From contig JASAND010022176.1 in assembly GCA_030248195.1 (NCBI GenBank), forward strand, positions 1 through 64,000: a stretch of 64,000 nucleotides of DNA, read 5' to 3'. A program made the translations under genes and the position numbers. Positions 1 to 64,000 of the stretch are shown here, piece after piece. This DNA is from Trissonchulus latispiculum (Eukaryota > Nematoda > Enoplea > Enoplida > Ironidae). The notes beneath the pieces are model-generated. The model was not told the DNA's origin and made no database searches. It worked only from the letters and a program-made list of their open reading frames with translations. The first letter of the stretch is position 1. Each line of letters begins with the position of its first letter.

Positions 1-2340
1 CCAGTGGTGTACCACCTGTTTGGGTTGGGGGGGGGGGGGGGGAGGTGAAGGGACAAAATTGGCAGGGGGGACCCAACCCAAAACCCAAATTTGGGGGGGG
101 GGGACCCCCCAAAAACTGAACCCAAGTTTTTTAGCTAAAAATGCTCCTTTTTCGATGTACAGTACATTAAACATACTCAAAAGCTTCTGTCAATAGTTTT
201 CGTATGCGAAAATAGGGCTTGAAAATTGACAAATTTGTGCTAAAATATGCCTAAATTAGCCCAGATTGTGGTTTATAATTGCGTATATTACCTTTTAATT
301 GCTATAAATAACCATCTTTAGCTGTTTATAGCAGATTTATAGCCATTTTCTCGAAATTTTTTTCAAGAATTTTCAGCAATTGCAAAACATTTTTCAAAAA
401 TTTTGCATTTTTCACTTGGTTTGGACGCAATTTTAGGCGGGGAGGGAGGGGTTTGAGCTCGGCTTTGGGGGTAGTAGTTGAGGTCGGGTAGGGGGGGAGG
501 GGGGTCTGGCCTCTCCGTGGGGGGGGGGTCTGACAGGGGGCAAACTGTAGCCTGGTACACCTATGGGGACGACCCCCCCCAACTGGGGGGGGGGGCCGGT
601 AGTCGCGCCGAAGGCGCGAAAAATGGCCTAAAATTGGGTATTTTTAGGGTAAATTTTGAAAAAATTTTCAAAAATGTCCAAATTTTTGGCTTAAACTGTT
701 TATTATTATGAGAAGTACACGTTTTTAACTGTATTATGGATCTTATGACTCAATATTGTCCTTATTTTGGACTTGGAAACATGTTGGCAATCAAGTTTTT
801 GAGTTTAAAACCACTGTCTAATGTTAAAATTACTTTATGGTTAGATGTTTTTTATCATTAGAAACGGCTGAAAATGCGATTTTTGGCATAAAAAATGAAA
901 AATTTTTTTGGGGGAGGGTTGGGGGGGTCCTGGGGGGGGTTGGGGGGGGTCGCCAGAGGGGGCCCCCCCAGAAAATGTTGGGGGGGAGCCTCCCCCACCC
1001 CAAATCTCCGTTACACCTATGGGGGGGGGGCCAGCCGCCCCCACCCCAAATCTCCGTTACACCTATGTTTACCCCCCCCCCTAAACTCGAATTTTCCGGA
1101 CCCCACCCCACTCCAAATCGGATGACCCCACCCAGCCAAATTTCAGGTGCCCCCACCCCCAACATTTTGTCAAGGTATGTACACCTATGACCTATGCCAA
1201 TGACCTACGTATGATAGTGGTCGTGGCCATAGGCCTAGGTGTGTTAGGGGGGGGGGGTTGGGTGGGGGGGGACCCCTCCCCCCAAATGGAGGGGTCGCAG
1301 ACCCTCCCCCCCAAAAAATTTTTTCTACCCCCCCAAATCTGCCTTCGGCCGACCCCCCCCCACCTAAAAATTTTCAACCCCCTACCTGAATTTTTGCAAA
1401 TTTTTCGCCAAAAATTCGAAAATTTTCAAAAAATAGAGGAAAATTGCTAAAATTCGCCTTATTACCTTAAAAATCGCTAAAAATAGCTGAAAATTGAGAA
1501 AAATTTTCAGTTTTTTAGCAAAAAATCGGTTTTTCGCCGACCCCCCCCCCTCGAAAATGTTTCTTTACCCCTCCCCCCAAATCGACTTTTTCTCGACCCC
1601 CCCTCCCCTTTTTTGCCAAACCCCCCACCCTACATTTTTTTCAAACAACCACCCCCCCTTTTTTCGCCAGCCACACCTATGGCCATAGGTGTAACGGCAT
1701 AGGTGAACTAGGCTACAGTTTACCCCCTGTGAGACGTAACGGGGATTTGTGTTGAATGAAGTGGCCCTTTTACGTGGCGTGGGCCGTGGCGTGTAGAAAA
1801 TTGGTCAAAATTGGGTATCTTTGGTAAAATTGCTTTTTGGTCTCAATCATAGGTGTGTTAGGGGGGGGGGGGCATAGGATTGTGTTGAGGGGGGGGGGGG
1901 TGGGGGGGGGGGGACCCTCCCCACCAAATTGACAAATTTTCGCGACCCCCCCCCCCAAATTTTTCAGACTTTAGCTAGGCCCCCCCGATTTTTTGCCAAA
2001 AAGTGGCCAAAAATGGCAAAAAAATCGAAAATTCAGGGGTTTTTTGGGATATTTGGCGGACCCCCCCCCACCCTCCCACGGAACCCCCCCCCCCCCGTTT
2101 TTTTCCCCACCCCCACCTATGGGGGGGGGGGTGGGGGGACCCCCCCACCAAAATGACAAATTTTGGCGATCCCCCCAAATTTTCAGATTTTTGCTACCCC
2201 CCCCTAATTTTTGGCCAAAAAGTGGCCAAAAATGGCATAAAATCGAAAATTTAGGGGGGGTCCCCCTCCCCCACCCTCCGTCGGACCGGAACCCCCCCCC
2301 CCAGATTTTTTGCCCAGCCACAACTATATCTCAATTCTTC
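1..2340. repeat. G/C-homopolymer-rich repeat patchwork with CATAGGTGT junctions
   Basis: Runs of 7-17 G or C are spaced every few tens of bases, with A/T-rich fillers such as CCAAATTTT and GGCCAAAAA. The word CACCTATG or its complement CATAGGTG recurs at junctions (about 559, 1013, 1060, 1181, 1230, 1675, 1683, 1703, 1848, 2114), and at 1674-1692 two copies meet as a palindrome. A segment near 1925-2110 is repeated at about 2150-2310 (GCCAAAAAGTGGCCAAAAATGGC). This suggests nested short elements with a shared terminus. The open frames here are Pro/Gly-rich homopolymer artefacts. Confidence 0.7.
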
Positions 2341-2654
2341 TAATTACGAAAAGTACAGTAATATAAGTCTACATTCCCCCCCCCCCATCCCCATGCATGA
2401 TTCTTTTGACCTTATTTATTATTTTTTCATAATTTTCCTTAGAACTCGTGGAGTTGACAGCATACCTCAGAAAGTTGACACCTAGCTAAGTAGCCAAATG
2501 TGTTATTATCCACTTACGCTTTATGTGCAGAATTGGCAATGAGAAATTGTAGCGTTTAACTGTTGTACTAAATACATCTATGGCCCTAACCAGATTATTA
2601 CAGAATGCAAGATGTTGAACTGAAATATAGTGGGCATGGAATTTTTACTTTGTC
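2341..2654. other. No feature seen
   Basis: AT-rich sequence with one short C run near 2376-2388. No coding, RNA or repeat signal could be supported. Confidence 0.5.
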
Positions 2655-4218
2655 TTAAGGTGGACTAATAGCACTACAGGGATGAACTTTGAACAGAAAC
2701 TTGCAACTTCAAAACTTATGATGAATCAACTTGAAATATGGTACATTTGTTATGTAAGCTTTTTTAATGCATACCCTCTGGCCGTTGTTTTAGGTTTGTA
2801 TAGCAGTGAATTTGTCGTTTTTAAGCTTAGTTTGAAATATTGTAAATTCAATATCGTACCTACCTACCACTGTGTTTTTCCATAAAAGAAAATGGCCATA
2901 CGCCTTAGTCCAGTAGAAGTTGGTTGAAGCAGTGACGAGAAAATAAAAACAAAGATTTTGTTACTTCCGATTTTTCGCCTTCGTTTTGGGAGTTTGCAAT
3001 GCTTTCAATCCGCTTCATAACGCTGTCTGTTAAATATTAAATTAAGTCACAAATGACAAGTTCTAAAATCCAATACTGTTAATTTTTGGATAAACTGCTT
3101 TTACTTTTATTGTGTGCGCAAACAGTCAACCTAAATCAGTGACATGTATAACCATTTGTAACGTTTGATAGAAACTACGTACAGAAGATATCATTTTAAA
3201 GCTCTGTACGCGACCTTTCGATGGTATAGTCAACTAAAGCTTAAGGTGGTAGTACCACTAGCGGGATTTTCGACCTAATCATGGCATAAATGAAGCAAAC
3301 ATGACGAAACTAGTGGTGAAACACGTTTGGTTGGCAGGCTATCTCTGCATAAAATTTTGGTGTCTGAGAGTGCATAATTTGCTAGCTACCATCATGGCTT
3401 AGCGCATGCGCAAATAATCAAAATTTTATTTAAGCCTTGTATCCTAAATTTGAATTTGCCGTGTGAAAGAGCATAAAAGAGCTTTAAAATGATGTGCATA
3501 TCTCTTCTGTACGTGGTTTCTATCAAAAGTTACAAGCGGTTGAAGCTAAATAGCTGATATATAGCTGATATAGCTCAATTACGTTGACCGTTTGCACACA
3601 TAAAGTAAAGTAAAAACAGCAAATCCGAAAATTAAATCTATCGGGTTTTAGCGGTTCCTTTTGCGTTATTTATGTGCATTATTTAATAGAAAGCACTTTG
3701 CAGCTGCTTGAAAGCATAGGAAATTTCGAAAACCAAAGCAAACAATGAAAAATTACAGAATTTTTGTTTTTGATTTTCTCGTCACTCCTTCAGTCAAAAT
3801 GGACCAAATTTTGCAAATAAGTTTTGCATCAGCATACGCTCAGGCCGTTTTCTTGGTTTTTGGAAAAACGCAATATTAGGCAAGATATAAATTTTACAAA
3901 TTTTCAAAACACGCTAAAAAACGGAAAACTCACTTTTACGAAAAACTAAAAAAACGGCCTGAGCGTATATGTAAACTAACCATATACTGAAAATCTCAAA
4001 TGATTTCATAAAGGATTGAAGGAGATATTTAAGTTTAAAGCTTTTAATACATTTCCTATTGTGTAGACAGCAAGCCAGTCCCCGCAGCGTCGTAGATCAG
4101 CTCATCTGATGCAAAACATAATAAAGAACAATTATGCCAAATTTCAAAGCGATTGATTAAGGTTTTAGTTCACAGTATCTGTTCAAAGTTCAGCCCGGTA
4201 GTGGTACTACCACCTTAA
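2655..4218. mobile_element. TTAAGGTGG-type foldback element with an internal nested end
   Basis: It starts TTAAGGTGGACTAATAGCAC at 2655 and ends GTGGTACTACCACCTTAA at 4218; the inner flanks also match (GATGAACTTTGAACAG against CTGTTCAAAGTTCAGC). A further left end, TTAAGGTGGTAGTACCACTA, lies inside at 3241. The segment at about 2915-3215 is the reverse complement of about 3475-3795 (AAGCAGTGACGAGAAAAT against its complement; GATAGAAACTACGTACAGA against TCTGTACGTGGTTTCTATC), giving long arms. No transposase frame. This is best read as one or two non-autonomous TTAA-target elements, one inside the other. Confidence 0.75.
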
Positions 4219-5273
4219 GGTGGTGGTTTCCTTTTGTATAAATTTGACCCTACAGGCTTCAATTCTTTATGAAAGTAGATGAAACTTTCCAAATATGCTA
4301 TTTTGGTGCTCTTTAACATTCTCGGACCAGTCCCGCATTTTTAGGTGAAAAGATGAGAAATTTGTAATGAACTGAATTGGGCTGAGATAGAAAATGTAAC
4401 CAACTTGATTTGATCTTGAAAGTGGGGTCGCTTAGGTCGGTGGTTCACTTACACGGAAGGTTAGCACGTTTGCCTAAGTGACAAACTTATGTACCAGATT
4501 CCCGAAAGGTGGTTTGCCAAAATCGGGGATCTCTACAGCTAACCTGATAGGGGTATTGCCGTGAGTTCGTTTAGTTGGTAATCAACAGAGAACGGCGAGA
4601 GGGGTCGATTCTCGCTCTATTTGTTCACTGCCGAAATCAAATAGAGGGCCTTGACACGCAGATCGAAGGCACAACTCAATTCTTCTCTCTGTGAGAGGTT
4701 CTAGTCAGATCTCTGGCGAGATCTGAGAAAACTTACTGTTTGTTTGGAAGATCACACCCGGATCTGTAGATTACTGGTTCACAGTCTTGCTTAAACACTG
4801 CACTCTGTTTAATATGTTTCTGACAATTACAGACAATCTGAGTACTAAATATAATGGTGGTTACAATAATATCAAAGACACTGTATGATAGCAATAATAA
4901 TAACAAGTATATTGACAGATATTATTAACGGTCAATATACCAGAGTTGCCAGACTCTCTATAGGGTGGATTTGGAATAATTTAGGTTATACACGTTCAGC
5001 AAGGGCTAGACTCTTCTTCAGGTTACTGTTATATCTCAATTTCGGCTTGGGCTAAATCTTAACTCTAAAACTTATCCTTGTGTGGTGTCTTTTGTGGTTT
5101 AGACGCTCAGCAAGGGGCAGACTTTTTTTTCTGTTTTTGTTTTTTTTTCTTTTTTTGTTTCTCATTCCTTGAACCCAACACAATTCTTTGTCTGGTGTGT
5201 TTCCTGGTTTCTTCGTGGGCTGCTGGTGTTCTACTGTCTTCTTTCTTTTTCTCTGTAGAAAGGACCAAAACCA

Positions 5274-5334
5274 ATATTAATAATAATAATAATAATAGTA
5301 ATAATAATAATAACAATAATAATTAATGATAATA
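5274..5334 (+). repeat. (AAT)n microsatellite
   Basis: Imperfect AAT/TAA trinucleotide repeat with a few interruptions. It creates the asparagine-run and leucine-run frames on the two strands, which are not genes. Confidence 0.9.
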
Positions 5335-6061
5335 CAATGGAGGGTGGGCTCGGACTCTGGGTGAGCTCTCAGTTGCTGCAAAGTAGTCGCTAGGACTCCA
5401 CAGCCCACTTTAGAGATTGCTATCGGAGAGATTCCTGCAGATCAACTCCAATTCAAGAGGATCAGCTAATACAAGACTCGGAAAGGTGGGGGTAGTGCCG
5501 GGAGATAGCCTTATATGAAATTAAACAATTAATTTAAAGTTATAAATTAGTTTAGATCCGTCTTCTTGTTATTTCTTCTCCACTAAAGGTTTCTTATGAT
5601 CAGATAGTAACAGAGCTTTTAAAGCAGAGCAATGGGGATATCCACCCCCAATAAGGTAAGAAGAACGGAGATCATCATTTTCAATTAAATAGAGTAAAGT
5701 AGGGTTTCAAGGTTCAAGATTACAAGGTTTGAGAATCCGGAGTAAACTTTCAGTTTACTAACAATTTTCCACAATTTTGCTGTTGGTTTTAAACACCACC
5801 AAATGATTCTGATGCCGGCACGAATTGTCTCTGCCTCAAAGATCCTGTTACACTTCCAAATAGACTAGATCACCTACAGTTAATAGTTCCAATTATCGAT
5901 TCCACTGATACAACTTGACTGAGCGCTTCCGGCTCCCGAATACTGAGTCCAACAGGTTAATCACAATTATCTTTCCAGAGGCACGACAGACTATTCAGGC
6001 AGGAGATCTTCCGACTTCGCACCTGAATCAAATGGGTTAAAACCCATTAATTACACAGTTA

Positions 6062-6080
6062 TGGTGCGGGAATCGAACCC
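6062..6080 (-). other. tRNA 3'-end complement: B-box or primer-binding-site-like motif
   Basis: TGGTGCGGGAATCGAACCC is the exact complement of a tRNA 3' terminus with CCA. On the minus strand it contains GGTTCGATTCC, a perfect RNA polymerase III B box. No full tRNA cloverleaf, no A box and no paired long terminal repeat could be found. It could be a tRNA-derived SINE remnant or a degenerate retrotransposon primer site. Confidence 0.35.
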
Positions 6081-9000
6081 AGCAACCATTATTCACTCTT
6101 TTGGCTTTCAGGTCTTGACCATGAACTTGTCATCTTGAAATTGTTGAAACGTTTAAAACTCGCTAAGTTTAGTGCGAAATTTTGAAGGCTTCTATGTTAT
6201 TTCTGACTGTAGAGACCAAATTTGCAGAATGTGATATTTCGGGCAATTTCCTACACTGTTGTGCAGGAAATTGCGACTAAACACGTTTCTGTAACAGACA
6301 TTCTGCTGCTGTACTGTCCAGAATTGCCACAACTGAGTTCGAGTAATTCTGGATCTCTGATCAGAAGGAAGAGCTCAATATCTAGATCAAATTGATGGTT
6401 ACGTCCATGATTTAGCTATTGCACAGAAATGACACCATAAATGTAGTTTTGGTTAGTTTTGGGACGATTTCTGGTCCCAGACTGCAGGAAATACCCATTT
6501 CCTACGTAGATTGATTCAAAACCGTAATTTCGACATTAAACTACAAACTAGTGCATAAACGTCAGTTTTGTTGCGATTGGAAGATAGTCTGGTACATATT
6601 AAGTATTAACCGTACGTAACTAATAATTGTATATCCTATTTCTGGGTTACTCTGTTCAGGTCAAACGCCATGTGTGCAGTAATTGATTTATTTCTGTTTT
6701 TATTGGTTTATAGCCCATTTTTGTGGCCTAAACTCGACGGATGCTAAAATGTCGAACGCAATTCCGTCCTATTGAACGAAGTTAAGAAACATAGTACTGG
6801 CAAGCATAAAGATCACAATATTACGTATTCCAAATAGGAACAGCAGTAACCGCAGATGTTAAACAGAAATCGTGATAATTAACGTAATCAACACAGTATT
6901 TTTACCTAAACTGACTACTTACGTAGACCTAAGTAAATTTTAATAAAGAATGCAGGAGATTTGAATTTTCGGCAAAACTAATGTCAGCATTGCACAATTC
7001 GAATTAAACACAGCGTCCTTTTGTTGCGATTCGTCCGCCCTATCACGGAAGGCTGCCTATGCGGACGAATCGAGGACTTCCTCGGCATTATCTGATGGAT
7101 ATGACCTAATCCGGGGTCCCCTTGACCCTAGGCCTAGATTCACTACCTCATTTGCATATTTTCACTCATACCTCAATTATGCACATTAAGACTACATTCA
7201 GACACCCATTCAGTCCAATCGGACTCACACACATCACTAACTAAATCTGGCTTCTAATTATGCAATTTCCTGCTTATAATTTGACTCCTAGATAATTATT
7301 TCGTAATGCCCGTAACACCACGGGTACTGGAACAGAAAACACCTATACACACAAACACATATACTCTTTTACCTTCGATTGCTTCATTCAACATACAACC
7401 ATTTATTTATTACAAACTTAGCTAAAGACGCACATTCATCAATTACACGTATATTTTTACGTAACATTCTTACCATACCACAACTGACACACTTACACAC
7501 CATTTACACAACATTCACACTCACGTACCGTTTTGTTAGCATTTGGGTGACTGCTAATCAGATCCACCCTTATCCTGCCTAATACCCTAATAACAGTCAC
7601 ACCCGGCAAACTTCAAGACCTTCATAGCACAAAGGAGTTTACATGAGTTGCCTCATTCATACACTCATTTCACACTTTCATACGCATCACACATTCACTA
7701 ATTTGCTCCTTCATTCTTATTCTTGCAGTTCTCACAACCTTCGTCGAACAGAAGGAGTTTATGTGATCTGCATCACGCATACAAACATACACACAACGGA
7801 CATTCACACACACACACATACTTTCACACAATCTAGCTTAATTAATACCTCCTAAATTCCTAAAATAAAACCTAATTATTAAACATAATATTACAATTAT
7901 TAATCATGTTGAACAATCCTAAATACTAACTTTTCCATTTCTAATCTAAATCCTAGGTACTTCCCTAAGCTATTGGTTTATGCACATTTTGGGAATTTCT
8001 GTAAGAGTTGCTGTTTTGTTTACTTGAACTTTGGGAAACTTTGAAACTTGGTAACACGGTTTTTAGGAAAATCTAATGTTTTCCTCGCTTGAAACAAAGT
8101 TTAATCGAAACTTGTGAAAGCCCGAGTGAATAATAATTGCTAAGCAATTATTGTTAAACAAAACTATAAAACGTATTATGTTTTAATTTACTGAATAGAG
8201 GAAGCCGGCCATTCCTCATCAAAACTCGGAATTATTAATCAACAAAGTAATGTAAAAACTCAAGGTTTTAGATTCAGTTCTAGAATAACCTATATTTTAG
8301 AAACCTGACAATTTTGGAAGCCGACCTAACGCTGAAAATAAAACAATTACAAGAACAGTGACTTTTAAATCGTTAGCGCCTTCGTTACAGAATATGGCCG
8401 ACAACACCTAGTTGTCGGCTGTGAGGTGAAAAGATCCCTATAACTAGCTTAATAAAATTAGGGTCGTAATTAAGGGACCCTCTATCTCAAACTCAAAAGG
8501 TGAGGTCCCCACTCAAATCCCGTAAACTACAAAACCCCCATAGCCGCGAGGGCCTTCTTCAAAATGCAAAAAACTGGCCTCTAGGCCCGTGACTTGGCGT
8601 AATAAAAGGTTGGCCAATTGGCCGCATAAAAAGAAAAGGGGCCCGAAGGCCAAAAGACATAATACAAAAATAGGCCCGAAGGCCAACAGTGTAAAGCTCC
8701 TAAATTTTTAAGCCTAAGCAGTGAATTTGAGCCGGGCATAAAAGACCCAACGGCTCCTCAAGTTGAGTGTGTTCGCGGTAAAATACTCAATACCTTTTCT
8801 GGCCCGAAAGCCAGAAAAGTTCCCTAAATTTTTCCTGGAAATTGGGGGGAAGCGCGCAATCCTAGGTGCTGCAAACCACAGCCCACTATAAGGATGCGCG
8901 CTTGGAGGAGGGGAATAAGCGACCGACTACGGCCGCATCTCAGCGAACACTGAGTGAGTCTAAAATTTTGGGACTGGGCTGACAGCTCTCTGACAGCCCA

Positions 9001-11492
9001 GTGACAGCACGATTCCGTCGGCGAAGCTTTGAAATTAAGGCAAAGCTTCTAGAAAGTTCTAGAACTTTCTAGAAGTTTGCCACCTTTAACACTGCAAGAT
9101 CCAGGCTCTTTTTGAGCCTGGTGGTCAGCCAGGGGAAGATTAACGATAATGGCGAAATATTGCCCCCAGCTGACCACTTTTCTGATTAATTTCTGGGTCC
9201 GAAACTTTCTGAAATTTTATAAAATTTTGGTTAACATGTAATTGCAACCAAAGGGGGAAGTTTCGGATCTAGTTTTCGACTTTCTCGGATTCGGCTGAAA
9301 TGGGGCTTAAAAATCAGGCCAATCCCGGCCGATTATGGGAAAAATAATTTTAAGTGCCATCTTTGGGCACAATTCATACATCTATTATTAATCTCTTACT
9401 TATCTTTGGCTTCTCTTGTCCTGGGCCCCTACTTTGAAATTTTGAGTGAACTTTTGGCCGCAAACAAGAGAAGCCAACACAGCAACCTTAGCAGCAATTG
9501 CTCCCTATTGCTAGAAACTCAGTGTCCTCGCTTGACCGAGGAAGTAGGGTGCAATTGTCTAAAAATGTGCATAAAAAATCGTACGTAATTTCCTACCTAA
9601 AACTAATTACATATTTGTATTCTACGTACGTTCTTACCTATTTCTGCTAATTTTCGTTAATTTCAATTTATTAAAGAGGAGGCTAAGCCCCCTCCGGACC
9701 TACCTATGTACACAAAGGTGTGTACTAACTTTCTTTTGGAGAGGCAATTCTCTCCTGGCCTTTTGGCCCAGGGCCCTCAGAAACAAAAGTTCAAGTGAGG
9801 ACAAGCCTCACATAGAATGAATGAATGGACGTAGTAGTACTCCCACTACTACGCTGTCTGGGAAGTAGACGACTTCCCAGACAATGGAAAAAGGGAGTTC
9901 CCAAAAGTTAAGGCAAAGGTGGGAGGGAATAAACTCTAAGGCAAACCTTTTAAAGTGGTAAGATTACGAAACTAAAAGTAATCTTACTAAAACATTTTCA
10001 TTTATAACTCACTCATTTTTGGGAGTTAAAAAATGGGGATTGCATTTTTGGAATCAGGAGAAAATTGCCTTTCCAATGAACCTAAGTTGTTTTCTAACCA
10101 AAAATTACTAAAATTAACTAATTAAGGCCTAATTACTGTTAATTAATGAATATAAATCCTGATTAACAGATAACACGTCCATTTTACATCATATAATTAC
10201 GTAAATACTTATTTTAAAGCTACCTAAGTGACTATCTTCCAATATTTGGGCACTTTATGGCCTTGAAACTGCACGTTGGGGAATTTTTACGATCATAAAC
10301 TTAAACTTGCACGATTCTTTCTGCAATTAGGAACTAAGATTGTTTTGACACTGATTTCCTAACGGCCACAGATGACAATAAAATTGAAAAAGGTCCCATC
10401 CCGGACCAATTCCGGATCTAAGAAGAGTATCCACTCTTCAAATGGATCTCCTGCCAATTCGCTTTGATTAATGGATTCTTTGATTTAGATATTAGTTTTA
10501 AGTGTGCATTCTGTTATTCTTGGCATTCTAGATGTTGAGATATCCCTATTAAGCAATTAAACGAGTCTAGTTCTCTTATTAATTCACCCTTTGGAGTAAA
10601 AACCAGGATGTTAACGGTAAGTTTCAGTCTGGCAACTCTGATATTTTCTATCAAATACAAAATATCTATACAAATATGAGCTTGGACATTCGATTCTGGC
10701 AAACATGATGACACATAACAATTGTAATGATCTTCTATTTAACAGGATTTTGTTCGTTCTTTCAAACAATTAACTGGTTAACCAATTTTGACCCATTTTG
10801 ACCATTAACCATAATTGAAAGTCTTTTCATTACAGGGGGGGCACGAACAATTTTCGGTTATTTATACTCAATCAATACGCGGTCAAATTGCCCATTTTAT
10901 CAGTGCCTATTAGCTGGGATTCGTTGCTTTAAGCTGGGTTTTGGCCGAGAAAACCATTTTGGCAAAAACTGCGATTATTTTGTTTTAAACAGCGATTTCT
11001 CAAAAACTACCCAATGGATTCGCGTGATCTTTGCTAAAATGAAAATTCGCACTATTGCGGAGGGGCTTTTTTCTGGGTTTGAGTTAAAACGTCTCCAGTT
11101 GCGAAATAAATTTAAAGATTGTGAAATTTCGTGTCACCGCAATTTCCGGGTTTTCTGGAGTATTTAGGCTTGTTGAGCCAAATCCAAAAATGTCCCTCCG
11201 CCCCTAATGTCCTTCATACCATGGCACAAGAAAAATTTTGGCCGGATTCTACAGTTTGAGAAATCCATGTTCAAAAATTTTTCGTCTACATTTAGCCTGT
11301 CAGATGTCAGCGTGTCAGAACATTCTTGCTAGTTTTGTGCTGATTTTGCTGGTGTTTCGTAACCTGATGTGAATCTGCAGATTCTAAGCTTTAAAACGAT
11401 GTATAAAGCTCTTTCCAACTCTCAAAATTGCGAAAGTTATAGCGTTTCAAAGAAATCACGACAAAAGCACTGCACAAAAGGACACCACCACC

Positions 11493-13010
11493 TTAAGGGG
11501 GTAGTTCACCACCGGGGGGGGACCTGAACAGAAACGCTGATAACAATTGTGTAATCAATCGCTTTGAAATTTGGCACATTTGTTCTTTATCATGTTTAGC
11601 ATCAAATGAGTATGGAAACTACGTTGCGGGAGCTGGGTTGAGGGTTGAGGAAAGGTAATATATATTAATATTTTTAATTTAATTTTTCCTTCCATTGCTT
11701 TGTGGATTTGTTTGAAATTGTCCGTGCAATCTTTATTAATTTATACGCTCAGGTTGTTTTTTTGTTTTTTGGTGAATATTTTATTTTTTTTTTTTAAGTT
11801 GATTTTGAATAATTTTTATTTTTTTACTTACTACTGCGTGAGATGTATTAAAAGTTTAAATTTATATTTTTGTGATTTGTTTGATTGTGTGAGTTTATTA
11901 TTTTAGGTTTGTTTGTTTTTTTGTTGGTGTTTTTTTTGGTTTTGTTTTTTCCAAAAACAAAGAAAACGGCCTGAGCGTATGCAGATATAAAACCTGTCTG
12001 GAAAAATTGGTCAAGTTTAGTTGAAGCAGTGACGAGAAAATTAAAAACAAAACATTCGCAACTTTTCATTGTTTGCTTTGGTTGTGGGAATTTGCAAAGC
12101 TTTCAAGCAGCTGCAAACTGTTTTCTGTTAAATAATACACACAAGTAACACAACGACAACCGTTAAAACCCAATAGATTGAATTTTAGGATAAATTGTTC
12201 TTGCTTACATTGAGTGTGCAAACGGTCAACGTAATTCAGCTGTATATTCAACAGCTTGTAACTTTTGATAGAAACCACGTATAGAAGAGATATGCACATC
12301 ATTTTTCAGCAATGTCAGCTGGTGTTAAATAATTGGAATATGTAGAATTAGAAGAATGCAATTTTTTTAATATCTCGATTTATGCAATGTTGAGAATTTT
12401 ATTCATGTTCAGAAACTTTGAAAATCAATAGTTCATGGAATATCCGACTTAAGCAAAAACTAAAGAAATTGCTCCTGAGTACCTCTCACATAAAAGCACA
12501 TTCAAGATTTGAGCAACTTTGGTTGAAGCATTCATGAGAAAACTAATTTGGAAAATTTCGCATTAGTCGCTTCTACTTTTTCTACTTTGCGCATATATTT
12601 TGATGTTAATAAGTTGTGTAATATATTTCATAAAATAATAAACAAATCAAACACAGAAACATCATGATATGATATATATATCTAGTAGAACTCATTTTCG
12701 AACGACTGGATTTTACTTTGCCATACGCAATGATAATGGTCAACGTAACTTTGCCATCCTATTCAAGCGCCTGTAACTTTTGATAGAAACCACGTACAGA
12801 CAAGATATGCATTTTGTTGTAAAGCTCTTTATAAGGTAAACCCGGCGCATTCAAATTTATCATACGAAGCTTTTGTAAAATTTCTATTTTTAAGCCGTAA
12901 TGGTAGCTAGCCAAAGACGTGGTACAAATACAAAGAAGTTGTATGAACTGAAAAACTGTCCCTGCATCAAGTATATTTATACATTTGTGCAAAATTGGAG
13001 CTGATTTCAT
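11493..13010. mobile_element. Further TTAAGG-type element copies (degenerate)
   Basis: Begins TTAAGGGGGTAGTTCACCACC at 11493, followed by sequence matching the complement of about 4090-4200 (CAATCGCTTTGAAATTTGGC). Arms around ACGCTCAGG (11742) and CCTGAGCGTA (11970) pair. The GAAGCAGTGACGAGAAAAT and GATAGAAACCACGTA words of the 2655-4218 element recur at about 12022 and 12267, and the second again near 12782. The right end is not clear. Confidence 0.6.
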
Positions 13011-13786
13011 TTAGGGGATAAGCAAAAACATGTTAAATGGTGTCTGGAGTCTCTGGGGCCGATGGTGCCGCCGGGACCGTGTAACGGGGTCTGGGACCGT
13101 GTAACGGGGCCGGACTTGGGGAGGGGCCCGGCCCCGCAGTCTGGGTAGACCCCGCCCCAGCCCCGACCCCGGCCCCACAATTTTGCTAACGGCGCAACCC
13201 TACTGCCAGTTAGCAGTTGCGTTCTAAACTAAAATACCCAGTGACCCGTTTTAGTTGCCCCAACTGCTGTTTTCTAGCTAATCACTTGACAAAGTTGAGA
13301 ATTATAGGCAAAATTCACGTTGCGCACACATTTTAACTAATTTTAACATAACGAGGAGTGATTTCACATTAATTAAAAAGGGGTCCCCTCCCCAGCTATT
13401 CGATAGAGATCTCGAATGATGTGGCCGATCGATGTCCCTCGAAAAATTTTATTCTGAAAAATTCTGAAAAATTGCACTACTACAATATGCTAATAACATT
13501 CTAGACAATTAAATGTACATAGTTTCATTGAATTCACTAAAACGAGAAAATATTAGGTTACAGTTTGATATAAAGATTGCTTCCTAGCTCCAAGTATTGA
13601 ATAAGTAATAACGGTTCAAAGTTAGTGACACCAAAGGAATCATCACCTTAATTATCATCTTATTTATCTCACACATCACTTATAAATTTATATTGGTGAA
13701 CCGTCATTTCCTTATTCATATCAATTGCTTTACTTTGTCCTGATTTGATCAGATCTGATTTTAATCCATCACTTGAATTTTGCGAT
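13011..13786. other. Upstream region of the lipase gene
   Basis: 13040-13190 is GC-rich (repeated ACCGTGTAACGGGG, then CCCCGGCCCC) and resembles the interior of the GC-rich hAT-like MITEs elsewhere in the window, but clear ends are not visible. The remaining 600 bases up to the lipase ATG are AT-rich and must hold its promoter and 5' UTR. No core promoter motif stood out. Confidence 0.4.
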
Positions 13787-16700
13787 ATGGAAGAGAATTT
13801 GGAAAATAGCTGCTGCAATCTGAGTTTGGACGTGTCTAATATCAAAGCCGTGATTTCAAAACTTAGAACTGACTTATCCCTAACTGAATGGTTGAAGGTA
13901 AAAGATATTTTGTGCGGACTTGAACCAATTCTGTCCAAAACTGTTGCCTGTGCAGAACAAATATCACAAGTAGCCCACAATTTTGACTCGTTACCCAACA
14001 GCCTTGGCAATGGTTACCGAAGTCACATAACTCTATGTTATGTTTACGTTTGCTTCCTCAGCACCGTTTTGAACTACATTCAACGGCGCCGTCACGTCTC
14101 CAGTCGACATCTACAAAAGCTTCACGATTGCGTTTTGGCAATAAAATGTATGAATGAGATTTTGGCATTTTTCCAAACCCAATGTCAAATTTCAGCCAAA
14201 TCAGGACTGTTGTTTGACAGTGGTCAGAATATTGCCAAGTTGGAGGAATTGTTAGAAAGCCAAAGTCTAGACTGCTTCTACGGATCTTGTTTTTGTGTCC
14301 AGGTACATGCCCAGAATGAAGTTACATAAATATGGTTTATAAAATTTCACGTTGCTAGAGGTTTGCATTGCTTTGTTTGAGTTTTCAATCAGACTGAGGT
14401 TTTCAGTATCCCCACCCCCACACCTTTCGAGTGACAGTGAATCTAAAGTGAAGGATGGAAGAGCATGAAATACAATTATTTACGTATTGACGAAAACCGT
14501 GATGCGGAAGTCGTGAGCTGGAATCCCAGTCTTTACCAGGGTTACAGGTGATGAAGTGACAATTTCATTTCTTACATTACGATTTATTTTCCTACCACTG
14601 TTTCCTAGCGGAAGTCATTTATGTAGGAAATGGAAACTTAAATCACCATATCGGTTCATTGAAGTTTTATATCACAGCGCTACTTATGCGCACACCAAAA
14701 TAGTTGCCGATTTTCCACCATGTATATGCTAACTACAAGTCTTCAAATTGTGTTCAATTTATCTTCAATAAAATTAGTTTATAAATTGTGGTGTTAATTT
14801 AGTATCCCACGTCTTTGCAACCATTATTGCGAATTTTGGCTTGCACTGCTGCAGTTTACTGCAATGAAACTGGGCGAGGAAAAGCTCCTAGTTTGATGAG
14901 ACTGCTTTGGAAATCCCTGCCTGCATACAGAAATGCAATAAAACGAAAGAAACTCCTGGCAGAACATCTCAGTCATGAAAAGCTGGATTCAATTAAAGAT
15001 TTCTGGCATCTGGCCGAAACAATCCCTAATATAAGTAAATTTATTTGTGCAAAGAGTAGTATAACTAAGTTTTTTTGCAACAACAGCACTGGTTATACTG
15101 ATGTTGGACGTAGAAGGAAAAACCCAAAAGTTAGGATCGAATTTAGGCCGAAAGAAAAGGAAACAAAAAATTTACAATGCTGAATTTTTAACACAAAATG
15201 AAGTGACGGTGATTTTAACCACAAATATTTTTCTATTCTCTGAAATCTGATCTAATCTTAGATACGTACTAAATAGAAATTTCTGAGAAAAATTGTGTCT
15301 TCTCATTTATTTGTTTAAATTGTCAGACCAATATCTGTTGTTAGTTGTCAACTTTAGGATGCCTTACCGGAGACAAAATGCCACGACTGAAAGTGAACAA
15401 ACGATATCGGATTCCGCACTCTGGGATATACTTCAGAAAAAATTCTGAGAACCTAAGACCGGATAAAGATGTCACTATCAGGCTTATTATGTTCAGAGAT
15501 TGTAAAGTTTGATTGAGTCAGATCAGCTATCTGTTTAAGTGTTAACAAATGACTATGACTATAGTACGACCAAAAAATGAGTACAAACAAATCTTGGCCT
15601 ATATAACCAAGAGCAGATGATAGGAAGAACTTAGCGTTGTTAAGTGTGTGTTTATATGCGATTGAACTGAAATGCATTTGATTGGTTAGTTAGCTACCGT
15701 AACCATCAGCAGTGCATTTCAATAGCAGCAGTTTCTGACGAGTATAAATTGAGTTGCTGACGAAGATAAAAATATATACGTTGCTGGGGTTTACTCCAAA
15801 GGCTAATCTGCTATAAACGGTCACAGTTTGTACACATACGTGTTGGTCGTACTATCGGACCAAGGTAAAAACGGTAAAAACCAGACTTTGATTCTCCATT
15901 ATTCGACAAACTGATTAGACTTAAATTTTAAGTTAACGTTAAATTTCAAATTTGTTTATACTTTTAGATCGTAAACGTCCATCTTCCAATCTCCTTTTTC
16001 ACTGCCATGGCGGAGGATTTATTGCTCAAACTTCAAAATCGCATTTAGTATGTAATATTGACCCACTTCATTAACTGTCGGCAATCCGCAAATTTAATAA
16101 CCCGTCGCAGGACCAAAAACGTTTTCGCTTTAAAACATTGTGCAAAGTGTGAGTGAGAAGCTTTAAACAAAAAGTTGTTGAGTTTTAAGGGGGGGGCTAC
16201 TTAGGTCAAAAATTCGACCCTCACGGATTTCGCTCAAATTGTGCCCATTGATACTCCCTAGGCGCCTACGCAAGCCATTGAAATTTGAGCTGATTTCGTC
16301 CAGTAATAAAAAAGTTACAGCCATTGAAAATTTCCAATTCCTATTCAAAATGGCCCAAAATCGGAACTTTAAAATTTTCAGTTCTGACAACGATATCTTA
16401 CTCAAATCAAAACCGTTCGAAACGTTCTGTAGCTCATTTTGCAGCTAAATACAATATCTAAAACTTGTCGAAGAGCTTTTTTCAAAATTCGGTTTCTAAC
16501 TTTTACAGTAATCGTTTATGTGAGGTAACCCCCAAAAATGGTCAAAATCTGACATTTTTCAAAAATTTTCGAACTTTTCAAATATGCACAATATCTACAT
16601 CAATCGATAGCTTTTTCAATTCTAAAGAACTTTTCTTCTTGGCATAAACGTTTATTTTGCAGCCATTCAAAGTTATAGGCCAATAACCATATTTTCACGA

Positions 16701-18658
16701 TTTTTCAATTTCTGTGGTTTGGGGGTTACCTCACATAAACGATTACTGTAAAAGTTAGAAACCGAATTTTGAAAAAAGCTCTTCGACAAGTTTTAGATAT
16801 TGTATTTAGCTGCAAAATGAGCTACAGAACGTTTCGAACGGTTTTAATTTGAGTAAGATATCGTTGTCAGAACTGAAAATTTTAAAGTTCCTATTTTGGG
16901 CCATTTTGAATAGGAATTGGAAATTTTGAATGGCTGTAACTTTTTTATTACTGGACGAAATTAGCTCAAATTTCAATGGCTTGCGTAGGGGCCTAGGGAG
17001 TATCAATGGGCACAATTTGAGCGAAATCCGTGAGGGTCGAATTTTTGACCCAAGTAGCCCCCCCCCCTTAAATTAAGTTACAGAGCTTTAAATGATATAT
17101 ACGATAAAACGTATTATGAGTTTATTCATTAATTTTGATTTAGTTTCATGTGATATTTTTTAAGTTTATCCAATTGCATCGCATTTAAGGTTTATCTGAG
17201 ACTGTGGGCAAAAGAGTTGGATATCCCAATTGTGTCTTTGGATTATTCTTTGTCTCCAGAATCATCATTTCCTATAGCTCAGGAAGAAGTAGTCACTGCC
17301 TACCTTTGGTGTCTCAACAATCCCAGCTTAATAGGTAGACTAGCACTAGACTGATTATATACTACAATCTTGGCAGCTATAAATACTTTCTCAAAAATGA
17401 ATACTCAAGTACAACTCAAGCAACAAATTCATTTTTGAATCTAAATTCTTCTCAAGTCGGACCAACCATTAGCGAGAAGATACAACAAGTACGAGAGAGA
17501 TCTTTTTTAATTATAAAATTAGTGCTAATTGAAATAGAACTAAACGTATACGAAAGTAATATTAAAACGGTGAGAAATGCATTTTGTCAATGCATTCAGG
17601 CTCAGGAAAACTTTTTTCTCTGTTTTAGGCTGGACAGGAGAGCGGATCTGTTTAGCGGGAGATTCTGCGGGTGCCAACCTAATCGTTACTCTTTTGCTTC
17701 GTCTTTTATCAATATCAATCGATATCACTCCGATTCCGACAAGTCTGGTGCTATTCTACGGCGCCTTTAATCTCAATCTCTCGCTATCTCCCTCCAGATT
17801 CTTTTTTCTTCTAGATCCACTGCTACCTCTGCCGGTTATCACAACCTGTCTTCGGGGTATTGATAAAATCAAAATAGTTTCAATTTAGGGTAATTTATTC
17901 TTATTTGAAATAATTTCAGATTGGACCAACCAAGCGAGAAGGTACAAGCAGGAGAGAGATCTTTTTAATTATAAAATTAGTGCTAATTGAAATATAATTG
18001 AATTAACTGACAATAACAGTTGCAAACTGAATCAAACTGTTTTCCAATTAATTAATTTATTGTATCAAGGCTGGAACAATCAACATCAGATTATCAAAAT
18101 TTTTTTAGCGTACGTAGAGAAATCGACCGCACTCGAAGATTCAGATAACCCTGAATTGTATCTGAAGTCTCCCTTTCTATCGCCAATCTATGCTGATTCG
18201 CAACAATTAGCCCAATTTCCTCCAACTTCGATCCTGGTAATTAATTTAATATTTTCTGCCATGGATGACACTACATCTAAATGCTAAACGCTAGGATGAA
18301 TCATAACATCCTAGAGTAACGTATATATAGCAGACCAATTTCATCCCTAATCTTGACACTTTAGTTTCTGTATTTGACTTTCATATCGCAACGGAAGCTG
18401 TCACACTCTTATGTATTATGTACTCTTGCTGCTGCATACGTTTGGCACTTTTAGGTTTCTAATTTGGATCCACTGTTGGACGATTCAGTAGCCTTTGCCA
18501 AAGTTTTAGCTGATTCAGGCGTCACAGTTTTCTTCCATACCGTTGCCAATCTTCCTCATGGCTTTCTAAATCTATCCCATTTGAATTCCGAATGTTACAA
18601 GGCATCGCTGAAGGCTATCAAACTCATCAGAGCCGGATTAGAAGCTACGAATAACTGA
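13787..18658 (+). CDS. LIPE: Hormone-sensitive lipase (HSL/LIPE family), 8 exons
   Basis: Neutral acylglycerol/cholesteryl-ester hydrolase of lipid droplets. Exons by translation and splice phase: 13787-14302, 14803-15034 (donor uncertain), 15358-15501, 15968-16047, 17190-17334, 17629-17856, 18070-18236, 18455-18658; 1716 nt, 571 aa plus stop, with all junction phases agreeing. The ATG at 13787 (MEENLENSC) opens the HSL N-terminal domain, seen as NGYRS and CFYGSCF. The catalytic alpha/beta-hydrolase shows the oxyanion HGGGF (about residue 311), the nucleophile elbow GDSAG (Ser about 385, preceded by TGERICLA), SPSR..DPLLPL, the acid in NLDPLLDDS (Asp about 509) and the base in LPHGFL (His about 539). 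The Asp-His spacing of 30 equals that of mammalian HSL. The roughly 150-residue phospho-regulatory insert of vertebrate HSL is missing. A different donor for exon 2 would lengthen the middle by up to about 33 residues. Confidence 0.93.
16185..17071. repeat. Foldback element with TTAA ends in HSL intron 4
   Basis: The left arm (from 16189, starting GGGGGGGCTAC) is the near-perfect reverse complement of the right arm (ending GTAGCCCCCCCC at 17067). The arms run about 340 bp each, so the same 69-codon reading frame appears on + at 16239-16448 and on - at 16806-17015. TTAA lies at both ends (16185-16188 and 17068-17071), which suits a TTAA-targeting DNA transposon relic. The short unpaired centre (about 16540-16720) has no coding content. 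The element lies wholly between the exon ending 16047 and the exon starting 17190. Confidence 0.85.
17458..17536 (+). repeat. Intronic direct repeat, copy 1 (before HSL exon 6)
   Basis: This stretch (GGACCAACC..AGCGAGAAG.. through AATTAGTGCTAATTGAAAT) recurs at about 17933-17997 in the next intron, so the exon at 17629-17856 is flanked by two copies. The copies differ by small indels. Confidence 0.75.
17933..17997 (+). repeat. Intronic direct repeat, copy 2 (after HSL exon 6)
   Basis: Second copy of the 17458-17536 repeat. In this copy a TTTCAG precedes the repeat and GGTACA lies inside it, giving a 22-nt stretch (17931-17952) with acceptor- and donor-like edges. Including it would break the lipase frame, so it is not placed in the gene model. 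Confidence 0.7.
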
Positions 18659-18726
18659 CTCAATATGAATGAAACGAAAGAAAAATTAAACCAGGTTTAT
18701 CCTTCAGTCCTAGTTTTTATACAGAA

Positions 18727-19190
18727 AAAATGAAAAACGCCTGCCTGTAGTCACTAAGGCGAAGCCTTAGTCCGAAACAGGATAGAGCCAATGGGCGCCC
18801 AACTCTCTCCTGTTTCGGAATAAGGCTTGCCTTAAGCCTGGTTCACACTAGGCAATCTGCAGGCAATCTACTTGCCAGCAATTTAAGGGCAATGGCAATA
18901 TTTCCAGCAATGCACCCGTTCACACTGAATCACCAGGATTGCCGGCAATATAGCGGGAAATTTAAAATTTGAGTCCAGCGGCAATCTGTACGCCGCTATA
19001 TTTATGTGTTTAATTGCCGCAGAGCTTGCTCACTCTCCTAGCTGAGATTGCCGATTGACAGCAATATTGCTGGCAATTTTAATACTGTTCACACTAGCAA
19101 TCAATGGGCAATCTGTTGGCAATCATATTGCCGGCAATTATTGCCTAGTGTGAACCGGGCTTTAGTGATTGCAAGCAGGTGTTTTTCATT
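18727..19190. mobile_element. Nested foldback: outer inverted repeat around a Harbinger-like MITE
   Basis: The outer arms are AATGAAAAACGCCTGC (18729) and its counterpart near 19175-19190. Just inside is a hairpin built on GAAACAGGA/TCCTGTTTC. The inner element is 18835-19161 (327 bp), with ends AGCCTGGTTCACACTAGG and CCTAGTGTGAACCGGGCT flanked by TTA on both sides. That matches the 3-bp TWA duplication known for PIF/Harbinger elements. The interior is repeated GGCAAT/ATTGCC words. No transposase is present. Confidence 0.8.
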
Positions 19191-20244
19191 ACTTCATTAT
19201 GATTTTTGCTTGTATCCTTCGTTGATTCGCCTGCTCGCCCGCGTTTGCCTCATTTTCTTGATGTAAGTCCTAGTTTTTTGCTGTTTGAGAGCGAAAAATC
19301 TTGCAAATAGCACACAACGAATTTGTAGGGCGCAAGATGATGGACTAAAGTCAGCTAAAGTCTAAAGTTTTGCACTTCACTGTTTAGACTATTAGCAAAA
19401 CACCAGTATTTACCTACCTATCGCCTCTACGTAAGGTTCTTATTTTAGTGATGCAGTCAATTAATGCTTTACTGGAAAATTACTAGTTCAGCAGGTACGC
19501 AAGCATGCACGTGTACAATCTAGCTCGGAATTAAGCACAAACAAATATTTACAAATATAGTACAATACCATTGTTTTGGTATATAATGTATAATGACTAA
19601 AATCTGAACTAAAGCTGGCATGCATATACAAACTAGACTTGCATTTCCTAGAAATCCTAAAAGCTATTGCTGAAAATTTATCACAAACGCTGTTATGGCA
19701 TGATCATACAATCAAACTTTGAATCTCAGACGAAAATTAACTTCGAGATATCCGTTAAACAACTGAGAATCAAATGATATGTGAACACTACAAAAGTTTT
19801 GGAGTTAATCGAAACGTTTTCAAGTAGCCACCACAAAACAATTATACATTTTGATTGCGCAAGTGTACAGAGCGTTAAAATACATATATACTATATACAA
19901 TTAACTAAGTATGCATATAGAAAATTACAGTTACAATGCCAACTTCGTTTATATGATCGAATCTCACAGCCCAAAACGTATACAATCTCACATACAAGTC
20001 AATCCCAAACAAAGGACCTTTTCGCAAGGTGACTCGTGTTTGCTCTTTTGTGAATTTGAAGTCTGCTCTAATCTACTCTACTCTTTCGAGAAAAAGCTCT
20101 GTGTTGCTGATTCGCTTTCTGAATTCTGCTAAAACAACTGGCAATATATAGATATCGCGAAAAGCCCTAGCTGAGGATCCATTCAGCATCGGGGTAAGCA
20201 AACAAATGCCCAATTTACCAGATAAGAACCGGGGGGAAGACTAA
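19191..20244. other. Intergenic region between convergent genes
   Basis: AT-rich spacer between the lipase and the OXLD1-type gene beyond the nested foldback. No coding exon, RNA gene or repeat could be supported. Confidence 0.5.
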
Positions 20245-20829
20245 TCAGGAGAATCTGGCTTTCAGTTCCATTTTGACAAAATCCCTCACAGAGAAATCGT
20301 CCACATATTTATCGATGGCTTTCAGGGCCATGTCCAAACCGTCCTTTTCGTAGTATTCGATCAGATCTTCTGCATACTGAATCCAGACGCAGTTAGAGCA
20401 GCCAGCTTGACAGCAATTATCAGGGGGATCCAACGGGGGGCGTCTCGGAGAGCCAGGTTTTTTTCTTTCCTTCTGTGACGGTCCCTTCTCTACCGAGGCT
20501 GCCGGGGATTTGGAAGGCACATTTTCTGAGCAGCGACTGCAACAAAAAGCATAGGTACACAAATTTTTTTACCAATACATGCTAAGCGGAGACAACACCG
20601 TGTCTGCTATTGTTAACACAAGCGAAAAACAAAACCCAAGCAAGCAGAACGCAGTGCATAATGCACATAACCTACATAAACCAGGTTATCAGGCTTCCTA
20701 ATAACCAACCAGCAACAGGATAAATCAACTTGTCAAAGAGTAAGAACTAACATACCAAAATTGATAAAAAGCAAACACTGGATCGGAAGTGATAAATCGT
20801 CGTAGAATGGAACGAACCAATAGCACCAT
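20245..20829 (-). CDS. Oxidoreductase-like domain protein (OXLD1 type), 2 exons
   Basis: Exon 1 is 20756-20829 and exon 2 is 20245-20536, joined in phase (TG|T gives Cys); 121 aa. Exon 1 encodes MVLLVRSILRRFITSDPVF, an arginine-rich, acid-poor N-terminus typical of a mitochondrial presequence. Exon 2 has a basic, Pro/Ser-rich linker, then DPPDNCCQAGCSNCVW followed by YAEDLIEYYEKDG. This is the Cys-rich signature of the oxidoreductase-like domain (human OXLD1 and fungal relatives). The biochemical role of this family is poorly defined and the name does not prove redox activity. The frame ends LKARFS with TGA at 20245-20247. The gene converges on the lipase gene and lies about 2.8 kb downstream of the srGAP-like gene on the same strand. 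The start choice rests on the presequence and the clean splice junction. Confidence 0.88.
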
Positions 20830-23655
20830 GTTGCAAACTGAAAATACGACTTTAGAATTACAGACAGGGGCCTGCTCCTCCAGAGCTCTATATGCCCAAA
20901 ACTAAAGCCGAGACCCAAAGCATTGGGGATGCAGAAATAAGTTCAGGGATAAGCAAGACGATATTTTTTAAGAACATACATATTCACACCCAGTTTCATA
21001 CGACAAGGGCACCAAACATTATAGGTATACGTAATAATGCTAATACATTTTACTGGACAGTTGGTTAAAGCAGTTTTTGTTTACGTTTTCTATGCTGATA
21101 AAATTACATAAACGTACGTGCTCTACCTAACCCCACACACATCTTCCACACCAGAAATCAGAGTCACCGCACATGTTTGGTGCTCAAGAAGGACAAGGGG
21201 TTTCGCCTGCAAAGACTCACTTCACTACTCGAGGAACTAGGCGACTCCGCTCCGATACTGCTCCAGTTAACGCAACTTTCTCAACAAAGATTTCTGTTTC
21301 TGAACACATGAAAATTTCTCTACGGAGAATCAACCTTAACTTCAAACAAGGCTAGGTACAGGTTGTACGTGTACGCACTAAACCAACCTCTCGAGTTCCA
21401 AGGACATACCTTATGACTCAACCTCAAACTCAATCGCCTAATAAATGTCAAACAACAAACACCTTAAGCTTTAATTAGTTTACAAAGTAAACAAAACATA
21501 ATTAAGCATAACCAATTAATACAAAGACAAATATAAATACACAGTCACATTGCAAACTAAACTGAGGGCAAAAATCTCCCTAGTAACAAGCAAAAACACT
21601 AAACAAAACAGAATATATGTTATAGAAAACGATTATACATAAAGAAAAGCATTCTACAGTTACATTCAAATTTCGTCATCATCGAAATCACTTTCTTTTC
21701 GGATTTTCTTTGAATTGTATACAAGGTTTAATCAAACAACAAATCACAAAGAAATCAGCAAACAACAGAAATTACACACTCTAAAAATGATGAGCCATAT
21801 TTGTATCGGCAGTTACAGCAGTCTTGGAGAGCACATCAACTTGATAAAGGAAGAATTATAGATGAGTATAATAAGCTAACAAGTTAAATATGAAGTCCTT
21901 TTGCAAATGAACGTCGCCTGAAATTTAGGTAGTAAAAACAATGCAAGTATCTGGTAAGACAATAAAGGAAAGGGTCAATTTTTATTTTGCCCATATCTAT
22001 TTTTGCTAACAAAAATTCAATGCTGTTCAATTCAAAGTTGTTTTCCGAGAAAATATTCTAAACACAGTGACAGTAGACAGTCAGACATCCACAGACAAAA
22101 AGTTTGGCAAAATATAAGCCAGAAGTAACTTACTCACTCACTTCACTACACGACCTTTTAAGCTAACAATAAAACAATCTGTACACAAACTCAAAAACTC
22201 AGTCTGAATACAGGCTAGACAGACAGAAACTAGCTTTTGCTTTTCAAATCTCAGTTTCAACGTTCAGATTTTTTCCTTTCCATTTTTATTATAATTTCAA
22301 TTTTACTTTCTTCTGTACAAGTTTGCTCTCCCCCAAGTCAGGACATCCCAAATAGAAGCTGCTGTTACATACTTCGCAAACAGTAACCAATTGAACAATG
22401 CCTCCAATAAATATTTAGCTTATTATCATACAGGTAAGGTATATATTAGGTAAGTAGGTGGTACAATAGGCAGAGGGAACAATAACTGGGAATATGATCC
22501 TGGCGGGAGGAGGAACAAAAACAGCTGCATAAATAATAGCCGTCACAATATAAAAAGCGAAAAAAGCAAAAAAGGCAAAAAACAGAAGATAAATACAGTA
22601 AAATCAACACAAAATACACTCTCACAGAAACAAGACAAGACCACTCTACGGACACACAAAATTTATACGGGACAGAGATGCAACAGATACGTAGCTTAAA
22701 GCTAACAAGTAAGTTAATAAAGTGCTAAGAAACAATGTTTCTAAATGTCAATGAAACCGAACTGATTAGGTGACTTTCTGATACTATAAGAAAATCACGA
22801 AATATATACCACAACGAAATTATGTTCTGGCATCTTTGCAACACGTCACGTCAGCCAAAAATGTTCAAAAATAGACTACCACGTCTATGTGAAGTTAGCA
22901 TAATATATTAAATGCTGATCTACTAAAGGAAGGGTTAAATACAACAAATGAAACACTAAAATCACATCTCAAATGATAATATCCACTAAAATTACCATTC
23001 ACAGAAACAGAACTAATAAAATGAAAAGGGTCCCCAGCAATCTCACAAGCCATAATTCATATCAGCACGAAAACAATGTGAACGGATCGAATAGATATTC
23101 TTCAAAACAAATATGACTAATCACGAGAACGCATTATAACCTAACTTATGGAAACCAAAAATAAATAGAAGTTGATAGCAAAGGAAGGTGAACTTTAGAA
23201 GGTCAAAGTGATGCAATGCGTTTGGATCCCAAAATTCACATCGAAAGTCTGGCCCAAAAATGTGTGTATAAAACTGTGATCAGCATGTATATACAGCAGT
23301 TAACATTATCATAATCTTCTAACAGCTTAAATTTTCCAAACCTCTTACGATAGGACCAAGAATTATTCTAGACAGATACTTCCCACTACAAGGCGCCCTC
23401 CCAAACTGTACTAAAAACTTTGAAGATTGCAACAGACCGACACTATCTTGTCAAAAGTTGACAAACAAACAAATTTAAAGCACTTGTACCACAACAAGCA
23501 ACCAGAGTTCAGAACAACATACGGCTCAAGTACTCTGAATCAGCAACCAAAAATCAGCTGGGTTCGGCTAAATGGCCAAGTTAATGAAATTGGACAAAAA
23601 ATTGTTTTCTGGAGCACAAAGGGGAAGAGAGAAAAAAGCCGAGCAAGAGAGAGCA
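20830..23655. other. Intergenic region between the srGAP-like and OXLD1-type genes
   Basis: About 2.8 kb of A-rich sequence (read on +) that should contain the srGAP-like 3' UTR and the OXLD1-type promoter. No frame with coding character and no clear repeat was seen. Confidence 0.5.
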
Positions 23656-26392
23656 TCAAACTTTGGAAATTTCCACAATCTCTTTGGGCGGAAATTTGAG
23701 GACAATCTGAGGCGAGCCAGTGGCAGGCGGAGGGTGAATGGGTCGTCGAGCCCCCGAAGCGGCGGCCGTCGTCGTCAAAACCGTGGGTTTGGGTTTCAGG
23801 GGCGGTGGGGCTTTTTCCAAAATCGGGGGGCCGGAGGCTCGATGACCCGTCTCGGATCCGCCGTGCGGAGGACCTCGACGTAGGCGAACCGACTGACTGG
23901 TGGCGCCGACACTCAGCTGAGTGGGTCTAATCGGACCCGGCGAGCAGTCAACCGTATTTGATCTGGTCTCACAGCGTCGTTTCGGGATCTGTCCCTCCAC
24001 TTCCTGGAGGTCCACGTTTTGCTCGGCAGTACTGGACCCATTCTCCGACGCGCCGGTCGAAGCCGCAGCTGCCCCTATCTTTTTCAGGGTATTCTGAGCC
24101 GTGGACTGGCCGTCCTGGTCCGCCTCAGCGAATCGATCAGCCAGGCTAAAGCTGTCTCGATGCTGAATCCTTTCAGCAGGGGGAGGGAGATCAGGACCGA
24201 GCGAATCCGAATAATTCCGTCGGGGGGAGGCCGGCGGCGACGTGTGCGGTCGCTGGGAACAGGCAGAGGCAGTGGTGACGGAGGCGCCAGTTTGACTGGT
24301 CATCAGTGGGTGGAGGGGCGGGGCACTGGAGGGTGGGCTGTGGTCAGCGGAACCGCCGGAAGTCCGGGGAAGATTTTGGACCAGATCTGGGACATAGTCC
24401 TCCTTGGTCCAGCTGAGAGGGGCAGGTGGTGGTGGGGGCTCATCCCCCGTGATGTGATCCGGGGGAGGGAAGGGACTGGAGGTCCGATTCTGGTTTTGCT
24501 GCTGCTGTTTGGTCTGCTGAGTGAAGGTTTCCAGACTGTTCAGCACCGCTTTCAGTTCAACCTAGAATAGCAAAAAGAAAGAAATACGATCAAAACAATA
24601 ATAGACTCTCAACAAGATATAACCTATCCTAACCAGGAGGAGGTAAGATTATTTACCATTATGTGGCAAATTTTTGTAGATCCTTTGCTCAATATAAAAA
24701 GCCACAAATCATGGCAAACAAAAACCGTCAAACATTCAATGCATTAAGTATACGTATATGGACAGAGTGAGACAACTAAGGTTAGAAAAACAAGCCTGGA
24801 AAATGCTAACATGTACATGAGTCATTTAACAAAAAGCATAGAACAGAAGCAGACGGTTCCCAAACCAACCTGAATTTCCTTGAGAGCCGTGGGCGAAGGA
24901 GTGGACGGACTGCGCGGCGGATCCGCCAGGAGGGTACTGTCCCCGTCCCCGGCCTGGGAGCTGGGCGGGAGGGGCGGAGACGGGATCAAGGCCGCCACCA
25001 GGCCAAAAGTTTGACCTTTCAAGGGTGACTCGACGGAGTGACCTCGTCGCAGCCGGTGCTCTCTGGGAGAACCGGCCTGCGTCAGGAGGGGAGCCAGAGC
25101 ACCTCCTCCACTGCCGGTTTCCGGTGGAACTGAGTCAAAGGAAGTACTCATACATCCACTGCCCACTCCAAATCCACTGGAAAAGAAGGAATCCATGCCT
25201 CCGGGCCGACCCAGGGATCGTTGGAGGACCTCATCCAGTGGGGAGCTGGTCTCAGACCCTTTTCCGGAGTCCTCAAAATCCTCCTGAGAGGCAAGGGCGA
25301 CGGTTCCCCCGGGCTGATGCTGGTGATGATTGTGAACCAATCGGAGTAGAGGCGCTCTACCGCTGCCGACACTGCTCCCTCCGCCGCTACTGAGTCCCGA
25401 ACCCGTGGAGCCGCCTGTAGTGGTGGTCATCAGAAGACTGTTACTGCTGACGCGAGAGGAGGCATGCTGTAAAGGCTGAGACTGCGGCTCGTATGTTACT
25501 GACCTGAAAGCAGAAAAGAGAAGCACTGTATGTAAGTAGATTTTCCTTTCACAGCAATATGGAAAAACTGATGACTGAAAAACTAAATTCGAACACGACC
25601 GGTGCTAATCCAATGCGAAAATGTTAGAAACAAAGTGGGCCAAACTCTTGCAAACCCAGTACAGACTGAATAAGACCACTGGAGTTCCTAAATTGTCGCT
25701 ATATAAATTTAGGTGTATTCATTTGTACTTTGAGACTCCCACTTTTTGAAGCCTCCCTCCCTTCCCCACTTTCAGAACCATAAACAATGAATGCCAGTAA
25801 AACACCTGCAGCAGAAATGCGAGAACAGTTATAAGGATTTACACCACCTACCTATGATGATAAGACATATGCTTGGCCGCGGTGGGAGTTCTATCAAAGT
25901 CCGCTGCCACAATGGCATCCTCATCCTTTCGTCGCCAGACCGGACCCCCAGCCCTACCCCCAGATAGGGGGGCTGTGGGTGGCGGTGGGTCACTGGGAGC
26001 CGGCGGGGAAGAGGGTGGAGGCGGGGGATTGGGCAGGATCGCCTGGGCCTGATGCTGTCTGGAGGAATTACCGTAGGAGTGGGTGCGGGTCGTAGAGGAG
26101 TGAGTGGAGGAAGCGGCGGAGCTCTGAGAGCACCGGGAGGCGGAGCCACCCCCAGCACCGGGTCCGCCACCCGACTGGGAGGAGGATCGATGTTGCTGCT
26201 GCAGCTGACCCGGATGGTAGTCACGTGATCCATCCAGCTGCAGTCCTCCTCCAGCGGATGACATCACGTGACCAGCGCCCGCTCCGCCCGCCGGCTGATG
26301 TGAATGGTGAAAGTGTGTCATCAGTTCCACGTCGGACTGACTGCCGAGACTGATGACATCGTCTATGGCTGGCAGGCCGTCCAGGCTTAGAT
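23656..26392 (-). CDS. srGAP-like gene: long disordered C-terminal tail (3 exons)
   Basis: Exons 26392-25852, 25503-24870 and 24561-23656 encode about 690 residues rich in Ser, Gly, Pro and Gln. PPPPP and KPXP-type runs (PNPPPPPSSPPAP, PPPPLKPKPTVL) are potential SH3 ligands. A short helical piece spans the 25503/24561 exon junction (TALKEIQ then VELKAVLNSLETF) and matches the vertebrate C-terminal ALNELREL helix. The APPPLKPKP motif near the end also has a vertebrate counterpart. GC content is clearly higher than in the surrounding introns, as expected for coding sequence. The frame ends VEISKV with TGA at 23656-23658. Confidence 0.9.
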
Positions 26393-29300
26393 CTAGGACA
26401 GAAAAAAAAGAAAGAAATGTAAACAGACCCCTGAGACAGTCATTAGCTATCACTACATAGCGTTATAGTAAAAATACAGACCACTTTAATAATCAAAGCA
26501 TGTTCAAGAAAAAACAAGAAACTATAAAGAAGTAAATTGCAGAAAATTGAAAAAACGGAAAATGGATCTGAAGCATTGGTGAAAATTATTGTGACTAGTA
26601 CGTATAGATGACCGTCCCATCAAAGTATCAGCCTGCGGGTTAGTCACTAACCTGAGCTAATGCTAAATGAGACAAAATGGGAAGCCTTATACCTTCTTCA
26701 CTGACTGCTAATGGGTTTTGTTGGGATTCATCGTCAGAAGTGGCAACGATCTCCTGAACTCCATCGCTAAAAGAGCACAAGAAAGCTTAGTGCACTCAGA
26801 AAAAACTTAAAGAAAATGTTTCAATTAATTACAGCATCTGTCAAGCTACGCAGGAACCATTCCAGAATTCTAGATTCCAGCTAACTTAAAGAGTAGCCGA
26901 ATCTCTCATCACATTTCTTACAACTTTGATGGACTGCGCAGTATTTACTCTACCAATTCAACCTATGTATAAACGTCGTTTCTAATTATATTCCATATAA
27001 TGACACATTCGTTTTTTTAATTATTCAACTATCTGGACAAATCCCCCAGTCAAAAAACTTGACCTGAAAAATTAGAACCAGAAGTCCTGCTAGAGTGTGA
27101 ATCAGACAGAAAATATTTACTTTTCATCAGCATGACCATGATCAGCCAGCAGATATTTTTCATAGACAAGCCCACCGTCCGAGGGAAAGAGGACCTCCTG
27201 ATGGACGATCATATTTTTGACCAGCTCATTCACATGATTATGAAAGAAGACCTGATCACAGGAGTCGGGTATTGGGATCAGGGTGGGACCGAAACAGATG
27301 GCCAGATTGTAGGGATCCATCATGTTCTCATCACTGAATTCTGATAAACTGAAACATGTGAAAAGGAAAAACTGAAATCGACAAAGAAAACGGAATCAAT
27401 AAACTGTAAAGTAGTGGTATCGAAACATTTGACACCGCCAATTCTGGAATAAAAACGGACGAGACTTGGGCAACATAATCATTCGAACTGTGCTGCGCAG
27501 GGGGAGGAGGGTCTTGTTTCACTTGCCATAAAACGTTTCCAATCCAATGTAGTAGACAAAAATGTCTTACTGGTTAAGAAAGGCAAATAGATAGCGCATG
27601 ACCACAAAAACGGGTCGAGGTAGAGTTTGGACCAAATCACGAACGCGCTCAATAAATTCTTCTTTATTGGAACACTCTAAAGCAGAAAAAGTAAAAACCT
27701 TATAACGACATTGAGTCCATAACCAATTATATACCAAACTACGTAGGACTAATTATCAGAGAATTAAATTTCAATTTCTGAATAGAAAACCAGCAATTAA
27801 TATGCAGTCAATTAATATGGAATATTAATCGGTTTATCAACCAATCTACCAATTAATATAATTTCTATCAAGAGTGTGCTAAGTACAAATTAATGGTACA
27901 AAAATAAGTGCAGCTTGCTACACAGCGCCCTGCACTGCAATCAGCATGCAGAGGCAACTATTTCTGTCAATAATTCTATCATTATACAGTAAGTACGCAT
28001 AATATAACAATATATAGCTTGTTCACTTACTGCTACATTCCACAAACTGTTCAAACATGTACATGGGAAAGAGGGGTTCTCGCAGTTCTCGGAAGTAGAG
28101 CTTCAGACAGCCAGCCACAGAATTTACATCCGAAGAATCAGTCACATCTGCCAAGGGATCATCTCCTAGATACAAAAACGACAACAATAAACTAAATGAA
28201 GATTAAAATTAAAAAACAAATTAGTAGAGTATAATAATATAAAAAATTTGACTACTCAGAGGACAAAATGAATTCTTTATTTATATAATAGTGAAATATC
28301 GTACCCCTTTCAAAGGAATCCTTGAAAGCGTTAATTTCAATCTGCGATCCAGATACACGAAATACACCCTGATGATGCAGACCTAAACAAGGAAACAATT
28401 AAACACTAAACAACTACACGTTCAAACCTTACACTCATTTATACATCTACCGTTCGAGCTAAACAAATTTCACTGAGTAAAAAGAAATGCACATAAAAAT
28501 CCACTTATTGATAAAAACTCAAAGTACTTGCCATGTATAACCAATTTACCGTAAAGACTGAGCATGCGAATACAACTTCGAATAATCAACGGAATTTCTT
28601 GGCCAGTTACCTGAATTAGACGACAAAAATTAGCAAAAATACAACGGAATAAATAGCGAAAAATATTAATTAATATAACAGCAAAAACGTAACAAATACG
28701 TAGTTCATTACTACGTATTTGAATAGAATACAAAAGACAAAGAAAATATATTTTCCACAGGAAAAACCGTCTTCCGGGAAGCAAAAAATTCAAGAAGATT
28801 GTAATAAGCCACAAGGATCCATTTGAAACCTACCTCAACATATTCCTCAATGCTTCCGCCGAAAAGTTTGGGCGCCTGCTGAACACTACAGCGACCGATA
28901 CGCTTTCGACGCGGCTTCGGTGGAAGACAGGGCGGCCTGAAAAACAGAAGAAAAAACAACTGTAGATTTAAAAAAGTTAAGACATATCAACAACAAAAGT
29001 TTACGTTCACACAGACTTCTTTTTCTACATAACAATTTCGTCAGATCATCTGACCAATTCTATCCGCACATACGTAGAATTGGTATATTCGGTTCGCTTC
29101 TATTTTCTCGGCACTTCAATTTAAAACGTCGCACCTTTCTTCCGGTCTTTCGCACGCTGAAACTTCAAACCTACCATAAAAAACAGCCGCTATTGCATGT
29201 ATATCAATACGGATAGTGTTTTGACCCGCCCAAACCTAAACAGGCAAAGACTGACCTTTGACCGGCAGAATCCTGGCTCAGATCCTGAACAGAAGAGCTG

Positions 29301-32300
29301 AGGGAAACGGCGGTCTGGCCGGCCAGCTGGTCAGACGGACCACCTGTCACCGGCGTCCCGTCGCGACCATTGGCAGCGGAGGAGCCACCGGCCAGAAGGA
29401 TTTCCTTGTCCGGGGAGGGCGTTGAGGGCAGGGAGCGAGGACGGAGGCCCAGGGCCGTCTCGATGGCGTCATGACGAGCACTGAGACGCTCGATCAGGTT
29501 GGACGTGAGGTTGTATTCTCGAAATTTCTGAAAAAAGAAGATGATGACAAAAATGGTTGTTATGAACCTAAGAAGCCTCAATAAAACATGTTACCACACT
29601 CCGTTCCGAATTCGGATGGATATTCAAAAACTACGTCACTTACACTACAGAACCAAGCGAACAAAATATGAGACCTGAGCCCAACCCATCCGATCAACTC
29701 AACTCATTTAACTCACTCACACACTATTAAAAACAGACCTCAGCATTTCATGTACATACGTATAGGTCAACCTTACAGCAAGATAGAAGTCTTCCAGCTC
29801 CGCAATGTCCTGTTTCTTTTTGGCGGCCTGCGTCTGCGGATCCACTTCCTTCATGGAGGCCCGGCGACTGCCGGCGCTTCCGCTTCCGCCTCCGCTCAGA
29901 TCCGTAGACTGTCGGAAGGCTTCCTCAATCTGAGGCTCCGGATGACGTATGCAGTTCAGGAGGGTCTGTTCCGTCGTTTCCATTGTCTTCCAAACCTGCA
30001 AGAAGTACGCAGTAAACAAAGAAAATACAAAAAGACACCAGATTCAAACAACCTGTGAAAACGGCAAACAAAATTAAGGCAAAAGTGGTAGAGAACAATA
30101 AAAATACAAAATAGTCATAGTGAAAACAGTATAGCTAAAGATAACGTAAAAAATAATAGAGTCGCACTTGACGACCAATACTATCTCTGCAAGTATTCCT
30201 CCAACTTTCCTTCTAAGAGAAAGTGATTGACACCTTTTAAGTTCTAGATATGTACATCTGTGTGTACCTTAATGGGGGGGGGGAGGGGAGGGAAGGGGGT
30301 TCCCCCCCCCCAATCACCCTAAGGTGCCCAGAAATTGGCAAATTTTAGGATTTTTGGTCAACATTTTTGATCAAAAATCGCCTTTCTTGGTGCTAAAACT
30401 TGATTTATGAGCACTTTTAAGCATAATTATAGCAGTGTACGTGGGAAACAGGCTATTTATACGGCATTTTTAGCATTTTTGGCCCATTTTATCCACCCAC
30501 TTTTCGACCCCCCCCCCCTCCCACTAGTGGGGAGCTAGGTTTTTTGGGCCAAAAATAGCGTCGTTTGCAGAAATGAACAATAGTTTTGACGACGCCAAAA
30601 TAAAAATGACGACAGAATGACCAAGCCAAAATGTGGAAGTAGCACTCAAATTTAACAAGAACGCAAAGTTTCTATTACGTTTTAACAGTGATTTTTCAAA
30701 AAATTCTCAAATTTTGGGGGCTGCCGCCCCCAAACCCCCGCTCTATATATATTGTCTTAGTGATGTTAAGGTTCGACGATGTTTGAACAGTCAATCAGTA
30801 TATCTATTATATATATATACAAAGCCACAGGCTACGAGTCTTTATGCTACATACTTCAATTGCATTTTTTGATGCAAGTTTCTCATACCAATTTCGCTGA
30901 ATATTTTCTTTAAAAACTTTCTCTTCGGATTATCTCAGCTATGTAGAATGGAATGAGAGCTTATATATACGTATGTACCAGGATAGGATGTTTAAGAACG
31001 TTTATTGCATAAATGTTATAACTACTAGGGATGGATCTGGAGGGCAGCTCTGTCGTTGCGATTTGAAGATAAGTAAAAGCAAACAGGAAAAAACACAAAA
31101 AAGGCATGTCATCAAAATTTCGTGAGCGCGTATATATATATATATACGCATATTTCCAACGTTTTTACCAAATTTTTGGATAGAAAAAGCTTAAAATGTC
31201 GTGCGAGTTTAGCAAAAAATTCTTATTTTTCCTTTCAAATAGGGTAAACTTTTAAAAAATTTCTTGTTTCTGCAAAATGAAAAGAATTAAAGATTTAAAG
31301 GACGATTTCATCTAAAAAGCAAAAAATTTCTTCAACTTCTGGGGGGCTCCGCCCCCCAGACCCCCCACATTGTGTCGAGTTGTTCTCGTCATTGTTAATG
31401 CTCAAAGACATGATACATAGACACCAGATATATGTAGTATATGAGTACGTAAGTTAGAATATATTCGCGAGACAATGCGAAATATGAAGCAACACACGCC
31501 AACAAGGTAAAAATTCATCCAAAATTACGAATATAGCCTAAAATCATAAACAAAACTGCATTTCTGCAAAACTTTATTTTTGACGTTGGACAAATAAAAA
31601 TGACGCTCAGAAAATAAAAATGACGAAAATTTGATGAAATCCGATTTTGAAAAAAAACGCTGGTGGGGAGGGGTCCCCTCACTTATTTTTGCTTAAAATA
31701 AACCCAGGTACAACACAACAATTGAGAAATTGTACTTGTTTTTACGGGGGTTTCAGGCACACTGCAGGACCCCCACATCATCCACAGAACAAACTCAATC
31801 ATAAGATACACTACGGATGATTAGGCGCTTCCGAAAACTAAGCACGTTTGCAGCCTAAAACTAAAGAGCTGATTTTTCAAAACCTCACGTGCGAGAATTG
31901 GTTGAGAGGGAAAAGTTTCCTACATTTCAAGAAATATTGCTCAACACCAATCTATCTGTACCTCTTCCGTTTCAGCCCTGAGAAGTCCGATCCTTTGACT
32001 AAGCTGACTATATCGCTGCACCAGATCATCCTGAACACTCTTCTGAGCGCTCACTTGTCTAATCTGAAACAAATTACCTCAATTAACCCAAAGGATCGCT
32101 AAACAACAATTACAAATTATAATGTTTAGCAGCCAACGAAACCGAGAAACAAAAACAAAGTAGATCTGGTATAAGAATGGGTAGGGTGGGTACTGGAATT
32201 TTTAATATTTTTCTCATTTTGTGCTAAGATTTTGCAATCTCTCAACTTTGACCGCGGTGCTCAAAAAGGGTAAAAACAAAAGGGTGATCATAAAAACTCC

Positions 32301-32385
32301 CAGTTTTTACCGACCAACTAGCATCAAATCAATGTTAACGCAAATATCAACTGAACAAAGTTTAACTAAAATTAATTTTTTTCTA

Positions 32386-32427
<42 letters not shown>

Positions 32428-35400
32428 TGACCTCATCGCCACGATGCGGGAAGAATTCCAACTTTTTCGGAAGCATGAAGGTGGAATGATTTGACTCCAG
32501 GAACCGTTGCTTGTCCACTCGCGGGTCCAGGGCCTCCAGCCAAGTGCCCATGGCATTCAGGGAGACCTGCTGGGCCTGAACCATGCATTCACCGGCTCGA
32601 GCCACGGCTGAGAACGTGCTGGAGAACCAAGGGACCATCCCCACATCCAAACACTAAAACAAACAGTAAAAGGGACCATCCCCACATCCAAACACTAAAA
32701 TAAACAGTAAACAACAACAATCACCTAGACACCAAGGAAGGAAGTGCCATCTGGCACGGTGTCGACTACAACACATAATGACGCCCTTCTGAAATTATAG
32801 TAGAATTGTTCCGACCAACAACCTTATATATATGGGGAGCAATATTGATTATTATCGAACTGATTGTTATCTATCACTGTCGTGTGATGCCGAATGCAGT
32901 CGACAACAGATATCAGAACGCCGTGTAACTGAATCTCAAATTGAGAAACCATTCTAAACCAGTCATGTGCAGAAAATGACTAGTCAGATCACAAGTACAC
33001 AAGTCAGATCTACGGGAAAATGAAGAAAGACGTCTAAATTATTATTATTATCATTATTTGTAAACGTCTAAATGAGTTTCAACTCACAGATCAGTTTTGA
33101 ATACTCTACTAAATTCTACATGGTAACAAGTATGTATTATGTAGGGGCGCGATAGCGCCCCTACATAATATGGGTAAAAAGGCGTCTGCGCGGCCCCCTG
33201 GAGACCGTGTTGGCCTGGTGCCAGCTAATTAGAGGTCCGTGAGTGGTAAAAAGGTTACCATCGTAAACAACTCGAGTAGTACTACAAGTACCACCATACT
33301 TTTGGTTCGAATTCGAAACTTCGAATTTTTGCACTAGGCGATAGTTACCGTGCGTTTGTTTTTTTTTTTTTCTCGGTGAATAACGCTTATTGGAAATGCA
33401 TTTTACGGCGAAGTGTTGGAACGATGTGGGCATTTTGGCACCATACTACTATTATATGTTGGTAGACAGGATCCCCCCATGCTACCTTTTTTTGGTCATT
33501 TTGGCACCTGGCCAATTTTGGCTCTGTGCCAAGGTCCCAAAGTCGGACTTTCGCTATTTTTCGCAAATTTTGGTCACACTTTTCTAGAACTGGGTAGAAG
33601 CTGGAGAGGTCTAGTATCTTTTTGTTGAAAACTACCAGTAGGGGTGCATAAAGTAACGAGGGGGATTTTTTAATTTTGCTCCCTAGCTTTCAGGAGATGG
33701 GCCCAAACTTTGCATTTTTTTGGCCTGTTTTGGCGAAAAGTTTCTAAGTCCCACTTTTACTAGAAATGGCCTAAAAGTCACTAAAAATGGCGTTTTTCGG
33801 CCTTGGGGTGGTACCCATATATAGTAAATCGGGGTCGCTGAAAACGATGAGCATACTGCTGAGGTCGGTGGATGTGACCCCTGACCCACAGCGCCCACCC
33901 ACAGTGGGTCCGGTGTGGGTCAAAAATGAAAGTCTTCAAAAGTGGTCAAGTTTGGTATCAAATGAAAGCCCTTGGCGAGGCCATCAACTTTTGTCATTAT
34001 GCCACCCACAAAAAGTGGCTCCACCGACCTGTGGGTGGGTGCCCTACCCACAGTGGGTCCGGTGTGGGTCAAAAATGAAAGTCTTCAAAAGTGGTCAAGT
34101 TTGGTATCAAATGAAAGCCCTTGGCGAGGCGATCAACTTTTGTCATTATGCCACCCACAAAAAGTGGCCCCACCGACCTGTGGGTGGGTGCCCCACCCAC
34201 AGTGGGTCCGGTGTGGGTCAAAAATGAAAGTCTTCAAAAGTGGTCAAGTTTGGTATCAAATGAAAGCCCTTGGCGAGGCGATCAACTTTTGTCATTATGC
34301 CACCCACAAAAAGTGGCCCCACCGACCTGTGGGTGGGTGCCCCACCCACAGTGGGTCCGGTGTGGGTCAAAAATGAAAGTCTTCAAAAGTGGTCATGTTT
34401 GGTATCTAGTGAAAGCCCTTGGCGAGGCGATCAACTTTTGTCATTATGCCACCCACAAAAAGTGGCTCCACCTACCTGTGGGTGGGTGCCCTACCCACAG
34501 TGGGTCCGGTGTGGGTCAAAAATGAAAGTCTTCAAAAGTGGTCAAGTTTGGTATCAAATGAAAGCCCTTGGCGAGGCGATCAACTTTTGTCATTATGCCA
34601 CCCACAAAAAGTGGCCCCACCGACCTGTGGGTGGGTGCCCCACCCACAGTGGGTCCGGTGTGGGTCAAAAATGAAAGTCTTCAAAAGTGGTCAAGTTTGG
34701 TATCAAATGAAAGCCCTTGGCGAGGCGATCAACTTTTGTCATTATGCCACCCACAAAAAGTGGCCCCACCGACCTGTGGGTGGGTGCCCCACCCACAGTG
34801 GGTCCGGTGTGGGTCAAAAATGAAAGTCTTCAAAAGTGGTCATGTTTGGTATCTAGTGAAAGCCCTTGGCGAGGCTATCAAGTTTTGTCATTATACCAGC
34901 CACAAAAAGTGGCTCCACCGACCTGTGGGTGGGTGGCCGGCGTGGGTCAAAAATTAAAGTCTTCAAAAGTGGTCATGTTTGATATTAAATGAAAGCCCAT
35001 TTGCTCACATTTGCCCTGCCTATTGCATTGTTCAAGCTCCTTATCTGCGTTAGCTCACTGCTGGAAAGGGAACCTTTAAAATGACCTTTAACCACTGGTC
35101 ACTATGGTCTATGGTGCCTACTGACCACTGGTCAAACCGCCTAAAACAACGTTTTTCGGCCCTATGGAGGTATCCATATAGTAAATCCGTGTCGCTGAAC
35201 ACGATGGGCATACTGTCGAACTCTTTGGGGAGGCGAAAAAGTTTTATCCTTATACTACCCACAAACACAGGTTGCAGCAGCGGCCGAAGCTTGGGGCGGA
35301 GGTGATAATCAGTTTTCTGTTCTACCTACGGCACTGTTCAAGCTCCTTGTATCCATTACCGCATTGCTGGAAAGGGATCCTTTAAAATGACAGAAGGACA

Positions 35401-38400
35401 AGAAATAAAAATGCTCCTCTGGAGCATGAAAAAAGTAATATGGGTTGTGGTGAGGTTGTAAAATCAAGAGAGGACTAGTCTTTAAAATGCTTAATATGGG
35501 GCTAGGTTCAAAAATAGAAGAGGACTAGGTTGTGAGCGAATTAATATGGGCACAGCTTCGCCGAACAACCCATATTCGCGGGATTTCACGTTTCGTCTTA
35601 GCTTAGAGCTATCAATGTCAGTCAATAAAAAATTTAAACGTTGAATACTCATTGAATATAGCTGTTTGCATGCACTGTTAGACTAGCTAGGAATATATAC
35701 GAAAATTATCATCATTTTGTTGTGTTGGACTACGGCAGGCTCTACTACTAGGAGAGATCTAAGGCTATGATGCTAAAGCTATTGGTCCATGTCGGAGGAA
35801 ATAGAAGATCGTCGGAGAGTCCTAAATTATTCTTGAATATAAATTTTCCGTATAAATGGATACGTAAATTGCGCAGGTTAGTATAAAGCATTTATCGAAG
35901 AAAACGCTTACTAAAATAAAAGTTCGAATAAAGCTCGAACACATACCGTAGCTGTAGATTATTTATGAACTATAAACTAAATGTATCGTGGATATGCATA
36001 ATAATTTACATTGACAAACCGCGAATATGGGTTGTTCGGCGAAGCTGTGCCCATATTAATTCGCTCACAACCTAGTCCTCTTCTATTTTTGAACCTAGCC
36101 CCATATTAAGCATTTTAAAGACTAGTCCTCTCTTGATTTTACAACCTCACCACAACCCATATTACTTTTTTCATGCTCCAGAGGAGCATTTTTATTTCTT
36201 GTATACACTTGCAACAGTTTTATTTTTTGCTACATAAGCCTCCAGCTGCTTACATCCAAGATATCAGAGACGTCTTCAGCAAAATATTTTCTGAGCGCAG
36301 CATTGGCAGCATCGACGCAGAGAAGGTATTCATTCCGGGCCATCAAAGCTTTCAGCTTGAACTCCTGATACTTGATCTGCTTCTGAATATGACAAAAAGC
36401 AAAATATGACAAAAGTGTAACTGACCTATAAAATATGTCAGAAATATGTAGTAAATTAGACACAGGAAAAGGAAATAAACAAATATAACTACTAACATAA
36501 CTAAAAGTAAAAGCAAAAACCTTTTCATAATCCTTCTCCAGCAGACGATATTTTCGACTGCCTAGCTTTTTCGGATGGGATTCCTCAAATTTCATCTTTT
36601 GCAGATCCACAGCCTTAAATTTGGTTTCAGCAATGCAGCTTTCAGCATGGCACAGTTGATAAGTTTTCATAGCCTACAATAAGACACGGGAAACATAAAC
36701 ACAAAATACACAATTTAATGAAGAAAATTTATCATCACAACATTAGTAGGGTATATATTCCGAAAAACCAAAAACGGGCATATCACTTAGTGGTATCCAT
36801 TGCTTTGATCTCGAAGGAAGGGCATTATTTCCATCACTTCCTGAGAAGGTGATCACCATGCTTCAATTTCACCAAAATTAATTCTTTGAGGGGGAACATT
36901 TTCTTTTCCTTTTTCTCTAATTTGCTCACATTTTATCACTCTAGTGGGAAACAGCATGTCGATTATGGATATTCATCAAAAAATTATATTTAATACATGT
37001 ATCGCAATAGGAAGTACGTATATACGGGGCACATATAGACAAAAATAAAGTATTCTCAAGAAAAAGAACGCGACAGTTTGATTCAGTGACACGCTCTTCA
37101 GACAGTAGTAATTATTTTTAGCTTCCTCCCCAAGGATTTTGATCATCTTAAGGCCAGTTTACACCACCAAACTTTCGCCAAACCAAACCTTGGCCAAACT
37201 CAAGTTTGGTGGGAAAAGTTTGGCAAACGTTGTGTTTACACTACCAAACTCCGTTTGACCAAACTTCCTCCAAACATTCACCAAACTTCAGGAGGGATCC
37301 AATGAAATTAAAGAGAATATGCGCGCCAGTTTAAACCTAGTTTAACGTTTTCCTCTAGACATTTATCAGTATTTTAAAGTGGTTTTGTCATAAGTGGAGA
37401 GGAGCTTCCCAAGCACACAATATGTTTCTCTGGTAATTTGCAATCAATTAATTGGTAATTCAAGCAGACTGTAAACGGTTTTAATTTTTATTGTAGTAAG
37501 GCGCATTGTACTTCCATTTACATATTTTCTATTTTCAATATTCCATATTCAATTTTCCATTCAACATTCCCAATACTACATTCCAATACATTATGTTAAT
37601 TCTGACAGCTGGAAACCGTTATTTTTAAATGGCCTGAAACTGAAATTGAAACTCCGATTGAAACTAAAACTAAATCAAATTATTTTGGGCGGCCGACTTA
37701 AAAGAATTTTGGAATGGGGACTAAAACCGAAACTGAAACGAAACGGCTACGGAACCAACACTAATAAATAGTACAAAATTAAAAGGTGACGAAGTGCATA
37801 AGAAATAAATGCATTAAAAATATCTATGCAAGTAGCACAGACACAGGCATGTGATTCTTTGGTGGATTCTGATTGGTCAGTTTCACCAAACGTTTGGTGA
37901 AAATTGCTATGGGACCAAACTCAGTTTGGCAGTTTGGTGGTAGTTTGGTGGAAGTTTGGTGGACGTTTGGTGTACGTTTACACCATCGAACTTTCACCAA
38001 ACTTTCGCCAAACTTGAGTTTGGCCACGGTTTGGTTTGGCGAAAGTTTGGTGGTGTAAACTGGCCTTTACGTTATAACCAACTTCATGTCAAAATAACAT
38101 ACGGACCAGTTTGCGGATGAGATAATGTACGTACATGAAAGCAAGGGATAAACATAGCTACTACAGCCTAGGTATGATTCCTAACAGTGGATTGCACCAA
38201 ATAGGATTAACTCGGTGTTAACTTAACCTCAAGGTTAATACGGTGTTAACCTGTTAACTCTCAGCTAATCCGTTGCACCAAATAAGGGTAAGTTAACCTC
38301 GAGGTTAACTTCGAGTTAACTTAGTCTTCATCATGCAAACTTTAACTCTGATTGTCAGCAGGATTAGCTGAGGACTAACTCAATTTCTAACATTTCCACC

Positions 38401-39329
38401 GTCCTTTATCAGAAAATTTCGGTATGGATTGTTCAATCAGACATTTAAGAATACTTCAGTTTTTTTGGAAAAAATTTTCGCACTATTGTTTCATAATGTG
38501 ACATTTGCGATTTGATCCAATACTTAAATGATAACCTTGAGCTCAGAGTTAAGGGAAAGAAAGACTTAGCTCAGAGTTAACCTCAAGGTTAAAGTAGTCT
38601 TCAGCTAATGTTGACAGATGATGATTGGATACTTTGATTGAGAAAACAAATTTGATTGGCTAACTCTAACCCTGAGCTGAAGCTTAGAGTTTGTTATTCT
38701 TGACAAAACTAAGTTGGTGCAACGGACTAAAGTTTAACACTCAGCTGAAGCTTAGCTGCAGAATAGTTAGCACCGAGTTAACTTGGTGTTAAGCTAACAC
38801 CGAGCTAACTTAGCCCGATTTGGTGCAATCGGGCGTATATGTTACAACCATTGGGAAGCCACATAACAACAGAATATATAGAATAAAATAACAAACAGTA
38901 TAAAAATAAAACAAACTAATGTCAATACTTGCGTAATACGTAGATATATATGTAACAAGAGAAAACCCCAAAAACGTGCTTCCACAGTTCCAAACGTATA
39001 AACATTAACTCCAAAAGCTAATGTTCTTTTTTCTACAACCAAAACTGAAATATGACCAGCCCATTATGACAACAAGAGAAAGAGAAGAGAGAACCCCTAA
39101 GCTCGTTAAAGCTAAGACTTTTGCTTTTTCATCTTTCCATTTCTCCTTTTAATGCTTGCGTAGTTCCGCTGAAAAATAAAGAAAAGCACTCTCTGCTGCC
39201 ATTTCTCAACATCAAAACAACAAAATAAGTACCATAAAACTTGTCAGAAAACAGGAATTACAACATTTTATGCGTAAGCGTACACATTTTGGAGAATGTT
39301 CCATATTTAAATCATAGTTTCTAAAAGGA

Positions 39330-39420
<91 letters not shown>

Positions 39421-42400
39421 TATACAGCAGTTATCACCAAAAATTTCCTAAAAGCAAGAACAAATTTCAAAATCTCAAAGAGTTTCTGTTTCAATGTGGA
39501 ATAATAATAATTCTCAAATGTACCTATATAATACTAACCATACAAACATATACAAAGTCTTGAGAAAAGGGAAGGAACGTCCTGCTCCCCACTATTTTCA
39601 GACAAAAAGGACAATGTTAACAAATTTGAATTAGTGCGCAAATACAACATTTTTAAGACAATTTACAAATAAAATATTAATCGAAGTCCAAATTAGGTTA
39701 AAGTGGTACAACTTTAATAAATATTGGAAAGGTTTCCTTAATTTCTACATGCATTGAACCAAGTTTTTCTAAGGTGATGGTCCCTTCCTAAGACCCACAC
39801 CTAGGATTAGGTAAATATATAACTTAAAAATATATAACAGAAGCAAGAGACGGGAAAAGCCTATCCATTACGTAACATATGACAGAAAGAATCTCCCCAA
39901 ATTTCTGGAAAAAAGGGGGAGCAGAACAAAGCAGCACACATCTGTTTCCCTTCCAGCCAGTTTCCGTATCACAAACAAATTTCTTGGCCCAAACTTTCAC
40001 TTAACAATAAAATAAACTGCGACGAGAATTTTAAGCAAATGTATATAAAGTACGGGATCTTTTCAGGATAACCCACCCCAGGCCCAGATTCCGCAAAACT
40101 TGATCAAATGAGCTGAAATTTGGTATGAGTATGTTTTCAACCACGCTGAGTTCAAATATCGCGAAAATTTTCGATTTCGCGAAATTCTATTTTTTCGATT
40201 CGTAAGGGGGGACCAAGGGGACCCGAAAAATTTTTTGTCTTCGATTTTGCTGAAAAGTTGTATTCAGGGGTTTTCGTGGTCGCAGAACACGAATCTGAAA
40301 TCCGTTTTTCGATTCAGCTTTTCTTTAGCTCAGTATAAGCTACATCTTAAGCTTAGAACTTTAGCTTATATTGAGCTAACGAAAAGCTGAATCGAAAAAC
40401 GGATTTCAGATTCGTGTTCTGCGACCTCGAAAACCCCTGAATTCAACTTTTCAGCAAAATCGAAGACAAAAAATTTTTCGGGTCCCCTTGGTCCCCCCTT
40501 ACGAATCGAAAAAATCGAATTTCGCGAAATCGAAAAATTTTGCGATATTTGAACTCAGCGTGGTCGAAAACATACCCATACCAAATTTCAGCTCATTTGA
40601 TCAAGTTTTGCGGAATCTGGGCCTGGGGTGGGTTATCCTGAAAAGATCCAAAGTACGTATATATACACAAGGTGCCATTTAAAATTACGTACACACACGC
40701 ACACCCATCGCTCGTTACGCAACATACGTACGCTTAGGCTAATGGTGCGAAAAGTATTGCCCAATAAATCATTTTCAGAAAATAGGAAAGTTAAAAGGGA
40801 AGAAACCAGAAACTACATACGCTCATAGGAACGAATGTTGTAATATATAGGTACAATTCATTTGAGTACGTATGTTCTTGCACCATAGACAGGAGAAGCT
40901 GGAGGGATATGCGCAGTTAGAAATACCAAATTATGATTAAACCATTAAACCACAAATACAAGCTAAAAATAGTTGTTTCCCGAAGTACTTAATTACATTG
41001 TGAGCCACGATCAGGTCTATCCATCCTATTATCATTTTAAACAATGTAAGGAGGTGATAGGCAGACAATTTATTATCTTCTCCCGTCCAACCACACCAAC
41101 CCCCCCTCACCACAAACATGGGAACACACGAATGCCAGCAACCACAATGTTGACAGCTCTTTACATGACAGAAGCACAAAGCTATGTAAATAACACAAAG
41201 CTGCTAGGTGTTAACGACAAATGACAGTTAGCTGAGAAATGTATACGTATGATAAATTGTCGGGTATCTTCGCTATGTAGAAGGCATTTTCAGCTTGCTC
41301 TTACGCAAAACGGCGACAATAAAGGTCTTCTTAGGGGGTTTCGCCCCCCCTCCCTCCAAAATGCCTCGCCTCCGAGGGTCCCCAAGAAGCCTCCCCCCAC
41401 GAAAAAGTTATAGAATAAGCTCCGAATTAGGCAAAGCACCGCTCCCCAAAGCCGCGTTACTTTATGTACTGCATGCTAGCTATGTATCACGTATGAGCAT
41501 TGAGCATACATATATACTGTTACATAGTACGTACTGTTTGCTAGGAAGGAGCTTTTTGTACAGAAAATTATGTATCACATACTTATTGGGCTGCCGCTTT
41601 TTTCTTTAGTTATATATAAGCAATAGGCTTCTACTACAAGTAGGTATATACATATTCAAAGTCAGTGAAAAGCCAGAAGCCGTGGCAGGAAACCAGGCAG
41701 TGCGAGTAGCAGGGTAATTACCGTCAAGGTCCTCAAATTTTCTGTGATAAATTAAAGAGAAGGGCTCGGGTGGGGTGCGTACTACTAGAATCAGTCTAGA
41801 CTAAAGGATTATACGAACATATCAAAATGGTGTCCTCCTTTGAAGCAGAAGCTGATAAACACCAACTAGAGAGAGAGAGAAGTTCCAGAAGAGGCCCAAC
41901 CGGAAACTAATCGGATCTGCTCAGAAATCTTCGTTACTGGCTAACGTCATAAAGCTCAAGTCTTAAACTAAATGTAGTAAACACTTTGTAGAAACAGTGG
42001 GGCGTATAGAAAGTATTTTCGAGGTAGGTGGATCTCAAAAAGTTTGGACGAAAGTAGAAAATTTTTGAAAATGAGGTTTGAAAAGCTAAAATGCCTAAGT
42101 GCAAATTAAGTAAATTTCACACCAAAGGAGCGAAAACTTTTTAGTGTCCGCGCGTAATTAAATTATTACTTAGAATCTTCAAGTGTTTCAAATCACGCAT
42201 CCGTCAGGTTCAGGTAAAGTTCAGTTGTGAATTCGCGTGTCTCTAGATTAGATACTTCTTTATTTTAGTACATGCCAATTGCCAAAAATCAAAAAACAAG
42301 TCATTTCATGCAAACAAACCGTATGCAATTCATTGAGAACCCGGAGAATCTCCTGCTGCGCTTCTGTGGCCACTTCTTTGCACTGAAACAAAAATATAAA

Positions 42401-43812
42401 CAATCAAATGGATATAAATTTATTGCCCATCACATAATTAAATAACACAAAATCCAGTGTAATTAAGGGGGGGTCCACCATGAAAAACTTTTTGGTCACG
42501 GATTTTGCTCATTTTCACAAAAATTTTGTCACATATCTCCTGCATATCGAGTTTCAATTTTGAGTAGTTTCGTTCAGTACTTAACGAGTAATCGGCTATT
42601 AATTGCACGCAATTTGAAAACAGGTGAAATTGGCGGTGGCGCAGCAAATAAAGGCACTTTACACCTGAACCTCCTTGAGAATGGAGCTTTCTTCGGATGT
42701 ACGTTTGTTATCTGATGCAAACAAAGAAGTTAGGGTAGCTTTTAACAGGAAAACTTTTCTTTATGACTTTATTTAGTGATTTTAGGGAGTAGCACCGGCG
42801 CTGGAAAGCCTTGATCACGAAAATTATTTAACGGTCGATAACGTGAATTTAGTGCATTTGCGGGCAATGGTCCAAGAAGAAAAAATGTTCCCGACAATGA
42901 GAGCTTTCGATTGATATAAAATTTAACATATTTCGAAAAATTTGAAAAATCGCTACTTTTGAGATTATGGTTGTCAGACCCCCATATTTAACCCCAGCGA
43001 CCAACTGGGTGTGCTCACCTGCATTATTTGTGCCCAAACTTGACCTAAAGTCAAAGATAAAGGTGCGCAAATAGATAGTCAGACATTTTATAGGTCTGTG
43101 ATGCCATAGCTCTATGTTATTTGCCAAAAAACGGGAATTTCCGAAATTTTGCTAAAACTTGATATTTCTGCGCCAGAGAAATCTCGAAATCGGACAGAGC
43201 TAACCAGGATCAATTGGTACCGTTCGAATTGTCTTGTCATAAGCTGTGATTTGTAGAAAGTAGAATTTTTAATTAGGCCTTACAGCTTTCAGAATATTTC
43301 ATCAAACTTGCTGACCCCCAGTTTTAAGATTGCAAAACAGTCAAATTTGGCTGTTCGCAAACTTAAAAATTAATTAAAAATTTTTGAAGGCCTAAATTAA
43401 AATTCTGCTTCCTACAAATCACCCTTCGAGATCGTATTTATGATATAAGATGGATGTTGAAGTGATCCGTTTTGTCGTTGGCGAGATTTCTCTGGCGCAC
43501 GGAAAAATCACCACTTTTTCAGTTTCCTATGTTTAACACATACTGACATAAACTTTGAGGTGAAATTACTCGCTAACCGTAAGAGATCCGACCTTCATTT
43601 CAAAAACTCGTTAAAATATACCAATTGGACAACAAAATATGTGAAAATGAGCAAAATCGGAGATGGTCGAAAAATCGGCCAAAAATGGACCCCCTTAGTA
43701 CCCATAGTGAACCCCATAGTAAACTAGCCTAAACAAATCCGGTGAGCAGGTAAAAAACAATCCAACCCCAGCCAGTCCCCCCCCCTCCGGCTGTCAACTT
43801 CACTATTACGTA

Positions 43813-43889
<77 letters not shown>

Positions 43890-46800
43890 AGTCAGTAGGT
43901 AAACACGATACGAACTACTACGAATTACGATGCATAACGTTCACAAGTGCAAACAGAATCCTTTCCTTTGAAGATCACCGATTTTCATCCATTTCACTAT
44001 CGTGCGTGGTGTCTGTGAGATCAGCAAACGCATTAGAACGTTCAGCACACGACAAGATTCAAAATTCTGATGCTGTAAAGTCTATATTCTATCTTCTATG
44101 TAAATTTTAGAATTCGATGAAGTTGACCAACACCATTACGAAAGGGTTCATTCAAAAGATCCTTTAAGCCTGGTTCACACTGCTGTCTTATGTCTTATGT
44201 CTTTTGTCTTTTGTGTTATGTCGTATATGTTTTATGTCTTAAGACAGAACCGTTCACACTGCTGTCTTATGTCTCTTGTCTTAGGCAGCACATTTGAATC
44301 TTTCAGCCAATCAACTTGACAATGACTAGACTAGCTGCAATGTGATTGGTTATCTCTTAAGACATAAGACAAAAGTTGAGCCTGGCCCAAGTCTGTCTTA
44401 AGACAAAAAGACATACGACATAAGACATAAAACATCAGTGTGAACGCCTTAAGATACAAGACATAAGACAAAAGACATAAGACATAAGACACCAGTGTGA
44501 ACCAGGCTTAACTTGTGTATTTCTTGATGTGGGCATAATGACTGCATTCGTATATACGTAGGTAATATGCGAAAGAATCATGGTCATGCCATCTTTGCCA
44601 AATTTATATCTGGAGAAACAGTATAATGCGTATTTAACATTTTTATTACGCATTTTGTGTGCATTCGACTGTTATTTCATTTTGTTTAGTTGTGTTGTTT
44701 AGTTTAGTTGTGTTAGTATGTTTGAAAATTTTTTCTCAATTTGCTTTTACTTGTTCCTAAGTGGTTTATTCCACAGACACTCAATCTGGGCCTGCGGTGG
44801 GTTATCCTGAAAAGATCCCAGATTTCTGCACGTATATTCGTATATTATGTTTCGAGTGGTTGTTGAAGTTAGCAGTGGGAAGTTTGCGGACCTACCTTCT
44901 GCAACTTTTTGTTTTCTTTTGCTCTATTCCATATTATATACGTATAGTATCATCTATTCATGCACAGCAATACATAGCTAGGAAAGGCATGCAGTGTGAC
45001 GACTCGCTATGTTCACGCCTGTCATATTGCAAGATATCCAGCAAACGATAACGACAGAGAAAATTGCGATTCACCGAAGAAAATAGAGGGCAATTTGTCT
45101 CAAAGAAAATATATACAGTGGGTCCGGTGTGGGTCAAAAATATTATGTAGGGGCGCGATAGCGCCCCTACATAATATGGGTAAAAAGGCGTCTGCGCGGC
45201 CCCCTGGAGACCGTGTTGGCCTGGTGCCAGCTAATTAGAGGTCCGGGAGTGGTAAAAAGGTTACCATCGTAAACAACTCGAGTAGTACTACAAGTACCAC
45301 CATACTTTTGGTTCGAATTCGAAACTTCGAATTTTTGCACTAGGCGATAGTTACCGTGCGTTTGTTTTTTTTTTCTCGGTGAATAACGCTTATTGGAAAT
45401 GCATTTTACGGCGAAGTGTTGGAACGATGTGGGCATTTTGGCACCATACTACTATTATATGTTGGTAGACAGGATCCCCCCATGCTACCTTTTTTTGGTC
45501 ATTTTGGCACCTGGCCAATTTTGGCTCTGTGCCAAGGTCCCAAAGTCGGACTTTCGCTATTTTTCGCAAATTTTGGTCACACTTTTCTAGAACTGGGTAG
45601 AAGCTGGAGAGGTCTAGTATCTTTTGTTGAAAACTACCAGTAGGGGTGCATAAAGTAACGAGGGGGATTTTTTAATTTTGCTCCCTAGCTTTCAGGAGAT
45701 GGGCCCAAACTTTGCATTTTTTTGGCCTGTTTTGGCGAAAAGTTTCTAAGTCCCACTTTTACTAGAAATGGCCTAAAAGTCACTAAAAATGGCGTTTTTC
45801 GGCCTTGGGGTGGTACCCATATATAGTAAATCGGGGTCGCTGAAAACGATGAGCATACTGCTGAGGTCGGTGGATGTGACCCCTGACCCACAGCGCCCAC
45901 CCACAGTGGGTCCGGTGTGGGTCAAAAATGAAAGTCTTCAAAAGTGGTCAAGTTTGGTGTCAAATGAAAGCCCTTGGCGAGGCCATCAACTTTTGTCATT
46001 ATGCCACCCACAAAAAGTGGCCCCACCGACCTGTGGGTGGGTGCCCCACCCACAGTGGGTCCGGTGTGGGTCAAAAATGAAAGTCTTCAAAAGTGGTCAA
46101 GTTTGGTGTCAAATGAAAGCCCTTGGCGAGGCCATCAACTTTTGTCATTATGCCACCCACAAAAAGTGGCCCCACCGACCTGTGGGTGGGTGCCCCACCC
46201 ACAGTGGGTCCGGTGTGGGTCAAAAATGAAAGTCTTCAAAAGTGGTCAAGTTTGGTATCAAATGAAAGCCCTTGGCGAGGCCATCAACTTTTGTCATTAT
46301 GCCACCCACAAAAAGTGGCTCCACCGACCTGTGGGTGGGTGCCCCACCCACAGTGGGTCCGGTGTGGGTCAAAAATGAAAGTCTTCAAAAGTGGTCAAGT
46401 TTGGTATCAAATGAAAGCCCTTGGCGAGGCGATCAACTTTTGTCATTATGCCACCCACAAAAAGTGGCCCCACCGACCTGTGGGTGGGTGCTCCACCCAC
46501 AGTGGGTCCGGTGTGGGTCAAAAATGAAAGTCTTCAAAAGTGGTCAAGTTTGGTATCAAATGAAAGCCCTTGGCGAGGCGATCAACTTTTGTCATTATGC
46601 CACCCACAAAAAGTGGCCCCACCGACCTGTGGGTGGGTGCCCCACCCACAGTGGGTCCGGTGTGGGTCAAAAAGGAAAGTCTTCAAAAGTGGTCAAGTTT
46701 GGTATCAAATGAAAGCCCTTGGCGAGGCCATCAACTTTTGTCATTATGCCACCCACAAAAAGTGGCTTCACCGACCTGTGGGTGGGTGCCCCACCCACAG

Positions 46801-48400
46801 TGGGTCCGGTGTGGGTCAAAAATGAAAGTCTTCAAAAGTGGTCAAGTTTGCTATCAAATGAAAGCCCTTGGCGAGGCGATCAACTTTTGTCATTATGCCA
46901 CCCACAAAAAGTGGCCCCACCGACCTGTGGGTGGGTGCTCCACCCACAGTGGGTCCGGTGTGGGTCAAAAATTAAAGTCTTCAAAAGTGGTCAAGTTTGG
47001 TATATATCAAATGGAAGCCCTTGGCGAGGCGATCAACTTTTGTCATTATGCCACCCACAAAAAGTTGCCCCACCGACCTGTGGGTGGGTGCCCCACCCAC
47101 AGTGGGTCCGGTGTGGGTCAAAAATGAAAGTCTTCAAAAGTGGTCAAGTTTGGTATCAAATGAAAGCCCATTTGCTCACATTTGCCCTGCCTATATATTG
47201 CATTGTTCAAGCTCCTTATCTGCGTTAGCTCACTGCTGGAAAGGGAACCTTTAAAATGACCTTTAACCACTGGTCACTATGGTCTATGGTGCCTACTGAC
47301 CACTGGTCAAACCGCCTAAAACAACGTTTTTCGGCCCTATGGAGGTATCCATATAGTAAATCCGTGTCGCTGAACACGATGGGCATACTGTCGAACTCTT
47401 TGGGGAGGCGAAAAAGTTTTATCCTTATACTACCCACAAACACAGGTTGCAGCAGCGGCCGAAGCTTGGGGCGGAGGTGAGAATTCAGTGGTACTATATA
47501 TTTATATAATCCGTTTTCTGTTCTACCTACGGCACTGTTCAAGCTCCTTGTATCCATTACCGCATTGCTGGAAAGGGATCCTTTAAAATGACAGAAGGAC
47601 AAGAAATAAAAATGCTCCTCTGGAGCATGAAAAAAGTAATATGGGTTGTGGTGAGGTTGTAAAATCAAGAGAGGACTAGTCTTTAAAATGCTTAATATGG
47701 GGCTAGGTTCAAAAATAGAAGAGGACTAGGTTGTGAGCGAATTAATATGGGCACAGCTTCGCCGAACAACCCATATTCGCGGGATTTCACGTTTCGTCTT
47801 AGCTTAGAGCTATCAATGTCAGTCAATAAAAAATTTAAACGTTGAATACTCATTGAATATAGCTGTTTGCATGCACTGTTAGACTAGCTAGGAATATATA
47901 CGAAAATTATCATCATTTTGTTGTGTTGCACTACGGCAGGCTCTACTACTAGGAGAGATCTAAGGCTATGATGCTAAAGCTATTGGTCCAAGTCGGAGGA
48001 AATAGAAGATCGTCGGAGAGTCCTAAATTATTCTTGAATATAAATTTTCCGTATAAATGGATACGTAAATTGCGCAGGTTAGTATAAAGCATTTATCGAA
48101 GAAAACGTTTACTAAAATAAAAGTTCGAATAAAGCTCGAACACATACCGTAGCTGTAGATTATTTATGAACTATAAACTAAATGTATCGTGGATATGCAT
48201 AATAATTTACATTGACAAACCGCGAATATGGGTTGTTCGGCGAAGCTGTGCCCATATTAATTCGCTCACAACCTAGTCCTCTTCTATTTTTGAACCTAGC
48301 CCCATATTAAGCATTTTAAAGACTAGTCCTCTCTTGATTTTACAACCTCACCACAACCCATATTACTTTTTTCATGCTCCAGAGGAGCATTTTTATTTCT

Positions 48401-48438
<38 letters not shown>

Positions 48439-51400
48439 AGTCAGTAGGTAAACACGATACGAACTACTACGAATTACGATGCATAACGTTCACAAGTGCA
48501 AACAGAATCCTTTCCTTTGAAGATCACCGATTTTCATCCATTTCACTATCGTGCGTGGTGTCTGTGAGATCAGCAAACGCATTAGAACGTTCAGCACACG
48601 ACAAGATTCAAAATTCTGATGCTGTAAAGTCTATATTCTATCTTCTATGTAAATTTTAGAATTCGATGAAGTTGACCAACACCATTACGAAAGGGTTCAT
48701 TCAAAAGATCCTTTAAGCCTGGTTCACACTGCTGTCTTATGTCTTATGTCTTTTGTCTTTTGTGTTATGTCGTATATGTTTTATGTCTTAAGACAGAACC
48801 GTTCACACTGCTGTCTTATGTCTCTTGTCTTAGGCAGCACATTTGAATCTTTCAGCCAATCAACTTGACAATGACTAGACTAGCTGCAATGTGATTGGTT
48901 ATCTCTTAAGACATAAGACAAAAGTTGAGCCTGGCCCAAGTCTGTCTTAAGACAAAAAGACATACGACATAAGACATAAAACATCAGTGTGAACGCCTTA
49001 AGATACAAGACATAAGACAAAAGACATAAGACATAAGACACCAGTGTGAACCAGGCTTAACTTGTGTATTTCTTGATGTGGGCATAATGACTGCATTCGT
49101 ATATACGTAGGTAATATGCGAAAGAATCATGGTCATGCCATCTTTGCCAAATTTATATCTGGAGAAACAGTATAATGCGTATTTAACATTTTTATTACGC
49201 ATTTTGTGTGCATTCGACTGTTATTTCATTTTGTTTAGTTGTGTTGTTTAGTTTAGTTGTGTTAGTATGTTTGAAAATTTTTTCTCAATTTGCTTTTACT
49301 TGTTCCTAAGTGGTTTATTCCACAGACACTCAATCTGGGCCTGCGGTGGGTTATCCTGAAAAGATCCCAGATTTCTGCACGTATATTCGTATATTATGTT
49401 TCGAGTGGTTGTTGAAGTTAGCAGTGGGAAGTTTGCGGACCTACCTTCTGCAACTTTTTGTTTTCTTTTGCTCTATTCCATATTATATACGTATAGTATC
49501 ATCTATTCATGCACAGCAATACATAGCTAGGAAAGGCATGCAGTGTGACGACTCGCTATGTTCACGCCTGTCATATTGCAAGATATCCAGCAAACGATAA
49601 CGACAGAGAAAATTGCGATTCACCGAAGAAAATAGAGGGCAATTTGTCTCAAAGAAAATATACATCATAAATTTTGTGATAACAAAAACTGTACGACGCT
49701 GACATCTATCTATCCATTAAGTTAAGTCTATATACGCATGCGTACGTACGTTTTATATATAGGTATATTGGTGCACAACACGTGTAAGAATGCAGTTAGT
49801 TTGGGATGCAATTTTCTGCGCCGTTAAAAAGTGTATATAAATGTCAACTAACAATTGGGCCAACTCATCGAAATTTAGTCTATCAAAAGCAATTAATAAT
49901 ACTTATACCAAACTAACCTACAGAGAACGGATTCAAAAAACAGCATTAGAGTTGGTTCAGCGACCTTCAAAGTTGAAACCCTATATATACACGTGAAACC
50001 TCATAAATACCCAGAGTATTTTTAGTGCTTATTTTCCGGGGCGGGAGGCGTCGTCATCCCGGGTCCGAGGAAAATTTCCGAGGGGGGAGGATATTCAAAT
50101 GTGCAAATGCGGGCCAAAAATTGGTATCTGTTTGGTACATTTTGCATGAACAAACGCTAAAAATTCTCAAATATGCCTGGATTTGGGTTTAAAATAGACG
50201 TTTTTAGGGAACAACCTCCGGCAAAGCTGGAAAATGCTTGAAAGTTTACCTTTATTTGGCAAAAATTTGGGTACCCAAAAAACTAGAGAGGGGAAAATCG
50301 GGGGGGGGGGATTTCGGGAGGGGGTAATTTCGGAGGCAGGTAAGTTTCAAGGGTTTCCGCCCCCCTGTAAATTTGCCGGAGCGATTGAAGTTTAAATTTG
50401 CCGGCGCCGTCATGTAACCGCAAAGCCGGCTTAAAATCTCAAAAATTGTAAAATCTGCACTGTATGCTTGGATAATACGGTGGGTTGAATGAGTTGTTTT
50501 TCAAACTGTTCATTCGTTCTACATAGGGATGCACCGGGGCCTGGCCCCGGTCCCGGTAGTCAGGCCCCGACCGTGGCCCCGGTGGTCAAGCCCCGGTTCT
50601 GACCGGGGCCAAAAAATTTGAAAATTTTTTATTTGGACCCCAAATTTCCTGGCCCCGGCCCCGGTAGTGGCGGCCCCGGTGCATCTCTAGTTCTATATAC
50701 ACTTGGAAGCGAAACCCTAAATTCTACTGCTCCGAAAGACCTTATAATTAATAAATTCTTTATTCACTACCTTGTACGTGTGTAACTGTGTTGTGCGTAC
50801 TTACTTAATTAATTTGAAATTTTGAAACATCATCAACTTTTCGAAACATCTCCCAAACATCTTGTCCCCGAGGGGTCCCCAAGCAAAACACCCAAGAATA
50901 AGCCCAGATACGTGTATGCACACACATAAGAATAAATGTAACAGCATATCTGCTTCCTCAACCGCCTTTTGTTTCTAGCCTAATTAAACGCACATATATA
51001 ACTGAAGTGAAAACCCCTAAAAGGCCGATAACAATCTAGCTAACTGGACAAGCAAAGCAGCTAACGCAACGCAACTATGAATGCCATCGGCGACTCAAAC
51101 TAGCTTAATTACATTAGCTCTCACTCTTCAAGCCAGCCAATAACAACACCAAAGAGGAACGTAATCCTCCGTTTCCCTTTTCAGTAAATTAATCTTTAAA
51201 ACTGAACAGGCTAGGCCACAGCGTATAGTAACATTGAAAGCTATCTAAACGACCCCCCTCCCCCTCTCCATGAATTCTTCCAGCTAGACAGGGCCAGCTT
51301 ATAAATACAAACAAATGGTTAATCTACGTACGTACTTATTTCTGAACACAAAAGGGGTAGGAGCCCCTATCAGGATATTGCTTTTGCTTATTCTAGTGAG

Positions 51401-52689
51401 AGTGTCAGAAACAGACACCAGTTGCCCTCTTTCTCTCACATCTCTCTCTTTCCCTATAATTCTCACTCACTCAGTGTTTTCACCTAACAGATTTCAATCT
51501 CACTAATTTCAAACTCAGACACAAAGCGAGCGGAGAGGACTATGGGGAAATGAGCAATTTGACGTACCTAGTAGGAAAATTATAGATGTCTCCTAGGAGA
51601 AACTGTGATAAACAAACGATTAGTGTGATAAAATACAACGATGTCATGGCATTACGTAAGTGCAAAACGTACTGCTCAGCTAACGTTAATGAAAGTAACC
51701 GCGGGGAAAAAAGTAGGTACGTTTTACATCAGCAAGCCCCAAAATAACCCTAACGATTTTTTTCGTTAAAATACCGTCAGTTACCTAACACATCTAGTAA
51801 AAGTAATATTCCAATTGACCAGAAGGACGCCTAAATAGAAATCACCAGTCATTTGCAAACCATAAATTCCCGGTCGGTCCCTTCTCTTCAAACTTCACCC
51901 TCTAAAATGAAGTCCTAACCTTTCTGGCAATTCGCTGAATGGCCTCAGCGTGCGCGGACAGGCGAGTGGTCACGTGATTGGTGTAGAGCTCAGCCAGAGT
52001 GATGCGCTGACGACCCTCGGTTCGACTAGTCTGAATCAGATCCTGCCACAGGATGTACAGAGAGAACTGGGACCAGGCATCCTGTCTGAAATATGCAAAA
52101 AATAAAGACAATAAAACAAAAGAAATAAACAAACAGGTTTCGAAAAGGTTAATACTGTCACACTCAGTATTAACCTTAGCTGTGGTCAGTATAAACCGTT
52201 GCCAGTAACTGACAACGGTTTGACAAAAATCAAGGAATCTCAAATCAATCCGAAATAGACAGTGGGTTATTGCTTACAACGTATATATTCTTAACCAAAC
52301 AGCCTAGAATTTTACTGCTGCAAACAAGGAGTCCCTTCTGGGTAAAAATCGTAGGAATATGGATCATAGGCAATCTATCATGGTTTCATAACTGTTGTGA
52401 AGTTCCAAAAAACATAAACATAGAAAGAAACAAAATATTTGTTAAAGTTAGCAAATTTAAGTAACCTAGAAAATATAGAAATGTGTTCACGTTAATGCCC
52501 CAAACCTTGGCTTATCCGTCTTATGCTTTGCCAGAATCTGTTTGGCCAGCTTGTCCAGACTGCGCCCATAGTCCAACTCAATCTCAGCCCGGCGTTTGAA
52601 GTAGTCCTGGACCTCCGTCACCAGGGCAGCCTCCTGCTCCGCTCGAGTCTCTAGGGCCTTCAGCTGCTCCGAAAACTGAGTCCGGATGT
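23656..52689 (-). CDS. SRGAP-like: srGAP-like F-BAR/RhoGAP protein, 19 exons mapped, 5' exon not found
   Basis: SLIT-ROBO Rho GTPase-activating protein family: an F-BAR domain bends membrane and a RhoGAP domain switches off Rho-family GTPases. Exons 5' to 3': 52689-52506, 52085-51920, 42382-42320, 36673-36521, 36382-36254, 32653-32432, 32063-31962, 29995-29777, 29527-29256, 28936-28834, 28610-28550, 28382-28305, 28165-28031, 27676-27571, 27348-27121, 26766-26693, 26392-25852, 25503-24870, 24561-23656. The sum is 4376 nt; minus two leading bases this is exactly 1458 codons including TGA. Hallmarks: DIRTQFSEQL at the start, MKTYQLCHAES, ARNEYLL, RVDKQRF, HRGDE, CLPPKPRR, GVFRVSGSQ (arginine finger), MMDPYNLAICFGPTL. 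The exon with the initiator Met lies upstream and was not recognised. No SH3 domain lies between RhoGAP and tail. Vertebrate srGAPs are about 1070-1100 aa, so this tail is long. Confidence 0.94.
26693..28936 (-). CDS. srGAP-like gene: RhoGAP domain exons and the short acidic exon
   Basis: Exon 28936-28834 reads PPCLPPKPRRKR and then LFGGSIEEYVE. The RhoGAP fold follows over exons 28610-28550 (GQEIPLIIRSCIRML), 28382-28305 (LHHQGVFRVSGSQIEI), 28165-28031 (SVAGCLKLYFRELREPLFP), 27676-27571 (LPRPVFVVMRYLFAFL) and 27348-27121 (NMMDPYNLAICFGPTL, VNELVKNMIVHQEVLFP). The Arg of GVFRVSG is the arginine finger, and the Lys and Arg of LKLYFREL are also conserved, so GAP activity is expected. Exon 26766-26693 (VQEIVATSDDESQQN) is the acidic stretch that in vertebrates leads into the SH3 domain. 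Here it runs straight into the low-complexity tail. Confidence 0.93.
29256..32653 (-). CDS. srGAP-like gene: end of F-BAR, coiled extension and linker exons
   Basis: Exon 32653-32432 ends the F-BAR core (DPRVDKQRFLES, LEFFPHRGDE). Exon 32063-31962 (RQVSAQKSVQDDLVQRYSQL) and exon 29995-29777 (VWKTMETTEQTLL, then EELEDFY-like AELEDFYLA) give the F-BAR extension helices. Exon 29527-29256 carries NLTSNLIERLSARHDAIETA, then a Ser/Gly/Pro-rich linker that replaces the short vertebrate linker. The 32653 acceptor is preceded by a second copy of the same acceptor region (see the repeat at 32633-32708). Confidence 0.92.
30270..31790. repeat. G/C-run repeat block inside an srGAP-like intron
   Basis: Starts with a long G run and a facing C run (30272-30311). 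It contains two GC hairpins, GGGGGCTGCCGCCCCC (about 30716) and GGGGGGCTCCGCCCCCC (about 31340), each followed by a short spacer and ACCCCC. AATAAAAATGACG recurs at about 30600, 31595 and 31610. Similar in style to 1-2340. Non-coding, in the intron between exons 29995-29777 and 32063-31962. Confidence 0.6.
32390..32424 (+). repeat. (TC)n microsatellite at an exon edge
   Basis: A CT dinucleotide run that ends about 7 bases from the donor of the srGAP-like exon 32653-32432. On the coding strand it is a GA run directly after the donor. Confidence 0.9.
32633..32708 (-). repeat. Tandem duplication of a 3' splice site (srGAP-like exon 32653-32432)
   Basis: A block of about 37 bp (GGGACCATCCCCACATCCAA on the + strand, followed by ACACTAAAAYAAACAGTAAA) occurs twice in a row. 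On the coding strand this duplicates the polypyrimidine tract, the AG and the first 23 exon bases. The proximal acceptor (exon from 32653) keeps the frame; the distal one (exon from 32694) adds 41 nt and shifts it. Confidence 0.88.
33890..34997 (+). repeat. 149-bp tandem array, about 7 monomers plus a degenerate one
   Basis: GTGGGTCCGGTGTGGGTCAA recurs every 149 bp (near 33903, 34052, 34201, 34350, 34499, 34648, 34797), with a decayed last unit near 34936. Each monomer carries CCCACCCACAGTGGG dyads and CTTGGCGAGGCGATCAACTT. Since 149 is not a multiple of 3, the overlapping 134-codon frames restart every unit and are not genes. Confidence 0.93.
35398..36202. repeat. Foldback module with about 185-bp inverted arms (ACAAG ends), copy in A1
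   Basis: Starts ACAAGAAATAAAAATGCTCC and ends with its complement. The arms extend about 185 bp, to CCCATATTCGCGG (about 35582) and CCGCGAATATGGG (about 36019). AATATGGG occurs several times inside the arms. A diverged relative with ACAAGTAGGAAAAATGCTCC ends is at 54146-54922. Confidence 0.88.
36254..52689 (-). CDS. srGAP-like gene: F-BAR exons (first part)
   Basis: Five exons (52689-52506, 52085-51920, 42382-42320, 36673-36521, 36382-36254) encode most of the F-BAR helices. Visible blocks: EVQDYFKRRAEIELDYGRSL, then QDAWSQFSLYILWQDL, KEVATEAQQEILRVLNELHT, AMKTYQLCHAESCIAE and LMARNEYLLCVDAANAALRKYF. Each aligns in order with vertebrate srGAP helices. The first intron is 420 bp, but the second (42383-51919) is about 9.5 kb and the fourth-exon intron (36674-42319) about 5.6 kb, both swollen by repeats. 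The exon ending at 36254 lies only 52 bp from the end of a foldback module (36202). Confidence 0.93.
37151..38066. mobile_element. Harbinger-like foldback filled with CCAAACT words
   Basis: Ends AGGCCAGTTTACACCACCAA and its complement, with TTA on both sides (37148-37150 and 38067-38069). The interior arms iterate CCAAACTT/AAGTTTGG many times; the centre (37310-37850) is AT-rich filler. TWA target duplications are typical of PIF/Harbinger. No transposase. Located in the srGAP-like intron 36674-42319. Confidence 0.8.
38190..38830. mobile_element. Foldback filled with GTTAAC and AGCTAA words
   Basis: Ends ATTGCACCAAAT (38191) and ATTTGGTGCAAT (38818-38829). Sub-terminal copies of TTGCACCAAATA and TTGGTGCAA occur at about 38273 and 38714. 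The interior is dense in GTTAAC, GAGGTTAA, TTAGCTGA and AGCTCAGAGTTAA. No clear target duplication was seen. Confidence 0.72.
39334..39417. repeat. (TA)n microsatellite
   Basis: About 42 uninterrupted TA units in an srGAP-like intron. Confidence 0.97.
40055..40649. mobile_element. 595-bp near-complete palindrome with 8-bp target duplication
   Basis: Ends GGATCTTTTCAGGATAACCC and GGGTTATCCTGAAAAGATCC. The two halves are complementary almost to the centre (about 40330-40370, CTTAAGCTTAGAAC region). AAAGTACG flanks both sides exactly (40047-40054 and 40650-40657). An 8-bp duplication fits the hAT superfamily. Non-coding, in an srGAP-like intron. Confidence 0.88.
42463..43697. mobile_element. 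TTAAGGGGGG-type element with a nested inverted repeat
   Basis: Starts TTAAGGGGGGGTCCACCATG and ends CATTTTTGG-side TGGACCCCCTTA. GATTTTGCTCATTTTCAC pairs with GTGAAAATGAGCAAAATC near the other end. Inside, GCGCCAGAGAAATCTCG (43169) pairs with CGAGATTTCTCTGGCGC (about 43481), with flanking sequence also complementary. It lies in the 5' part of the 9.5-kb srGAP-like intron on the + axis and crosses no exon. Confidence 0.75.
43814..43886. repeat. (TA)n microsatellite before direct repeat B1
   Basis: A TA run immediately abutting B1. A shorter TA run (48404-48435) occupies the same place before B2. Confidence 0.95.
43887..45113 (+). repeat. 1.23-kb direct repeat B, copy 1
   Basis: Essentially identical to 48436-49662 at a constant offset of 4549 bp. 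It contains a Harbinger-like MITE at 44167-44508 and a solo end of the 40055-40649 palindrome type (GGTGGGTTATCCTGAAAAGA at about 44796). No gene. Confidence 0.92.
44167..44508. mobile_element. Harbinger-like foldback filled with GTCTTAT words (in B1)
   Basis: Ends AGCCTGGTTCACACTG and CAGTGTGAACCAGGCT, flanked by TTA and TAA. The arms iterate TGTCTTATGTCTT and AAGACATAAGACA. The end sequence is nearly the same as in the element at 18835-19161, although the filler word differs. Its copy in B2 is 48716-49057. Confidence 0.82.
45141..48403 (+). mobile_element. Composite element A, copy 2
   Basis: Same modules as copy 1: hairpin 45141-45176, core to about 45892, 149-bp array to about 47165, tail with duplicated blocks, and foldback 47601-48403. 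Differences from copy 1 are single bases and homopolymer lengths, plus two extra monomers. It is flanked by direct repeats B1 and B2. A 26-bp piece of array monomer (45117-45140 region, CAGTGGGTCCGGTGTGGGTC) lies just outside its hairpin. Confidence 0.75.
45892..47165 (+). repeat. 149-bp tandem array, about 9 monomers
   Basis: The same monomer as 33890-34997, with phase marks near 45905, 46054, 46203, 46352, 46501, 46650, 46799, 46948 and 47100. The last spacing is a few bases longer because TATA is inserted (GGTATATATCAAATGG near 47000). Not coding. Confidence 0.93.
48436..49662 (+). repeat. 1.23-kb direct repeat B, copy 2
   Basis: Second copy of 43887-45113. It follows a TA run (48404-48435) and element A2. 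After AAAGAAAATATAC the two copies diverge. Confidence 0.92.
49663..51919. other. Remaining part of the large srGAP-like intron
   Basis: G/C-run sequence at 50035-50420 (similar to 1-2340), a small hAT-like MITE at 50524-50689, then AT-rich sequence. No exon could be recognised. Confidence 0.5.
50524..50689. mobile_element. hAT-like MITE, GC-palindromic, 166 bp
   Basis: Ends TAGGGATGCACCGGGGCC and GGCCCCGGTGCATCTCTA. Flanks are GTTCTACA (50516-50523) and GTTCTATA (50690-50697), an 8-bp duplication with one change. The interior repeats CCCCGGT/ACCGGGG. Same family as 61540-61923. Eight-base duplications and TAGRGATGC-type ends fit hAT elements. Confidence 0.85.
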
Positions 52690-54145
52690 CTGAAAATAAA
52701 GAAATAATAAATGTATAATAAGTTAAGCATATATTAGGGTAAACAAGCTAACTTGCATAAACGGGTTTCCGCCGTCCTTACGTCTCTGTTTGGAAACGTC
52801 ACTCCTGCAGCATTAAATTGCAGCCAATTAAGCTGAATTACATCGTTCCACACTAACGAAAGTTCACTCTTCGGCACGAGAGCATTCTGATAACGAACAT
52901 ATTGGGATGATTCCGCTACTCTCAATTTTGACCATATCATGCAACATAACCGTATCGAGTCTATACTTTCACGTGCCGCAGCGGGGGAAGCACGCAACGG
53001 TGTCCCAGAGCACTTCACCTAGCAGCCAACAGAAATGTCTGTCTGTACGACAAAAACAATTAATCGCATTAATACTAGCTTATGCAGCAAATCAGGGAGG
53101 GATCATCTGCAAAAAATGAACCCATGAACCAAACACTGATAAACAATCTAGACAACTTGATTCGAAAACAGGACAATCTATACACCAGTGCTACAAAACT
53201 GTTACCACTTAGGTACCCTGCCATAATCGAAAGGTAGCTGCTACCCCATCTAACGCTGTGCATTCTTACTGCCGTAGAGATTAACCTCCGCCCTAAAATA
53301 CGCTTTAAAAAGACTTTCCCTTGTACACGCAACAACGCGGAACAAACCAGACAGACAAGCAAACAAACAAACAAACAAACAAACAAACAAAGAAACAAAC
53401 AGCGAAACTTTCAATGAACGAACTGCGCCCGCCGCACCATCGCAATATTAAGTGGTAAAAGATAATCCCTCCCAACAGAGACACATTCGAGACCTACCAG
53501 TCAAGTCCTTCAATTTAGACTTAAGTCGCACCACCATCGAAGCATACAATCCACTGCACCTGGCAAAGCTTAAATTCATAACGAAATTGCGTAATGCAGG
53601 CATATATTATGAACACAGGCAAACAACCAAGTTCGTGTGCCTATTTAGTCGTTATGAAACCTCTATCCTATCTGAATCTGATCCGCTGGCTATCTTAGTG
53701 AGCAGGAAAAAACCAACAAAAAATGTTTCCTCTCTTTCAAGGGAGACCGAAAACTTAAGATAGACCTGTTGAAAAGAGCTAGAGCATTCTACTCAGCTCT
53801 GAAACGAAAGAAGCCTTAGGGGAGTTGCGATACGAAAAGGAGGAAAAATCCATTAGTGTGTACACGGACGGCAGAACATTATCTAATCTAATGTAATGTC
53901 CTAATAAGGTAGGTAAGATAGAAGGCGAGCGGAGTACACATAGGTACAAGGTAAGCAAACGTGCCTACAGGTGATTCAACACAAAATATCCCGATCTATG
54001 CCAAAAAGAGATTGTGATGAGAACTGATAACGATAAGATTAACGAACGAACACGTACCTATATGAAAGTCCTGAGTGCTTAATAAAAATACTCGAGTTCA
54101 ATTCTATGCTGAGTGCAGAATTAGTATAAAGGAAATTATATATAT
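52690..54145. other. Region upstream of the mapped srGAP-like exons
   Basis: Should include the missing first coding exon or lead to it. No frame with a convincing start and donor was found. An (AAAC)n tract lies at 53357-53396. Open frames here are not like known proteins. Confidence 0.4.
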
Positions 54146-54922
54146 ACAAGTAGGAAAAATGCTCCTTGCAGTCGCATGAAAAATACAATATGAGCCAGAA
54201 GGACAGCATTCAATTCGGGAAAAGACAAGATTTAAAATGTGTAATATGAGCCAGCATTTACTTGTATAAAGGACAAGATTTAAAAGTTTAATATGAGCAG
54301 CTCCCTTTCTCGGGCTCATATTGACGCCTTTGGAACGATGTTGTGTACGCAATTTCAATTCCAACGAATAAATCTGTATATACCAGTGTAAGATATAGCT
54401 CATCGGGAGCCTGCTTCAAGTAACTTAACATTGTGACTTAACAATTGTCAATATAGCATTATTTACGTATAAACCAAAACATAATCATAATTACTGTCAT
54501 CTACAGTGTGTCCGTAAATACCAGGGATAATAAACCATTATCTGAGCTATTTTTTAAAAACACACTTCATTCCCAGTAATCATCTTTTTTATCGTTGCCA
54601 GCACAAATAGCTGTCACAGACCCTTGGCTTCTCCGCCACAGGTTTAGCATATTCACTATGTATCTGAGATTTTACTCATTAGAATAGTAGGAACAGAAAC
54701 ACGAATATAGAGAATAACGACTCCCTACGGGCTGTCCGCGGCGTCAATATGAGCCCGAGAAAGGGAGCTGCTCATATTAAACTTTTAAATCTTGTCCTTT
54801 ATACAAGTAAATGCTGGCTCATATTACACATTTTAAATCTTGTCTTTTCCCGAATTGAATGCTGTCCTTCTGGCTCATATTGTATTTTTCATGCGAGTGC
54901 AAGGAGCATTTTTCCTACTTGT
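54146..54922. repeat. Foldback module of copy C (ACAAGTAGG ends)
   Basis: 777 bp with arms of about 185 bp, from ACAAGTAGGAAAAATGCTCC to its complement. AATATGAGC repeats several times inside the arms. Related to 35398-36202 in ends, length and layout. Confidence 0.88.
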
Positions 54923-55290
54923 CCTCCTACATTTTTGGTTGATCCACACAAATGACATAAATTACTCTTTTGTGCTACACAATTCAGAACAAAGGTGAAA
55001 AATGCCTTTTCGATCCAGACTTAAGAGCCACATACATCTTTCACAAAAAGGTCAAATCTGAATAGCCAAAACAGTAGTGATTGTCTCCAGCGTGGGAAGC
55101 CTGTGAAGCCGGTCGGCTACATTTCCCAGGCCGGGCGGCCGCATGAGAATAAACATATATATAAATATATATATATAAACATAAACATAAACGCATATAA
55201 ACAAATATATAAGCAGCAAATTACAACATGTCTGTTCCTAGCTTCTAACATAACATTACAGTGTCATCTCAATATTAGGGAATTATATTG

Positions 55291-56258
55291 TTGTTCAGAG
55301 ACCCCGATTTACAATATAAGGGCAAGCCTTCAGGCAGTTACAACTTGTCTATTTCAAGTTACAGAGCGTGCTGCACGGTGCTGCACCTGCAGCGCCGCAG
55401 CGCAGCACGATGGCAGCACCGCACAGCGACGAGGATACTCTCATCGTGTTCAGCGACCCCGATTTACTATATAAGGGCAAGCTTTCAGGCAGTTACAAGT
55501 TGTCTATTTCAAGTTACAGGGCGTGCTGTACGGTGCTGCACCTGCAGCGCTGCAGCGCAGCACGATAGCAGCGCCGCACAGCGACGAGGATACTCTCATC
55601 GTGTTCAGCGACCCCGATTTACTATATAAGGGCAAGCTTTCAGGCAATTACAACTTGTCTATTTCAAGGAACAGGGCGTGCTGCACGGTGCTGCACTTGC
55701 AGCGCCGCAACGCAGCACGATGGCAGCACCGCACAGCGACGAGGATACTCTCATCGTGTTCAGCGAACTATATAAGGGCAAGCCTTCAGGCAGTTACAAG
55801 TTGTCTATTTCAAGTTACAGAGCGTGCTGCACGGTGCTGCACCTGCAGCGCCGCAGCGCAGCACGATAGCAGCACCGCACAGCGACGAGGATACTCTCAT
55901 CGTGTTCAGCGACCCGATTTACTATATAAGGGCAAGCCTTCAGGCAGTTACAAGTTGTCTATTTCAAGTTACAGAGCGTGCTGCACGGTGCTGCACCTGC
56001 AGCGCCGCAGCGCAGCACGATAGCAGCGCCGCACAGCGACGAGGATACTCTCATCGTGTTCAGCGACCCCGATTTACTATATAAGGGCAAGCTTTCAGGC
56101 AGTTACAACTTGTCTATTTCAAGTTACAGAGCATGCTGCACGGTGCTGCACCTGCAACGCCGCTGCGGCTGCCGCATCGCAGTGCAGCGCAATAGCGGCA
56201 CCACACGGAGAAGCAAACATGCCTATCGTGTTCAGCGACCCCGATTTACTAAATATGG
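55291..56258 (+). repeat. 155-bp tandem array, about 6 monomers
   Basis: TTCAGCGACCCCGATTTACT recurs near 55293 (variant), 55450, 55605, 55760 (9-bp deletion), 55905, 56060 and 56229. Each monomer carries CTATATAAGGGCAAG, then CAGGCAGTTACAA, then a GC-rich self-complementary part (CGTGCTGCACGG against GCAGCGCAGCACG). The frames that run through it shift with each unit and are not genes. Confidence 0.92.
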
Positions 56259-56918
56259 CTGCTCCAGAAAGGCCCAAAATAGTCGTTTTTAGCGACTTTT
56301 CCCCACTTTGACCCTGGGCGAGGAACCATGGGCGCCATGCAGCCCGAGGGTCACATCCGTCGGTTTCGGCGATATGCTCATCGTTTTCAGCGACCCCGAT
56401 TTACTATATATGCGCATCACCAAATGGCCGAAAAACGCCATTTTAGACGACTTTTTGACAATTTTCTGTGTTGGGGCCTCGAAAAATTTCTAAGTCCAAA
56501 CGCTTCGCGACCCTATGTTTGACAGTCTGTAAAAATCGCTAGGAGCCGAATTGGGCCAAAATAATCAATAGTGAACAGGTTCATGGTTTGGTTAACAAGA
56601 TAATAATAGGTAAAGGTTGCCACCATACGACATGTGAAAAATCAGTGTGCTAGAAAATGTACCAAAAGCGTAAAGGAGAAACATTGGAGAAAAAACCCCA
56701 CTTAGAAAGTAGGTCTGAAAAGTGAAAATTCTCAAAGTTCATTTTTTCCGAGCAAGTTTGGTATCATTCGAAAGCTCTTGGCCTGGAGATTTCGAAAATG
56801 TAAATATTAGCTCTTAATTCCTTACCGTTAATTAGTTATGCCTAATTAAGCATTTTGAAAACACGCAATGTACCTTTTTGGCTCATATTATGGGGCGCTC
56901 TCCGAGCTGCCCCATGAT

Positions 56919-57299
56919 ACGCACTGCACTTAAAATATTAATTTACACTGGCAATGTTTATAGATGTTATTTTTCCTAGAGGGATTAGCAAACTCAGTTA
57001 GCGGACCGAAGATTATTATATGTAATAATTTTATAAATTTTAGAACTTTTGACAATTGATTAATAATGCATCTATGTGTAAGTGACTTACAGACAGACAT
57101 ATACTATAAACATCCAAATTTGTAGATGCTTGCAAAAATTGAAATTAAAAGTTGAAAAGTTGGTCAAATTGAAGAATTTCAGAAATATAAAACCGTACAC
57201 ATCTTGCGGACACAAAACGCGAATTCGTGGATTCTTTTCCTGCATTCGAAAAATAAAAGCATATGGGCCAATTTCGCAAGAAATCGAAAGGTTGTTTGC

Positions 57300-57344
<45 letters not shown>

Positions 57345-57516
57345 CACACACTACATAATGTACGTACAGCTACTCAGTAAAATTAGCAACAAAGTTCTAA
57401 ACGTTACAACGCCCAACTTTATCATTACGCTTGACGCACGGTAGAATCGCAATTTTTTTACAGCTAAAGGGATTAACTAATAAAATCGTATCGCTTTATA
57501 TATATATACAAATTAT

Positions 57517-57568
<52 letters not shown>

Positions 57569-57696
57569 CAGGTAGTTTTTGTAAACACCAATCCAGGATA
57601 CAGAAAAACTTTTTATAAACTGCTCAAAACTATTGAAACCTTTATCAGTCCGATAACGCGTGCAAGCCCATATATACGCATATATAGGTCACTAAT
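56919..57696. other. AT-rich spacer with TA microsatellites
   Basis: TA runs at 57303-57342 and 57520-57569. No coding content was recognised before the candidate exon at 57697-57813. Confidence 0.55.
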
Positions 57697-60600
57697 TTAA
57701 ACAAATTTAATGCAAGCATCACAATCGAGCACATCTTCCTCCTGAAGGCTGCCGGAAACCGACTGTTTCTTCCACAATTTACTAAAACGTTTAGAGACCC
57801 TACTTCCTCCGGGCTGCAAAACACGAGGAATATATGAAATTGATTTCTCGACTCAGTTTTTCGTTTACTCTTTGCTGCTAAAATTTTGTGAATATTTATG
57901 CACTAACTCAGCGTGATTTTTGCCACATTCAATAGATTGTTCAGTTTTATTTAGCTCAGTATTGTAATTGAAAAAGAAAATCAGCCTAACAACATTGCAA
58001 CCTTAATTTGAGGCAAAACTTATACTACGTATTAAACTAATAAATATGTGAGTATAAACAGGTAAGCCACGACTTAAAGCTTAGAGCTTAAAGGAAAACT
58101 CAATCTCAGAAGAAGTAAACATGCAGCGAAACGAAATTGCACGTCCAGCAGAAACTTGAAATGTTTTAACATTTTTAAAGAAAAAATATGCGTACTTACT
58201 AGTTGTAGGTAAAGCGGTGAAGAGAAGGAATGTCTGCCGAAATCACTCAAAATGTCACTCAAATTGCGGTTTTCTTAAAGATTTTTTATGCTAAAGGTAC
58301 GTAAGTTAGCACACAGATATCTGCAGGTAAAAGTGCGTATTATCTACTTAAAAAGTGCTGAGTTTTTAAAGCAATCCAATCAGCATTACTCCTTCTCAGT
58401 GACACAAAACCAGACTGAAGCTTTCAATCAACTGTGTCGAACACGAGCTACGACAAAGAAGCCGAAACCAGAACAGAAATATACGAATCAGAAGTACGTA
58501 TGAATGCAGTGATTTTGCCGACGCCACGAAAAAACTTAAAAAGCTTTCTGATCAAATAGACACAAACGTAGTTCCCAAATGGTGCTGTGAGTTTGCAATA
58601 GCCTACAGCAGAAGATCTAAAGAAAAAATTGTAAAAGGAATTAAAAACTAGTTGCAGAAAATGGAAAACCGAGGATCAGCCGGAATCGAACTCAGATAGA
58701 ATCACACCTTAGACTTAGAGACTTTCAGTGACGAGCAGAAGACAGCTGGTTCGAGTCCCACTAAGAGCCCAACTTTTTTGAGCTCTGGACGGTGTGGGGC
58801 TACATCATTTTCTTTCCACTTTTTGCCGGACAAAAACATAGAAAAAAAATATATTTTCCACGTACATAATATAGCCAAAATCTGCTAGAATTTTCAGTGC
58901 AGCTTAGAAAGCAAAACACAAGATTTTCAATAGGAATCTAGATTTTGAAGATCATGACCAAAATCCCCAAAACGAAATTCAGGAATGTAAGAAAAAATGA
59001 AATACAGAAAAGCAGAAGCAGAAGAAACCCTAGTTTTAGCGTCAGAATTACGTAACGTTTGATCTGAAAGCTTTGCAGAACTACTGAGAGCAAGCCTAGA
59101 GACACACCTAGAGGACTTAAGAAGACCAAAGCCGCCTCATATATCATGACTTATCGCTAGCAGTTTATCAAAGAAACTGATACACATAAACAACCTCTGA
59201 ACAGAAACCAGAAACCTAAGTCACTCTTCCCCCCTCCCGTCTCAGAATATGAAATGAAATATATAATCCATCTGATAAAATCTTATCAAACGCCAACTAT
59301 TGCGTCAATCTAACCCAAATGTGAGATACTAAAACAACTTTCTTCTGCACCGGCCATTTGTTCCAAGAAAACTGAAAACTGAAAAAAATGAGTGAATCAG
59401 TGAAAAATTAAGAATCTCGCTTCAAAATTAAGCTAAAATAAACATGTAAAGTGATAACAGTTACGAAGAAACTCTGTCGTAATAAGTGACCTCAAGGAAG
59501 ACCTAATCAGAAACACAGCGTTTCTGTTCACACAAAGTCTTATTTCTCACGGCATAAAAGCAGTTTATCTGGGAAGAGACAAGATTGACCAAAAGCTGAC
59601 CAAAGGCTAACCAAAGAAGGAGTGACTCAACCAAGTATATACGTATATACTAACTAAGTAAAGTTCAGTTTCCTCCTCCTAATACAATACATTAGAGCAA
59701 ATTTCCTCACAAATGTAGGAGACAACTCCCCAAATGAGTGGCACACAAACTTTTCAATAGATTAAACACTAAACTCTCTGATTCACTAATTCTATTTTGG
59801 GATGGAGGAACAGCCAAAAAGCTTACATTCAATGTAAGCCTGGAGGAAGGATCAAACGTTCGTAAGTGTAGCGCATCTCAGCACAAACTTAGAGACTAAA
59901 CTACTAACAAAGACGGGGCAACAGTGTTTGGACTAAAGAAACAAGCAATTCTACGATAAAGACAGTCTGATTAATCCTGTGGGAAGAAGACTAACGACCA
60001 TCCCTACGTACAATTCTACTCTTTCGACAGCGTCCATTCCCAGAAACATAATCTGGGGTATACATAGTTAGTATTTCGTAGTCAGTCTGACACAGTACAA
60101 ACACCGCAAACCCGAAAAATTCAGACCTGCCTTCAGGAACAAATTGCATAAAAACCTTGTTATGTACTATATACCGCGGATATGCCAGTACCTAGATCCG
60201 GATTCCGCCACTCCCCTCTAGTCTTATATATTTTTATGCAAATGAGCCCCGGTCGAGTGAGTCCAGTGACACTTACACAACAGATCGTGAACCAACCAAT
60301 CCATGTGTGTATATATATAGCTTCACAAATCAGAAATCCCAAATCAGAGATGACTCCAATAGTTCCAAAGATTTTAGGATGTCCAAGCTCTCAGTTAGCA
60401 GTCAGACAAGACACAAAAAGACGTCACTCACTACACTGCAAACTTGTACGTAAAAGAAAAACGAAAAGCTTGGTTTTTCATCCAAAAGTACAAAGTATGT
60501 ACGTACTGACATAAAAAACTCATACACACTACACAGACACCCGCATACAAAACATATTTCAGTATATGCAAACATACATACAGACAGGCAGAAGTACGTA

Positions 60601-61317
60601 CACCACAAAAATCTGCAACAACATCGTCGGGATCACCTCTTCACCATTTTCTCCAAGAAAAAGTTCAAAAAGCACACATCGCAATCCAAACTGCAAACTC
60701 ACAACTCATAGGAGTTGTGTTGACCTGCCCAAACTGCAACGTACGTGCATAAATGTGCGTAAGATGGGATCCACTAGAAAAACTACCTACGTATGAACGT
60801 ATTTTAAGAAAAATAATATGATGTTTGATTAGCTTAATTTTTGAGAGGGGCATATATATATACATTATATATATATATACGTATGAATACGTATATTATT
60901 AGATATATATTAAATTACACATGTCTACTGTATATACTTACTGGCAACATAAAGCATATGATCCGTATCCTTCCAGTCACTAAAGATGAAAGGAGAGACT
61001 AGGCCACAGCCACAGTTAAGCTGAACCATAATTAATTGTTAAATCCGTTAATTAGCACAACATTCAATTTGACAACCTAATTAACATAAAGGCTAACTAG
61101 ATCGACTCATAAATTCCAAAATTAATAGACATCGCAATCAGATCAGCTGTCACAAACAGTCTAAAATACCAAAACTCTGCTCAACAAAAACATTAATGCC
61201 AGAACTAGAAAACAAAAAACATCTTTTACCTACTTAAAATACATCCAAGATTCCAAGCGTGACAAAGATAGATATTTTAACTCTATCCATTCAAAATTGT
61301 TGGATGGCTCGGGGGAA
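57697..61317 (-). CDS. Unidentified gene, three exon candidates on the minus strand
   Basis: Two consecutive exons agree in phase: 61317-61234 (acceptor TTTCCTCAG, donor AAGTAGGT) and 60979-60942 (donor GTAAGT). Together they read SPEPSNNFEWIELKYL, then SLSRLESWMYFNDWKDTDHM, then LYVA. A possible terminal exon, 57813-57697, reads PGGSRVSKRFSKLWKKQ.. and ends LDCDACIKFV with TAA at 57697-57699. Its phase does not follow directly from 60942, so at least one exon between them is missing or the terminal exon belongs elsewhere. I do not recognise the protein. It would lie upstream of the srGAP-like gene on the same strand. Confidence 0.42.
57814..60941. other. Probable intron or intergenic DNA, nothing else recognised
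   Basis: AT-rich sequence with stop codons in all frames at short intervals. A missing exon of the unidentified minus-strand gene may lie here. Confidence 0.4.
58690..58780 (+). other. Polymerase III B-box-like motif
   Basis: GGTTCGAGTCC (about 58750) is a perfect B-box match, and GGAATCGAACTC (about 58682) is an inverted near-match just upstream. No A box at the right distance and no tRNA fold could be built. Possibly a SINE remnant. Confidence 0.25.
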
Positions 61318-61539
61318 CTGAGGAAAAATTCTTGCCAAGGCAATACGCATATACGTAAAATATAATTCTATGTATATATACGCAAGTAAAATATATACTA
61401 TACACAAGTAAAATATACTGTAACAAAACATCAAAAATATAAAATATATACAATCAAAAAATCAATACTTCTCTCTAGAAGATAGTATAAATATATTTTG
61501 TTAATTTACCTATATATGAAAAATTTTCTATGTATATAT

Positions 61540-61923
61540 TAGGGATGCACCGGGGCCTGGCCCCGGCTCCGGTGGTCAGGCCCCGGCTTCAACCGGGGCC
61601 TGAACTCAGCTAACTTCGTAGAAGTTTTAACTGTCTTTTTACTAGAATTTTGCAACTTTTGACGGCAAAAATGAATAAAAACAAGGAGATTAGTCACTTG
61701 GCTGAACGAAAACTACATTACGTAATATAGCGTTTGTACCAGATTTTCGTGATCGTGACCAGTTAAAATTTTTAAAAATGTGAGCTACTTTCTGCCATTA
61801 AGGCCCCGGCCCCGGTACCGGGGCCGCGATTTGGCCCCGGCCGCACTTTGGCCCCGGCCCCGGTCTTAACCGGGACCGAGAGCTGGCCTCGGCCCCGGTA
61901 GTGGCGGCCCCGGTGCATCTCTA
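61540..61923. mobile_element. hAT-like MITE, GC-palindromic, 384 bp
   Basis: Ends TAGGGATGCACCGGGGCC and GGCCCCGGTGCATCTCTA. Perfect 8-bp flanks GTATATAT (61532-61539 and 61924-61931). The ends iterate GGCCCCGG; the centre is AT-rich. Same family as 50524-50689. Confidence 0.9.
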
Positions 61924-62498
61924 GTATATATATCTAAAATGAAAATGTGGGAATGATGGGAAAATGGAAAGTGTCAAAAGCAGAACCCCGGCAAACAGAC
62001 TAACACATCCTACGTATATATACATATACGTGTGCGTCCTATTTATATATATATATATACCATATATATATATATACCATATAAATTAACAAAAAGTTAA
62101 GTAATATCATGCTTTAGACATCGGAAAGTAGAAAACTGTCTTCTTTAACTCTGCGTTTTCCCTTCTGACACATAATCGCACTAAACGATATAAATATTAT
62201 ACGACTGTGCTAAGCTGATTAGGAACTGCCAAATACTAGAATCCACGATGAATCAAAATCCATACAGGCTGTCTACACTTAAATTAATTAGCACGTTCTG
62301 TAGTATATGAATTATGAAACCACCACTTAAGTACAATAGCCTAGGACAAGCAGTGTGTAATTGTAACTGTGCGCAGAGACGAATATTGTCAAGCCCAAAC
62401 CGATTAGCTCATGTGCACATATATGTCCGGCAATTGCCTGCACTTTGCGGTGAAACGCACTTTGGAGTGTGGGTTGGTGAACAAGTTGAGATGGAAAT

Positions 62499-62911
62499 TA
62501 GAGATGAGCATTTCGGTCCGTCGGCCAGGCCCGGCCCGGGCCGACCTCCATTGGTTCGCGGGCCGGGCCGAGAAATTGTTTAGCTGCGGGCCGGCGCGGG
62601 CCGAAATGGGCCGGATCAACTCTAGGAAGTGTTATAAAATCACTAAAATTAGCTACACATTTAATGATTCTTATTTTATGGCAAAATTTAACATTTCGTA
62701 GCATAATTTAGTCTCTCTATCTTGCATTGAAGCATTTTAAATAATTTTGTTAGTAAAATTTTGGAATTTTTGTTTTGGCGGGCCGGGCCGGGCCGAATTT
62801 TGGAACGTGCCGGGCCGGGCCGAAACATTTTGCCAGCGGGCCGGGCCGAGCAAATCTTGGCGCGGGCCGGGCCGCGCCGGGCCGAAATAATCCGGTCCGT
62901 GCTCATCTCTG
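62499..62911. mobile_element. hAT-like MITE with GGGCCGGGCC arms, 413 bp
   Basis: Ends TAGAGATGAGCA and TGCTCATCTCTG. Perfect 8-bp flanks ATGGAAAT (62491-62498 and 62912-62919). The arms iterate GGGCCGGGCC/GGCCCGGCCC around an AT-rich centre. The terminal TAGRGATG motif is shared with the other two hAT-like MITEs, but the rest differs. Confidence 0.9.
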
Positions 62912-62919
62912 ATGGAAAT

Positions 62920-64000
62920 CGGCATATGACGGCTATCGAATAAATATATATAATGGATTAATGGTCACATAACATGGCGTCTGCACTCAAAAGCTGACCA
63001 GTTCTCATTCAAATGCTAAAAAATTGAGTATATGAATCTGCGCAACTTGTATTAAACAGAAATTTTCATAGAAACGTTACAATTCGAAACGTTTAAACTG
63101 CACAGCTGTTGGTGGAAGCCACAACGAAAAGCCAACAAACAACTTCAAAGTATAAACGTAGTTTTTTTATGAAACTCCAGTAATGGTTAGAAAGCACATC
63201 ATACCTACATGCTTCAAAAAATAAACTACATTCCATGAATAGGTCGGTAAAAAATAGACATTTATAGTGAAACTGACGCCCAATAGAAAAAACCAAGTGT
63301 GTACAGTCACAAATTAATGTAAACTGGACTGTATAAATTGTCAGGCTATAACTTACAACTTATATATCGCTGAATACGAATCTGTGCATTTTTAAAGTAC
63401 GCACATACATACAGGTACGTATATATACGTATTGGAGCAATAATATACACTCAAAAAAGAGCAAATTGTGGATGCCGCGCAAGTACTTACGATGAGTACT
63501 TACGACCTGCAGATTAATGTCATACTTTCATTTCATTGCATTTCTATATGTGTGCAAAAAATTATATATTGGGCCGGGCACGCGATTCTAAAAATCATTT
63601 GCTCGATTTTTACATGATCTGATGAAGATAGAAGTTCAGCGTTGCAATAGTGTAGCGATTGGTATATAGTCCACTCGCAAGTAATTGGACCTGGTCACTG
63701 TGTCAGTTCGGGTTTCTTTTTTGGACTTGCGGACCAAGCGGCGCTGATTTACCATATTTGAAAATGTTTGCTTCTACATATAGTGAGTGAAACATTAAAT
63801 ATATATATATATATATGCCGCAGGGTCAAGAATATCAAGTAAAGTAAATAATCCATCGCTGAACCTCACTGTACGCATGGATCCAAATCCCACATGATGA
63901 TATAAAAACGGATGTGTCTGGTGTCAACGGATCAGTCGATAAATAGTATAAAAAACCTCAACGATCCAGACCCCAATTTGGACAGGGCTATGAGTAACAT
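62920..64000. other. No feature seen at the window end
   Basis: AT-rich sequence with short TA runs. No exon, RNA gene or element with clear ends could be supported. Confidence 0.5.

Follow-up and report, generated by a model that had tools for sequence, protein, structure and literature searches.

Satellite-bearing elements with an inverted duplicate of their own 3' end in the nematode Trissonchulus latispiculum: probable non-canonical members of the Helitron superfamily

Introduction

The window analysed here, a stretch of 64,000 nucleotides from a contig of the nematode Trissonchulus latispiculum (JASAND010022176.1, positions 1 to 64,000 of the forward strand), contains three copies of a composite repeat, named A, B and C, in which self-comparison and repeat finders revealed a common order of modules: a 5' hairpin, a TATA core, a satellite array and a foldback. 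The question raised by this locus is whether such an assembly is mobile as a whole and, if so, which kind of element it represents. The analysis described below indicates that A, B and C are very likely non-autonomous and protein-less elements of the Helitron superfamily, of a non-canonical type, for which a mechanism driven by RepHel is proposed. The unusual part of the element is the foldback, in which the 184-nt 3' end is repeated in inverted orientation, with arms that are near-identical within copies.

The elements in the window

The original prediction distinguished two near-identical copies (33135-36202 and 45141-48403) from a diverged copy in inverted orientation, C, and self-comparison bears this out. 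The evidence from the junctions shifts the ends that it gave to the elements by 1-2 bases (Table 1). Over 755 aligned bases of the 5' part, a single substitution separates A from B; the 3' part has 9 in 1,269, of which 5 are in the last monomer, and small indels are also present. When A and C were used as queries against the rest of the window (E 0.01), the only matches were simple TA repeats and the 27-nt piece of satellite next to B.

Table 1. Positions of the elements, their modules and the duplication around B in the window
Feature	Position	Strand	Remarks
Element copy A	33137-36201	+	TTATG...CTTG ends; inserted A^T
Element copy B	45143-48402	+	TTATG...CTTG ends
Element copy C, diverged family	54147-56917	-	TCATG...CTTG ends
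A 5' terminal hairpin	33137-33168	+	14-bp stem, 4-nt loop; flanking TA adds 2 pairs
A 5' box AATATGGG	33167-33174	+	With neighbours, 10-bp subterminal inverted repeat TAATATGGGT
A core 1	33816-33855	+	CATATATAGTAAATCGGGGTCGCTGAAAACGATGAGCATA
A satellite array	33894-34935	+	149-bp monomer, 7.0 copies
A core 2	35175-35212	+	Diverged; 3' of array
A foldback left arm	35398-35581	+	Duplicates 3' end in inverted orientation; three boxes (35437, 35493, 35543) plus a reversed one
A foldback right arm (3' terminal domain)	36019-36201	+	Identical to left arm
A 3' palindrome ATGCTCC AGA GGAGCAT	36173-36189	+	17 nt; 12 nt before 3' end
Left copy of 1,260-bp direct duplication	43854-45113	+	100% identical
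Satellite-monomer fragment	45115-45141	+	27 nt; directly left of B
B satellite array	45896-47169	+	149-bp monomer, 8.5 copies
B foldback left arm	47599-47782	+	
B foldback right arm (3' end)	48220-48402	+	
Right copy of 1,260-bp direct duplication	48403-49662	+	100% identical
C 5' hairpin	56890-56917	-	Other stem sequence; z -4.3; 0/200 shuffles as low
C core 1	56373-56412	-	
C satellite array	55292-56167	-	155-bp monomer containing core, 5.7 copies
C foldback left arm	54740-54922	-	AATATGAG boxes
C foldback right arm (3' end)	54147-54328	-	

Long open frames are present in A, B and C; judged by eye, none of them was recognised as a gene, and protein searches with two pseudo-frames of the elements and with an HSL-like exon gave nothing at their limits. 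The coding matches of the window correspond to an HSL N-terminal domain, an SRGAP-like F-BAR exon and a RhoGAP stretch, which point to an animal genome. A reading of the elements as RNA or ribozyme was also considered and rejected: Rfam gave 0 matches at gathering scores in the window, and A yields sub-threshold matches only. Besides, neither the core nor the inner arm hairpin, folded as single strands, was distinguishable from shuffles.

Copy B is bordered by a direct duplication of 1,260 bp; neither this nor the 27-nt satellite fragment nor the AATATGRG boxes described below had been mentioned in the original prediction. Such a duplication of the flanks was found in 1 of the 19 flank pairs tested, that of B, and four other pairs (C5053, C18190, C6107 and C19270) showed internal matches that are short or imperfect and lie at a distance from the junction. 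The 1,260-bp repeats were considered as LTRs, a reading that was rejected: they have no TG start or CA end, and their interior is a complete A-type element. It is possible that the duplication arose as a tandem rolling-circle product, by template switching between TA-rich sites or as an assembly error.

Copies in the genome

The assembly from which the window comes (733.8 Mb, 21,732 contigs) was searched with the 5' module, which gave 3208 first-look candidates, and with the spacer plus right arm, which gave 2563. The family is apparently abundant in the genome, and the best 40 of the 3208 and the best 40 of the 2563 show 98-100% identity along almost the entire query, these scored places being best matches and not a random sample, which favours intact copies.

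Among these best 40 and 40 places, 28 pairs of a 5' module with a 3' module on one strand were obtained, spanning 2,511-5,945 bp. Twenty-four places were left unpaired, 11 of which were sampled with stretches of 1.7-1.8 kb: the partner module is present in six (L096, L097, L098, L100, L102 and L103) and absent within this short range in five (L099, L101, L104, L105 and L106). These results agree with the earlier proposal that the assembly moves as a unit, and among the copies examined the modules do move as one. Thirty loci, two of them without an intact 5' end (L044 and L046), are used in the following sections.

Ends and subterminal repeats

The elements have defined ends. The 5' hairpin of A reaches -18.6 kcal/mol including the flanking TA (z -7.6), and 0 of 200 dinucleotide shuffles, the reference used for hairpin stability, were as low. 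The hairpin is kept in C with another stem sequence (Table 1), and it recurs with yet another one in a third family (L043 and L048). A starts with TT and C with TC; in 28 of the 28 intact 5' ends of family A, the T ahead of TATG was fixed by the search pattern. All three copies of the window and 29 of the 30 genome loci end in CTTG, the remaining locus (L082) being cut 3 nt short. The stability of the palindrome that precedes CTTG was reached by 0 of 200 shuffles for A, whereas that of C is weak (53 of 200).

The motif AATATGRG is found 30 times in the window, counting both strands, and 27 of these boxes are located in the elements, nine in each. Its variable base is family-specific, with GGG in 9/9 boxes of A and 9/9 of B, and GAG in 9/9 of C. 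One box lies at the foot of the 5' hairpin, and each foldback arm contains three in one direction, with spacings of 56 and 50 in A or 56 and 47 in C, together with one reversed; since the arms are copies of each other, there are five independent sites per family and not nine. The end-proximal pair of boxes constitutes a subterminal inverted repeat of 10 bp in A (TAATATGGGT) and 11 bp in C (AATATGAGCCA), which is located 38 nt (A) or 41 nt (C) from the 3' end and whose 5' partner starts about 30 nt inside the element. Against 500 shuffles, 2 (A) and 0 (C) were as good when the last 70 nt were considered, and 9 and 0 with the last 200 nt. Because the family-specific base is common to both ends and both arms, the sequences suggest that one protein binds the boxes of all these parts.

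Relatives were looked for in other collections: a pattern of spaced boxes matched 25 viral stretches, and the core pattern gave 0 matches in viral_contigs and genome_contigs. The 5' pattern had one match (L001), which is located in a coding stretch of a viral contig, without hairpin, and was taken as chance.

Insertion site

The base before TTATG is A in 27 of the 28 intact 5' ends and T in the other, and CTTG is followed by T in 28 of 29 cases and by G in one. One copy, on C19728, is inserted in an arm of a related foldback element, and its target is unoccupied in L067 and, within L042, in the other arm of the target, where CTCTACTTA^TTTAGATG is intact; at the occupied site, TTATG...CTTG stands directly between CTCTACTTA and TTTAGATG. 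The comparison of empty and occupied sites, which covers one insertion and two unoccupied target copies, indicates that insertion took place between A and T without target duplication. Insertion at A^T with no duplication of the target is the rule of Helitrons (PMC4067079).

The edges of 18 flank pairs were also compared: ten have no sequence in common, five share TA only and three share TA repeats. As ten pairs share nothing, a duplication of TA is not general, and the TA-rich flanks are read as a target preference. A retroposon with a (TA)n tail was also considered and rejected: TATATA opens 11 of 29 right flanks, three TA close 5 of 28 left flanks, and several copies have no TA tail.

These data bear on another possible classification, as cut-and-paste (DDE) transposons of the foldback or MITE type similar to Tetris and Galileo, which have repeats inside long TIRs, some of them with transposase sites (PMC4079207). 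Inverted repeats with repeated units and the emergence of satellites are common to both kinds of element, and the 184-nt inverted repeats with their iterated boxes recall the repeats in the TIRs of Galileo and Tetris (PMC4079207). However, the two outer ends do not form an inverted repeat (over the first 20 nt nothing beyond shuffles was found), and the left arm is located inside the element, with a common flank. Tetris has TIRs and target duplications of 8-10 bp (PMC4079207), whereas no duplication is present at the resolved empty site, and the eight flank pairs that do share an edge have only TA or TA repeats in common. A DDE transposon is thus highly improbable.

The foldback

Self-comparison extends the arms to 35398-35588/36012-36202 in A, 47599-47789/48213-48403 in B and 54146-54328/54740-54922 in C. 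The two arms of A match at all 184 nt, as do those of B, and the identity within C is 99.5%. Between A and C, about half of the positions of the arms are alike (score 15; 500 shuffles averaged 2.9 and reached at most 22), and the spacers are of similar length (423 in A and 411 in C) with an alignment that is not above shuffles.

Both arms are available in 29 copies of the 30 loci: 19 have the consensus in both, seven have differences in a single arm, and in three (L081, L085 and L086) a private substitution is common to both arms. The seven single-arm differences are all in the left arm and the query contained the right arm, so that the arm identity is partly a selection effect; the three private changes common to both arms are unexplained by the selection of the query. 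In four related copies (L036, L063, L097 and L098, the last two being one subfamily), the identity to A is 91.9, 97.3, 96.7 and 96.7% in the arms and 71.0, 94.4, 76.7 and 76.7% in the aligned part of the spacer. As the arms are closer to A than the spacer in 4/4, they look more constrained than the spacer, as far as these alignments indicate. For L075, L085 and L104, an arm matches A (92.9, 92.7 and 78.6%), with no match detected in the spacer; the stretches of L096, L100 and L101 have the arm at their margin.

Another conceivable origin of the foldback is a separate MITE, inserted a single time into an ancestor that bore the satellite and carried along since then. A unit of 805 bp with near-perfect inverted repeats does look like a MITE, and the lack of alignment between the spacers of A and C is in line with that origin. 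Nevertheless, the foldback shows no separate insertion boundary: on the right it stops where the element stops in A, B, C and 29 of 30 loci, with the other cut 3 nt short, and on the left it has the same flank in the 27 of 30 loci for which this flank was read out. Against a MITE it also counts that the same box, with the same family-specific base, is present at the 5' end of the element, and that the arms are alike within a family when the families differ at about half of the positions. An origin as a MITE is consequently highly improbable, and the foldback is better described as an inverted duplicate of the end of the element itself. Among the passages on Helitrons and foldbacks considered here (from PMC7492417 and PMC5139131, among others), none describes an inverted duplicate of a whole Helitron 3' end, which does not prove that such a structure has never been published.

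Core and satellite arrays

The original prediction held that the 149-bp and 155-bp monomers differ completely, and their alignment scores (20 and 22 on the two strands, with shuffle means of 21.2 and 20.6) are in agreement with it. The arrays of A and B differ in monomer number (7.0 vs 8.5) and in the order of variants, and they are more divergent than the rest of these copies. The description of the core as a module of its own is valid for A and B, where one core lies 5' of the array and a second, diverged one lies 3' of it, but not for C, where it recurs inside the array at monomer spacing: seven core starts are separated by 155, 172, 154, 146, 155 and 155, one core being partly deleted.

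The unit between the first two cores of C aligns with the C monomer (score 85; shuffles gave 25.6 on average). Besides, the stretch past core 1 of C aligns with the stretch past core 1 of A, into its first monomer, with a score of 41 against a mean of 20.0 and a best value of 34 in 300 shuffles. On the basis of these two matches, the arrays of A and C look like different segments of one older repeated region of about 150 bp.

Relationship with known rolling-circle elements

The elements share with Helitron1 the insertion at A^T without target duplication, the absence of TIRs, the 5' TC of family C and, in family A, a 3' palindrome 12 nt from the end (16-20 nt long and about 11 nt from the end in Helitron1). 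In contrast, their 3' end is CTTG instead of CTRR, and the TT start of family A, the 5' hairpin and the inverted copy of the 3' end set them apart.

Helitron2 has hairpins at both ends, with compensatory changes (PMC3627910). Hairpins at both ends are found here in family A, and clearly at the 5' end only in C; the maintenance of the 5' hairpin despite changes in sequence, the subterminal inverted repeats and the 5' T are also shared with Helitron2 (Bao and Jurka 2013, PMC3627910). Two differences were found: the ATIR of Helitron2 begins within 0-2 nt of the 5' terminus and belongs to the 5' hairpin, whereas the repeat of the present elements is situated about 30 nt further in, where it overlaps the 3' strand of their hairpin, and the Helitron2 target is TTTT^T/C (PMC3627910) instead of A^T.

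HINEs contain satellites between two modules, including cases of related ends with unrelated monomers (PMC4067079, PMC7492417). The likeness to HINE or pearl elements noticed in the original prediction stands in outline, as a rolling-circle affinity with satellite cargo, but does not extend to membership of the Helentrons, the insertion being at A^T and not T^T. In favour of a HINE/Helentron element proper of the pearl type, the copies described here are protein-less and have a satellite array flanked by one module on each side, with related ends and unrelated monomers as known in group 2 of Cg_HINE (PMC7492417); moreover, their 3' subterminal repeat, at 38 nt (A) or 41 nt (C), is within the 38-60 nt of HINE and Helentron elements, with a palindrome beyond it in A. 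On the other hand, the target is A^T and not a T-rich TT (PMC4067079), the 5' repeat is about 30 nt from the end instead of 2-4 nt, and the long foldback is an additional difference. This assignment is highly improbable.

Two further systems are of interest for the comparison. The proto-Helentron of Phytophthora also has a 5' TT and inserts at A^T without target duplication, but it encodes Rep/Helicase and ends in CTAG (PMC4067079). In FoHeli, which has variant ends, self-insertion has been proposed as a route to composites with extra termini (PMC5148889). A CTRR end, a TT target and the 5' position of the ATIR were all looked for and did not match, and the elements are therefore placed, as a non-canonical form, in the Helitron superfamily and not in Helitron1, Helitron2 or HINE.

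A source of RepHel

Helitron_like_N gave 147 matches in the genome, many of them in long open frames, and 0 in each of 14 control genomes; hence, a source of RepHel exists in this genome. An autonomous partner with the same ends, whose search the original prediction had recommended, was not identified in a small sample, consisting of nine stretches beside five Helitron ORFs out of the 147 matches (C17284, C17799, C16875 and C15350, the 5' stretch of the last being shorter than 1 kb where the contig ends, and one stretch on C13607). Two lone AATATGRG boxes, without hairpin, are located near the ORF of C17799.

Proposed mechanism and implications

As regards the protein involved, the direction of copying and the role of boxes and arms, we infer the following scheme. 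A RepHel encoded elsewhere in the genome would nick at the 5' T and bind the AATATGRG boxes beside the 5' hairpin and in the 3' domain; one strand would be copied, with termination at the 3' CTTG past the palindrome. The foldback would supply the RepHel boxes a second time, in inverted orientation, together with a spare copy of the terminator, its arms being kept alike through conversion between them. The satellite and the core would be cargo, which expands and contracts.

By analogy with the rolling-hairpin replication of the parvovirus type, the foldback could alternatively act as a self-priming tail, although this role is rather unlikely. In the single strand that rolling-circle copying would release, the right arm, which reaches the exact 3' terminus, would pair with the left arm, and the 3'-OH so placed on a template would start the synthesis of the second strand toward the 5' hairpin. 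If this were the case, each arm could serve again and again as template for the other, which would account for the identity of the arms as well.

As members of the Helitron superfamily, the elements described here would represent a new design of ends, in which an A^T target and a 5' hairpin are combined with family-specific iterated boxes at the two ends and with a 3' end that is conserved as an inverted copy too. The change of the box from GGG to GAG is found at both ends and in both arms, and points to a single protein that binds them and could be identified. Besides, given the apparently large number of very similar copies, termination, conversion between arms and satellite turnover may be measurable in one genome. 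Finally, these copies illustrate the dispersal of satellites by apparent rolling-circle elements, here into an intron.

Inverted repeats in the window

Besides the probable Helitron-superfamily copies, the window contains several inverted repeats, whose positions are collected in the table below. The first of them has G-runs at its ends and is flanked on both sides by TTAA; by these features it may be a piggyBac-type MITE. The second is flanked on either side by AAAGTACG, which suggests an 8-bp target duplication, and a 37-nt piece of it is found in the 1,260-bp segment that is duplicated around copy B. This segment also carries the third inverted repeat, in which TAAGACA heptamers are abundant and which has TTAA on either side, in both duplicates.

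Inverted repeats and the interval adjoining copy A
Feature	Position	Details
Inverted repeat	16189-17065	arms 348 nt, 98% alike
Copy A end to apparent splice donor	36202-36256	exon on minus strand
Inverted repeat	40047-40657	arms 288 nt
Inverted repeat GCCTGGTTCACACTG...CAGTGTGAACCAGGC	44164-44511 and its duplicate within 48403-49662	

Flanks and related families

Copy A has its 3' end roughly 50 bp away from what, on visual inspection, looks like the splice donor of an SRGAP-like exon. Across the genome, (TA)n is commoner after the 3' end of the A-type elements (11/29) than before the 5' end (5/28), as raw counts. Additional related families and subfamilies, which frequently adjoin or nest within each other, were seen in five other stretches of the assembly (L043, L048, L067, L036 and L075). 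In a further stretch (L092), an open frame downstream of a match to the Rep profile Helitron_like_N on contig C16875 appears endonuclease-like from a motif judged by eye, and therefore true Helentrons may coexist in the genome.
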